A DNA stretch of 64,000 bases from Branchiostoma lanceolatum (lineage: Eukaryota; Chordata; Leptocardii; Amphioxiformes; Branchiostomatidae). Below the pieces are notes generated by a model. That model saw nothing but the letters and a program-made list of their open reading frames with translations. It searched no databases and had not been told where the DNA came from. Below are positions 1-64,000 of the stretch, piece by piece (position 1 is the stretch's first letter; each line of letters opens with the position of its first letter). The translations under genes and the position numbers were made by a program. The DNA lies in NCBI RefSeq assembly GCF_035083965.1, contig NC_089738.1:20238734-20302733 (forward strand), in the 5' to 3' direction.

Positions 1-120
1 GGGATTACAAACCAATATGCAGAACAACCTGCAGTCGGACACTGTCAGAAAACAACCTGCAGTCGCACACTGTCAGAAAACAACCTGCAGTCGCACACTG
101 TCAGAAAACAACCTGCCTCA
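1..120. repeat. 28-bp tandem repeat, about 3-4 copies
   Basis: The motif CCTGCAGTCGCACACTGTCA recurs at a 28-base spacing (PstI-like CTGCAG near positions 30, 58 and 86), then decays. It may continue upstream of the window. Confidence 0.85.
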
Positions 121-553
121 ACAGGACAGGAGTCAGGCATAGTTAACGTGTCACCCCCAAACGTAATCGTTACTTTAGCTTTACTATGAATGTTTCCATG
201 TACATGTAACTACATGTACTCACAACAAACGAACAACTTCCCAACAGGAAAGTCACAGACCTTTTATTACATACTAGTAAATGGAAAGATTGCAAAAAAG
301 ACTGCCTTATATATAGGAAGAGAAATTACGTAGTTTTAGAGTCAAACATAATTATTCCTTTTGCTTCACTATGAATGGAATTAATCATGGCTGGCTGTTT
401 CAAACTAAAACTATTCACAACAAACACTGACTTCCCCACAGGAAAATCACAGCCCTGCTAACGCCAGCGTACAGACTGCGAATCACAGCACTAAGTAAAC
501 AGCCGGCAGGTGTGCCTGTGTCAAGTACGTAGGGTTCTGTGAGAGGTACGTAC
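121..553. other. Non-coding, probably intron or intergenic
   Basis: AT-rich sequence with two loosely similar blocks around 195-260 and 365-450 (both carry 'acaacaaac' followed by 'cccacaggaaa'). I see no convincing gene. Confidence 0.5.
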
Positions 554-735
554 GGTTCTGGGCGTCGCGGTCAAGTTTCTCACAGGACTTCAGCAGCGAG
601 AAGAAGGCCACCATTTCCGTCTCGTCGATGTGAGCCCCGACGCAGGCGTCTGTGGCCATGTTGGCCATGCTGGGCCCCTCTGGCCCGTCCATGGTGGCTC
701 CCACTAACTTCACAACTGGGACCACTTCAGCCGAA
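554..735 (-). CDS. Internal coding exon of an unrecognised protein
   Basis: This is an open minus-strand segment of about 60 codons bounded by an AG acceptor (ending ...GCCATCAG just above 735) and a GTACGT donor (553-548). The peptide runs CVGTACSAEVVPVVKLVG, then ATMDGPEGPSMANMATDA, then CVGAHIDETEMVAFFSLLKS, then CEKLDRDAQN. Its helical, small-residue-rich composition resembles a HEAT/ARM-type segment, but I do not recognise the family. The two flanking splice motifs and codon-like composition favour a real exon. It could belong to the same minus-strand gene as the exon at 18039-18597; that link is inference only. Confidence 0.45.
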
Positions 736-1383
736 CACGCCGTTCCCACACAGCTGATGGCAGTTGGACCGTCCCATTACAGCCCAGCAGGGGGGGTGAA
801 CTTGTCTGCCCCTCCTACTGTGCCAGCTGCCCCCTCCCAGGGCCGGTGGGTCGGTCCCAGGTGACCTCTACCCTTTGTCTAGCGGACACGCTTGTTTAAG
901 ACCCAGGGTGGGCTTAGAACTTATTTTAGGGAACAGGTGCATCGGTGCACGTAACCTAAATATCTAGGTGCACAGAAAAGATTAAGATGTACAACATGTA
1001 CAAATGTCAGCAAAACCTGATAAAAACTTTACTGCTCCTCTTTGGAACATTAATTTGAAATTCATGGCTAGTCAAGTAGAACAAGAAAGGTTTCATCATT
1101 CTGATACTTAAATGTCAAGAATGTGCTATATGCTAGTTACAATGGTACCATTATGCACGTAACCCTATACAGATATCTCGGTGCACCCACAGTCTAAAAT
1201 TAGGTGCACAGCTCCAATTTTGGGTGCACAAAAGGTCATGATCATGACAATCATCATGCACGCAGTCTTCCCTGCCCTGCTGTGGTAATGACTGGAGCAC
1301 CCCTCCTGCTGGGGACAGTGGTACAGTCTAAACAAACGGGAGCAGCTTTGTTTGCACAGGACTGTATACTGGCATAGCATGTA

Positions 1384-1580
1384 GGACAATGTACAGGGGT
1401 GGTGCTGTATATCATTAACATACAGGATACTGTATATCATTAACACACAGGATACTGTATATCATTGACATATAGGATACTGTATATCATTAACATACAG
1501 GGTACTGTATATCATTGACATATAGGATACTGTATATCATTAACATACAGGATACTGTATATCATTAACATACAGGATAT
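1384..1580. repeat. 25-bp minisatellite, about 8 copies
   Basis: Units carry GTATATCATTAACATACAGG at 25-base spacing. Isolated diverged copies recur near 1720 and 2060, so the local region (about 1380-2100) is a decayed field of the same unit. Confidence 0.85.
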
Positions 1581-1944
1581 TCTAAAGGGCAAGTATGGCA
1601 CAACAAACAGGACAACATTCAGGGTGGTGTAGCATAACTTACAGTTAACATAGAGCACAATGTACAGACTAGTGTCAAGCGTAACAGTTAACATGCACCT
1701 GACAATGTACAGGGGTGGTACTGTATATCATTACCATACAGGATTTCCTAAAGGGCAGGTATAACAAACAGGACAACAGAGGACAATGGTCACAGGGTTG
1801 CTATTGTATAACAGTATACAGCCGACAATGTACAGGCTAGTGTAGCATAATACACAGGGCAGTCCTAATGTGTACAGGACTTAAATGGATGGGAGTAAGT
1901 AATGGCATAGCACAGAGGACAATATACTGGATGACAGTGGTATT

Positions 1945-2043
1945 GAATGAATGAATGAATGAATGAATGGATGGATGGATGGATGGATGGATGGATGGAT
2001 GGATGGATGGATGAATGGATGGATGGATGGATGAATGAATGAA
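1945..2043. repeat. Tetranucleotide microsatellite (AATG)n/(ATGG)n
   Basis: About 100 bases of uninterrupted TGAA/TGGA tetramers switching between two phases. It produces a spurious Ser-Ile-His-Pro open frame on the minus strand. Confidence 0.95.
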
Positions 2044-2099
2044 TCCTTAGTTTGTATTGTATATCATTAACATGTACAGGATAATGTACACACAAGTAT

Positions 2100-2827
2100 G
2101 GCCTGACAAAGCAGTCTTAGCCTTGTTTGAGCAGGACTTACATATCCCGGATCTCGGACCTAACACACAGAACTATGTAATGTACATAACAATGCCAGTA
2201 TAGTATAACACAAAGGGCTTGGCAGCACTCACAACAACACAGCAACATGCAGGGCAGCAACCTGGCTTTGCCTGAACAGGACTTACAAGCCTAGGTTTTA
2301 CACCTGTACAAGGTGCGACAGCTTCAGTTTCATAATGTGATAATGTACCTAGAAGTTAGAACATCACAAAGTACATATGGCATGACTCAAAAGGACATGT
2401 ATCAAACCCATCCGGGATGGCAACAAATGAACACGCATGTATGCCAAAAACTCAAGCAACTGAATGAAATTTGAAACAGTCAGACGTTTCAGACAGCATC
2501 AGCAGGGAAGGGAAAAACTGAAGAATCAGGTTTTAAACGATGTACATGTAGCAGCCATGGCAGCAGTGGCTACATCATGTAACGTTACAGCTAAAACAGC
2601 AAAATGCCAGAACAAGTTCCCCTGACTTTGGTTCTTACGATGCAGTTCTGAATCAGTTCACATTATTGCCAGTACGGATGCCCGTATTGTAATGTTACAG
2701 CACGTCAGATCAATACTTCCCATATGTCATACCCACGTCCGGGGATTTCTAGGAAACGATTGCAAAAGGGGAGAATTGCGAGGGAGAAGAGAGACCAAGC
2801 TGGGGAATGGTGTGGAAGGGGGGTTCC
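2100..2827. other. Non-coding stretch without recognised features
   Basis: No exon with paired splice signals and no repeat beyond single short motifs was seen. It is probably intronic or intergenic. Confidence 0.5.
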
Positions 2828-2916
2828 TAGCCTGACAAATCGCACTCCTAGCGGTCGGCCAGTCCTGTAACCGGGGTCATTAACCTCCGGCCGAGAGCTT
2901 GTGTAAACACAGGCTA
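2828..2916. mobile_element. Short TAGCCTG-ended MITE (copy 1)
   Basis: An 89-bp element opens with TAGCCTGACAAATCGC and closes with CACAGGCTA, so the outer 7 bases are an inverted repeat including TA at both ends. It is clearly homologous over its length to 21900-21986 (shared CTCCTAGCGG, TCCTGTAACC, CATTAACCTCC, GAGAGCTTGT). Two copies of the same bounded unit in one window support a mobile origin. A TA target duplication is possible but cannot be separated from the inverted repeat. Confidence 0.7.
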
Positions 2917-3869
2917 GGGGGATTCCATGGTGTGGAATTTTGAAGAATTTTGATTAAAAATAGGGCATTCTAAAGGCTTCTCGAGAAGGAAAATTACTAC
3001 CAGCCAGCTCACAGTTGAAGACTATATTCACCCCCTGAAACTGTGTGCACCGAGGTACAGACTTTCCCTCAGACTCTGTTTTCGTGCTTATCTTTCACTT
3101 CAAACATTAATCCACTGATCTAACTCTATTCTAAGAACCAACAAATTAGACAAGTCTATAGCTAGCCATTCTGCACTGATGGGGCCAGGTGATTACAACC
3201 TTACTTCACAACTCCCCCCCCCCCTCAGGCTGTCTCCAGGACCCGTCCCTCCAACCCCCCCCCTCAGGCTGTCTCCAGGACCCGTCCCTCCGTCTCTTGA
3301 CGAAAATCTGCTTTTAGTACCAAAAAAAATTATTATTTCCAAAAAGTCTGAACTTCAAGACATGAAATTGAAGAAATTGAATTTTTGTAAGCTTAAAATG
3401 ACCGACTTAATAACAGAAATTGACAACATGGGCTCCCAAGCAATGAGTTGTACGGAGATTTGAAGCCGGAGACAGCCCTGGCCCAACCTCCATCAGATTA
3501 CATGTATCAAAGTTACATTATGATTCACTTCTTTTCAAAAAAAGTATTTTCCTTCTTCTGCATCATACATCTCAATAAATCCCTGACAACTGCTCCCCAA
3601 GTCTCTGTTTCCATGTTTGAAAATTGACGAGGTTTCCAGGACGATGATACTTAGGCACAGCTAAATCCCACGACTGATAGCAAACAGGCCCGGGACTGCG
3701 TGGGTAAATCTACCGGGTTGGCGTGAGCTACAAAAGGCAGCGGAAGTCGGATATCAGCCCGGAGAATCGCGATAACGGGAGGGAGATTGCGATCGCGCAC
3801 CCCGCAATTATCCCACAAAGGCAGACGGCTCCCCGTGTGGAGGAAGACAGACGCAGGCAGGATGGGGAG
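2917..3869. other. Non-coding; includes a dispersed repeat fragment at 3036-3105
   Basis: At 3036-3105 a block (CTGAAACTGTGTG, GGTACAGACTTT, CAGACTCTGTTTTC) also occurs at 54124-54190, so it belongs to an interspersed repeat family. A short duplication of a C-rich block (CTCAGGCTGTCTCCAGGACC) lies at about 3225-3296. No gene is supported. Confidence 0.6.
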
Positions 3870-4210
3870 GAAAATGTGAACTTTGTGAGATGAGTAAAAC
3901 CTTCAAAGGTCACACATCCCTGTACAGAGCCTTTCAAGGTCACTAGTGATATGAGTAAGACCTTCAAGGTTACAACTGACATGTACAGAGCCTTTCAAGG
4001 TCACTAGTGATATGAGTAAAATCTTCCAAGGTCAAAGCTGATATGTACAGAGCCTTTCAAGGTCACAAGATATATGAATAAAACATTTCAAGGTCATAGC
4101 TGGTATTTACAGAGCCTTCCAAGGTCACTAGTGATATGAGTAAAACCTTCCAAGGTCGCAGCTGACATGTAGAGCATTTAAAGGTCACAGCTGACATGAG
4201 TAAAACCAAG
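3870..4210. repeat. About 62-bp degenerate tandem repeat carrying TCAAGGTCA motifs
   Basis: About five diverged units of 'TACAGAGCCTTTCAAGGTCA' plus 'GATATGAGTAAAACCTT'. The 9-mer TCAAGGTCA is intact at 3934, 3995, 4057 and 4088, and near-copies (TCCAAGGTCA, TTAAAGGTCA) fill the other half-units. TCAAGGTCA is the known extended half-site for monomeric nuclear receptors (NR5A/ERR type); function here is unproven. Confidence 0.8.
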
Positions 4211-4659
4211 GTCAGGGGCTACATGTTACAGAGATATCTAAGATAATTGTGATGTTCTCCAGCCAGTTACAAGGTACTTCTAGGTGACTTTTCTTTTCTG
4301 ATGACGGACAGGAGGAAACCTGCCCAGGCCATGATTGACATGTGCATCCCCCCCCACTGCCCATATAAGGGCGTGTGTGTGGCTGCAAGGCTGACTTGTG
4401 TGAAGGCTGCTCTGCGGCTGATGGATGGAGACACAGATGCAAGAACATGCAGATCAATAGGACTGCACCGCTGTGACTGGCGCATAGACACACCGCCAGA
4501 ACAAGGAAAAAATTACTCAGGAGACTGGAGTGCTAGGCAGTTTTTTGTGACTACCAGAAGCTGGACCAAGACAGAGTCAGTTGCACAATAGATAACTAAC
4601 GTTAGTCAGAGGCCAGAACGGTCAGATCTACTCTACTGCCTAGCGATATCCCAGGTGCT

Positions 4660-6300
4660 GAGGTGCCAGCTGTTCTGCATTGTCACTGACTAGTGCTATC
4701 CTTGGTGCTGAACTAGTGCTATCCCTGGTGCTGAACTAATCCGATCCCTGGTGCTGAACTAGCGCTATCCCTGGTGCTGAACTAGCACTATCCCTGGTCC
4801 TGAACTAGCGCTATCCTTGGTGCTGAACTAGTGCTATCCCTGGTGCTGAACTAATCTGATCCCTGTTGCTGAACTAGCACTATCCCTGGTGCTGAACTAG
4901 CACTATCCCTGGTCCTGAACTAGCGCTATCCCTGGTGCTGAACTAGCACTATCCCTGGTGCTGAACTAGCGCTATCCCTGGTCCTGAACTAGCGCTATCC
5001 CTGGTCCTGAACTAGCACTATCCCTGGTCCTGAACTAGCGCTATCCCTGGTCCTGAACTAGCACTATCCCTGGTCCTGAACTAGCGCTATCCCTGGTCCT
5101 GAACTAGCGCTATCCCTGGTCCTGAACTAGCACTATCCCTGGTCCTGAACTAGCGCTATCCCTGGTGCTGAACTAGTCCGATCCCTGGTGCTGAACTAGC
5201 ACTATCCCTGGTGCTGAACTAGCACTATCCCTGGTGCTGAACTAGCGCTATCCCTGGTGCTGAACTAGTGCTATCCCTGGTGCTGAACTAGTGCTATCCC
5301 TGGTGCTGAACTAGTGCTGAACTAGTGCTGAACTAGTGCTATCCCTGGTGCTGAACTAGTGCTATCCCTGGTGCTGAACTAGCGCTATCCCTGGTGCTGA
5401 ACTAGTGCTATCCCTGGTGCTGAACTAGTTCTATCCCTGGTGCTGAACTAGAACTATCCCTGGTGCTGAACTAGCGCTATCCCTGGTGCTGAACTAGTGC
5501 TATCCCTGGTGCTGAACTAATCTGATCCCTGTTGCTGAACTAGCACTATCCCTGGTCCTGAACTAGCGCTATCCCTGGTCCTGAACTAGCACTATCCCTG
5601 GTCCTGAACTAGCACTATCCCTGGTCCTGAACTAGCGCTATCCCTGGTGCTGAACTAGTCCGATCCCTGGTGGTGAACTAGCACTATCCCTGGTGCTGAA
5701 CTAGTGCTATCCCTGGTCCTGAACTAGCGCTATCCCTGGTGCTGTACTAGTGCTATCCCTGGTGCTGTACTAGCGCTATCCCTGGTGCTGTACAAGCGCT
5801 ATCCCTGGTGCTGAACTAGCACTATCCTGGTGCTGAACTAGCACTATCCCTGGTGCTGAACTAGCGCTATCCCTGGTGCTGAACTAGCACTATCCCTGGA
5901 GCTGAACTAGCGCTATCCTTGGTGCTGAACTAGCACTATCCTTGATGCTGAACTAGCGCTATCCTTGGTGCTGAACTAGTGCTATCCTTGGTGCTGAACT
6001 AGTGCTATCCCTGGTGCTGAGCTACTGCTATCCTTGGTGCTGAACTAGTGCTATCCTTGGTGCTGAACTAGTGCTATCCCTGGTGCTGAGCTACTGCTAT
6101 CCCTGGTGCTGAACTAGTTCTATCCCTGGTGCTGAACTAGCACTATCCCTGGTGCTGAACTAGTGCTATCCCTGGTGCTGAGCTACTGCTATCCTGGGTG
6201 CTGAACTAGCGCTATCCTTAGTGCTGAACTAGCACTATCCTGGTGCTGAACTAGCTCTATCCCTGGTGTTGAAGTAGCACTATCCCTAGTGCTGAAATGG
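4660..6300. repeat. 23-bp satellite array, about 70 copies
   Basis: The unit is close to GCTGAACTAGCGCTATCCCT plus GGT. Variants alternate AGCGCT/AGCACT/AGTGCT and GGTGCT/GGTCCT, and blocks of same-type variants (for example a run of GGTCCT units at about 4980-5160) suggest local unit exchange. Every unit has CTAG, so no long frame is open. Edges are diverged. Confidence 0.95.
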
Positions 6301-6654
6301 CGGCTGTTGTGCAGTTTAGGCTGGAACTTACCTCGGGGCTGACTGTGCGTTTAGGCTACAGCTAAGGCAACATTAAGTCATTTACTTGGTTCTTGGAATG
6401 TGTTGCTAAGGTTATAGGCCACAAGTCAGCATACTGTGTTTGAGGAGAGCCACACCTTGAGCATGTAAAAGAACCCATCACACTTACCAAAAACAGTAGG
6501 GGTCCTTCCCTTTGTGAGTGGATTTGATAAACCCTTCTGGATATGCAGCTTGTACTCTTTGGATTTTATTGGAATTGCAACAGTGCAAATACACGTGGGA
6601 CACAGGCAGCTATTGCTGATGTCGTGACCCACACACATAATATAGCCTTTTATA

Positions 6655-6795
6655 CACTTGGCTGGAGTGGGGAAAGTCGTGTTAAGTCCCTTTTTCCCAA
6701 GGGCACAAGATCGGTGGCATCAGGGGATTCGAACCCGGGACCCTTGGGTTCTGGGCCAAAAACCCTGCCGTTACGCCATCGTACAAACCTTCTGT
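6655..6795 (-). mobile_element. tRNA-derived SINE (family B), minus strand
   Basis: Read on the minus strand, a tRNA-like head has a box A-like TGGCGTAACGG followed by CCCGGGTTCGAATCCC (box B), then a body with CTTGGGAAAAAGGGACTT. The same head and body order is found on the plus strand at 33913-34185, confirming an interspersed family. These elements are mobilised by LINE enzymes; no coding capacity is expected. Confidence 0.8.
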
Positions 6796-8165
6796 ACTCT
6801 TCTGTACAAACCTTGCGTGTTACGCCATGAACTGGTTTACCGGGTATGCAATACAAACAAATACAACCAACCTGTGATACTATACTATATGCAGGCTCAG
6901 GGCAATATAAGGTCATAGATCTGCCCACTGTGCACAGGTCATGAGTCATAGGTGAGCCCACCATGCTTCACAAGTCATGGTTCCTAGGTCATACCACTTT
7001 GCAATACAGGTCATAGGTTAAAGGCCAGCCTGTGTCCAGCTGCAGTTCAGGGTCATTCCCACGGTTACACCCTGGCTGCCATATTGATCCCTTAATTGCC
7101 TCCACACCATAAAGGCCAACTGCCGCTGTCGGAGGCAATAACCTGCAGATTGCTGTGGGCCTAGGGGAAAATGGTGTGTTTCATGTAACGGTCTGGAAAA
7201 GAATAAGGTCAGTAGGTAGGATATGATGATGAGTAGGTAGGAAATATCTTCTTCTACTGTCGGCCAATTTGATCAAACAAATGCAGTTTAACACCAATGT
7301 ACAAGACTGAAATGCATCAGGGCCCAGGTTTCCAACATCATATTGTAATCATACAGATATACATGGTGCAAGCTCAGGTGTATTAATAAACTTCAAAACA
7401 AAGAGTTAAGTTACACTGTTTAACTATTTAATGCTTTAATCTGGTAAGAGAGTGTGAAATACAGCACATCTGTTTCGTATTTCATCACTCGGATCAAACA
7501 TTTCATGTCCCTTACCAGCAATCGACCCCCCCCAATAAAGGCTAGTGTCAGTCGGTTAACCGGTTTCCCTAAGCCTTCTCGGCGTCGCTACTTCTGCTGC
7601 AGTTTTCTGTGGGAGCCCTGCAGGTTTACAACATGCTCCACTGGAGGAGAGGGAATTGACGCGGCACACAGCCGTCGGATCAATGTTTCATTTTCGTCTC
7701 TCCACAAAAACTCATCACGACCGGGAAACATCTACATTTTCCGCAGCCGTGAATCCAACTCCATCAAAACCACTCCACAGATTCTGCCATAAAGCATTTT
7801 CTAACTCCTTGACTGCTGAACTTGCACAGTTATCTGCTTGGTGCAAAGATTTATGATTAATATTGGTAGAACGTATCAACAATGGTAAGACGTGAACACA
7901 ACATGGGGTAGGGACTTTCCTGAGTAGCCTTCGTAACCCCTGCTTCTCCTATTGGGTCAGTTAGTCCTAACACTTAGTGAGCAGTTGAGCTGGTCTCACG
8001 ATGTTTCTGACCTAGGGAGACGAGTCGCTGTTACAGGAATACAGGTATATATATGTAACCCGTAACCTCTGAGTGGCCTTTGTGTCACACCTTGAAGTGA
8101 CCTTCGGGTCTTGTCACGTGGTGACCATTGAGTGAAAAAAACACAACATTCCAGCTGGTCACCAG
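6796..8165. other. Non-coding; dispersed repeat at 7906-7990
   Basis: No exon is supported. The block at 7906-7990 (GGGACTTTCCTGAGTAGCCT, TTCGTAACCCCT, TTAGTCCT, GAGTTGAGCT-like end) matches 36345-36430 in the same order, so it is a fragment of an interspersed repeat. Confidence 0.55.
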
Positions 8166-8370
8166 TGTCTTGATAATGCAGCTGTAGCTCGATTGGTCGC
8201 TGCCTCACAGTCGAGCTCCTTGTTCCATTCAGCTGGCAACTTGGAGACCCCGGTTCGAATCTGGGCAAGGGAATCCTGGTTGGAGCTGCACTCGTCTTTC
8301 AGAAGGGATGTAAAATGGGGGTTCCTGTGATTGAGGAGGTGCCTTGCAACTGAGGCACTTTGAAACGCAC
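8166..8370 (+). mobile_element. tRNA-derived SINE (family A) running into the 57-bp satellite
   Basis: A tRNA-like head (TAGCTCGATTGGTCG as box A, CCGGTTCGAATCTGG as box B) is followed by a body with TCCTGGTTGGAGCTGC and CGTCTTTCAGAAGGG. The same order is seen at 48832-49067. In both copies the 3' tail holds ACTACAACAGCC(T/C)CATTACTC and AGATGGGTACCTACTGGCT. Here that tail passes without a break into tandem copies of the same sequence, so the SINE tail is the likely seed of the satellite. Confidence 0.85.
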
Positions 8371-8741
8371 TACAACAGCCTCATTACTCAGATGGGTACC
8401 TACTGGCTGTACTTCAGATGAAGGCACTACAACAGCCTCATTACTCAGATGGGTACCTACTGGCTGTACTTCAGATGAAGGCACTACAACAGCCTCATTA
8501 CTCAGATGGGTACCTACTGGCTGTACTTCAGATGAAGGCACTACAACAGCCTCATTACTCAGATGGGTACCTACTGGCTGTACTTCAGATGAAGGCACTA
8601 CAACAGCCTCATTACTCAGATGGGTACCTACTGGCTGTACTTCAGATGAAGGCACTGCAACAGCCTCATTACTCAGATGGGTACCTACTGGCTGTACTTC
8701 AGATGAAGGCACTACAACAGCCTCATTACTCAGATGGGTAC
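8366..8741. repeat. 57-bp satellite, left part (about 6.6 units)
   Basis: Nearly identical 57-bp units containing GGCACTACAACAGCCTCATT and GGGTACCTACTGGCTGTACT. It is the left flank of the array that resumes at 10699; the two parts are separated only by the TIR element at 8742-10698. Each unit has a KpnI-like GGTACC. Confidence 0.97.
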
Positions 8742-10698
8742 TCTCATCTCCCAAATAAACGTACCGGTACGTTTATTTTTTTCAGCCTCAAAATCCACCC
8801 AGTACGTTCTTATTTTGGACGGTACGTTTATTGTTTTTTTGAAAATCCATCGGGGCTTTGCTTACCAGAGATCCCCCTTATGTCGAAAGTTTAGTTTTTT
8901 TCCCATATTTCCCCGATATTTTTGCTCCTAAATCGCTATTTTTCGACCAACTGACGTGGATTTCCCCGCCGATACAATGACCCGACATTTGTGAAACCCT
9001 GACGGTACTAACATATCCGTCGATCTCGCTACAAAGTAACGTTGTTATTAGGAGAAAATAAGACAGCATACTGAAGTTTTGAAATGTATTTTTCATATAA
9101 ACAACTTTGACAGTCTCTGTTTAGATCGTAAACCAAACACGCTGATCAGAAAAGAAATTACATGTATATGCCAGCGGCGCACAGTGTTTCATGTACACAT
9201 GTAAGATTACTCACGTGAGATCAAGGAGGTTAAAATACAGCCTTTCCCAAAAACTTTGAAAAGCTAAAAACAACACCTTGTAAAAATTGTGTCTTAGCAT
9301 TAGAAACTGTATAATCACTTTTAAAATATACTAGAACATTTCATTCCTACCACAAACATGTACATTTAGTCCTTCGAAAATCGCCACTGTGACAGTAAAG
9401 ACGCATGGCAGTGATAGTCCGTGGGAATGTTTCTCATACATGGAAGAGCTCACCTCGAAGAAGGGGAAACAACTTTTTTTGATCTATAAATAAAACTCCT
9501 TTGCCTCAGTCAGAAATGTGCATGACAATTTAACAAATATAATTTTTCATAGTAAAGTCTATACACAAAATTAGATTGCAATCTAGTCACTGTTATTATC
9601 TCATAAAAATGCTTTTAAAAAGATCACTCCTCTACAGAGAGAGTGCCGAGGCTTTCCAAGAATTTTGGGTGTAAGCCCCGCCCCTTACTGTGTTGGTGCC
9701 GCTACCATGGCTACTGTCTGGCTCACCCTTTCACAGGCCCTTTGATGTGTAACATGAGAACCCTGTGGTTTGTTGCCACCAAACCTCCATGTTGCAACAT
9801 TGTACAGGCCTGAGGTATCTAATTGACAAATTTGTTGACAATTTAGTCTCTCAAAATGAAAGTTTTTTTCTACATACAAGGGTAATTTTTGGATTTGAAA
9901 TTATTTGGATAGCAACAACACTGAACCAAGGACAATATATGATAATATCCTTAACATTATATAATATATTATAATGTGATTTTGTTCTATATGCAATGCA
10001 TGACACGATAAATGGCAAGTTCCTCCTTTTCTGTATGGCTTTTACAAATAAGTAATACTTTCACTGAGCATATATTCAGTGATTTTCTAGACGTTGATAC
10101 ATATCTGAAAAAAGAGTAGACTCTGAAGGTGCGAAGTGAACTGAGAAGTTTGGCGACTACTTGTGTTTGATAATGTCACTCTATACAATTTTCCTTGATC
10201 ACTTGCTTCAATTTCCAAGTAGAAAATGCATGTATCATGTACATTTTCACTTGTTGAAAATTGAAAGCACCGTTGACCCCCGGTTAGGGGTCATAGCGGG
10301 GAACCTATGCCCAATTTTTCCAAAAATTTTGCATCATACTATACATTTAAGTGTTACAAAGAGTAGGGGTCCTTCCCAGTGTGAGTGTATCAAACCTTAC
10401 AGTCTAGTCAGGGTTGACATCTTGAAAACGTGATAGTCACCTGTAATGTCAATCTTTCCACAAATGTGGTAAATCTCAATAAGTAAATCAGGCATAAATG
10501 AATAAAAAGCACCTACCTGCTTATCATCTCCTTTCCCAAGGACAGATTAGTAGCATCACTAGCATGGACACAGTTTATGTGTCAATTTGGTCATTTTCCA
10601 GGGGGTATGTTTATTCCGGGGGGTACGTTTATTAGATTTTGAAGATTTGTCCGGGGGGTATGTTTATTCCGGGGGGTATGTTTATTTGGGAGATGAGA
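8742..10698. mobile_element. 1,957-bp non-autonomous DNA transposon with TIRs and GTAC target duplication
   Basis: The left end reads TCTCATCTCCCAAATAAAC and the right end is its reverse complement, about 24 bp with one mismatch. The flanks are GTAC at 8738-8741 and 10699-10702. Removing the element and one GTAC restores a perfect 57-bp satellite unit, which proves the insertion. Both ends carry subterminal copies of GGTACGTTTATT or GGTATGTTTATT (near 8766, 8820, 10603, 10623, 10657, 10677). The interior has no long open frame and no transposase-like peptide, so it is non-autonomous. A 4-bp duplication fits several superfamilies; I cannot assign one. Confidence 0.88.
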
Positions 10699-13600
10699 GT
10701 ACCTACTGGCTGTACTTCAGATGAAGGCACTACAACAGCCTCATTACTCAGATGGGTACCTACTGGCTGTACTTCAGATGAAGGCACTACAACAGCCTCA
10801 TTACTCAGATGGGTACCTACTGGCTGTACTTCAGATGAAGGCACTACAACAGCCTCCTTACTCAGATGGGTACCTACTGGCTGTACTTCAGATGAAGGCA
10901 CTACAACAGCCTCATTACTCAAATGGTACCTACTGGCTGTACTTCAGATGAAGGCACTACAACAGCCTCATTACTCAGATGGGTACCTACTGGCTGTACT
11001 TCAGATGAAGGCACCACAACAGCCTCATTACTCAGATGGGTACCTACTGGCTGTACTTCAGATGAAGGCACTACAACAGCCTCATTACTCAGATGGGTAC
11101 CTACTGGCTGTACTTCAGATGAAGGCACTGCAACAGCCTCATTACTCAGATGGGTACCTACTGGCTGTACTTCAGATGAAGGCACTACAACAGCCTCATT
11201 ACTCAGATGGTACCTACTGGCTGTACTTCAGATGAAGGCACTACAACAGCCTCATTACTCAAATGGTACCTACTGGCTGTACTTCAGATGAAGGCACTAC
11301 AACAGCCTCATTACTCAGATGGGTACCTACTGGCTGTACTTCAGATGAAGGCACTACAACAGCCTCATTACTCAGATGGGTACCTACTGGCTGTACTTCA
11401 GATGAAGGCACTACAACAGCCTCATTACTCAGATGGGTACCTACTGGCTGTACTTCAGATGAAGGCACTACAACAGCCTCATTACTCAGATGGGTACCTA
11501 CTGGCTGTACTTCAGATGAAGGCACTACAACAGCCTCCTTACTCAGATGGGTACCTACTGGCTGTACTTCAGATGAAGGCACTGCAACAGCCTCATTACT
11601 CAGATGGGTACCTACTGGCTGTACCGCAGATGAAGGCACTACAACAGCCTCATTACTCAGATGGGTACCTACTGGCTGTACCGCAGATGAAGGCACTACA
11701 ACAGCCACATTACTCAGATGGGTACCTACTGGCTGTACTTCAGATGAAGGCACTACAACAGCCTCATTACTCAGATGGGTACCTACTGGCTGGACTTCAG
11801 ATGAAGGCACTACAACAGCCTCATTACTCAGATGGGTACCTACTGGCTGTACTTCAGATGAAGGCACTGCAACAGCCTCATTACTCAGATGGGTCCCTAC
11901 TGGCTGTACTTCAGATGAAGGCACTACAACAGCCTCATTACTCAGATGGGTACCTACTGGCTGTACCGCAGATGAAGGCACTACAACAGCCTCATTACTC
12001 AGATGGGTCCCTACTGGCTGTACTTCAGATGAAGGCACTACAACAGCCTCATTACTCAGATGGGTACCTACTGGCTGTACCGCAGATGAAGGCACTACAA
12101 CAGCCTCATTACTCAGATGGGTACCTACTGGCTGTACTTCAGATGAAGGCACTACAACAGCCTCATTACTCAGATGGGTCCCTACTGGCTGTACCGCAGA
12201 TGAAGGCACTACAACAGCCTCATTACTCAGATGGGTACCTACTGGCTGTACCGCAGATGAAGGCACTACAACAGCCTCATTACTCAGATGGGTCCCTACT
12301 GGCTGTACTTCAGATGAAGGCACTACAACAGCCTCATTACTCAGATGGGTACCTACTGGCTGTACTGCAGATGAAGGCACTACAACAGCCTCATTACTCA
12401 GATGGGTACCTACGGGCTGTACTTCAGATGAAGGCACTGCAACAGCCTCATTACTCAGATGGGTACCTACTGGCTGTACTTCAGATGAAGGCACTGCAAC
12501 AGCCTCATTACTCAGATGGGTACCTACTGGCTGTACTTCAGATGAAGGCACTACAACAGCCTCAATACTCAGATGGGTACCTACTGGCTGTACTTCAGAT
12601 GAAGGCACTGCAACAGCCTCATTACTCAGATGGGTACCTACTGGCTGTACTTCAGATGAAGGCACTACAACAGCCTCATTACTCAGATGGGTACCTACTG
12701 GCTGTACTTCAGATGAAGGCACTACAACAGCCTCATTACTCAGATGGGTACCTACTGGCTGTACTTCAGATGAAGGCACTACAACAGCCTCATTACTCAG
12801 ATGGGTACCTACTGGCTGTACTGCAGATGAAGGCACTACAACAGCCACATTACTCAGATGGGTACCTACGGGCTGTACTTCAGATGAAGGCACTGCAACA
12901 GCCTCATTACTCAGATGGGTACCTACTGGCTGTACTTCAGATGAAGGCACTACAACAGCCTCATGACTCAGATGGGTACCTACTGGCTGTACTTCAGATG
13001 AAGGCACTACAACAGCCTCAATACTCAGATGGGCACCTACTGGCTGTACTTCAGATGAAGGCACTACAACAGCCTCATTACTCAGATGGGTACCTACTGG
13101 CTGTACTTCAGATGAAGGCACTACAACAGCCTCATTACTCAGATGGGTACATACTGGCTGTACTTCAGATGAAGGCACTACAACAGCCTCATTACTCAGA
13201 TGGGTACCTACTGGCTGTACTTCAGATGAAGGCACTACAACAGCCACATTACTCAGATGGGTACCTACTGGCTGTACTGCAGATAAAGACACTACAACAG
13301 CCTCATTACTCAGATGGGTACCTACTGGCTGTACTGCAGATAAAGACACTACAACAGCCTCATTACTCAGATGGGTACCTACTGGCTGTACTGCAGATAA
13401 AGACACTACAACAGCCACATTACTCAGATGGGTACCTACTGGCTGTACTGCAGATAAAGACACTACAACAGCCACATTACTCAGATGGGTACCTACTGGC
13501 TGTACTGCAGATGAAGGCACTACAACAGCCTCATTACTCAGATGGGTACCTACTGGCTGTACTTCAGATGAAGGCACTACAACAGCCACATTACTCAGAT

Positions 13601-15690
13601 GGGTACCTACTGGCTGTACTTCAGATGAAGGCACTACAACAGCCTCATTACTCAGATGGGTACCTACTGGCTGTACTTCAGATGAAGGCACTACAACAGC
13701 CTCATGACTCAGATGGGTACCTACTGGCTGTACTTCAGATGAAGGCACTACAACAGCCTCATGACTCAGATGGGTACCTACCGACTGTAATGCAGATGAA
13801 GGCACTACAACAGCCTCATTACTCAGATGGGTACCTACTGGCTGTACTTCAGATGAAGGCACTACAACAGCCTCATTACTCAGATGGGTACCTACTGGCT
13901 GTACTTCAGATGAAGACACTAAGAGGCCTCATTACTCAGATGGGTACCTACTGGCTGTACTTCAGATGAAGGCACTACAACAGCCTCATTACTCAGATGG
14001 GTACCTACTGGCTGTACTTCAGATGAAGGCACTACAACAGCCTCATGACTCAGATGGGTACCTACTGGCTGTACTTCAGATGAAGGCACTGCAACAGCCT
14101 CATTACTCAGATGGGTCCCTACTGGCTGTACTTCAGATGAAGGCACTACAACAGCCTCATGACTCAGATGGGTACCTACTGGCTGTACTTCAGATGAAGG
14201 CACTACAACAGCCACATTACTCAGATGGGTACCTACTGGCTGTACTGCAGATGAAGGCACTACAACAGCCTCATTACTCAGATGGGTACCTACTGGCTGT
14301 ACTTCAGATGAAGGCACTGCAACAGCCTCATTACTCAGATGGGTCCCTACTGGCTGTACTTCAGATGAAGGCACTACAACAGCCTCATTACTCAGATGGG
14401 TCCCTACTGGCTGTACTTCAGATGAAGGCACTACAACAGCCTCATGACTCAGATGGGTACCTACTGGCTGTACTTCAGATGAAGGCACTACAACAGCCAC
14501 ATTACTCAGATGGGTACCTACTGGCTGTACTTCAGATGAAGGCATGCGCACTGCAACAGCCTCATTACTCAGATGGGTACCTACTGGCTGTACTTTAGAT
14601 GAAGGCACTGCAACAGCCTCATTACTCAGATGGGTACCTACTGGCTGTACTTCAGATGAAGGCACTACAACAGCCACATTACTCAGATGGGTACCTACTG
14701 GCTGTACTGCAGATGAAGGCACTACAACAGCCACATTACTCAGATGGGTACCTACGGGCTGTACTTCAGATGAAGGCACTACAACAGCCACATTACTCAG
14801 ATGGGTACCTACTGGCTGTACTTCAGATGAAGGCACTACAACAGCCTCATTACCCAGATGGTACCTACTGGCTGTACTTCAGATGAAGGCACTACAACAG
14901 CCTCATGACTCAGATGGGTACCTACTGGCTGTACTTCAGATGAAGGCACTACAGCAGCCTCATTACTCAGATGGGTACCAACTGGCTGTACTTCAGATGA
15001 AGGCACTACAACAGCCTCATTACTCAGATGGGTACCTACTGGCTGTACTTCAGATGAAGGCGCTACAACGGCCTCATTACTAGTCAGATGGGTACCTACT
15101 GGCTGTACTTCAGATGAAGGCACTACAACAGCCTCATTACTCAGATGGGTACCTACTGGCTGTACTTCAGATGAAGGCACTACAACAGCCTCATGACTCA
15201 GATGGGTACCTACTGGCTGTACTTCAGATGAAGGCACTACAACAGCCTCATTACTCAGATGGGCACCTACTGGCTGTACTTCAGATGAAGGCACTACAAC
15301 AGCCTCATTACTCAGATGGGTACCTACTGGCTGTACTTCAGATGAAGGCACTACAACAGCCTCATGACTCAGATGGGTACCTACTGGCTGTACTTCAGAT
15401 GAAGGCACTACAACAGCCTCATTACTCAGATGGGCACCTACTGGCTGTACTTCAGATGAAGGCACTACAACAGCCTCATTACTCAGATGGGTACCTACTG
15501 GTTGTACTTCAGATGAAGGAACTACAACAGCCTCATTACTCAGATGGGTACCTACTGGCTGTACTTCAGATGAAGGCACTACAACAGCCTCATTACTAGT
15601 CAGATGGGTACCTACTGGCTGTACTTCAGATGAAGGCACTACAACAGCCTCATTACTCAGATGGGTCTCTACGGGCTGTACTTCAGATAA
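10699..15690. repeat. 57-bp satellite, main array (about 87 units)
   Basis: About 5 kb of 57-bp units, mostly over 90% identical. Since 57 is a multiple of three and the unit lacks stops in several frames, very long artefactual open frames exist on both strands (over 880 codons each around 11,200-13,970); they are not genes. Variant units (CCGCAGATG, GGGTCCCT, CAGATAAAGACAC, CATGACTC, GGGCACCT) are arranged in short higher-order patterns of two or three units. A few units have 56 bp or small insertions (for example at about 14545 and 15081). Confidence 0.97.
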
Positions 15691-15887
15691 ATATGATAGA
15701 GCTAAACAAAGTATGAAATCATGGGAGCAGGAAATGTCTTCTAGTCACCTACAGTTCTCCCCCAGACACCTGGGAAGGTAAACAACACCCAGCACGAGGA
15801 ACAGGCATAAACAACACCCAGCACATGAAACAGACTTTCAGGGCTCAGATGAAATCCAATACATCCTGACAGTGGAACAGGAACATA
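15691..15887. other. Spacer between two arrays
   Basis: Unique sequence with a small duplication (AAACAACACCCAGCAC at about 15780 and 15809). No gene seen. Confidence 0.5.
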
Positions 15888-16592
15888 TTTCAGCATGATT
15901 TACAGGGAAGTGTCATATTTCAGCATGATTTACAGGAAGGTGTCATATTTCAGCATGATTTACAGGAAGGTGTCATATTTCAGCATGATTTACAGGAAGG
16001 TGTCATATTTCAGCATGATTTACAGGAAGGTGTCATATTTCAGCATGATTTACAGGAAGGTGTCATATTTCAGCATGATTTACAGGGAAGTGTCATATTT
16101 CAGCATGATTTACAGGAAGGTGTCATATTTCAGCATGATTTACAGGAAGGTGTCATATTTCAGCATGATTTACAGGAAGGTGTCATATTTCAGCATGATT
16201 TACAGGAAGGTGTCATATTTCAGCATGATTTACAGGAAGGTGTCATATTTCAGCATGATTTACAGGAAGGTGTCATATTTCAGCAAGATTTACAGGAAGG
16301 TGTCATATTTCAGCATGATTTACAGGAAGGTGTCATATTTCACCATCTTTACAGGGAGGTGTCATATTTCACCATGATTTACATTGAGGTGTCATATTTC
16401 AGCATGATTTACAGGGAGGTGTCATATTTCAGCATGATTTACAGGGAGGTGTCGTATTTCAGCATGATTTACAGGGAGGTGTCATATTTCAGCATGATTT
16501 ACAGGAAGGTGTCATATTTCAGCATGATTTACAGGGAGGTGTCATATTTCACCATGATTTACAGGGAGGTGTCATATTTCACCATGATTCAT
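15888..16592. repeat. 30-bp satellite array, about 23 copies
   Basis: The unit is AGCATGATTTACAGGAAGGT plus GTCATATTTC, 30 bases and very homogeneous at the left, with GGGAGG variants accumulating to the right. The multiple-of-three period leaves spurious open frames. Confidence 0.96.
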
Positions 16593-16689
16593 ACCCGGCC
16601 TCCTCCCGGCTCAATGATGCGTCCATCTGCTCATATCAATAATTGAAGGCGGGAGATTCTGCATGGGATGAAGGTTTCACTTACTCATG

Positions 16690-16935
16690 ACCACGTTCTG
16701 GTGGAGTTCTGGAATGTTCTGTGAGTATTCTGGGAGTGGGAGAGTTCTGTCAGAATTCTTGGATAGTTCTGTCAGAATTCTGCGATAGTTCTCTATGGAT
16801 TCTGGGATAGTTCTGTCAGAATTGTGGGATAGTTCTGGCAGAATTCTGGGACAGTTCTGGCAGAATTCTGTGATAATTCTGTCAGACAGTTTTGCCAGAA
16901 TTCGGAAATTTCTGGCAGAATCCTGGGAGAGTTGG
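16690..16935. repeat. Degenerate about 21-bp repeat (TTCTGGGATAGTTCTGTCAG)
   Basis: Roughly ten diverged units rich in AGTTCTG and CAGAATTCTG; spacing varies between about 20 and 26 bases. Confidence 0.75.
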
Positions 16936-18038
16936 CCATGTCCTTATCAACACCTGCATATTCCTTACCATGTCCTACATCATAATTACACTCATCCACT
17001 CGACTGGCCTGTATACTTCTAAGAAAGTAAGATTTTGAGGTATATTACTTCTCTTCTCTTTGGCATTCCAGTCTAAGGACACCATCTAAAACTAATAGAA
17101 CTATCTGTCCGGAGTTATAGTGCCATCACCTACATTCTAGTCACCAGGAGAGAAAAGAAATACCCGATCGTGTCTAATGTGCGAACAAGCTCGCTGATAC
17201 ACCAACGATGTGGAAATACCACGTGGTGCAAATACCTTGTGCTAGCCCTGGAAAATAGCAACTACCATAACTTAAGAATTGCAAGTTTTGGTATAGTCAA
17301 CTAAGGGCAGGTATGAATACTATCATCATCATGTATAATATAATATGCAGGCAGGATACAGTGTCAAATATATCAACAGTCGGCTATTCCAAGATTAGGG
17401 TGTACACATGAATTACATATCGTACAGTCAGAATATATTGAAATATCAACAGTAACAATATTTTCATTTGACAGCCTGAGGCAAAGCTGAGACTTCTCCC
17501 TCTCTTACTCCAGAGGTCACCTGGACTATAGAATAGAACTAGAACCTTACCATGAACAAACAACTCTCAGGTGCCGTTCACTCGTAGATCACAACATTTG
17601 CTGCTTCTTCCAGCTGAGCCACCTCCAAATGGCTGTTAGTTAGGTAATATCTACTTTATTGTTTTGTGTTTATTGCTTTACATTTAGTGTTATATATTGA
17701 TTATGTTTTGTAGTGTGTGGTGCACAACACTAGCATTCGCTGCCTGGTTGTACATGGTACTGTGTTGTTGCAATTCAAAGTCAAGGCTAAGTGATAGAAA
17801 GATAGTCCAAAATAACCTCAGTTTGTGTTGCCAGAGAGAAACACACATGAGAAACGTTACAATATTGTCTTCGCCCATCTGTTTGGAGATTACATGTCCC
17901 TATCGATTGTGGAAAGTGAAAGTGCTGGTCCATTGATGATGTGTCTGACCCCACAGCTACTCTAATAAACCCAGAATAGACCAGGCAACCTGCCAAGGAA
18001 CGGATCACTTTCACTCTCACATGATCACTTTCACTTAC
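16936..18038. other. Intron 3' of the exon at 18039-18597 (minus-strand gene)
   Basis: AT-rich sequence with no further exon that I can support. If the gene continues on the minus strand, its next exon is either missed or lies to the left of the satellite arrays. Confidence 0.4.
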
Positions 18039-18597
18039 CTCCTATCTTCTCGAACTCCAGGTCGCTGTCATCTGTATCCATGTCCGCATCGGACGTCTGG
18101 CAGGTGCTAGTGGTAACACTGTCCTCTGACCTGTACCATTTGTCCTCTGACCTGTGACACTTGTCCTCTAACCTGTGACATTTATCCTCTGACCTATGAT
18201 ACTTGTCCTCTGACCTATGACAGTTGTCCCCTGACCTGTGACATCTGTCTTCCAACCTTTGGCATTTGTCCTCCAACCTGTGGTATTTATCCTTAGACCA
18301 GTAGTATTTGTCCTCTGACCTGTGACATTTGTCTTTTGACATCTGACATTTTGGTTGAACCGCATTATCACGGACAGTCCTAACACCAGCCTTTCTCCTG
18401 ACCGGGGATGAGGGGTCAGAGTTCGCTTTAGCCTTTCTCCTGACTGAGGGCGAGAGGTCAGAGTTCACTTCAGCCTTTCTCCTGACAGGGGGTGAGAGGT
18501 CAGAGCTCGCTGCTCCCTGTAGCCTGGTCAGGTTTTCCATTTTGATTTTCTCAAACCTGGGCGCCTGGCGCTGGAACCCCCGGAGCAGTGCCTCCAT
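18039..18597 (-). CDS. First coding exon of an unrecognised gene, with a charged heptad-repeat protein segment
   Basis: The minus-strand frame starts MEALLRGFQRQAPRFEKIKM and ends at a strong donor (GAG|GTAAGT at 18038-18033), giving about 186 codons before the intron. Upstream of the ATG, an acceptor (CTCTGTCTCCCATCAG) precedes a short 5' leader, so a non-coding first exon is likely. The protein has three copies of a 17-19-residue block around SDLSP(P/S)VRRKA at about residues 32-88. A run of about nine 7-residue units of the type (C/Y)HRSEDK follows at about residues 100-160, then an acidic end (DADMDTDDSDLEFEKIGG). The 7-residue units correspond to a 21-bp DNA repeat. I do not recognise the family; it looks intrinsically disordered. 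Confidence 0.7.
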
Positions 18598-18609
18598 CTA
18601 ACGGTCCTG

Positions 18610-19012
18610 ATGGGAGACAGAGAACAATGTCAGCGTTAGGTAGAGGGTTGGGAGACACAGGGAACAATGTCAGCGTTAGGTAGAGGGTTGGGAGACACAG
18701 GGAACAATGTCAGCGTTAGGTAGAGGGTTGGGAGACACAGGGAACAATGTCAGCGTTAGGTAGAGGGTTGGGAGACACAGGGAACAATGTCAGCGTTAGG
18801 TAGAGGGTTGGGAGACACAGGGAACAATGTCAGCGTTAGGTAGAGGGTTGGGAGACACAGGGAACAGTGTCAGCGTTAGGTAGAGGGTTGGGAGACAGAG
18901 AGAACAGTGTCAGCGTTAGGTAGAGGGTTGGGAGACAGAGAGAACAATGTCAGCGTTAGGTAGAGGGTTGGGAGACAGAGAGAACAATGTCAGCGTTAGG
19001 TAGAGGTGCTGG
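18610..19012. repeat. 40-bp minisatellite, about 10 copies, abutting a splice acceptor
   Basis: Unit GGAACAATGTCAGCGTTAGG plus TAGAGGGTTGGGAGACACAG. On the gene's minus strand each unit reads CTACCTAACGCTGACATTG followed by TTCCCTGTGTCTCC, i.e. branch-point-like CTAAC/CTGAC plus a pyrimidine tract. It is the same sequence that precedes the real acceptor at about 18612. The acceptor region is therefore reiterated. Confidence 0.9.
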
Positions 19013-19699
19013 AACAGTGCTGCTGGGAGACACAGGGAATAAGTTATTTTTACTGGAGCGTGGACATCTCTGTCTGTGCTATGCTGTGTGCAGGATACAG
19101 ACAGTAGTTCAGGCATTGTCACATCACTGCTGGTGGAGCGTTTGTGCAATGGTGTAAACATCAGCCTGGTATAACAACAACAACAACAGCAGCATGGTGT
19201 CTATCCCATCACAGCTGCCGAGTCTTTCAGTCATCGGACTTTCCGCAAATTGTATCATCATATTTGCGGAGAGGAGGAAAGCTATACGATGGACTGACAG
19301 CAGGCAGGTGAACACAGTTTCCCCGTGCAAGGCGGATACAGAAAACCCGCACATACCAACATCATGATTCCCACCTTACCTGCCAGCCTCCCGCAGTCAT
19401 AGCTGCACCTCATAATCCTCCATTCACGGAACTTCCACACCGCCCAAACTCGTGTTAGTTGCAGTTCGCTCCCCCGAGTTCCTACATTTGTCAGTCGGCC
19501 AGCCGCCCGGACTCCCACATTTACACCGCCCGACCTCCCGCAAACGTTCTCTCGCTGTTCCTAATCAAATTCCATCGCGGAAAACTCGCACTCAGAAAAT
19601 CAATAACAACACATCCAGGACGCGGCCTGCATACTAAACCGTCGGCATCCGGCACACACACTAAAACCCGCCCAGCTGTCGGCACAAACACCACCTACC

Positions 19700-19960
19700 A
19701 CTGCGCTCTGTAGCTCACCTTCAACAAAAAGTCATCCTAAAATCTACCCACCGTTATATCGGGGCGTTTGTGTCGGGAAACAGCGCACACCGCGGGAAGA
19801 CACGACGTCCCAGCGCTGCAGACTGCCGCCATAGCCATTTAAAATCCCATAACCTCTGACCCTGCCTTCCCATAATGCCCCGGTCTGGGTTCTACAGGAA
19901 AACGACAGTTTGGCAAAATAATTCATATTCATCTGAAGTGCGCATGCGCATGGTGCCATC
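19700..19960 (-). promoter_or_regulatory. Probable promoter/5' leader of the minus-strand gene
   Basis: GC-rich sequence with CpGs and a palindromic TGCGCATGCGCAT motif at 19939-19951 (NRF1-type site). Below it on the minus strand is CGATATAACG|GTGGGTAG at about 19755, a possible donor ending a non-coding first exon. The placement 1.1 kb upstream of the coding exon at 18597 fits. Weakly supported. Confidence 0.35.
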
Positions 19961-21120
19961 TGAGGGAGGAGGCAAGGGTCGGACAAAATAGAATTAACTC
20001 CTATCAATAAATTTATAATTCCTAAACAAAGAATGACTAAAAGTCGGCCATTGTGGCGTGTCCGTTCATTCTGGTTGCTTCGGTTACTGTAAGAATCTCT
20101 GAAAGAAAGCCCTGGTTGGGGCCGCATGTGTCTAGATCTGGTGACGTTTATAAGATTCGTTACTCATGCATACTGTAAATTCAGTTATTTCTGTCGGGAC
20201 ATAATTTCGCGGTACAAGGGGAAATGAAAAGAGCGGTCTAAACTGGAACAGTCCTACCTGACCGAAAATTCTACTCTACTCTACTCATGATGTTTTCACA
20301 GTGATCTAAGTTCGCGGTTGGAACAACTCTGTTGTACAATAGTAACACACGACCATACATTGGGTGCGCAAAGTCACGGTGTCATGAATTGGCATTGAGA
20401 GGTCAACACAAAAACCTTGAAAACAAAATCAACGTAAACATGTCAGGATTGACAGTATATGAATGGAAAGGGTTCTTGCATTGTCGTTAAGTGGCCTGTT
20501 CTGACTAGGCAGGTAAATTTTACGTATCTGCTTTTCCTACAGCGCTGAAGAAGGTAAAACCTGCATGTAATTCGCGTTTTGCTTGTACCCTTGCAGGTAC
20601 GGAGAACAGCTAAACATGTATTTCAGACCTGCATCATGATTATAATTTTCATCATGAATGTTGATATTATTTAAACAGCCAGCTTCAGACAATCAACACC
20701 AGCGATTGCGCAGGACTAATCGTGGGTTGTTTGTCACACGGCATTACGGATCAGTTACCGACGGACGCACCCTGCAAGAACAACAGCAACTGAGGCGTTC
20801 TACACAAGTTCCCGCCCAGAAAACGCCAACTGGAGCTATTCTGACTGGTTTAAGGTATGTTTCTGCCACTGGATACACTTTAAAGGTGAATCTGCTGTGA
20901 AGGCAGTTTGTTATACTTTGATTAGGGCTGAATTCTCCAAGCAGATGTTGGGGTGAAAGATTATGACGTTTTATGACTGGCAAGGGTGGATAGCTGTCAG
21001 AGAAGCCAAATTGTCAGAAAACGTTTAACAATCTCCGACCCCACATCTGCTTGGAGAAGGTTTAGTTCTGAAGAGGGGAACAGGTGTTGCTGCGCGCTGA
21101 CGCTTTCATTGCGTCATGAT
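19961..21120. other. Intergenic; nothing firmly identified
   Basis: A fragment at 20161-20210 (TACTGTAAATTCAG ... TAATTTCGCGGTA) resembles one end of the fold-back element at 35254-35452. No gene supported. Confidence 0.4.
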
Positions 21121-21583
21121 TAGGGGTGGGTACCGGTACAAACAATTCAGGTCCGGTCCAGGTCCAGGTCCAGAGGGTCAGGTCCAGGTCCGGACCTGTA
21201 CCTGTACCTGATTATAGTAGTGTCGCAGTACATCATATTTTGGAGAGCGAGACACACGCAAAAGTCTCCAAACGTCATGTCTGGAACGATATAATTTCTT
21301 AGGTTTGCAGTTTGTCTCAAAATTATAATTATACTCTTCTCGCCGTCTGTTTACTATTCCTTTAAGTGTTTCTAGGTATGATTCACAGCTAACGTCTTCG
21401 AAAACGAAGTTAAATCTGCTGTTTTGTATTTTCTTAGACCGGTTATGTGGCCGCCTGGTACTATGAATTTTCTAATCGGTCCATAGGCCGGTCCACTGAT
21501 CTTTTTACGGACCGGTTTTTTTGGACCGGTCCATTAGGAAATACCGGTTTTGTACCGGTACACGGTACCGGTACCCACCCCTA
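21121..21583. mobile_element. 463-bp hAT-type MITE with 8-bp target duplication
   Basis: Terminal inverted repeats TAGGGGTGGGTACCGGTAC and its complement bound the element. The flanks are GTCATGAT at 21113-21120 and the identical 8 bases at 21584-21591. An 8-bp duplication and a TAGGGGTGGG-type end are hallmarks of hAT elements. The interior holds many ACCGGT and GGTCCGG motifs in both orientations and no coding frame, so it is non-autonomous. Identical duplications suggest it is not very old. Confidence 0.85.
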
Positions 21584-21899
21584 GTCATGATGTACACCTG
21601 GGACCAATTCTGCCAGAAGAGGAAAGTTCAGACCGACCATGCAACCTTGAGTCCGTCCTAAATGGTTCTCAGGCCTGTTGTGACGTAGCCCGGTAAGCAT
21701 ACCATCGGGAGCTCCCCGGTATCTTTACGGTGCTGGGAGTGATGCCCGCCCGCCCAGGCAGGTTGTCGCAGACGGGGCGTGGTTTTGCAGGCGTGGCTTA
21801 ATTAGTTCGCTCTACGGTCGGCGATAGCTCCATAGGCCAGCTAAAAAGACAGGCTAACAGAAACAGGCCAATACTTAGCAGACTGGGCCCGGTAGAACA

Positions 21900-21986
21900 T
21901 AGCCTGACAAATCGCGCTCCTAGCGGCCGGCCGGTCCTGTAACCGCCATCATTAACCTCCGCCTGAGAGCTTGTAAACACAGGCTA
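21900..21986. mobile_element. Short TAGCCTG-ended MITE (copy 2)
   Basis: An 87-bp homologue of 2828-2916, beginning TAGCCTGACAAATCGCGC and ending AAACACAGGCTA. Confidence 0.7.
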
Positions 21987-24104
21987 GGTAGAACAGACCT
22001 TAGCTGACCCGTAAAGACTGGTGACCAGCTTAGTTGTAATGATATTTTTCACTCACAAGGCTTCAATTGAACTTACTGCAGCTGTCACAGTTTAGTTGTC
22101 GACACTTAACTAGCGGTTTTGTTCAATTGTATAATTTAGACGAGGATGTTTCCAAAATAGGCAAAGGCAGGTGAATTTTTGTTGAGAAGAGTTCTTCTGC
22201 TGATTTCTTCATCTCTAAGATCCAAATGGAGTCCTTAAAACATTAGCAAAAAGAGTAAACAACCTTCCAAGAGCAGCTTCAGACAATCAATCAAACGGGA
22301 CTGCACGATAATTACCGGGGTGGATGCCGGTCTTCAGGTCTATTTGTTTGATCTGGGGGGAGGGCCATGTAATTTCAATTCAAACCCGACGCTCTGACGA
22401 CCGGCGAATAGTGTACAGTCCCTAAAACCACAGTAGTCTAATATCGTTTGTTACATACTATAAGGTCCTATAAGAGAGTTACTACTGAAGCACGTATCCT
22501 ACACCCACGACAGAAAGCACTTTCTTAATCAGTCAAAAGGGACTTCAGAAAACTCTCAGTTTTAGGATACACCAATTCCATTTCTTGTTTTTTGACACTA
22601 TAAAGTTTTGCATGAGGTTAAAATGAATACAATGTGCTGGGAGGACAATTTGAGTCTAATCATTTATTTCTCCCAATGTCAACCGAGACTTTCCCCTCAT
22701 ATCTGCGAATCTCTTCTCACTTCTCACATAGTCGCACGCGAAGCGCGTTTAAAAGCCGATCAAATCTCGTGTAAAAGCCGCGCGATTCCCGACTAAAACG
22801 AGTATAAAACCAGGCGCATGCATTTCTCTGTGGGCCTGCTAACAGCCTTTCTTGCTAATTAAGGGTGTTTTTTTTTTCAGACAACTTTAATTTATGTGTA
22901 TTCAAACTCGTGTAGGTCAAGGCCGTTCAACAGCTAGTTCTGGAACTACAGAGGCATTTTTGTGTCAATCTTTAAAACGGATAACTAAAGAAAGGGCGGA
23001 TTTTTATGTTTTTGGTCATGTAGGTAGCTTATACAGAAATATTGACAATAAACTACAAATTATGCAAAATAGGGCTAATATTGCACAATCGATCATACTG
23101 GTGTTTTCCATGTATCTTTTGTCCATCGCATGTTGTTGTCTCGATTTTGTGTTGAAGATAACTTTTGACGTCAGGAAGAAGTGATGTTTTAGTGCCCCCT
23201 AGCAGGTACTCTGGGAACAGCAGGGGCGTTTTGAAGAAAACTGGAAAGAGGAACAATATACTAGTTTAGGCATGCATGTAACTCAGACAGAGATGTACAC
23301 AATTAGATGAAAAGTATGCAAAGCAATGCTTTATTTGCATAATAAATGAGGGAATTCTATAATTCCAGACAGCGTTGTCCATGATACGACGTCAATTCAT
23401 GTCGTGTTTCGAATTTCAGAAACTAAGCACTGCTCATCAAGGACTGGGGGTTCAAAGTGCCCGACCGAAGAGGTGGAGCAATCGAAACAATTCCCTTGTA
23501 AGTTGTATGCCTGTAGTAAATATCATTTACGGACAATGCGAGGTTTTCTTTTAATCAGATACCGACATGTGCTTACAACTGATTGATGAAATAGTTTTAC
23601 ACAGATTTCTTTAATGAGGAAATTCTGTAAATCCAATGCCTTCCATTATAGGACTATTAAACATATGACATATGTAAATGAGAAAGAGGAATATCGAAAG
23701 ATATCAGTTATGTAAATAAATACAAAATCTGCATAATTGATGACAAAATACTACAAGTCCATATGGGTAGATGACGGGGATTTCATTCTTTCAGCACTTG
23801 GAAGTAAAGTAAACGTGGACATTAATTGACATAAATTAATGTTAATGAGGGCTTCTATCACATAATTTATGAGAAAATGATGCAATAGCCTTCTTTGCCA
23901 AGATAAGACGTTCATACTTTGAACAACCTGTATTATTTGATTAGAGAAGATGATCAACTGATATAATTCATGCAAATAAGGACCCTATTTGCTTAATAAA
24001 ATGACAAACATTCATGATATGTCACTCGAAAAGGTTAACATCATGTGACGAGGGTATGCGGTCGTGGAACTCTAGTTGTAAATTAGATTTGGCCTTACAG
24101 AGGA
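21987..24104. other. Intergenic region upstream of the LRR receptor
   Basis: AT-rich, with no exon I can support. Octamer-type motifs (ATTTGCAT at about 23333, ATGCAAAT at about 23970) lie upstream of the receptor gene; regulatory meaning is speculative. CTGTTCTGTTTAG just before 24121 looks like a splice acceptor, implying a non-coding 5' exon of the receptor somewhere here. Confidence 0.4.
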
Positions 24105-24135
24105 GCTTGCTGTTCTGTTTAGGTGGCAGGGCATC

Positions 24136-26766
24136 ATGGGAAGAAAGCTGCGACACCTTCTGATTTTCCTTCTCATCATCCTGGAGGAGGCCGGCATGCC
24201 GGAAGCTGGCTGCAGCTGTGCGCTATCATCACGCTGTAGCTGTACCAACCTCACAAGCATCCCGCAGAACCTCCCAGCATCCATCTCTAGGTTGGATCTG
24301 GAACGTAATCTTATCAAAACTGTAAATCGGTCTGAGCTGTTACGGTATGTGAATTTGAATCGTTTGAGTTTGAGAGAAAATTGCATTAGCGTTGTTGATT
24401 ATTTCCCCAATCTACCCCAACTCCGAGAGTTGTACTTGAGCAAGAACAATATAACAAACATCCAGCCTGGTGCATTTGCAAATCTGCCCCGGCTTCGAAG
24501 GTTGTCACTGGCATCGAACCAGATCAGACAGATTCAGGCAGGTACATTTGCAGATTTACCCGAGCTACAATCGTTGTGGCTGACCAAAAACCAGATAAGC
24601 GAGGTTCAGCCCGGTGCATTTCCAACTCTTCCCCGGCTCCATACGTTGGCCCTGGACCCCAACCAGATTAAAATGATTCAGACTGGTTCATTCGCAAATC
24701 TAGCCAACCTTAACGCGTTGTGGCTGTGCGAGAACCAGATAAACATTATTCAGCCTGGTTCATTCATAAATCTAACCAACCTCGAAGTGATGTCCCTGTC
24801 CTACAACCAGATAACAATGATTCAGGCTGGCACATTTGCAAATCTTCCACGGCTACGACAGTTGTCTCTGAGCCACAACAAATTAAGAGAGATTCAGGCT
24901 GGTACATTTGAAAATCTACCTGGGCTCAAAGGTTTGCATCTGCCCAAAAACCAGATAACAGAAATTCAGCCTGGTTCGTTCGCAACTCTGCCCCGGCTGG
25001 AAAGGGTGTTGCTGTACGACAACCAGATAACAATGATTCAGGCGAACACTTTCGCAAATCTAGTCCACCTCAAAAGGTTGCTTCTGAATCGCAACCAGAT
25101 AAAAACGATTTGGTCTGGTGGATTTGCAAATATGCCAGGGCTAACATTTTTGAGCCTGTCTTCCAACCAGATAACTAACATCCACTCAGGTGCATTTACA
25201 AACCTGTCCCAACTACAACATTTGGACCTTCAGAGCAACAATATGTTTGCCATTGCCCCTTTAGCTTATGGCTTGTCACCATCTATTCGTCGCTTAAACC
25301 TCGACGAGAACCCCTGGCATTGCGACTGTAGGATGCGTCCCTTCAGGCTAGATACGCCCACATTTCCTTCATTTAAGGACCAGATAGTCTGTGCCCAACC
25401 CGCAAAACTCCAGGGACAGAAGCTTGCAGACGTCAATCCTGAAGAATTGATATGTAAACAACCAACCATATCAACACTTCCTGTCGACGTCCCAACCCCA
25501 TTCAGATCAACTGCAGTGTCAACAATTTCCTCATTCAGCAACACAGAAAGCAATGCTAGACCAACAGCGCATTCTGAAGGCCCCACACTGCCCCTTGTTA
25601 GTCCACTAGGAAGCAGTACCAGAGGTGACAATGACATCACCTCTCGCTATCACTGGTACTGCAAAACTAATACTGGCTCAGCAGCAGGTCTTGCAGGTAG
25701 AATATGCAAAGCAAGAGCAACACTACCTCCACCCCTCGAAACTACTTCAGACCAACCAGAAAGCAGAAGTTCTAACGGACCTGCTCCCAGTTCTCCCCTA
25801 CTTGTTCTTATTTGCTCCATTGCTGGTTCAGTGACTGGCATTGTCCTGATTGGCAGCATCATTCTCACAATCTGGTACAAGAGGAGGACCAGGCACCCTC
25901 CTTTAGGGCTAAATCCTAATCATGTTGGTAGCAACGCAACCACAACAGTTTCTGTCATGACCAGTGGTCATGTTCGCAGGTATGAAGATTTTGATGATGA
26001 TCAGACAGGGCAGGGCCAGTCTCAGGCCATCACTACACCCAACACAAACACCACAGCTGCTGGGGTAGTCAGTGGTCTGTATGAAGATATTGACACTCAA
26101 CATCATCAGACAGAGCAGGGTCAGTCTCGGGCTATCACTCAAACACTGGAAGTTGGAAATCTATCAGATAACGAAGTGCTAGCGGCCTTAAAGTCAAATC
26201 CCATGTACGCAGATGTGAAAACACCACCAAGAAACCCAACAGCTACAGAAATAGCCAGTGGTCATGATCATAATCTGACAGGACATGGCCAGTCTCGGGC
26301 CATCACTAACGCCACCACAAGCGCCACAGCTTCTGAATTGACCAGTGGTGACGAACACTGGTATGAAGATATGAACCAACATAATCAGACAGGGCGGGGC
26401 CAGTCTCAGGCCATCGGTAAATCCAACACCAACATGAACAGCACAGATACGTTAGTAGCTAGTGGTTATGATCACCAGTATGAAGATATGAACAAAGTTA
26501 GTCAGACAGGGTATGGCCAGTCTCAGGCCATCACTGAATCCACCACACACACCACAGCCGCTTCATCTACTAGTGGCCATGGTCAGGCAGGCTATCAGGT
26601 TATTACCGAATCATCGGGCACTAAAAACCCATCTTATGGCACAGGACCGACACTCACCAACGAGCTGAATGCTCTGTACAACATTGAGGGCCAGTACCAA
26701 GCTATTGTTAAATCCCACAGAAACACCACAGCTGCTGTAGTGAGCAGCCATGATCAACTGTATTAA
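24136..26766 (+). CDS. Leucine-rich-repeat single-pass membrane receptor (876 aa)
   Basis: A single open exon encodes a signal peptide (about residues 5-22, LRHLLIFLLIILEEA), then a Cys-rich cap (CSCALSSRCSC at about 26-36). About 14-15 leucine-rich repeats of 24 residues follow (N.I..I..G.FANL..L..L.LS.NQI), about 50-390, with a C-terminal cap starting NPWHCDCRM at about 391. A Ser/Thr-rich stalk precedes a membrane helix at about 553-581 and a basic stop-transfer (WYKRRTR). The cytoplasmic tail of about 290 residues is built from diverged repeats pairing a tyrosine motif (YEDF, YEDI, YADV, YEDM twice) with QTGxGQSQAI. YEDM fits the YxxM class bound by PI3K SH2 domains. Such LRR receptors are greatly expanded in amphioxus immunity and adhesion families; the ligand is unknown. 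The stop codon is odd (see findings). Confidence 0.9.
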   Translation: MGRKLRHLLIFLLIILEEAGMPEAGCSCALSSRCSCTNLTSIPQNLPASISRLDLERNLIKTVNRSELLRYVNLNRLSLRENCISVVDYFPNLPQLRELYLSKNNITNIQPGAFANLPRLRRLSLASNQIRQIQAGTFADLPELQSLWLTKNQISEVQPGAFPTLPRLHTLALDPNQIKMIQTGSFANLANLNALWLCENQINIIQPGSFINLTNLEVMSLSYNQITMIQAGTFANLPRLRQLSLSHNKLREIQAGTFENLPGLKGLHLPKNQITEIQPGSFATLPRLERVLLYDNQITMIQANTFANLVHLKRLLLNRNQIKTIWSGGFANMPGLTFLSLSSNQITNIHSGAFTNLSQLQHLDLQSNNMFAIAPLAYGLSPSIRRLNLDENPWHCDCRMRPFRLDTPTFPSFKDQIVCAQPAKLQGQKLADVNPEELICKQPTISTLPVDVPTPFRSTAVSTISSFSNTESNARPTAHSEGPTLPLVSPLGSSTRGDNDITSRYHWYCKTNTGSAAGLAGRICKARATLPPPLETTSDQPESRSSNGPAPSSPLLVLICSIAGSVTGIVLIGSIILTIWYKRRTRHPPLGLNPNHVGSNATTTVSVMTSGHVRRYEDFDDDQTGQGQSQAITTPNTNTTAAGVVSGLYEDIDTQHHQTEQGQSRAITQTLEVGNLSDNEVLAALKSNPMYADVKTPPRNPTATEIASGHDHNLTGHGQSRAITNATTSATASELTSGDEHWYEDMNQHNQTGRGQSQAIGKSNTNMNSTDTLVASGYDHQYEDMNKVSQTGYGQSQAITESTTHTTAASSTSGHGQAGYQVITESSGTKNPSYGTGPTLTNELNALYNIEGQYQAIVKSHRNTTAAVVSSHDQLY

Positions 26767-26934
26767 GATATAGACACCAAACCATTGGATAAGGTCAGCC
26801 TCACTACATCACTGAATTTAGCAAAATTCCACATCTGTATGAACAGCAGTGGGCATGCGCAGACAGGGCAGGGTGTGTCTCAGACCATCGCCGACTCTTC
26901 GGATTTTAAAAATGGAATTTTATGCAGTCTAAAA

Positions 26935-27982
26935 AATGTACTGCAGAGAAACCAGCAGTCTAAATGTACTACAGAGAAACACGCAGTCTAAATGTATTGC
27001 AGAGAAACCAGCAGTCTAAATGTACTGCAGAGAAATCCGCAGTCTAAATGTACTGCAGAGAAACCAGCAGTCTAAATGTACTACAGAGAAACACGCAGTC
27101 TAAATGTACTGCAGTGAAACACGCAGTCTAAATGTACTGCAGAGAAACCAGCAGTCTAAATGTACTACAGAGAAATCCGCAGTCTAAATGTATTGCAGAG
27201 AAACCATCAGTCTAAATGTACTGCAGAGAAATCCGCAGTCTAAATGTACTGCAGAGAAACCAGCAGTCTAAATGTACTACAGAGAAACACGCAGTCTAAA
27301 TGTACTGCAGAGAAACACGCAGTCTAAATGTACTGCAGAGAAACCAACAGTCTAAATGTACTGCAGAGAAACACGCAGTCTAAATGTACTACAGAGAAAC
27401 CAGCAGTCTAAATGTACTGCAGAGAAACACGCAGTCTAAATGTACTACAGAGAAACACGCAGATGGTGTCTAAATGTACTGCAGAGAAACCAGCAGTCTA
27501 AATGTACTGCAGAGAAACACGCAGTCTAAATGTACTGCAGAGAAATCCGCAGTCTAAATGTACTACAGAGAAACACGCAGTCTAAATGTACTGCAGTGAA
27601 ACACACAGTCTAAATGTACTGCAGAGAAACACGCAGATGGTGTCTAAATGTACTGCAGAGAAACCAGCAGTCTAAATGTACTGCAGAGAAACACGCAGTC
27701 TAAATGTACTGCAGAGAAACCAGCAGTCTAAATGTACTACAGAGAAACACGCAGTCTAAATGTACTGCAGTGAAACACGCAGTCTAAATGTACTGCAGAG
27801 AAACCAGCAGTCTAAATGTACTACAGAGAAACACGCAGTCTAAATGTACTGCAGAGAAACACGCAGTCTAAATGTACTGCAGAGAAACACGCAGTCTAAA
27901 TGTACTGCAGAGAAACACGCAGTCTAAATGTACTGCAGAGAAACACGCAGTCTAAATGTACTGCAGAGAAACCAGCAGATGG
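26935..27982. repeat. 28-bp satellite array, about 37 copies
   Basis: The unit is CTGCAGAGAAACACGCAGTC plus TAAATGTA. Variants ACACGC, ACCAGC and ATCCGC alternate irregularly; two units carry an inserted AGATGGT. The first units overlap the 3' end of the frame that continues beyond the receptor's stop codon. Confidence 0.95.
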
Positions 27983-30290
27983 TACTTATGGCCTGCACTG
28001 CGACTGTACTACTAATCCTAACCTCTAATATTGAAAACAAACACAATTCTGATTGCAGGCAAAGAAGGCAAAAGGCTTGCACTTTTACAAACCTTAAGAT
28101 TCAGGGTTTGCAAAATTAACCATAATGTACATACAAGCAAGTAGTTTGTGGGTTTTGGAGACTTTTGTAGTTCAGAACTATTGTTATAGTGTGTCAGAAC
28201 TATTGTTATAGTGTGTCAGAACTATTGTTATAGTGTGTCAGATGGACTCAAGAAGGCACAGTCAGACCTGGCCGTCCAACCGCCGGGTGCAGCCAACCAC
28301 CCCCAGTCATAAAGCATATAACAATATGGAGTTTGTAGCGTCTCTTGTAAATATGATTCCTGGGAGCATAGTGTATATTGTGCAAATGTGCTGGATTTAT
28401 GCCAGCCACTGATCAACCCATTTGCCCCCCCCCCCCTCACCAACCATTTCCGCGATCGCATGAGTGGTTGCTGAGATCAGGTTTGACTGTGCCTTAAAGC
28501 TACGTTACGAATCATAGAATGTAAACCACAATATATAAAGTTACATTGCTTAGAGGGGCTTAAAGGAAGTTTGCATATTTGCGAAGGTTGTTTTTGTGGG
28601 CTTTTTGGAAAGGAAAATTAAAACTGAACGTTTGGTGCAGGAGCCTCACATGGCTTCTTGTTGCAGTTTTAGCGTTACACAAGTTTTGATGTTTTATCCA
28701 ATAATCCACACTGCGTAGTTGTTAACATTAATAAGTATTACTCCACCAAGAACATGGAGTGTTTTGTCATTTTGTGTAAAGAATGGACAATTTGCGTTTT
28801 AAAAACTAGTAGCAGAGCAAGTACTGAGGAACCCATGAAAGTTTTAAAAACTAGTAGCAGAGCAAGTACTGAGGAACCCATGGAAGGTATAGATGACCAG
28901 TCACCTACGTTTGGAAATAGTCACCATCACTACTGAATGTTCTTAAATGGATGTGAGCAGCAGTAATACCAGCAGTAGGCAAATAGTAGCGAACAACCGC
29001 AAATCAACCGTACATATACATGTTCATGATGAAATGGCGCTGTAGCCGCATAGTTCCCGTTTAGACTAGTTTCGCCTTGTGTGTGGCTTTCTTAATGGTT
29101 AGGGCTCGAATGAGCAAGTACAGTGTGGTCTGACCTTTGTAAAAAGTGCCCAGGGTGACTTAACCAATCTTAGTTCAGCAAATATCTATGTAAAGCACCA
29201 CATAACCTAATTTGACCGTTATACCGGCAGTAGTTTTCCAACTTTTAGTATTGTAACAATTGTGGTTATAACTATTGGTGTAATAGAAAATAGACGCAGA
29301 GAGTAACAAAAAGTGCTTCGTTGCCGTTAGGCTGTGTCAGCACTAGAAATGTGATGGAATGACAAAATATGCTTAAGAAGTTGTCATAACTGGACGTACT
29401 AGGCAAAACTTTGGTCTGGAGAATATTTGCAGTTTTAGCGGCCAAAATCCAAATATAGGGGCCTTTAAACGACACAGAAAATCCTAGAGCCGCTTGTTGT
29501 ACTATGAATTGATTAAAGAATGGTTTATTTATCATTGTAAATCATGGCAGTCTGGCGCTGATGTGCTTTTCACAATGTGGTCTTAATGTACTAAGTACAT
29601 ATTTATCACGGCTGTGTAGAAAAAACATGTTTGTTCACATTTGAACGCATTGAGTTTTCACAACTACATCAATGTATTCACCTTTTAATGTTTTCAAACT
29701 TTTTGCATGAATGGTTGAATTGACCGGAACACTGAACAGAACAGATACAAAGATGAAGTAAATGATGATTGTGAAATTGTGAAAAATGAGAGTTGTTTTA
29801 AGTTTTGCTTCAATCCTAGAAGTAACCGAATCGGGAAGCGTTAATCTTGTAGCATGCGTAACTGGTGATGTGTACTATATGTCCTTTTATGGCAACTGTA
29901 AAAGCATCTTCTAAAACAAGAGATCCTAGAACCAAAACCTCCGTGATATGATTAAAGACGTTTGAAAACTGAAACTGTACATTTTTGTGGAATTGGTAAA
30001 TTTCAACAGATTGATTTATACCTGATGCTCATCTCTACCGAACTTTCAAATGTCATGATTATTGAATTAAAGTCATCCATCACAAAAGTAATATGGTATT
30101 TTGTCATTAATGAGTGTTCAGTTGTAGGTGCGAACACGCACACACCATCCAAAACAGTCGGAAGTGAACCGCCTTCCCGGATGTAATCAGCTACGTGAAT
30201 AAAGTATAAAATCGGGAGTGAGTCTTCAAATTAGCAGAATCATACCCTGACAGTGCCCTGTGGACCCAACGTTCTGTCCCTTTTTAATTG
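27983..30290. other. Intergenic; two small direct repeats
   Basis: A 24-bp unit (TCAGAACTATTGTTATAGTG) is present three times at 28165-28240. A 53-bp duplication with TTTTAAAAACTAGTAGCAGA covers about 28796-28886. No gene is supported. Confidence 0.55.
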
Positions 30291-30307
30291 TTCATAGAAT
30301 GGCCACG

Positions 30308-30373
30308 GTTGATGAATATATATATAGATAGATAGATAGATACATGTAGATAGATAGATAGGTAGACAACGTT

Positions 30374-30455
<82 letters not shown>

Positions 30456-30478
30456 CTCTCTCTATATATATATAATGT

Positions 30479-30511
<33 letters not shown>

Positions 30512-30515
30512 GGGA
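30308..30515. repeat. Compound microsatellite (GATA/TC/TATC/TA/GA)
   Basis: Consecutive runs of TAGA, TC (about 46 bases), TATC, TA and GA; the TA-rich section can fold on itself. Confidence 0.95.
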
Positions 30516-30520
30516 GAGAT

Positions 30521-31621
30521 AACGGGGGTTGCCCTACCTTAGGACGCGCCCTAACTTAGGACGGATTTTTTAGTGATCTTGTTATGCATAAGTACGCCGT
30601 GTTTGTGTCCACTGACTATGCTCATAAGGAAGATAAATAAACCAAGTCCATGCACATAATTTTTATTTGCATTCAAAACATATGTGTACATATTCATTTC
30701 TTGTTTTGTCGAGAATGGTATTTTGACAATAATGATGGCAACGCTGAGTAGAGGGTCACTGCGTAGCTGGACGGCCCGGCACCTAAATATACGACCTGTG
30801 CCAAGCAGATACATAAGTCACACAGCTATCATACACATAAGAAAAATAATTTCATAAAACACTAAAAATTTGGGTCTTTAAGTGTTTGTTGAGAAGAAAA
30901 CCGACCAAAGAAAAACAACGTAAACATTGCTGTCGTCTGACGACGTTGTTTTCCCGCCATTTTTTTGGGCCGCGATGGTGGCGGAACGTTTCAACACACA
31001 GTTTTGTTACGCTCTAACATGTGATTGGTACCGTCTATGAAAAGGAAACTGAATACAGAGATGGCGAAGATGTTTCCCAATAAGTAGACAGAGTATTGTT
31101 GATGTAAGCGGTGTGGTTTTTTTGTAATGATTTCGTAAGTCGGGCCGCATTCAATACGTACGTCGGGCCGCGTAGTAGCCTATTTCCCGTGAGAACATGA
31201 CCTGGGATGCGCTAGATATAGCCCTTCTCACATGACGTTAGAAGTGCACACAGTCAAAATTTTCCGGTCAAAAGAAAGCTAGAATATAGCAGACTTCGAG
31301 CCTTATTTACATTTCCCTAACTTCATCACCAACTTCCGAAGAGAGCAAAATTACCAAAGCGTACTAAGTTAGGCACACTATCTGGCGTAGCACTAAATCA
31401 GAAGGTACATTCGTGAAAACGTCTCACAGCGTTTGCCGCTTGTAACTCGGAGCGTGAAGGGCCCATGAACAATATGAATACATTTCTTGTCCATGTATGT
31501 TCTTTAGATGAATGTGTTCAAAATTCATTCATTAAAACATGACCATTCTCTGACAACCAGCAATGGAGCGCCGTGAGTTCGAGCGCGTAAAAAAACGTCC
31601 TATGTTTGGGCGACTCCCGTT
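30521..31621. mobile_element. Putative 1.1-kb DNA transposon with imperfect TIRs
   Basis: The left end AACGGGGGTTGCCC..TTAGGACG and the reverse complement of the right end, AACGGGAGTCGCCC..ATAGGACG, match imperfectly over about 26 bases. AGAT abuts both sides, but the left flank is microsatellite, so the target duplication is ambiguous. No transposase frame is visible. Confidence 0.5.
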
Positions 31622-31682
31622 AGATATAGATAGATGTCGTAGATAGTCAGAATGAGAGGCTGCCTAACCTTATCTTAAAACC

Positions 31683-31844
31683 TTGCTACCACACAATATC
31701 ATGGTTCGCAATTCGATTTGACAAGAAAATAGAACCAAAATCATAGCTAGAGCGATAGCTGAAAAAATGGGGGAGAAAATCTATGATTTTGGTTCTATTT
31801 TCTTGTCAAATCGAATTGCGAACCATGATATTGTGTGGTAGCAA
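31683..31844. repeat. Perfect 64-bp inverted repeat (fold-back)
   Basis: Arms 31683-31746 and 31781-31844 are exact reverse complements by eye (starting TTGCTACCACACAATATC), with a 34-base loop. It sits about 340 bases before the DYNLT2B start codon. Confidence 0.92.
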
Positions 31845-32182
31845 TGTGACTAGCAGCGCACGACTTGTAATAGCGGTTGATATTGGTACTGCAGGTAACG
31901 TTAGTCGAGTCAGCCGACGTTGTTGCGGAAAAGATGTAAAATATAACTGTAAAATACAACTGTAAGAAAGTGCAATGTAAAGAAACATTTTACTTGATGA
32001 ATTCTGTTGTTGACTTGTTGACAAATAATAATTTACGGGAAACTCTACAACTTGGTATCGAATATAAATTACCCACAATTCCCGTTGCCAGGGCGGCCAT
32101 ATTGGATGCTTGCTGCGCTCAAAACTTCAGCAAGTTTGTCCGGATTTTTCTTGATTTTATTCGGTGTTTGGAAGATTTAGCG

Positions 32183-34912
32183 ATGTCGGACGAAGAAGAA
32201 GAGAAACAAGAGAACACTTACGTCATTCGGCCGAACTTCCAGCACAAGTGAGTACCGCGTGTTTTATTTATGGGGGTGGAAATGATCGCGAACTGACCAA
32301 CAGTGTCACTGTTTATGTTTACGCGCCACAACTAATGTCACATTTATGACGTTTTTCCATAATGATTTGCGTCTGATTCGTGACTCCATTAAATTGTTAT
32401 GTCTACGTTTTACACTGGCATAGTCGCAGCCTTCATACGACTTTGCTTTCTTTCTCTTGAAGCGTAAAATTGACGGTTAAACACGACAGTCACTAATTTT
32501 CAGCCAATTATGATATGCTGATCAGATCGCCAGGCCGTAATTTATATGGTTTCTACACATCGGAGTATTCGGACCCAGACTTAAAACAAGGACAACAACT
32601 ACTAAACATTAGTTCATATTTTCGGGCGTTCACGCTGCTTTTCTATAGTAGAACCTCTTTCTGTCCTACACACCGCATTATGCTATGTCCGCCCAGGTTT
32701 CTCCAAACGTTACAAATGATTTGGTTTGTTTGTTTTGTTTGAACCTTTGTTTATTCATGATAAGCTCAAATCGGCACGCAGGCCGCTTTTCCACATCGGG
32801 CTGAAAAAGCCGGTTATTGGTTATTGATCTGCAGGTTCCAACCCACTGCGGTGAAAGAGTGCATCCACATTGTCCTGAACGAGCTAATTATTAGGGCTGG
32901 GTATGTGTGGTTGTTGGTTATTAGTTATTGATTATTAGTTATGGATTATTGACAGGTTCGGCCGGCGGCAGTGAAAGAGTGCATCCACATCGTCCTGAAT
33001 GAGCTGGTTATGGGTGGTTGTTGGTTATTAGTTATTGATTATTGGTTATTGATTATTGACAGGTTCCGCCCCGCGGCAGTGAAAGAGTGCATCCACATCG
33101 TGCTGAATGAGCTGGTTATGGGTGGTTGTTGGTTATTAGTTATTGATTACTAGTTATTGATTATTGATCTACAGGTTTTGCCCTGCGGCAGTGAAAGAGT
33201 GCATCCACATCGTCCTGAATGAGCTGGTTATGGGTGGTTGTTGGTTATTAGTTATTGATTATTGGTTATTGATTATTGACAGGTTCCGCCCCGCGGCAGT
33301 GAAAGAGTGCATCCACATCGTGCTGAACGAGGAGTTGACAGGGAAGGAGTACGACGGGGAACAGACGGCCGAGCTCTGCAAACATCTCTCCAACGAGATC
33401 AAGAAAAAACTCAAAGGTGACACGACTATTTTTTACCAAAACCTCAGCTTAGCAGCAGACCTGCCTTACATGGGGCCCGATGATGGGGGCCAGGGTAGCC
33501 TGTGTGACATGATCTCGCTGCCGGGGGCTGATTGGTCCTCTTCCTGAGCCGGTCAGTCGGGCGGGCCCCTAACAGAAACAGCACACTTAAGTCGTGCTAT
33601 AGGCCAGGGGGGTGTAGAGTCCTCGCACAGTGAGGTGTTGATTTGTGTGACTCGACAGTTGTTGTTTCCTCATGTTGCAAAGAAACAAAGTTGATGTATG
33701 AAAACGACAGTTTTTTTTTCATGTTGCAGACAGACTAACAAAGTTGATTTGTGTGACTTGACAGTTGTTGTTTCCTGTTTTTTCAGATCTGTCCTACGAC
33801 AGGTACAAGTTCGTGGTGCAGGTGGTGGTCGGGGAACAGAAGGGGGAAGGGGTCAAGTGAGTACAACAACCTTTTAATATTATTCTGTATTTAGGGGCTT
33901 GTGATATTGTGGCGTTGTGTTGGCATAACGGGTAGGGTGTTTGGCCTAGAACCCAGGGATCCTGGGTCTGAATCTCCTAACACTGATGTTGAGCCTTTGG
34001 GAAAGGCACTTTAAACAATGCTCCTCACTCCATCCAGGTGTAAAAATGGGTACCTGACTTCGGTTGGGGAGGTAAAAGGTGATGGAAGGAGAGGGTTGGG
34101 CTCCGCCTTCCAGTACCATGCCCGAGACACAGTAGATAACAACCCACTGCCCCTACGGCCTCACATATGGCTATGGGACTACCGTTACCTTTTTTTAAAG
34201 TGATTAATACTTACATACCATATGCAGTGCAGATTGGTGAAATCTAAAAGTGTCCTTGTACTGTGGAGACTGTAAGTTTGGAACCTGTCACCTCTCCCTA
34301 ACCCTGTTCTCTCCTTCCCTCCCTCCCTGTGCACAGAATGGCCTGCAGAAGTTTCTGGGACGCCGACACAGACAACTACGCTCAGGACATCTTCATGAAT
34401 GTAAGTTTGCTACAAAATGAATGTGAGTTTGCTACAAAATGAATGTGAGTTTGCTACAAAATGAATGTAAGTTTGCTACAAAATGAATGTAAGTTTGCTA
34501 CTAAATGAATGTAAGTTTGCTACTAAATGAATGTAAGTTTGCTACTAAATGAATGTAAGTTTGCTACTAAATGAATGTAAGTTTGCTACTAAATGAATGT
34601 AAGTTTGCTACTAAATGAATGTAAGTTTGCTACTAAATGAATGTAAGTTTGCTACTAAATGAATGTAAGTTTGCTACTAAATGAATGTAAGTTTGCTACA
34701 AACATTCTGCATGGGATAATTATTATCCCATACAGAATGTTTGGAGATAAAAAACGGGATTTATAATGACTCCAGTGGCCGAAACCTTTATTCAACATTT
34801 CTTGCGAAATCTGGTGTGTTTCAGAACTACCTAATAGCTAATGTTTGTTGTTTGTTTGTTTCAGGATTCGTTGTTTTGTGTAGCAGCAGCCTTCGGCGTT
34901 TTCTACTACTGA
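32183..34912 (+). CDS. DYNLT2B: Dynein light chain Tctex-type 2B (TCTEX1D2), complete
   Basis: Five coding exons: 32183-32247, 33283-33416, 33787-33856, 34337-34400, 34865-34912 (TGA). Phases agree and give 126 residues. The protein begins MSDEEEEKQENTYVIRPNFQ, continues RPAAVKECIHIVLNEELTG and YKFVVQVVVGEQKGEGV, and ends DTDNYAQDIFMN then DSLFCVAAAFGVFYY, closely following human DYNLT2B. The family is a light chain of cytoplasmic dynein-2, acting in retrograde intraflagellar transport in cilia. Exon 2's acceptor and exon 4's donor are each embedded in tandem repeats carrying extra copies of the splice site. A family-B SINE lies in intron 3. The start codon choice rests on homology of ENTY.xRP. 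Possible poly(A) signal ATTAAA near 35041. Confidence 0.95.
32835..33282 (+). repeat. Four decoy copies of the DYNLT2B exon 2 acceptor and exon start
   Basis: Copies start after CAG at 32835, 32956, 33063 and 33175; the true exon begins at 33283. Each copy has about 50 exonic bases (GCAGTGAAAGAGTGCATCCA) followed by GAGCTGGTTATGGGTGGTTG and a TTATTGATTATTGA-rich intron tail ending in (G)ACAG. Spacing is 107-121 bases. The copy at 33175 is open in frame to the true exon (108 bases). Confidence 0.93.
33913..34185 (+). mobile_element. tRNA-derived SINE (family B), plus strand, in DYNLT2B intron 3
   Basis: The head has TTGGCATAACGGGTAGGG (box A region) and CCTGGGTCTGAATCTCC (box B region). The body has TTTGGGAAAGGCACTTTA and then AAAATGGGTACCTGACTTCG. 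It is homologous to 6655-6795 (minus). Confidence 0.8.
34401..34700 (+). repeat. 22-bp repeat of the DYNLT2B exon 4 donor, about 14 copies
   Basis: The exon ends ...TTCATGAAT|GTAAGTTTGC, and the unit AATGAATGTAAGTTTGCTAC plus TA repeats immediately downstream at 22 bases. Two early units read GTGAGT. Each unit is a complete 5' splice site motif. Confidence 0.95.
34701..34741. repeat. 41-bp palindrome
   Basis: The 19-base arm AACATTCTGCATGGGATAA is matched with one mismatch, around a 3-base loop. It follows directly after the donor repeat. Confidence 0.85.
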
Positions 34913-35253
34913 TTCAGCACCTTCCATCTTGGACAAACGGCCAGTGAGGCCCCCATTCCACTAGAAGGCGTTCCCGCTGCCACATAAATTTGGTTTTATG
35001 AACCCTTGAGTTTGGTATGTCATGCAAAATGTTGAAGTATGATTAAAAAGACAACAAAACATACAAGACGTACAAAGATTTGTTTTTATCTATGAAATTT
35101 GTTGAGTGTCAAATTGCTCGGTCCCAGCCTGTAGTGGAATGGGGGTGTATAAACAACACATCTGTCTGGGAGGCGGGAGTTCTACAGTCTACCTGTCCAG
35201 CTATGTTTAAACACTTGTCCTAAAGCCACAAGGTCTTGTGACTATCAATGATA

Positions 35254-35452
35254 AACTGTACATGCAGAAATGTTCGCGGTGGTTTTATGTTCACGGTTTT
35301 CACGGTGAACTCTTTACAGCGAACCTAAAACCACTGCAAAAAGCCGTTCCATTGTGTGACTGTAGCGCTAATATTGTTTCAAACACGAACTCAAAACCAA
35401 CGTGAACCTTACCGCGAAATTAATGCTCGCAAACATTTCTGCATTTACGGTA
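35254..35452. mobile_element. Fold-back MITE, about 200 bp
   Basis: The left end reads ACTGTACATGCAGAAATG; the reverse complement of the right end reads ACCGTAAATGCAGAAATG. The interior has inverted TTCGCGGT/ACCGCGAA and GTTCACGG/CGTGAAC blocks. This is typical of a short non-autonomous element; the superfamily is not assigned. Confidence 0.65.
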
Positions 35453-36889
35453 CTTGAGGCTAGGACCTGTTTTTGGGACTTAAATTGGGAGGGTCGCACA
35501 CTTAAGTGCACAGAAGGAAAATTGGGACCAGCAGGTTTTCATGTCACTCATGGACAAAGTTGTTTATAACACTTGTTTGTTAGGGAAGGAAGTTTTTTGT
35601 AGATTCCAAAACTTCAGTGCATTGTGCTTAAAGCACAGGTCCTATTGTAATTGCAGTAACTTCTCCCACACGCTTCAGAAATGCAGAAAAAGCACTCAGA
35701 TGTCTTAATACTGTTTTAGTGTACTAACTTATAAAGGATAGAATTCTCACCTTCTCACCCTGACCCCTTAAATTGCACGAGTTAAACGCAGTAAAGGATA
35801 GAATAACCTAGAAAATCTATGACAGACAATCTAAGGCATGTTGATCCTTCCGAGAGAACGTTTTGGTTCTGGTTGGAGAGTGTAGCAGAAATATGTAAAT
35901 ACTTTATTAGACAATAGTTTATAAATCTTTACAACAGTATATATATGCATGTTATTATGTATATGACATCAAGAGAAAAAGTTGTAGGAATGAAAATAAA
36001 AGTTGCCCCAAAAGGTTTACTTTGTGCCTGTTTTTCAATGTGTATTACAGAACTACATGTAACAGTTGGTGTTTTTGTTGATATATACCAATAATGGAGG
36101 ACCTGAGAAATAATGTTCTTCAATTCTGTACCTGTATAGCCGGTATAACTGCCCATCGGTGTAGCACACCAGCTTCTGTACCTGTATCTATATTTTCAAG
36201 GAACGCTGTTCGATGTCATCATGTATATTAAATTTGTAGCTGCCTTGCTTTTCAAGTTTGACACATGAAAACTGAGAAAAAGAGTTTGAGAAAAATTCGT
36301 GTTCCTGAGTCACACTACAAGATGGACCTAAAATTTGTGTCTGAATTGGGGAGGGAATGTCCCCGATCAGGCTTCGTAACCCCTTCTAATGCATCAATTA
36401 GTCCTTAGTCTTTGTGAGTTGAGCTTATCTAATTTGTGATGTTATGTACCAGTAGATGCCATACTTTGCACCTTGTACAATTGTTTGCAATAGAATTATC
36501 ATTATCATGCTTCTGACTTAGGCAGAAGAGATGCTGCCCTGAATGTTAGACTGCAGCGCTCAGACATGCACTGAGCAAACTCATTATGAAAATACATTGT
36601 ACTTTAACAATAATGGACTGGGAGCCTTTTGTATATAAATTTCCAGATCAAGGGGGTAAAGACTAAAAAATCATTAAAAACATAGACTTTGACAATGTTA
36701 CAAAATGCTCTATTCAATTTCTTTCACATCTTCATACGTTAATACATTATGTTATACATTAACAACTACTATTACTTGTATTATCTTCAACTTCAAATGA
36801 CTTTGAGGTAGAATTCATATTGAATTCCATGTAATCTGCACCTGATGCTGAAACTTCCATGGGAGACAATCAAACTTCTGTGAGAGACC
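35453..36889. other. Tail-to-tail intergenic region between DYNLT2B and DHRS12
   Basis: Unannotated except for the dispersed repeat fragment at 36345-36430 shared with 7906-7990. It includes the 3' UTR of DHRS12 next to 36890. Confidence 0.55.
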
Positions 36890-39800
36890 CTATGACTTGA
36901 ACCTCTGAGCGATCTCCTCCAACTGCTGCATGAGACCTGCCTCCTCCGGCTTGGACGACTTGGTCCAGGCCAGCGGCAGGTGTTTGGGGGCGGGGGCTCT
37001 GTCTGGAAACAAACAAAACGTAAGTGTAGCTGCAGGAGCAAACAAGTGTATACTAAGAGCTGACTCTTGTAGCCGGTGCAATGGCTGAGTGGGTAGAGTG
37101 TTCGCCTTGCATACAGTAGGTCGTGAGTTCGATTCCCGGCCAGGTCATACCAAAGACTCCAAAAATGGTACATGCTGCTTTCTCTGCTTAGCACTCAGCA
37201 TTTGGGAAAGAGTATGGCAGTTAAACACACACCACTACCAGTGGACTAGCCCCCTGCTGTAGTGATTGCACAAAGTTCTGTGGCCCAAGGGCTACTGAAA
37301 CGGAGATGGGCGCCGCCCTATGCAACATCGGTGCGGGAAGGAACTTTGACTTGAAGAGCTAACTCTTGCACGTCTGGGAACAAACTCACACAGAACACCA
37401 CTGTCTGTCCTGTAGATCAGTTTTTGACAGTAAATTGTTTTTTTACTGTACCAAAAGCAAACCCTTAGAACAAACAGACCTGATGCAGGCTGTTTTCTAT
37501 CTCTTACACAGGTGAACAGTCTGTTTAAATACTGACTAGTTAAACAGCTGGTAACTACCAAAGCTATAGACTCACCAAGAACAAGTATTATATATATGTG
37601 AAGTCTTCAGCCCAAAAGCACCACAATTCAGTGCTGATACACCTGTACTGAATGTTGAATGATTGAGATGTGCCCACCTTGGAAGAAGAGTCCACCTGGT
37701 TGCTTAGCAACCGCCTCCGCCACACAGAGCCAGACCAGGGTGTCGGCTCCCTGCTCTATGGACCGCAGACGACTCTTCATCTTCTGGTGGAAATCTGGCA
37801 TGGAGTTCTGCACGGCTGCAGACGTAGGAGTAAGAACATATCTAGAATCATCTGACTTTATCTCAGACGCTTCTAAATGTACCAACAGACAGTTCTCACC
37901 GCTGGAGCATGTAACAATAGGATCATCAAACTGAATTCCAGGCAACAGAACTAACAGAAAGTGAATTATCTGCACTTTCGCTTTCATGTATGCACAGGAA
38001 TTACAGAGCTTGGTAACTTGAATGAGCGGAAACACTTAAATCCACGGGAAGGTGGGTCGTTCAAAACATGTGTTGCTGAATCAAGAAACTGATTGAAATG
38101 GCTGGTTTCCCTGCCAAGCTGGGGTTCAGAGGTCGTAGGTGGCCGGATTGTGGGATACTGTACCAATGGATTGTGGGATACTGTACTGATGGATTGTGGG
38201 ATACTGCACTGATGGATTGTGGGATACCTTACAGGTGCATTGTGGGATACTGACCTGGCGTGTCGGCCCAGCCGGGGTGGCAGGAGGAGAAGTGGATTGT
38301 GGGATACTGCTGGGCCCACTGCTCCGTCATGATGATCTGCTGACGCTGAAGAGTAACACATTTGTCAAGTCTACAAATCAATAATCAAGCCTTTACTACT
38401 GAATCTTCATGGATGTTTTAAAGCCTGGAGGATAATCACATAGACAAGCAACAGACATTTTGTTCCAGTCATTCTAGTCTTCCAACCCTCTGGCAAACAA
38501 ATAGTTTTACCTGACAGCATGTCAGAACAGCTTATCCTGGGAAACACCCTCTGTAGTAGCTCCTAAACAAGATAAAGGTAACTATGGAGGATGGTACCAC
38601 TCAGGCTAAGAACGGACCCCCCTCCTTCCGACTCACCTTGTTCTGTGAGTACGCCATGGTCCCATCAAACGGCCTCATCTGCTCAAACTGCAGGTCTTTA
38701 GTGTTTAACTTGGAAACCAGCATTCCTCCTGAGGACACTGTGATCTGGGGAGGAATAAGATTGTTAAAACATTGTTGTAAACAAAAAGATTTCTATAAAC
38801 TCCATCAAATAATAGATACTACTACTATTCATCGTGCAAACAGTTCCTTGCACACAGAGATGGACAGTTGCAATATTTAAGAGGTGCAAAGTATGCTACT
38901 TATAGCGGTGAGAAGCAGTACTCCAGTCAGAAGCTCTGAAGAAGGTGTCTGACAGACACCGAAACGTCAGCAGGTGAGATTCCGGGCTGTGCAAAATTAA
39001 AAGAAACTCCAAATATCTTATTCGAATGTTGTTTTCAAAGTTTGATTAAAAATTTTGCCACAATTGATTTCAAGCTACAGAAACTCAAAGGAAGGCCATG
39101 AGCTTGTTTACAATGTCTTGTAGGTTTGCGGCAGGAATATGTCCATATAACAGTTCAGCAGCTTTATTTCACTATTGCAGCTTTAAATTCAGGGTGGAGG
39201 AAAGTCTGTTCGATGTAAAGAAAAAAGGCGAAAGGACGCACCACTCGGGGATGCTCACTCTTGGACAGCAGGGGCAGCAGGCCGGTCGTCAGGATGTACG
39301 TACCTGCAACATGGAGGAACTGTCAATCAACTGTCATTCAACTGTCAATCACATGAAATGTCATTATGTGACTACAGGGGATGACAGATGGGTACTAGTC
39401 TCTACCACATTGACTACGCTGGCTAATTAGGGAGAATAATTTGGGTACAAAACAGGTGAATACAGCATTATGAAGTGAATCACTTATGCAGTTGTACACA
39501 TTGTTTGGATTCGAATTGTGCCTCTGGCAGAATCCTGCCGGATTGCAAAATGGGAGGTAAATGCTAGCTTCTCCATCTTGTGCATGATGAATGACTCTAT
39601 CCTTACCGAGTGTGTTTGTTGCAAAGTTTCCCTCCAGCCCATCTGCTGAAACCTCCCGCGTGTTGATCATGCAGCCTGCGTTGTTCACCTGCAAAGAGAA
39701 GATGGCATTTGAATTGAACTTGAAATTAAGACATGACATGGGACACCTGAATGGTGGTTTCTGTAGCCTATAGTGGGGGTACCTTATGATGATGATGATA

Positions 39801-42122
39801 GTGGGTGCAGTGAAATGTTCTTACCAGCACGTTGAGTTTGTCCTGCTGCTGACAGTGAGAGAACCCCCCCTAACTCCACCTCCCTCCGTCCCTCCCCCTA
39901 ACTAACTAACTAACTCACCAGCACGTTGAGTCTGTCCTGCCCCTGGCAGAACCCCCTAACTTACTAACTAACGAACTAACTATATAACTCACCAGCACGT
40001 TGAGCCTGTCCTGCTCCTGGCAGAACCCCCTAACTTACTAACTCACTAACTAACTCACCAGCACGTTGAGCCTGTCCTGCTCCTGGCAGAACCCCCTAAC
40101 TAACTAACTAACTCACTAACTAACTCACCAGCACGTTGAGCCTGTCCTGCTCCTGGCAGAACCCCCTAACTAACTAACTAACTCACTAACTAACTCACCA
40201 GCACGTTGAGTCTGTCCTGCTCCTGGCAGAACCCCCTAGCTAACTAACTAACTAACTAACTCACCAGCACGTTGAGCCTGTCCTGCTCCAGATATAACCC
40301 CATCTCCCTAGCTAACTAACTCACTAACTAACTCACCAGCACGTTGAGTCTGTCCTGCTCCTGGCAGAACCTGGAGGCGAAGTCTGCCACCTGTCTGGGC
40401 TGCGCCATGTCCAGGATGTGCAGGTGGACAAGCTGCTTAAGCAGTAGAAACAACGTAATCATTGGTACATTAGATCACAACTTCAGATGACTACACTTCA
40501 GGCAAACAAAAATACTATATGCTGAAAAAATGTAGAAATCAAATGTGGGAAGAGAACAAATCAGTAGTGATCCTGGCACAAAGTCTGGAGCCACAAAACT
40601 TCTCGTCTATGGTATAGTGCTTATTGACAGTGAATATCTATAATAGTATAAAGTCTGTTGTGCATACTCAATATCCCCTTGCCTATCCCTTTTTTCCCCA
40701 ATGTCATGTGGTTAAACATGATCAGTTAAAGGTTATGCAATAGGTGTACATTGGCACATCTGCTAGCATCTGTGATCACCTGGCTGCACACATGAGCTCA
40801 TCTTTCTGCATACCTGGTATAACACCTGTGCTCACCTGTGCACAGCTGCTCAGACCCATGCTCAAGTGTTGACACCTGTTATAACACCTGTTCTCTCCTG
40901 ACCCCACCTGACTCACCTGGCTGCCTGTTGTCTCCCGGATGTCCTTCAGCGCCTCCTCACCTCTGGACGGGTTTCTGCACACCAGGTGGACCGTACCACC
41001 TGTGGGGGGAGGCAGGTTTAGATCATTCTGCTGACACATGAATATACTCTTTTATCTGGCAGTGTGTGATGGCTGATTAACACGTTACCTCGGACCTCTC
41101 CTGGGGATCCGGATGAGATTGAGGTTTCCGTGATGTGATACTTAATTGGAGGTTCACAGGAGAGTCACACCTCGAGCATGATTATAAGAGCAGCCCTATC
41201 AATGGCTGCACCTGGGACAACTATCTTACGGGGGTCACTATGTAGAGTGCTGAAAAGCTGCCATTGCGACTTAGCCCCACTCCTTGCGATTGCAATTCGG
41301 ACCCTGCCTGCAAAGACAGGGTAGTCAGTCAGCATACCCAACAGTACTATCTTAGAAATACAAACAAACATGCGAGTAATTATCATGTGACCTCTGACCT
41401 CTCTTGGCGACCTCCTCAGCGGTTGCCTTGCCGATACCGCTGTTGGCCCCGGTGATGAGGAAGGTGCGACCTGTCACGTCGACCTGCAGGTCACAGGGGT
41501 CAAAGGTCTTGGCTGCGGCTGCATATCCTGAGCTGAGATTCAGATGATATATGTCAGATATACAGATGTATCAAAACACTACTGAACAGATCAGTCTATT
41601 CTTCATGAACTCAGCTTTTGGTTTGGCTGAGGAAAAAAAGGAAGCATTGACGACATATATGATCATATATGGGGTACAGTGCATTTGTTAAATGGGAAAT
41701 CATAATTTGACTTGATTTGCATCTCACATACACTGACTGACTGAATTTGCATGAGCCACATGCATAAAAAAATGTAGCGTAGCCAAATTCAAAATAACAC
41801 CAGGGGTACTGAGCCAAGGTGTTCGGCTACCTCGAAGGAACAAGAAACAGAAATTTTATTCTACATGTAACAGGAAAGGACTGTAAAACATATTTTTCCT
41901 TTAGCTAAATTACTTCAGCTTAATGTTCTGTTAAAACCTCCTTGGTTATAAGCAGCTAGTCTGGACAAGGAGGACAACTGAAGTTGAGGTCCTCATCGAC
42001 TACGATGGACGAACATCATTTAACCTCCTTGGTCTAGATGATGATAACGAAAGGCTTATAACGTACTTGGTGTATTCTCGCATCCCCTTGACGAACCACA
42101 CTGCGTTCCGCCACAGGGACAT
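36890..42122 (-). CDS. DHRS12: Short-chain dehydrogenase/reductase family member 12, complete
   Basis: Ten coding exons in gene order: 42122-42067, 41532-41399, 40999-40917, 40432-40337, 39688-39607, 39303-39242, 38744-38637, 38345-38255, 37815-37678, 37002-36890 (TAG). They sum to 963 bases, 320 residues, with consistent phases. The start MSLWRNAVWFVKGMREYTK matches the family N-terminus. The nucleotide-binding TGANSGIG is near residue 47-54, NNAG follows, and the catalytic YSQNK is in exon 7; HPGWADTP is also conserved. It is an NAD(P)-dependent oxidoreductase of the Rossmann fold whose substrate is poorly known. Exon 6 uses donor GTGCGT. Exon 4 and exon 8 donors are repeated in tandem downstream. 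A SINE sits in the last intron. It is divergent from AP1S. Confidence 0.95.
37070..37345 (+). mobile_element. tRNA-derived SINE (family C) in the last DHRS12 intron, antisense to the gene
   Basis: The head has AATGGCTGAGTGGGTAGAG (box A) and GTCGTGAGTTCGATTCCCGG (box B). The body runs to about ATGCAACATCGGTGCGGG. It differs in body from families A and B. Confidence 0.8.
38140..38254 (-). repeat. 23-bp repeat after the DHRS12 exon 8 donor, about 5 copies
   Basis: On the gene strand the intron begins GTCAGTATCCCACAAT and repeats CAGTATCCCACAATCCATCA. The same CAGTATCCCACAATCCAC is coding sequence (QYPTIH) inside exon 8, so exon, donor and repeat share one unit. Confidence 0.88.
38930..38980 (+). 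other. Hammerhead-like motif of a retroelement fragment
   Basis: CTGAAGA, a 7-bp stem (GGTGTCT/AGACACC) and GAAAC follow one another, the order of a hammerhead core (CUGANGA - stem II - GAAA). A related but degenerate CTGAGGAAGGTTACC/AAAACG lies at 43829-43855. Such cores are known in Penelope-like and some other retroelements. The remaining stems are weak here, so activity is doubtful. Confidence 0.35.
39820..40330 (-). repeat. Seven decoy copies of the DHRS12 exon 4 end and donor
   Basis: On the gene strand, AGGACAGGCTCAACGTGCTG|GTGAGT recurs about every 68-72 bases downstream of the true donor at 40336. Copies end near 40264, 40196, 40128, 40060, 39992, 39922 and 39829; the last has GTAAGA. 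Spacers are (GTTA)n plus GGGGGTTCTGCC. Confidence 0.93.
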
Positions 42123-42794
42123 GGTCGAGCCGGACCTCGCAACAGTTCGAGTAGAGTAGACAAGAGTAGAGTAACGGTCAGGTATCCTCCAGCTGTGGAG
42201 TTCGGGAGCAAGGAGGGTTTCCTGAGCGTTCCTCTCGGTGCGCTAGTCTAACCCCTGAGTTTTCCTCCCGGTGCGTGCGCTAGTCTATTATCAACCCCTG
42301 CTGAGCTTCCCTCTGCACCTGTGCGCTAGTCACTCTCCACTCCACTCTCTCCCATAGCTAGTCAAAAGCCTGACAAATCCTAATCATGTCTAATGCTTAT
42401 CTCTATGATCATGTTCACAAGACATCTCTCCACTTCCGGTGAGTGTTATATAACACGCGCCTCTGTTACACAACTCACACCATGACGTAATATGTAAACA
42501 AACCGACCGGCCATGTGCTCCGAGCAGGCGCTAGTCGGGCGGAAAAAGCAGTCTTCTCTGCTGCTCATCTTCCTACAAATGTCGTTTATCAAATCGAAGC
42601 ACAAAAGTGCCCAAAAATACACGAGAAAGCACGATAAATGGCGAATCTAGTGCCTTTGTTATTGCATGCACGTTTTGGTGGGCGGGGTCATATGCTTGTG
42701 GTGTCGTCATCAGAATGTGTGTACTATCGTGCTGTATTGTGGGTAACAACTGCATTTCTCATGACGTCAGAGGAACTACACACAGGTAGTCAAA
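42123..42794. promoter_or_regulatory. Shared head-to-head promoter region of DHRS12 and AP1S
   Basis: 672 bases separate the two start codons. The stretch includes an ETS-like ACTTCCGG at about 42434 and a duplicated block (TGCGCTAGTCTA/CCCCTGAG) at about 42238-42330. No other gene is present, so both leaders and promoters must lie here. Confidence 0.55.
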
Positions 42795-44501
42795 ATGGTG
42801 AGTTGTCGAATTTTCTTACTAATTTCTCAACAATATGGGCTTAATCAACCTCATAGCCGTACAAAAATACACTGAATGATTGTCGTACGTCTTATTTATG
42901 TGAAATCGGGACGTCCGCTGCCCGTTTTGTGGCTGCTATGACCAGTTGTGCGTGTGACTTAGGTCGTGTTGTGGGAGGGGGGCGGTCGGTGGGTGGGTCA
43001 GTGGTACTGATGTTGTTTGTTTGTTTGTTGCAGATGAAGTTCATGTTGTTGTTTAGCCGACAAGGCAAGGTTCGGCTACAGCAGTGGTACTGATGTTGTT
43101 TGTTTGTTTGTCTGTTTGTTGCAGATGAAGTTTATGTTGTTGTTTAGCCGACAAGGCAAGGTCCGCCTGCAGCAGTGGTACTCGGCGACGCAGGAGAAGG
43201 AGAAGAAGAAGATAATGCGGGAGCTGATCACCATCATCCTGGCCAGGAAGCCCAAGATGTGCAGCTTCCTGGAGTGGAAGGAGTACAAGATCGTCTACAA
43301 AAGGTCAGAAACTTACATTACTTAGTTACCCTACTTACTGCGTCAGACATACTCAGCTGTTAGCCAGCCAGAGGGAAGGAGTACAAGATCGTCTACAAAA
43401 GGTCAGGAACTCTCCTTATGTCACAGCCGGGCTGCGATAACCTTCAATACGGGTGTTCGGATAGGTCCGTACTCGACGGTACAGCCTGGGCTTCCCTAGA
43501 TTCGATTTGAGTGCGCCGGTTGCACAACTTTGTCGCATAGTTCACTTCAACATGGTGAACTTTCTTTCTCCATAGGTTCTGGTTTGGTTTTGTGCGGTTG
43601 CTGCCATTTCCTGGTCGGAAACCTATCTCAGTATCTGCCCTTTTTCTCGTCTTTTTGAGGGAGTCGTATCTTAAGTGCTAGCCACACTGTAAAAACATAT
43701 GTAATGAGGCTGGATGGAGAAACTCTGACCTAGTCATGAATCTTGATAAAGTTTGGGACTGCATTCTTTCCACTGCAACAGTGACACCTAGCTGCAGTGT
43801 AAAGTAGAACCAGTCAGTATTGCCCTGAGGAAGGTTACCAAAACGTTGGCTTGATACATTGTATTAACTCTCTGGTCGTGTACAAAAAACTTGTACATGT
43901 TATTTTGTAGTAATTTGAATCTAAAAATAATCTTTACTGTGTTGCAGATATGCGAGTCTGTATTTCTGCTGTGCGATTGAGAAGGGCGACAACGAGCTGC
44001 TGACGTTAGAAATCATCCACAGATACGTGGAGCTGCTCGACAAGTACTTCGGCAGTGTGAGTACGGGAGACGAGTTTTACTTGTAACCAGAAAAGTTGCT
44101 TCCTACTGCTGAATTCCTGTTACATTCAAGTTTGCCTTTACATTAGTTCATTTTAGATGTGTAGCTTTCACAAGTCTACTTTCTGAATGTTTCAAATTTG
44201 TTAAGGCATTCCTATAGTTTCGTGTGTGTGACGATTGTTGTTTGTTGTTGTACCTACAGGTGTGTGAACTCGACATCATCTTCAACTTTGAGAAGGCGTA
44301 CTTCATCCTGGACGAGCTGCTGGTGGGAGGGGAGATCCAGGAAACCAGCAAGAAAAACTGTCTCAAGGCCATCGCAGCGCAGGACTTGTTACAGGAGGTG
44401 AGTAACAGACATAACCCCCCCCCCCCCCCCACCTAACCACCGCTCCCCCCCCCCCCCTCCCCTTTACCATCGCAGCGCAGGACTTGTTACAGGAGGTGAG
44501 T

Positions 44502-44537
<36 letters not shown>

Positions 44538-44602
44538 CCCTTACCCCCTCAACCCTTACCCCCTGTACCATCGCAGCGCAGGACTTGTTACAGGAGGTGA
44601 GT

Positions 44603-44636
<34 letters not shown>

Positions 44637-44717
44637 CCCTTACCCCCTCAACCCTTACCCCCTGTACCATCGCAGCGCAGGACTTGTTACAGGAGGTGAG
44701 TACACACACACACACGC

Positions 44718-44771
<54 letters not shown>

Positions 44772-45284
44772 CCCTTACCCCCTGTACCATCGCAGCGCAG
44801 GACTTGTTACAGGAGGTGAATAACAGACATTCCCCCCACCCCTAACCCTCCCGTCCTCTCCTCTTTACCATCACAGCATAGGACTTGTTGTTGTTGGGTT
44901 AGTAACCCCCTTCTCCGACATGGGTGTACCCCCTTCCCAGGCACCCCCCCCTCTCCCTGTACGCCCCCCTTCCCTGTACCAACCCAGCTCAGGACACCAT
45001 GATCTGTTGTTGAGAGCCTGTATTTCAATCATGTAAAATGTGTCTGTGATCTCTATGCGTGAATGAGGTTAGGCATCCATGTAATTAGGTACGTCTGATT
45101 TACAAAGTCTATCCAGTTGCTTCAGTAACTTCTCTGATGATTCTGGCTTTTGACCTTCTTTGTGTCCTTTCTCACACACATCAAGACAGAGTCTGAGACA
45201 CAAGGACGATTCTGAGACATTTTTGTTGTCTTACAGGAGGCGGACGCCACCAGAAACGTCTTGGAGGAGATGGGTCTACCCTGA
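42795..45284 (+). CDS. AP1S: AP-1 clathrin adaptor complex sigma subunit, complete
   Basis: Coding exons 42795-42797 (ATG only, then GTGAGT), 43125-43303, 43948-44056, 44260-44397, 45237-45284 (TGA) give 158 residues. The start [17 protein letters not shown] has the double Met seen in other invertebrate AP1S proteins. The rest ([58 protein letters not shown]-like [10 protein letters not shown]) is nearly vertebrate-identical; the whole protein is one longin-like fold. It sorts cargo at the trans-Golgi network and endosomes and helps bind dileucine signals. Both ends of exon 2 and the donor of exon 4 are duplicated in the flanking introns. Vertebrates have three paralogues; this is probably the single ancestral-type gene. 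Confidence 0.96.
43020..43124 (+). repeat. Decoy copy of AP1S exon 2 acceptor and first 57 bases
   Basis: A copy of ...TTTGTTTGTTGCAG|ATGAAGTTCATG begins at 43035 and matches the true exon at 43125 up to CAGTGGTACT, then hits TGA and repeats the intron tail. The unit is 90 bases. A matching decoy of the exon 2 donor (AAGATCGTCTACAAAAGGTCAG) lies at 43379-43405. Confidence 0.9.
44398..44905 (+). repeat. Four intact and one decayed copy of the AP1S exon 4 donor, with (CA)n tracts
   Basis: CAGCGCAGGACTTGTTACAG|GAG-GTGAGT recurs at about 44496, 44599, 44698 and 44817 (the last is GTGAAT), then degenerates at about 44866. Units are separated by C-rich and long CA tracts. Confidence 0.93.
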
Positions 45285-45962
45285 GGCATGCTGGGACCAA
45301 ATCATTTGTAGACAGGAGATTTAGCTAGCAAGGAAAATAATAAAAAGTTGTAATATTATCATATCATCTGGTTTGAAATTGTGGTGTTTCGCTGAGTAAT
45401 TCGTCTTGAAAGATCTTCAGTCTGATGTATATTTAAGAGGCAAAATGAATGTTTTGATTTTTTTTACCACTATATGTGATATTGCAGAAAGTAAGCCAGC
45501 AAGGCCATTTCATCGGATTTTACAAAGAGGCTTGTTCAGACTGTAGTGACCAGTTTAGTCAGAACTTCCATGGCAGAGATTTGAATAGTAGCTGAGAAGC
45601 AACGAAAATAATTTGTGTGCCTGTGTCAGGGCTCTAGCCAGCACCAAAAAAAATGTAAGATCATTCCATCAAGCTGGACAGACACAAATCGGTGAGTAAA
45701 GATATAAAAATGTCAAAATTTGAATAACATTGAGAGAAAAAATGATTCTTTGTATGATCTTTCCATCAATTGGAATTGGAATGAGGGAGAAAAATAAATT
45801 CAAGCTGATTAGAGCCATTGTCAGTGTCTTCTTGAAAGGTACCAGACAATACTTAAGTTATACTAACTAGTTATACTTCTACTTATAGTTCCTGTCACCA
45901 TCTCGATTGACTGGTTGATACACAGAAAAATACATTTGTGTGACCTTACAGAGATATAACAG
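45285..45962. other. AP1S 3' UTR and intergenic
   Basis: An AATAAT/AATAAAAA signal lies at about 45336-45346. Beyond it no gene is seen. Confidence 0.6.
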
Positions 45963-46043
45963 TAGCCTGGATGCCAGACCTCCAATCTATAAAATATCTA
46001 CCCAATAGCTATTTTATAGATTGGGGGTCTGGCATCCAGGCTA
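45963..46043. mobile_element. 81-bp palindromic TAGCCTG-ended MITE
   Basis: Near-perfect 34-base arms beginning TAGCCTGGATGCCAGACC are joined by a short loop; TA is present at both tips. It shares its tip with 2828, 21900 and 54340 elements. Confidence 0.75.
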
Positions 46044-46234
46044 ACATACCAGGGAAATGTGTATTAAACTCTGCAACACGTGCACCTTCTCTTCAGTCTC
46101 ATGTTTATTTACAAGTTACAGACGGTAGTGAAGCATCTATATTGTGTTACCTGTACTGCAGGCTGTATAAGAACGAACTCCCGGGATCTGTAGTCATGCT
46201 AGAAAACTAGTGCAAATATCTGCCTACTGTACAA

Positions 46235-46395
46235 AACTGACATATCGAGTACAATAAAACTGACACATCGAGTACAACAAAACTGACACATCGAGTACAA
46301 CAAGACTGACACATCGAGTACAACAAAACTGACACATCGAGTACAACAAGACTGACACATCGAGTACAACAAGACTGACACATCGAGTACAATAC
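46235..46395. repeat. 23-bp repeat (ACTGACACATCGAGTACAAC), about 7 copies
   Basis: Homogeneous units just outside the GPALPP1 3' end; no coding role. Confidence 0.92.
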
Positions 46396-46639
46396 ACTAC
46401 CTGTACCACAAGCTAGTCCATAGTCATGATAGTGGTGCTAGAAAACTTGTACAAATATTGTACAAAACTGACACTTCATGTACAATACAAAGATATAGAA
46501 ATCTATGTACAGAATATACAAATGTTGGCATAGAACAGATGATACAATGGGATTTTGATGTGGCACCAGCGAGCAATTGGCAGAAGAAAGAGAACATTTA
46601 AACCAGTTGTTCAGTTTCTGCATTTCTAGGCCCTGTTGC

Positions 46640-46797
46640 TAGAGGAATTGTACCCCCCCAGGGAACTGCAGTTCCATGCCCAGCTGCTAGAGGAACTGTT
46701 GCCTCCCAGAAAACTGCAGTTCTATGTCTATGCCAGGCCACTAGAGGAACTGTTGCCCCCCTCCCCCTCCAGAGAACTGCAGTTCCATGGCCAGCCA
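46640..46797 (-). repeat. Reiterated 3' coding end of GPALPP1, including its stop codon
   Basis: On the gene strand GGGGGCAACAGTTCCTCTAG, the last codons and stop, recurs three more times downstream (about 46747, 46685, 46640; the last is diverged). Copies are separated by GGCATGGAACTGCAGTTC-type spacers. Confidence 0.88.
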
Positions 46798-49700
46798 CTA
46801 GAGGAACTGTTGCCCCCCGCTTGAGAACCTGTCGTTGAGTTGTCGCGAGTTCTTGATCAGCTGTCGTCTCTTGGCAGCGTCCAGCTGACCTGCCCCGAGG
46901 TCAAGGTCGCGGTCAAAAGGTCGCCTCTCTTTAGGCTCGTCTTCCTCTTCCTTCTGGTATAAACAAAGTCAACATGAATAACATAAACATTGTCAACAGA
47001 AACACAACATCGTGCGCATGTCATGAATATTAATGTCTTGAACAGAGACATAATTTTTTTTTAAACAAATGTAACATAGATATGGTCAACAAACACTTCC
47101 CAGGAGTTATTTTACCTCCCTTAATAGTTACAATTCAGTAATGCAGACTGAAGGTTTTCAGACCAGGATTAGGGTTGCATAGTAAGCTATCTGCACAACT
47201 GTCACATCGCCATGACAACTACTCACAGCCTTGCGTTTCCGAGCCTTCTGGTGTTGGTCTAACAGCGAGGAGCCCCGCTTTTTCTCCTGAAACAATAAAC
47301 AATGGTCTCTGGTGAAATCAAGGAAATCTGTACCCTCAAAATTAGATCAATATCATATATATCAGGTACAAAGTACAGGTAAGCCAACACCTTTACAAAC
47401 TGAACTAAAATTTCAATATTACTTGTTTCATCGTTGAAGAGGTTCATCAGTCACGCATAATATCAGATACACGAATATTCTTCGAACAGTGACTTAATAA
47501 AAGGAAGCGAAATACTAACCTCCAAATTTTCGACGTCTAGTCTGTACAAGATGTACAGACTAGACGTTGAAAATTTGGAGGTCAGTATTTCGCTACCTTT
47601 TATTAAGTCACTGTTCGAGGAATATTCGTGTATCTACTTGTTTCATTGATTTCATTGATGTGACTGTTAAGGTCTGTTTTTTCACCCAGGGCACATTGAA
47701 AACTACCAGTAGGTGATATGTTGGTTACCCCGGTGAAATAAATAAAAAACAAACAAATAATCTTACGTTGTAGGTGGAGACCTGCTCCCGTAACCTGATA
47801 TCTCGCTCCGCTGCCGCCAGGTCCGCTGGCTTCATCGGCTTCTGCTGGGTGTCGTCTTTCCCTTTCTGTAAAAACAAATGTAGAGTTGGGCTCCATCCTG
47901 GTGTGAGTGGATAAAAAAAACGGACAAAAAAACGGACAAAGTTGAGAGAATCGAAGAAGGACTGATTGCAGCTGCAGGGTGTTCAGAGCGCAGCAGCAGA
48001 ACACAGTGGACTACTTCTACTGTCAGTCATGTTGAACTAACATTGATTGATTGACAGATTGACTGACCGCAGCCTTCCTGGCCTTGTCGGCGGGCGTGTC
48101 CGTCCACACCGACCGGTCGCCCATATCAGGTTTCGCGTTGCGCCGGAACGTCCGCGGGCCCATCCCGAAACTCGTCATCGCCGAGGGCAACTCCAGCATC
48201 CACTCCTCTCGCTCCGTAACCTCGGCAACCTGGTTCTGTAAATAAACAACAACACGTCAGAACACTCATGTTTTGTAACTACGGTAACCTGGTTCTGTAA
48301 ATAAACAACAACAACACATCACTCGAGCATCCACACGACACCCTGTTTCACATCCAGCTCCAGTTGGGGGAAACTGCAGGAGTCTGAAGTCCCCTTCTAG
48401 AGGAATGGTCAGGTCCAAACCGACCATCTGACCTAAGAGCTGGACACACAAAATGGCTCAGCTGACCTTGCCCTCCAGTTTGTCCTTCATGGCCTGGGCT
48501 CTCTTATCAAACTCCTGCGCCACGGACATCCCAGCATCCTCCTCTCCTGACGGGGGCAGCATCGGGCCGATCAGCTCATCATCATCATCATCGCTGTACC
48601 CAGCAGGCAGTGCAGCACCAACCTGCAGGTCACTGACCTCTGACCTGCTGAACCCAGGGGGGAGGGCTGGACCAATCACAGACTGTGATGGGCCTGACCC
48701 TGGGGACGAGCTCTTCTTGAAACCTGGGAACAAGAAGGGAAACTTTGTGCTATATATATATTCTATCTCAAGTATTTCTAAGAAAACTACAGAATGTTAC
48801 ATATTTTTTTTCTCGACACTCCAGGATGTCTCTGCAGCTCAACTGGTAGCAGCCTCACAGCTGAGCTTCTCGTTCCAATATGTTGGTAACTGGGAGACCC
48901 TGGTTCAAATCCTGGGAAGGGCATCCTGGTTGGAGCTGCGTTCGTCTTTCAGAAGGGAGGTAAAACAGTCCCTAGATCGAGAAGGTTCCTCGAGCACTTT
49001 AAAAGGGACTACAACAGCCCCATTACTCAGATGGGTACCTACTGGCTCTACTGCAGATATACATTCTTACTCTTGAAAGTGTTGATAAGACAACCACATG
49101 GATGTTACAGAAATTCTGCTGTTTTGCTTTTTAAGCTATTATGTACAAAAGTCGACGGAATTCAGCACTGTCTAACGTTACATTGTGTACCATGTCAGAT
49201 GTGCTGCTATGTTGATTTTCAATTTAAAAAAAGTTTGAAGACCTGGTGGGAGGGCGGGGCCGCAGAACTCCTGTCTGTCTCCTGACCTCTGACCTGCCCT
49301 GTTGTCATCATCATCCTCATCATCCTCATCATCCTCATCGCCTGCGTGACCTGCTAAGCCTGGAGGGAGGGCTGGGCCAATCACAGCGCTCGACTGATGG
49401 GACTCAGGAGATCTCTGGAAACCTACATAGGGAGCAAACAGGTTTGCTATTGGTTGCTGACTAGATCGGAAGAAATAAATGTTTCCTGGTACAGTAGTAC
49501 AGTTCTGTATCAAATCATCGCAGGCAGAGCCTCTTTTCTTATCCTCAAACAACAGTAGAAGGTAGAAACATATGTATGTTTGTAGGGCTGTGGTGCAACA
49601 AACTGTTGGATATCATAACTAGCCACTGAGGTGCCCACTCAAAGCTTGTGTGTTACCGCAAATCATGGCTTACACTGACTGAACTACAATGCACTTGCAC

Positions 49701-50154
49701 TTCACTTTTATTTACATTGCACTTGCACTTCAATGTGGGACAAGATTTTTTCTTCTTTCTTTTTGAGAGTTTCAAAATGTCTTCAACTGTAACACCCAGA
49801 TGACAAGGAAAATAAACAGCAATAGCCTTTCATAATTCCCACAAATGTAAATATGTAACATAGGGTTAAAGCTCTTGAAATCAGAGACCTCCGCATCGGG
49901 ACTACTACAGGCCCGGTATGTGGAAAATCATTTCGCCTTTCTAACAACAAAGGGGGAGGGGGGGCAGATTGCATCTATTCATGGTGGTGCAGAGAAGCCA
50001 CGAAACCGTTCTAACTACAGCAGACGTCACCTGGGGGTAGGGCGGGCCCGCACACGTCCGTCCGTCTGTCCGTGCGGTCTCTGTCGTCATCTCCATCGCT
50101 GTCGTCTGCGGATTTTCTGAACCCCGGCGGCAAAACTGGACCGATCTCCGCCAT
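46798..50154 (-). CDS. GPALPP1: GPALPP motif-containing protein 1, complete
   Basis: Seven coding exons: 50154-50031, 49422-49243, 48723-48467, 48235-48068, 47865-47767, 47286-47227, 46953-46798 (TAG). They sum to 1,044 bases, 347 residues (human about 340). It starts MAEIGPVLPPGFRKSADD. GPALPPG repeats occur at each of the first three exon junctions, so the motif is repeatedly split by introns at the same place (CCA G|GT TTC). The C-terminal part (MGPRTFRRNAKPDMGDRS, VWTDTPADKARK, KNSRQLNDRF) matches the family's conserved domain. It is a predicted nuclear protein of unknown biochemical role. Exon 4's acceptor end is duplicated at about 48280-48315, and the stop region is repeated. A family-A SINE lies in intron 2 and an 84-bp fold-back in intron 5. 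It is divergent from PIN4. Confidence 0.95.
47465..47635. repeat. 84-bp-arm inverted repeat in GPALPP1 intron 5
   Basis: Arms 47465-47548 and 47552-47635 begin AGATACACGAATATTC and differ at about four positions; the loop is 3 bases. This is a nearly perfect hairpin. Confidence 0.92.
48832..49067 (+). mobile_element. tRNA-derived SINE (family A) in GPALPP1 intron 2
   Basis: The head has CAGCTCAACTGGTAGCAG and CCTGGTTCAAATCCTGG; the body has ATCCTGGTTGGAGCTGCG and CGTCTTTCAGAAGGGAGG. The tail ACTACAACAGCCCCATTACT and GATGGGTACCTACTGGCT is one unit of the 57-bp satellite at 8366-15690. This solitary copy shows that the satellite motif belongs to the SINE. Confidence 0.85.
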
Positions 50155-50465
50155 CTTGGACGAGTACAAAATTCTGCCTCAATGGGGAGGATTTACATCA
50201 TCCTCGGTAACGGAAAAGCATTTTAGGCCTAATATATTAAAATTTGTGTTGATGAAAATATATCAACAAAGGGTAGAGTATTTTAAATACAATACTACGG
50301 CTTTTTTTGTCATTATGTTGATAATACAATCTGTGCATTTTCTGAAAGATCCCCTATTGTAATAGAATACTCTGAAGGTCATAGGTTAACAGTTCCACGT
50401 TGGTAAGTGTTGCTGTGTGCAATTTCTGTGGTTTCTGAGGTAAAATCTGCGCCAGACGAGCCGCG
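50155..50465. promoter_or_regulatory. Shared head-to-head promoter of GPALPP1 and PIN4
   Basis: Only 311 bases lie between the two start codons, with no room for separate long promoters. No classical TATA placement was recognised. Confidence 0.6.
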
Positions 50466-52851
50466 ATGCCTCCGAAGAAGGGCGGGAAAGATGGCGGGAA
50501 GGGCGGGGGGAAAGGTGGAGGAGGAAAGGGCGGGAAAGACGGCGGAGGAAAGGGCGGGAAGGGGAAAGGAGGCGGGGCGGCCGCGGAAGGTGAGTGAGTG
50601 AAGGAAAGAAAACCGGACGCTGCAGCTTTACCAACGACTTGTCGCGAATTTCAGCTGACCAGTTTTTGGAAACGTTACATGAATATGACTTGCCGATTTA
50701 TTCTGTACCATGTTTTCTGCGCAGCCGCCGGTGGAGACAGTAAACAGGCGAAGGGAGGAACATCCGTGAAGGTAAAGATGCCTGCCTACAGCTGCCTGGG
50801 GTGGGGTGCACCCTGGGGTGGGGTGGGGTGGGGTAGGGGGTGTGCGCCCTGGGGTGGGGTGGGGTAGGGGGTGTGCGCCCTGGGGTGGGGTGGGGTGGGG
50901 TGGGTTAGGGGGTGTGCGCCCTGGGGTGGGGTGGGTTAGGTGGTGTGCGCCCTGGGGTGGGGTGGGTTAGGGGGTGTGCGCCCTGGGGTGGGGTGGGTTA
51001 GGGGGTGTGCGCCCTGGGGTGGGGTGGGTTAGGGGGTGTGCGCCCTGGGGTGGGGTGGGTTTGGGGGTGTGCGCCCTGGGGTGGGGTGGGTTTGGTGGTG
51101 TGCGCCCTGGGGTGGGGTGGGTTTGGTGGTGTGCGCCCTGGGTTGGGGTGGGTTAGGGGGTGTGCGCCCTGGGGTGGGGTGGGTTAGGGGGTGTGCGCCC
51201 TGGGGTGGGGTGTGCGCCCTGGGGTGGGGTGGGTTTGGTGGTGTGCGCCCTGGGGTGGGGTGGGTTAGGGGGTGTGCGCCCTGGGGTGGGGTGGGTTTGG
51301 TGGTGTGCGCCCTTGGGTAGGGTGGGTTAGGGGGTGTGCACCCTGGGGTGGGGTGGGTTAGGGGGTGTGCACCCTGGGGTGGGGTGGGTTGGGTGGTGTG
51401 CGCCCTGGGGTGGGGTGGGTTAGGGGGTGTGCACCCTGGGGTGGGGTGGGTTAGGGGGTGTGCACCCTGGGGTGGGGTGGGTTAGGGGGTGTGCACCCTG
51501 GGGTGGGGTGGGTTAGGGGGTGTGCGCCCTGGGGTGGGGTGGGTTAGGGGGTGTGCACCCTGGGGTGGGGTGGGTTAGGGGGTGTGCACCCTGGGGTGGG
51601 GTGGGTTAGGGGGTGTGCGCCCTGGGGTGGGGTGGGTTAGGGGGTGTGGGCCCTGGGGTGGGGTGGGTTAGGGGGTGTGCGCCGTGGGGTGGGGTGGGTT
51701 AGGGGGTGTGCACCCTGGGGTGGGGTGGGTTAGTGGGTGTGCGCCCTGGGGTGGGGTGGGTTTGGGGGTGTGCGCCCTGGGGTGGGGTGGGTTAGTGGGT
51801 GTGCGCCCTGGGGTGGGGCAAACATATTTGTAACGTATTGCAAAAGCCCCTAATGAACAAGTCCAGTTTGATTGCGTATTTTTAAATTGTATTTTGCAGA
51901 ACATATTATTATTATAATTCAGTTTATCCTTTTCATGTCTGAAATGTTATTTCTCGCTTTTAACGTTGTTACAATATGTAGATTCAATCCTATATAATGT
52001 CCTTGGTAGATTGTAGGGGGTGGAGGTTGTACTTACTTTATCTCCCGTTCTCCCGCAGGTGCGGCACATCCTGTGTGAGAAACAGTCGCGGGCGCTGGAG
52101 GCCATCGAGAAGCTGCAGGCCGGCATGAAGTTTAACGAGGTCGCCACTCAGTACAGCGAGGACAAGGCCAAACAGGGGGTAGGTACAGGGGGTATTTACA
52201 GGGGGAGGGGGGTAGGTATATGTGTCTGTAAGGGGGGAGCTCAGTACAGCGATGATAAGGTTTGGTTGTCACTTCTATTTTGACCCTCCTGTGTTTGGTT
52301 CAGGATGCCCTTTGACCCTCCTGTGTGTATTGTACAGGGTGCCCTTTGACCCTCCTGTGTGTTTGGTTGAGGGTGCCCTTTGACCCTCTTGTGTGTATTG
52401 TGCAGGGTGCCCTTTGACCCTCCTGTGTGTATTGTACAGGGTGCCCTTTGACCCTCCTGTGTGTTTGGTTGAGGGTGCCCTTTGACCCTCTTGTGTGTAT
52501 TGTATAGGATGCCCTTGTCTTTATGACCTCTTCATTTTGATCTGTTCCATTATGTAATACCTGTTATGTTTCATGACTCAGCATTTCTGTGATATCTGTA
52601 TGCTAACATAGACACAGGCTTTCTTATCACTTTGACCTTATCTGTGGTGCAGAGTGACCTTGTATTTGACCTTCCCGTGTGCCGTGCAGGGTGACCTCGG
52701 TTGGATGGTCCGGGGGTCGATGGTGGGGCCGTTCCAGGACGCGGCGTTCGCACTCCAGCCCAGCACGACGCAGAAACCCGTCTACACCAACCCACCAATC
52801 AAGACAAAGCACGGCTACCATATCATCATGATCGAGGGGAAGAAAATGTGA
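50466..52851 (+). CDS. PIN4: Parvulin-type peptidyl-prolyl isomerase PIN4 (Par14), complete
   Basis: Four exons 50466-50589, 50725-50771, 52059-52178, 52690-52851 (TGA) encode 150 residues. A Gly/Lys-rich basic N-terminal tail ([18 protein letters not shown]...) precedes the parvulin domain: [67 protein letters not shown]. The family catalyses cis-trans isomerisation at proline and acts in ribosome biogenesis, chromatin and mitochondria; the basic tail is typical for nucleic-acid binding. Intron 2 is filled by a 31-bp G-rich array, and intron 3 by 34-bp units resembling the exon 4 acceptor. Poly(A) signal candidate AATAAA at about 53703. Confidence 0.96.
50795..51825 (+). repeat. 31-bp G-rich satellite in PIN4 intron 2, about 33 copies
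   Basis: The unit is GTGCGCCCTGGGGTGGGGTG plus GGTTAGGGG. Each unit offers several G3-4 runs on the coding strand, so stable G-quadruplexes and R-loops are expected. GGTTAGGGG in most units resembles the telomere repeat. It starts about 25 bases after the exon 2 donor. Confidence 0.96.
52270..52515 (+). repeat. 34-bp repeat resembling the PIN4 exon 4 acceptor, about 7 copies
   Basis: The unit is CCCTCCTGTGTGTATTGTACAG plus GGTGCCCTTTGA, split here for length. The true acceptor reads CCTTCCCGTGTGCCGTGCAG|GGTGACC, with TTTGA before it. Every third unit has TTTGGTTGAG, giving a 102-bp higher-order pattern. Confidence 0.85.
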
Positions 52852-54339
52852 TGCTGGCAAAACTTAGCTATAGGTTGGGGGGGGGGTGTCTTAAAACAGT
52901 GTTTTGGGGAGAGGGTCGTGTAATTACATAACAAGAAATAAGGCTGGACATTGAAGTCGATGAAGGTTAGACATCCAGGTGTTGAGATATTTGACAGTTA
53001 CTCATAGCCTCCATAGCAGTGTGGCTGATGGTTACGGGCTGGCTGCAGGAGGTGTATTATAAGCCCCCCAAAAGTGCCCGGAAGAGCCTGCTATGGAGGA
53101 TAAGTTTCTCAGGCAACTGGATAAGTTTTGTCAACATTCAGATCTTTGATCAGTGACTGGTCCGACCTTAGACCTTACCTCAACTTGATATTACTGTATC
53201 ATCTTAGCTGCAGTTCTGGAAATCACCACTAGGAGGCATTGCACCGGTTGGCCCTATGCAGGAAATGTTGAATGATTCCAGCATTTGAATCAGTTTGTAT
53301 TTTACTGTGTAAAATCAGCTTGAAGCAGGCGTGACTCCAGGTTCCTTCATCAACAACCTGACACACTCAAACTTGAGTAACTTCACCGGGTACTTTCAGA
53401 GTTGTAATAATAGGATAACTTGCATAGCTAGGACTCAAAAACTACTGGGATGATTTTTGGTCTGTACATTTGTAGGTCTTTGCATGTTCTTTCTTCAAAC
53501 TTTATCAAAATGGCAGTCATTGCTGAATTACGCTGACTTAGGATAGACCTCCAATATGAAATTAACTTAGACTTATAATGTATTAAATTTGCCGAAATAG
53601 AGCTTTCATACATGTACGTGAATAGTTGTATAACAGATCTTTCTTTCTTTGGTTGTATTATTGCCCACCTCAACTATCTATCACAAATGTCTGTCTTGGA
53701 GAATAAACAGTGTCGTCTGATTTGGTGGCTTTGTGGTCGTCCATGATGTTTGAACTCATGATCTCTTTGATTACTTGTCAGTTGTCACAAAGATTATTCT
53801 GCAATGACCTAAAGTATATTTCCTTAGGACCCTTGACTTTATAAAATCCTTACACATCTCCAAAGTTGAGCCATTGTGATGCTCGTTCAGAGAGCCTGCA
53901 GGTGTGTGCTACAGCAGACCTGGTGTTTAGTGCTGAGGCCATGTCTGAATCTCATTGGCTTGAAAGTTCATCGGTATTGGTAGAAATCATTCTGAAGCAA
54001 ATTTGAACTGTAATTTTCAAGTTGACAAAGACTGGAGTTCGACAGTCTAGAATTTGGGTAAGTACAATATTTTTTGTTGGAAATTACAGTGCAACTTTGC
54101 TTCAGATTGAACGGACTACAATATCTGAAACTGTGTGTACTAAGGTACAGACTTTCTCCTCAGACTCTGTTTTCATGTTGATCTCACATCTTAGCATTGT
54201 TTGTTTAATATGAGAACCAATCAATGGGGTTGTTGTGGCCTACCGTACAGCAGCTGTGGCTGACAGATATTCTCACCTCTGACAGAGGGACTGTTTTCGG
54301 TTGTTTGTTTGTATCAGCCAACGAAAGGGTATGTAACCC
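52852..54339. other. PIN4 3' UTR and intergenic; dispersed repeat at 54124-54190
   Basis: No exon supported. The block at 54124-54190 is shared with 3036-3105. Confidence 0.5.
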
Positions 54340-54532
54340 TAGCCTGAGTGCCAGCCTTTTTAGCTTCCGTCCGCTACCCTAGCTCCGCTGCGCTACCCAA
54401 GCTCCGCTGCCGGCCAAATTCTGACCGAATATTGAAATCCTAGCCGTTACAGATACGTGCGGGCCCAGTTTTTTTGGCCGGCAGCGGAGCTTGAGTAGCG
54501 AACGGAACCTAAAAAGGCTGGCACTCAGGCTA
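54340..54532. mobile_element. 193-bp palindromic TAGCCTG-ended MITE
   Basis: The arms start TAGCCTGAGTGCCAGCCTTT and extend about 60-70 bases with a few mismatches and a small direct duplication (AGCTCCGCTGC) in the left arm. TA at both ends could be the target duplication. Confidence 0.8.
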
Positions 54533-57449
54533 ATGTCACCCGTATGGGGCGGTATAACCCCAATGGTGCGTAAGTACATTGACTGATGATGATGTGTGTT
54601 TGAAACTGTAACCTTTTTGATGGATTTGTATGCATTTTAGTATGTACTAGGTAGTTCTTCAGGCTCTGAAGAAACATGGCTATTTTAGGCCCCCTAGCAG
54701 TATATCAAGGTACTGCAGCATTGCACGAAGACACCCCCTTCCTGGAAGTAGTAAGTAAGTGCAAGGCTAGGCCTATATTAGGCATGAACAAATTCACAAA
54801 AACTACCTATTTGCGGAGGTATGAGAACTTGTTGTCTTGTTGTTAAGTGTATTTATTGTAAGTCCTGTTAACATAGCCGTGTACAGTCCACCGGACTCAG
54901 GTTACGGGTGGTTCAAAGTTCAGGACATCATCTGGCAAAAACACAAACAGGTCGACACACAGTCATGGGGGGACCAACGAACGCATGATTTACAAAATGC
55001 AACATTCCTGGGAAGAAGACAAAAATACCATAAAGATTTCACAAAAGTCAGCAATTTTATGTCAATTTCTATTCAATTATTTCAGTCGTACACACGTGCA
55101 ATTGATGGCAAAATTACAGTCATCGTAAGTAGTAACGCTGTCCACTATAGAACTTAGCGCCGCCTGGCGGACAGACCAGGTACTGCACTACGCTGAGACA
55201 GGATAAGATATTGCCACGGAGATCGTTGCCATAGTTACTCACTACTTACATACAAACAAGAAACTACACATGCTACACAGGAAAGCTGCTTTCCTTAGTT
55301 ACCAGAAATCACGGGCCGGAAAGAATAAATTTTCATAAATCCAATTTTGCCATCAATTTTTTTTCTCAGTTATAAGCTTCTTTGTTAAACTACACTATAA
55401 AAATAACCAACACCCATGCAGCTCTGACAGATTTAAATAGGTTCTGCCCTGGAAGCAGGATTCTCATTGGCTGGTTTTAGATAGGCAACCAATAGGCCTT
55501 TAGTTTCACTCTACGGTAGCCAATGGGAAGGCGGCTTGCAGGGCTGCTCTACCATCCAGCAGAAAGGGGTTTATGCACAGTGGGATCTTCCATTATAGAA
55601 AGGCCACGGGGGGAACAAAGCTGCATTGGAAGTTTTGAAACTTTCGTTGTCTAAAAAAGATCTACGTTCTTCACAAAATCTGGACAACACCGAGGCGAGC
55701 TGAAGCTTCCCGTCTCAAAGTGGACCCTTCTCCCCCTACAAACCATGTGGACCGGTCCACTGTTCCGTGTTGCTAGGGCAACCACAGTAAACACATCCCC
55801 ACCCTCCCTAGGCCTCCTTCCGTACGATTGGCTGCCTGTATCGGTAATAGAAATGTTTTTTGTGGCGTTTTTGCCGTTTTCGTAGTGTGGAAAGTCGAAC
55901 ATTCCCAGTTTTGGCGTTGGAACTGTGGTCGGTTGGGCGGTCGAACTGCGGTACGTCCGAACTGCGGTACGTCCGAACTGCGGTACATGCGGGTTAGTAG
56001 TACATACAAGACAGGAACCTTCTAAGCAGAGCTCCTCAGGTTTAGTAAGAAGTCTTAAGTGTGTCACACAAAGTGTCAGACGCTTTTTTTACATGGAGCC
56101 TTAAAGGACAGATTGCTTTTCACAAGTCAGAAAGATCGAGTTACATCTTAGTTCTCTCTGAGAAAGTGTCAGAAATATCGAGTTACATCTTAGTTCTATG
56201 AGGATGTATCGAGTTACATCTTAGTTCTATGAGGATGTATCGAGTTACATCTTAGTTCTATGAGGATGTATCGAGTTACATCTTAGTTTTCTCTGAGGAG
56301 GAGTACCAAACTTTACATGCCCGGATTGCTGGGTTGTCATTGGTCCAAAGGAAACAGCAGACAAACAAGAGTGTGAAGATACGGACCAATGGAAGCCCTA
56401 CCATGCATTACCGTGGAGATGACCTCTGACCTCCAGGTGACCCCACGACCTTTGTAGTTTCTCATAGTGGAAAATAAATTTTTGGTGGATCTCATGCTAT
56501 CACTAACACATTTATAAACTTTGTACTGTACAATTTTTATCAATACAAGCAAATCTACAGAGTCAGCCCAAAATCTTCCTTTGTGCCTCTACCTACTACT
56601 TCATTCGTGATCTCGCCATGGATTTTCCTCTCTCAACCTTTCTTTCCCTCCTGCTATCCATACCTCCCATGTCAAACAACATGGGGGCAGGGTGTCACAT
56701 TTCAGGGGCTCTAAACTGTCCCCGCCTTTTTCTTTCCTGGTTTTCAAAGGGAGTTTTGGGTCTTCCAACGCCAAACGGCCGTCAGCTGCCTGCCTGTGTC
56801 CAATTCTCATCTGTCAAATCTACTAAAGGAACAACTTTGGTTTCTCTGGGTTTCGTGGCCTAGAAGAGACCCCTGGCAGCTGGTGTAAGAACTGCAGCTG
56901 CCGCTCCAAAGAGTTAAAGTGAGGGAAGAATCAATCAAGTCTAGTCTAATCTCTTGTGGTAAAAACTTGTCCCCGAGTCCCCTTCTTATAGACATCTCAG
57001 TCCCCTCCTTAAAGACGTCTTAGTCCCCTCCTTAAGAAGTCTTCTCCCGCGGTTAAGAACGTCGACAGGTGCGTCGCCTTGGCACGTGCAGGAGAAGACA
57101 CAGCGTCGCTAACGTCCCGTCTCAGTGCATAGTTACGACTCATCCCTCCCTGCCGACGGGCGGCGGGGTGACAGGCAGCTGTCAATCATTCTCCCCACCC
57201 AGATTAAGTTACAAGGAAATTTGTGATGTCTGAGATGGAGCTGTGTCCCCCCCGCCCACAGTGGTACGATCCTGACAGAGACAGATTTCAGTATTGCTTC
57301 TTGCTTTCCTTAGGAAATGATCAAAGGCCCGCCCCGGGGGCGTCGCCAAAAATAATCAGTTATAATGTAGTATTGTTTGGGGAAGCTGCTGCCCGGCTGC
57401 CTGCCGCCCCCCTCCCCGCCGGCCCGACCAGCCGGGACGAGACGGAGCT
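54533..57449. other. Intergenic and DLG 3' UTR; small repeats and CCAAT motifs
   Basis: CCAAT/ATTGG motifs cluster at about 55460, 55486, 55520 and 55827. A 15-bp direct repeat (GAACTGCGGTACGTCC) lies at about 55940-55985. A 31-bp repeat with ATCGAGTTACATCTTAG is present about five times at 56137-56288. No exon was recognised; the part next to 57450 is DLG 3' UTR. Confidence 0.5.
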
Positions 57450-60400
57450 TCACGTCAGCTTCTCCTTGGCGGGAACCCACGCCGTCTGCTGCGAGTTGTC
57501 CTGGATCACGCCCTTGACCTTGTCGTAGATCTCGTCGATGGTGTCGCCCTGCACGATCGCCGTGAAGTACTCGGCGAACTCCTGCTCGAGCTTCTGCGCA
57601 CGCTCGTACGTTTTCCTCGCCTGCTCCTCTGTGATTCGCTTGTTCATTTCCCTAAGGGGCAAAGGACACAGGTCAAGGGTCAAGGCTGATCATGTTGGAA
57701 TATGATTGACAACTTGGCATGCTGGGATACATACAGGAACAGTGTGATTGACACCTTGGCATGCTGGGGTATAGGAAGGAGTAGTATGATCAACAGATTG
57801 GCATGCTGGGATACATACAAGAGCAGTGTGATTGACATTGTGGCAGAGCAGTGCATGCTGGGATACCTACAGGAGCAGTGCATGCTGGGTACTCACATAA
57901 TGGACTCGATAGACTTGGGTTTGATGAAGATGGCGACGGGGAACAGCTGGGCCACCTGCAGACGCTTGATGGCGTTTCCGGAGACGTCCAGGATACAGTG
58001 CTTGCCCTGAAACACAGCACGCCACGTTAACCACGGTTCTGTTGCCATGGAAACACAGCACGTCATGTTAATCACGGTTCTGTTGCCATGGAAACACAGT
58101 TTGTCTCGTTCACCACGGTTCTGGCCATGGAAACACAACATGTTACCATGGCCCCTACATATCAGGTTTCCAATGACCAGCACAAAGCCATCTCTGCCCT
58201 TCAAGTCACCTTCAGAACTGTGAGGGACAAATGGCTACGATGTACTGGAGTATGTATGCTGGAGCATCATGGGATGCCCTCACAAAACAACTCTGCATCA
58301 TGGGATTTCCCAAGCAAAGATGGATGCATTCTGGAATTGATGCATCTTTTTAATTTCCTACAACAGTTTGTCTATGTCCAGACGAAGGAGGAAAACTTCT
58401 TTAATTGAAGCTACGCTGGTTCCGTACAGGTTATCATTGTACTGACCTTATCTGCTACTTCTTTAACTGAAGCTACGCTGGTTCCGTACAGGTTATCATT
58501 GTACTGCCCCGCCTCGATGAACAGGTGGTTCTGGATGTCCCGTTCCATCTGCTCGCGGGACGCCACGAAGTGGTAATCCCTGGCATCCACCTCGTATTCC
58601 CGCTTCGACCGCGTCGTGTCTGTAACCGGGGCAACAGTAACTTAGCAACAAGAAGGAGAGCAACACGACATGACTGACAATACACACTGATTATCAGGCA
58701 AGAACTCATGAATAACAAAAGGAGCCTACAACTCTCCTGGCACATTATAATTAGCCGGGCGGTTAGAGCGTTGGGCTCAAAACCAATAGGTCCCAGGTTC
58801 CGTATTTGCCATGAACAGTCTACTCACGTGGTACACAGCTCCCGAACTTGTCAGGAAACTCTGAGATGAGGTCATCATTTACGCGGTCCTGCGGGCGGGA
58901 AAACAGTTGTTACAGAACTGTCTGACTGGAAATGTGAAGAACAGGTTTTACATCACATTAAATCTTCTTTAGAGAACCTGACATGCATGTAACCATTGAA
59001 CAACAAAGAATATGTGGCTACAATCATCTCATGTTTTCCATTCATTCATACCCCCTCTGTTGATGAAGGTTAGCCAAAGTTTGGGCCTTCTAGTCACTAT
59101 GACAACCCAACGGACAAACGCAACAAATGTAAAGCTAAGGTTCTAATTTTACGGAGACGCCTTTTGCATTCATGATTTTTGTTTTGCAGCACAAATTTTA
59201 CTTCTGTCTGTCTTACCTTCAATGGCCCCAGTATGATCACTGGTCTTGTGTATTTCACTGGAAGGAAAAAAGAATTTCTGTTGTTACATTTTCTGTTCCA
59301 AACCTGAGTGTTTCCTCTGGTGTGATGTTCATACATGTTCAGCAAAACTTGGATAATATTTCGTAGAATTTACTCTGTCACTACTTCAGCTGATTACCAT
59401 GTTCTATTTCTTGTTGCTTAATTACTTTTCTAACAATTGCAGGCATGTAACAACACACTGAGGCGTACAGTAATGATTTATCAATACTATTGTCTAAATC
59501 GCAAAAAAAAAGACTGCATCTGACAACACAACTGTGTAACTGTGTTTGGTCCTGCAGCGATAGTGTTTGTTTGTTTGTTTGTTTGTTTGTGCTACTTACA
59601 CTCTTGTTGTACAACAGCCTCGTATGACAGAACTGGTCCTGCAGCGATAGTGTTTGTTTGTTTGTTTGTTTGTTAGTGCTACTTACACTCTTGTTGTACA
59701 ACAGCTTCGTATGACAGAACTGGTTCTGCAGCGATAGTGTTTGTTTGTTTGTTTGTTTGTTTGTTAGTGCTACTTACACTCTTGTTGTACAACAGCCTCG
59801 TATGACAGAACTGGTCCTGCAGCGATAGTGTTTGTTTGTTTGTTTGTTTGTTTGTTAGTGCTACTTACACTCTTGTTGTACAACAGCTTCGTATGACAGA
59901 ACTGGTTCTGCAGCGATAGTGTTTGTTTGTTTGTGTGTTTGTTTGTTAGTGCTACTTACACTCTTGTTGTACAACAGCTTCGTATGACAGAACTGGTTCT
60001 GCAGGGATAGTGTTTGTTTGTTTGTGTGTTTGTTTGTGCTACTTACACTCTTGTTGTACAACAGCCTCGTATGACAGAACTGGTCCTGCAGCGATAGTGT
60101 TTGTTTGTTTGTTTGTTTGTTAGTGCTACTTACACTCTTGTTGTACAACAGCTTCGTATGACAGAACTGGTTCTGCAGCGATAGTGTTTGTTTGTTTGTG
60201 TGTTTGTTTGTTAGTGCTACTTACACTCTTGTTGTACAACAGCTTCGTATGACAGAACTGGTTCTGCAGCGATAGTGTTTGTTTGTTTGTGTGTTTGTTT
60301 GTTAGTGCTACTTACACTCTTGTTGTACAACAGCTTCGTATGACAGAACTGGTTCTGCAGCGATAGTGTTTGTTTGTTTGTGTGTTTGTTTGTTAGTGCT

Positions 60401-63304
60401 ACTTACACTCTTGTTGTACAACAGCTTCGTATGACAGAACTGGTTCTGCAGCGATAGTGTTTGTTTGTTTGTGTGTTTGTTTGTTAGTGCTACTTACACT
60501 CTTGTTGTACAACAGCTTCGTATGACAGAACTGGTTCTGCAGCGATAGTGTTTGTTTGTTTGTTTGTTTGTTTGTTGGTGCTACTTACACTCTTGTTGTA
60601 CAACAGCCTCGTATGACAGAACTGGTCCTGCAGCGATAGTGTTTGTTTGTTTGTTTGTTTGTTTGTTGGTGCTACTTACACTCTTGTTGTACAACAGCTT
60701 CGTATGACAGAACTGGTCCTGCAGCGATAGTGTTTGTTTGTTTGTGTGTTTGTTTGTTAGTGCTACTTACACTCTTGTTGTACAACAGCTTCGTATGACA
60801 GAACTGGTTCTGCAGCGATAGTGTTTGTTTGTTTGTGTGTTTGTTTGTTTGTTAGTGCTACTTACACTCTTGTTGTACAACAGCCTCGTATGACAGAACT
60901 GGTCCTGCAGCGATAGTGTTTGTTTGTTTGTTTGTTTGTTTGTTGGTGCTACTTACACTCTTGTTGTACAACAGCCTCGTATGACAGAACTGGTCCTGCA
61001 GCGATAGTGTTTGTTTGTTTGTTTGTTTGTTTGTTAGTGCTACTTACACTCTTGCTGTACAACAGCCTAGTATGACAGAACTGGTTCTGCAGCGATAGTG
61101 TTTGTTTGTTTGTTTGTTTGTTTGTTTGTTTGTGCTACTTACACTCTTGTTGTACAACAGCCTCGTATGACAGAACTGGTCCTGCAGCGATAGTGTTTGT
61201 TTGTTTGTTAGTGCTACTTACACTCTTGTTGTACAACAGCCTCGTATGACAGAACTGGTCCTGCAGCGATAGTGTTTGTTTGTTTGTTTGTTTGTTTGTT
61301 GGTGCTACTTACACTCTTGTTGTACAACAGCCTCGTATGACAGAACTGGTCCTGCAGCGATAGTGTTTGTTTGTTTGTTTGTTTGTTTGTTAGTGCTACT
61401 TACACTCTTGCTGTACAACAGCCTAGTATGACAGAACTGGTTCTGCAGCGATAGTGTTTGTTTGTTTGTTTGTTTGTTTGTTTGTTAGTGCTACTTACAC
61501 TCTTGCTGTACAACAGCCTAGTATGACAGAACTGGTTCTGCAGCGATAGTGTTTGTTTGTTTGTTTGTTTGTTTGTTTGTTTGTGCTACTTACACTCTTG
61601 TTGTACAACAGCCTCGTATGACAGAACTGGTTCTGCAGCGATAGTGTGTTTGTTTGTTTGTTTGTTTGTTTGTTAGTGCTACTTACACTCTTGTTGTACA
61701 ACAGCCTTGTATGACAGAACTGGTCCTGCAGCGATAGTGTGTTTGTTTGTTTGTTTGTTTGTTAGTGCTACTTACACTCTTGTTGTACAACAGCCTCGTA
61801 TGACAGAACTGGTTCTGCAGCGATAGTGTTTGTTTGTTTGTTTGTTTGTTTGTTAGTGCTACTTACACTCTTGTTGTACAACAGCCTCGTATGACAGAAC
61901 TGGTTCTGCAGCGATAGTGTTTGTTTGTTTGTTTGTTTGTTTGTTAGTGCTACTTACACTCTTGTTGTACAACAGCTTCGTATGACAGAACTGGTTCTGC
62001 AGCGATAGTGTTTGTTTGTTTGTTTGTTTGTTTGTTAGTGCTACTTACACTCTTGTTGTACAACAGCCTCGTATGACAGAACTGGTCCTGCAGCGATAGT
62101 GTTTGTTTGTTTGTTTGTTTGTTTGTTAGTGCTACTTACACTCTTGTTGTACAACAGCCTCGTATGACAGAACTGGTTCTGCAGCGATAGTGTTTGTTTG
62201 TTTGTTTGTTTGTTTGTTAGTGCTACTTACACTCTTGTTGTACAACAGCCTCGTATGACAGAACTGGCTCTGCAGCGATAGTGTTTGTTTGTTTGTTTGT
62301 TTGTTTGTTTGTTTGTTAGTGCTACTTACACTCTTGTTGTACAACAGCCTCGTATGACAGAACTGGTTCGTCGACCCCCCCTGTGGAGAGACAACAGGAC
62401 GAGTCAGCACGGTTCAAAGGTGGGAGTTCAAGGTTCAGAGTTCAGGGTTAACAGGGCACCACGAGGCTGGGAGTTCCACACACAGGGCAACAGTCTCCCT
62501 TACCCGCCGACCAGGCATAGTCACTATGGCAACAGTAACTATGGTGATGGTCACAACAAATGGGAAGCCAAAGTTTGAACCATGCATAGTCTCTATGGCA
62601 ACAGTAACTATGGTGATGGTAGCAACAAATGGAAAGCCAAGGTGCTAATTCTACTGACACACCTTTATGCATTCATGATTTTTGATTTGCATCTCAAATT
62701 ATAATTTACAGAAAACTGAAGTATTCAACATGTCTCTATTTGTAGCAAAAACACTGATGGTGAAAACATGATGGAAAGCCCAAAGACTTGCCCACAATCG
62801 GCATGCAGATGAACAATGGTGGCAGTATGTGTTGTACATGATCTGATGTCAAACGTACATAGTAGAACTCTTTATGGATGTTTCAACTCAACTTTTGGAC
62901 AATTTCGCCTCAATTTTTCACAATTTTTGAACCATGACCTTCACAGAGGTGAACCCAAACAAACAGCTTTGAACATTTTGAAGTGAAAACTGCCATCTAG
63001 AATGGTCACTTTTAGACTTTAAATTGGCTCGAAAGTTCAAGACAAAGACTGAGTTTAACAGTGGAAAAATTTGGGTGTCATTTTTTGCGTTGGAAATCAT
63101 CGCAGTTCAACCTTCTTCAATAGATATTTTTAAATCATTAATGTTGAGATTTTTCTCTCAGAAGTTGGTGACATCAAACCATCCCAGCACGACAAAACAC
63201 ATGCAGAGGACGATTGGGGGAAGAAAGGCAGAAGAGAAGAGCTGCAGGATGGATGCAGAAGAATAGAGGGAAGGTTTTACCCTCCGACTCGCCAGTAATT
63301 TCAC
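57450..63304 (-). CDS. DLG: Discs large MAGUK scaffold, C-terminal exons (5' end outside window)
   Basis: Exons in gene order: 63304-63281 (24-nt microexon, tentative), 62380-62330, 59257-59217, 58888-58828, 58619-58447, 58006-57897, 57651-57450 (TGA). Phases agree throughout. The peptide runs [108 protein letters not shown] and ends [10 protein letters not shown]. This is the hook plus the catalytically inactive guanylate-kinase domain of the DLG1-4 family. PDZ and SH3 exons must lie beyond 64000. The protein organises cell junctions and synapses at the membrane. At least four of its junctions are tied to tandem repeats. Confidence 0.95.
57690..57896 (-). repeat. About 42-bp repeat downstream of a DLG donor, 4-5 copies
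   Basis: On the gene strand the intron starts GTGAGTACCCAGCATGC; repeats carry GTA(T/G)GTATCCCAGCATGC, each again a donor-like GTATGT or GTAGGT followed by the same CCCAGCATGC. Confidence 0.85.
58010..58150 (-). repeat. About 46-bp repeat upstream of a DLG acceptor, 3 copies
   Basis: On the gene strand units read CCATGGCAACAGAACCGTG..TGCTGTGTTTC; the true acceptor is GTGCTGTGTTTCAG|GGC at 58006. Confidence 0.85.
58400..58446 (-). repeat. Duplicate of DLG exon sequence forming the start of the intron
   Basis: The intron opens GTCAGTACAATGATAACC and continues TGTACGGAACCAGCGTAGCT, a copy of coding sequence [13 protein letters not shown] just inside the exon. The unit is about 62 bases, and the donor lies within the copy. 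Confidence 0.92.
58750..58812 (+). mobile_element. tRNA-like SINE head fragment
   Basis: GCGGTTAGAGCGTTGGGCTC followed by AGGTCCCAGGTTCCG has box A/box B spacing of a tRNA. No further SINE body is recognised. Confidence 0.5.
59550..62329 (-). repeat. About 30 decoy copies of a DLG exon end and donor, about 91-bp units
   Basis: On the gene strand each unit carries CTGCAG, AACCAGTTCTGTCATACG, AGGCTGTTGTACAACAAGAG, then T|GTAAGTAGCAC and a (CAAA)n tract, before CTATCG(C/-)TGCAG of the next unit. The true exon is the first copy on the gene strand (62380-62330); its 5' part (GGGGGGTCGACG) is unique to it. Unit length varies mainly through the CAAA tract. Variants (AGCTTCG, AGCCTAG) cluster in neighbouring units. 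Confidence 0.96.
62400..63280. other. DLG intron
   Basis: It contains a duplicated block (GCATAGTC(A/T)CTATGGCAAC, GTAACTATGGTGATGGT) at about 62514-62560 and 62584-62625. Otherwise nothing is recognised. Confidence 0.6.
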
Positions 63305-64000
63305 CTGAGTGACGGAAAGAATGAAGACAAGATGGAGGACAGAATGTCAGGAATGCGGCAAAAATCAGACAATTCCGTGAATGAGGCAAAAATGATGAGA
63401 AAAGTTACAAAGCAAAGTTTACAAAACATGAAAAACTAGAATTACATGGTTTATAAAATTCTTAATGTCATGAAATATGAATATCAGATGTTGACTGGAG
63501 TAGATGTGTATTTTGTGGACCTCGGGGAAAATAGTGGAGACAAAAACGACAAGAAGAGACGGGATACACAGAGATGATGAGAGAGAGATGTGACAACTAG
63601 AGAGAGGTGATGTAGAGAAACATATGATATCTAGAGAGAGGGGGTGTGATAGGTAATATAGCATGTAGAGAATTCTAAACCTACAAACAGAACTGAACCT
63701 GGAGTGAGTTCAGAGAGAGAGAGAACAAAAGAAGTGTTTTAGAGAGAAGTGTAGTAAGTATCAAGCCTCTTTGCAGAAGGAATTTTGCCAATTTTGCATG
63801 TTTGAAATGGTGACCTCTGACCCCTATATGCGCCAGAGGTCACACTGCAGGTCAAGGTTCATCAATGGTTTTGGACTTCTGTCTGCAAAGAGGCTGAACT
63901 GACAGGAGTGATAAGAGAAGACAGGACAGCTGAGAGTAGGACAGAAACAGGGCAGAAACAGGTTTGAAACGGTACAGAAACAGAGCAGTTAGAAGACGAA
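63305..64000. other. DLG intron, purine-rich
   Basis: GAGAGA-rich sequence; a short inverted pair (CAAGCCTCTTTGCAGA at about 63762 and TCTGCAAAGAGGCTGA at about 63882) flanks a segment with TGACCTCTGACC. No exon is supported before the window ends. Confidence 0.5.

Follow-up and report, generated by a model that had tools for sequence, protein, structure and literature searches.

Why should the exon-intron boundaries of neighboring genes lie in or against tandem repeats? A preliminary description of one 64 kb stretch of amphioxus DNA (the window, i.e., the whole stretch that was analyzed and on which all our results rest) had claimed a high density of such boundary arrays across six adjacent genes and had noted that the class may be known from amphioxus. 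The density was confirmed for these six genes, and the literature does describe the class: "mirages," minisatellite-like duplications of intron-exon boundaries in amphioxus Adh3 and in the globins BflGb6 and BflGb9 (PMC3087553). The window holds a real and dense example of this known amphioxus phenomenon. We rebuilt six genes within the 64 kb, DLG being represented by its 3′ part only:

DYNLT2B, forward strand, 5 exons
DHRS12, reverse strand, 10 exons
AP1S, forward strand, 5 exons
GPALPP1, reverse strand, 7 exons
PIN4, forward strand, 4 exons
DLG, reverse strand, last 6 exons (more exons may lie between 62381 and 64000)

These models comprise 31 complete introns, each with GT-AG ends, and one further acceptor, i.e., 63 junctions; the frames are open. 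Gapless alignment with solved homologues covered residues 7-126 of DYNLT2B, 1-157 of AP1S, 51-149 of PIN4 (the first PIN4 intron, after residue 41, lies outside the aligned part) and 3-210 of DLG. Spliced DHRS12 was 99% identical to B. lanceolatum DHRS12, with the same length and 3 of 320 residues different, and spliced DYNLT2B was 98% identical to B. lanceolatum TCTEX1D2. Judged by these matches, the window comes from B. lanceolatum or from something extremely close to it. The support for GPALPP1 is DUF3752 only (residues 211-340); its exon 4 starts at residue 188, with an acceptor backed by frame and splice score alone.

An unbiased search for local direct repeats was merged to 22 loci in the right half of the window after low-complexity repeats had been filtered out, while three dinucleotide shuffles of the right half contained no local direct repeats. 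Seventeen of these loci lie in gene bodies, and the five outside start-to-stop gene bodies were left out of the null. Setting aside the wholly exonic array in PIN4 exon 1 (50508-50560) left 16 arrays for testing; the repeat at the PIN4 exon 3 donor, which was found by TRF only and had been absent from the preliminary list, is not among them. The features on which the argument rests are the following:

32832..33327, forward: DYNLT2B exon 2 acceptor array, ~108 bp unit; five acceptor copies at 32835, 32956, 33063, 33175 and 33283, the last being the protein-coding copy
33637..33776, forward: DYNLT2B intron 2, sequence preceding the exon 3 acceptor present twice, junction 10 bp off
34395..34702, forward: DYNLT2B exon 4 donor array, 22 bp unit including 6 exonic bases, 14 copies (TRF, alignment of copies)
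38145..38252, reverse: DHRS12 intron 8 array, 23 bp unit, exon 8 donor 2 bp off
39823..40371, reverse: DHRS12, eight donor copies at exon 4; the repeated 70 bp include ~35 bases of exon
42999..43182, forward: AP1S, exon 2 acceptor present twice through a 91 bp duplication
43276..43411, forward: AP1S exon 2 donor duplication, 2 copies at a spacing of 98 bp
44369..44819, forward: AP1S, five copies of the exon 4 donor in a 99 bp repeat that has CA tracts
46618..46818, reverse: GPALPP1, array of TTCCTCTAG in four copies over the stop codon
48216..48313, reverse: GPALPP1, duplication of 59 bp that gives two copies of the exon 4 acceptor
50800..51818, forward: PIN4 intron 2 G-rich array, 31 bp unit, exon 2 donor 28 bp off and not spanned
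52172..52205, forward: PIN4, 2.6 copies of a 13 bp unit holding the exon 3 donor (TRF)
52290..52516, forward: PIN4 intron 3, array of a 34 bp unit with seven acceptor-like copies similar to the exon 4 acceptor (52690)
57701..57880, reverse: DLG intron array, 42 bp unit, donor 57896 16 bp off, junction not spanned
58009..58123, reverse: DLG array, 41 bp unit, acceptor 58006 2 bp off, decoys without AG
58395..58506, reverse: DLG duplication, 62 bp, 1.8 copies
59547..62369, reverse: DLG donor array (donor 62329), 91 bp unit with ~40 exonic bases, 31 copies
62510..62640, reverse: DLG upstream intron duplication, 69 bp, nearest junction 129 bp away, a purely intronic comparator

Most copy numbers of the preliminary description were reproduced: 5 and 14 at the DYNLT2B exon 2 acceptor and exon 4 donor, 8 at the DHRS12 exon 4 donor, 2, 2 and 5 at the AP1S exon 2 acceptor, exon 2 donor and exon 4 donor (the fifth copy of the last carrying the weaker donor GTGAAT), 2 at the GPALPP1 exon 4 acceptor and 4 over its stop codon region, where the outer copies are 3′ UTR, and 31 at the DLG donor 62329. 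In this DLG array the donor AGT/GTAAGT is identical in 31/31 copies, and GTRAGT donors occur in 14/14 copies of the DYNLT2B exon 4 array. The accompanying claim that the repeat unit holds the splice motif at 13 listed junctions stood at nine and failed at four. At the DHRS12 exon 8 donor and the DLG donor 57896, the complete motif is not repeated and the arrays, which stop 2 bp short and 16 bp off, respectively, hold weak donor-like words only; at the DLG acceptor 58006 it is likewise not repeated, the decoys reading CCATGG against CAG at the real acceptor. The 1.8-copy duplication at DLG 58446 does include the junction, but the complete donor is present once. At the PIN4 exon 4 acceptor the seven motif copies are present, but the junction itself lies outside the array, with the decoy acceptors 182-386 bp upstream of exon 4; the likeness of this array to the real acceptor scored 29, compared to a maximum of 24 in 500 shuffles and 26 in one flanking control.

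A repeat over the exon-intron boundary, which defines a mirage, was found in 9 of the 16 non-exonic gene-body arrays and not in the other 7. The nine take in 6 to 60 exonic bases each, with units of 22-108 bp (from 13 bp if the PIN4 exon 3 donor is included). Counted by junction, 15 of the 63 have one of these 16 arrays no more than 30 bp away, and 9 of these 15 lie inside one.

To evaluate this placement against chance, we collapsed each array to one unit and placed it at random anywhere not wholly within an exon. Under this null, 3.83 of 16 arrays (24%) are expected to span a junction, compared to the nine observed (p = 0.004; odds ratio 4.6, 95% interval 1.4-15.5), and 6.2 are expected within 30 bp of a junction, where we found 14 (p = 6e-5). 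All p values are nominal, since the window had been picked for this very pattern. Rotating the collapsed units within genes gave 8/16 spanning against 3.87 expected (p = 0.018; one array no longer spans in this test), and leaving out DLG 58446, whose matched copies do not cross the junction, gave 8/16 under the placement null (p = 0.018). The excess was found for arrays with at least 2.5 copies (5/10 vs. 2.05 expected, p = 0.03) and with fewer (4/6 vs. 1.78, p = 0.07), and for units up to 70 bp (4/10 vs. 1.73, p = 0.07) and longer (5/6 vs. 2.1, p = 0.02). Non-spanning arrays lay close to junctions as well, with 5/7 at 30 bp or less (1.3 expected, p = 0.004). Overall, there is a moderate, unexplained excess of arrays at the junctions of these six adjacent genes.

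A comparison that the preliminary description had itself set for its claim, of repeat overlap at junctions against intronic and exonic positions, went against it when run within the window. Using junction-centered 24-mers and scoring a copy as a match of 20/24 or better within 400 bp, we found a local copy at 8/63 junctions, compared to 32% of 18,779 intronic positions (a share on which the 2.8 kb DLG and 1.0 kb PIN4 arrays weigh heavily) and 7% of 3,956 exonic positions; the share was 5% in right-half intergenic DNA and 34% in the left half. Moving from exon to intron, local copies were present at 1, 6, 8 and 11 of 63 at offsets of -60, -12, 0 and +60, where short exons are overshot at -60. 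For the 63 junctions, this per-base test thus showed no enrichment or peak, with values between those of exon and intron. Its eight junctions include the DHRS12 exon 2 donor, a short-word match and not an array, and miss the AP1S exon 4 donor and DLG 58446, as the 24-mer criterion differs from the array list.

What the extra copies can do for the gene is constrained by the reading frame. Use of an inner copy would lead to an early stop in 67 of 69 decoys; the two that stay open are DYNLT2B 33175 (+36 residues) and PIN4 52212 (+11 residues). The exon-proximal copy must therefore normally be used. Annotated proteins match this choice for B. lanceolatum DHRS12 and TCTEX1D2/DYNLT2B (annotations, not transcripts), as does the AP-1 sigma annotated in B. 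floridae x B. japonicum, which differs only in being extended at its N-terminus and in a few residues. On splice scores from a matrix built on these same 31 introns, decoy acceptors outscored the real site in 2/4 cases at DYNLT2B exon 2, 4/7 at PIN4 exon 4 and 1/1 at AP1S exon 2. Because decoys often score above the real site, we infer that motif strength is not what decides, and that closeness to the exon must.

We consider it rather probable (about two chances in three) that the mirages are widespread tandem duplications that survive at exon edges as their extra copies become intron. Mirages are, in short, minisatellites born by tandem duplication across the boundary of constrained and free sequence. 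Slippage or unequal exchange would generate duplications all over this genome, which is rich in repeats; within coding exons they would mostly be purged by selection, whereas those across an exon edge would survive, because splicing takes the exon-proximal site and the remaining copies become intron. The GPALPP1 stop codon array would follow the same logic, with extra copies turned into 3′ UTR; as no splicing is involved there, it speaks for repeats being tolerated where constraint ends rather than for a mechanism directed at splice sites. Repeats are also plentiful where the only gene recognized is intronless, namely at 18 loci in the left half. Some observations go against this reading: neutral placement predicts 3.8 spanning arrays among 16, where nine were observed, and the close approach of non-spanning arrays to junctions is not predicted by absorption alone. 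We think that the junction excess stems partly from the preserved exonic copy, which keeps arrays recognizable, and partly from the choice of window. The excess is also present in arrays with at least 2.5 copies, so old two-copy duplications that have been preserved cannot account for all of it.

The left half bears on the suggestion, made in the preliminary description, that repeats might be tolerated only at junctions. Its 18 repeat loci total 11.9 kb and lie in DNA where we recognized one gene only, an intronless one, which speaks against that suggestion. This gene is an 876-aa reading frame with leucine-rich repeats at 24136-26766; two of the 18 loci fall inside it, and inspection by eye suggests a probable membrane segment. 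Pfam scans in six frames covered 1-15001 and 15601-30601; these scans, which could miss small exons without a Pfam domain and outside which 15002-15600 and 30602-32100 lie, gave only leucine-rich-repeat families besides chance hits. Those judged to be chance were Extensin_1, under its cut-off, and T7-like_Y65, which scored 23.9 against a cut-off of 25 in one frame and 74.8 against 25 in another, its best stretches in both frames falling in a 57-bp array. This 57 bp unit occurs in 87 copies at 96% match (10699-15688), with a second array at 8367-8741, and a sequence similar by eye is found in a GPALPP1 intron (48990-49050); the unit probably derives from a dispersed repeat. Other repeats were noted in the right half. 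In the PIN4 array at 50800-51818, a G-rich unit of 31 bp (TGGGGTGGGGTGGGTTAGGGGG...) is repeated ~32 times and may be able to form G-quadruplexes. Long near-perfect inverted repeats seen by eye at 47480-47640, 45965-46045 and 54340-54530 resemble small hairpin-type transposable elements, and a tRNA-like box (GTTCGATTCCCGGCC) in a DHRS12 intron (37070-37345), also seen by eye, marks a possible tRNA-derived SINE.

A different account of the junction excess would make splice junctions hot spots of minisatellite birth, where the motif, or a transcription or replication process acting on it, seeds the duplication, for example where a donor and a donor-like exon word share short homology. We regard this as unlikely. 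The excess of spanning and near-junction arrays is what it predicts, but local copies show no peak at the junction. Two joins also speak for it. Intron 8 of DHRS12 opens with a copy of exon 8 sequence (a 14-mer repeated at 57 bp), so that the exon 8 donor consists of GT plus CAGT from the exon copy; in the DLG duplication (58395..58506), the unit ends with the donor GT (58446), after which the following copy opens with CAGT. In both, a copied exon segment starting with CAGT abuts a donor GT to give GTCAGT, which could reflect short-homology duplication between a GTCAGT donor and an exon CAGT word, or chance. Two cases are few, however, and 6/31 donors start with GTCAG anyway. Moreover, the 14 copies of the DYNLT2B exon 4 array fit 308 bp exactly (34395-34702), without leftover bases that would mark end homology. 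The wider proposition, that amphioxus junctions are minisatellite birth sites with about one in four to five junctions affected and introns growing outward from their splice sites, we hold to be doubtful.

It is very unlikely, in our judgment, that placement is purely neutral and the apparent excess a product of window choice. The 24% expected to span (3.83/16) is already sizable because the units are long and the introns short, the per-base test was negative, the p values are nominal for a chosen window, and within 100 bp of junctions the excess is weak (14 vs. 10.25 expected, p = 0.04). Against this stand the nominal p values of 0.004 and 0.018 under two nulls and the earlier independent reports of mirages in other amphioxus genes (PMC3087553, PMC3902484).

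Splice-site redundancy had been raised in the preliminary description as a possible consequence, and we find it highly improbable that selection maintains the copies as spare or alternative sites. Decoy donors do remain intact in DLG (31/31) and DYNLT2B (14/14, the real copy included in both), yet the early stops predicted for 67/69 decoys argue against such a function, and the 9-base donor is not specially conserved within the DLG array, where 20/57 nine-column windows are invariant. DHRS12-like isoform X2 records (from B. floridae and from B. floridae x a second Branchiostoma) lack exactly the 32 residues of exon 4. Compared with the window (40337-40432), the exon missing from these records (P0002, P0003) is the one whose donor has 8 copies here, which may count in favor of redundancy; the gap possibly reflects exon skipping linked to the mirage, or else a prediction error. 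Exon skipping differs from decoy use, however, and the array state is known here for the window's DHRS12 only.

That the arrays are assembly artefacts is hardly credible: long near-identical arrays are hard to assemble, one mirage was apparently misassembled in the B. floridae draft (PMC3087553) and PGBD5 repeat number differs between two B. floridae sequences (PMC3902484), but for PGBD5 a second look at the Sanger data, together with new Illumina data, backs the repeats (PMC3902484), and in the window the flanks and exons are continuous and the copies mutually different, even if copy numbers could still be off.

Tandem duplication absorbed at exon edges also fits what has been published. Beyond Adh3 and the globins, mirages have been described in TnC and PGBD5 (PMC3902484). 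They are said to leave regular splicing undisturbed (PMC3087553, PMC3902484), with Adh3 data and globin RT-PCR suggesting normal splicing despite them; length instability has been reported, and a model for intron gain was offered (PMC3087553). The arrays in the window resemble them in having tandem units over the boundary, in affecting both donors and acceptors, in keeping AG/GT in many but not all copies and in that the normal protein, as annotated, would come from the exon-proximal copy. Their units (13-108 bp) overlap the published range of 10-160 bp, and the host is a cephalochordate, as the 99% and 98% identities to B. lanceolatum proteins indicate. Unlike published mirages, the arrays reach up to 31 copies, several can occur per gene (two in DYNLT2B, three spanning arrays in AP1S), six adjacent genes each have at least one junction array, and their placement is measured against nulls. 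A similar case is intron gain in which exon segments bearing AGGT are duplicated in tandem, since there, too, splice-site sequence is duplicated and the extra removed by splicing (PMC3443670); here, in contrast, existing junctions are multiplied, with no sign of intron creation. No title among the matches listed from the open-licence literature pointed to a genome-wide mirage survey. Ordinary intronic minisatellites have comparable unit length, copy number and variation between copies, but the arrays described here include exonic bases and the splice site.

These data suggest that boundary-spanning repeats are common in amphioxus, beyond a few odd genes. Mirage arrays could mislead gene prediction, as described for PGBD5 (PMC3902484). 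For the splicing machinery of these animals, they offer a clear test case of how the spliceosome chooses the exon-proximal site among many near-identical copies, also in acceptor arrays in which upstream copies score at least as high as the real site.
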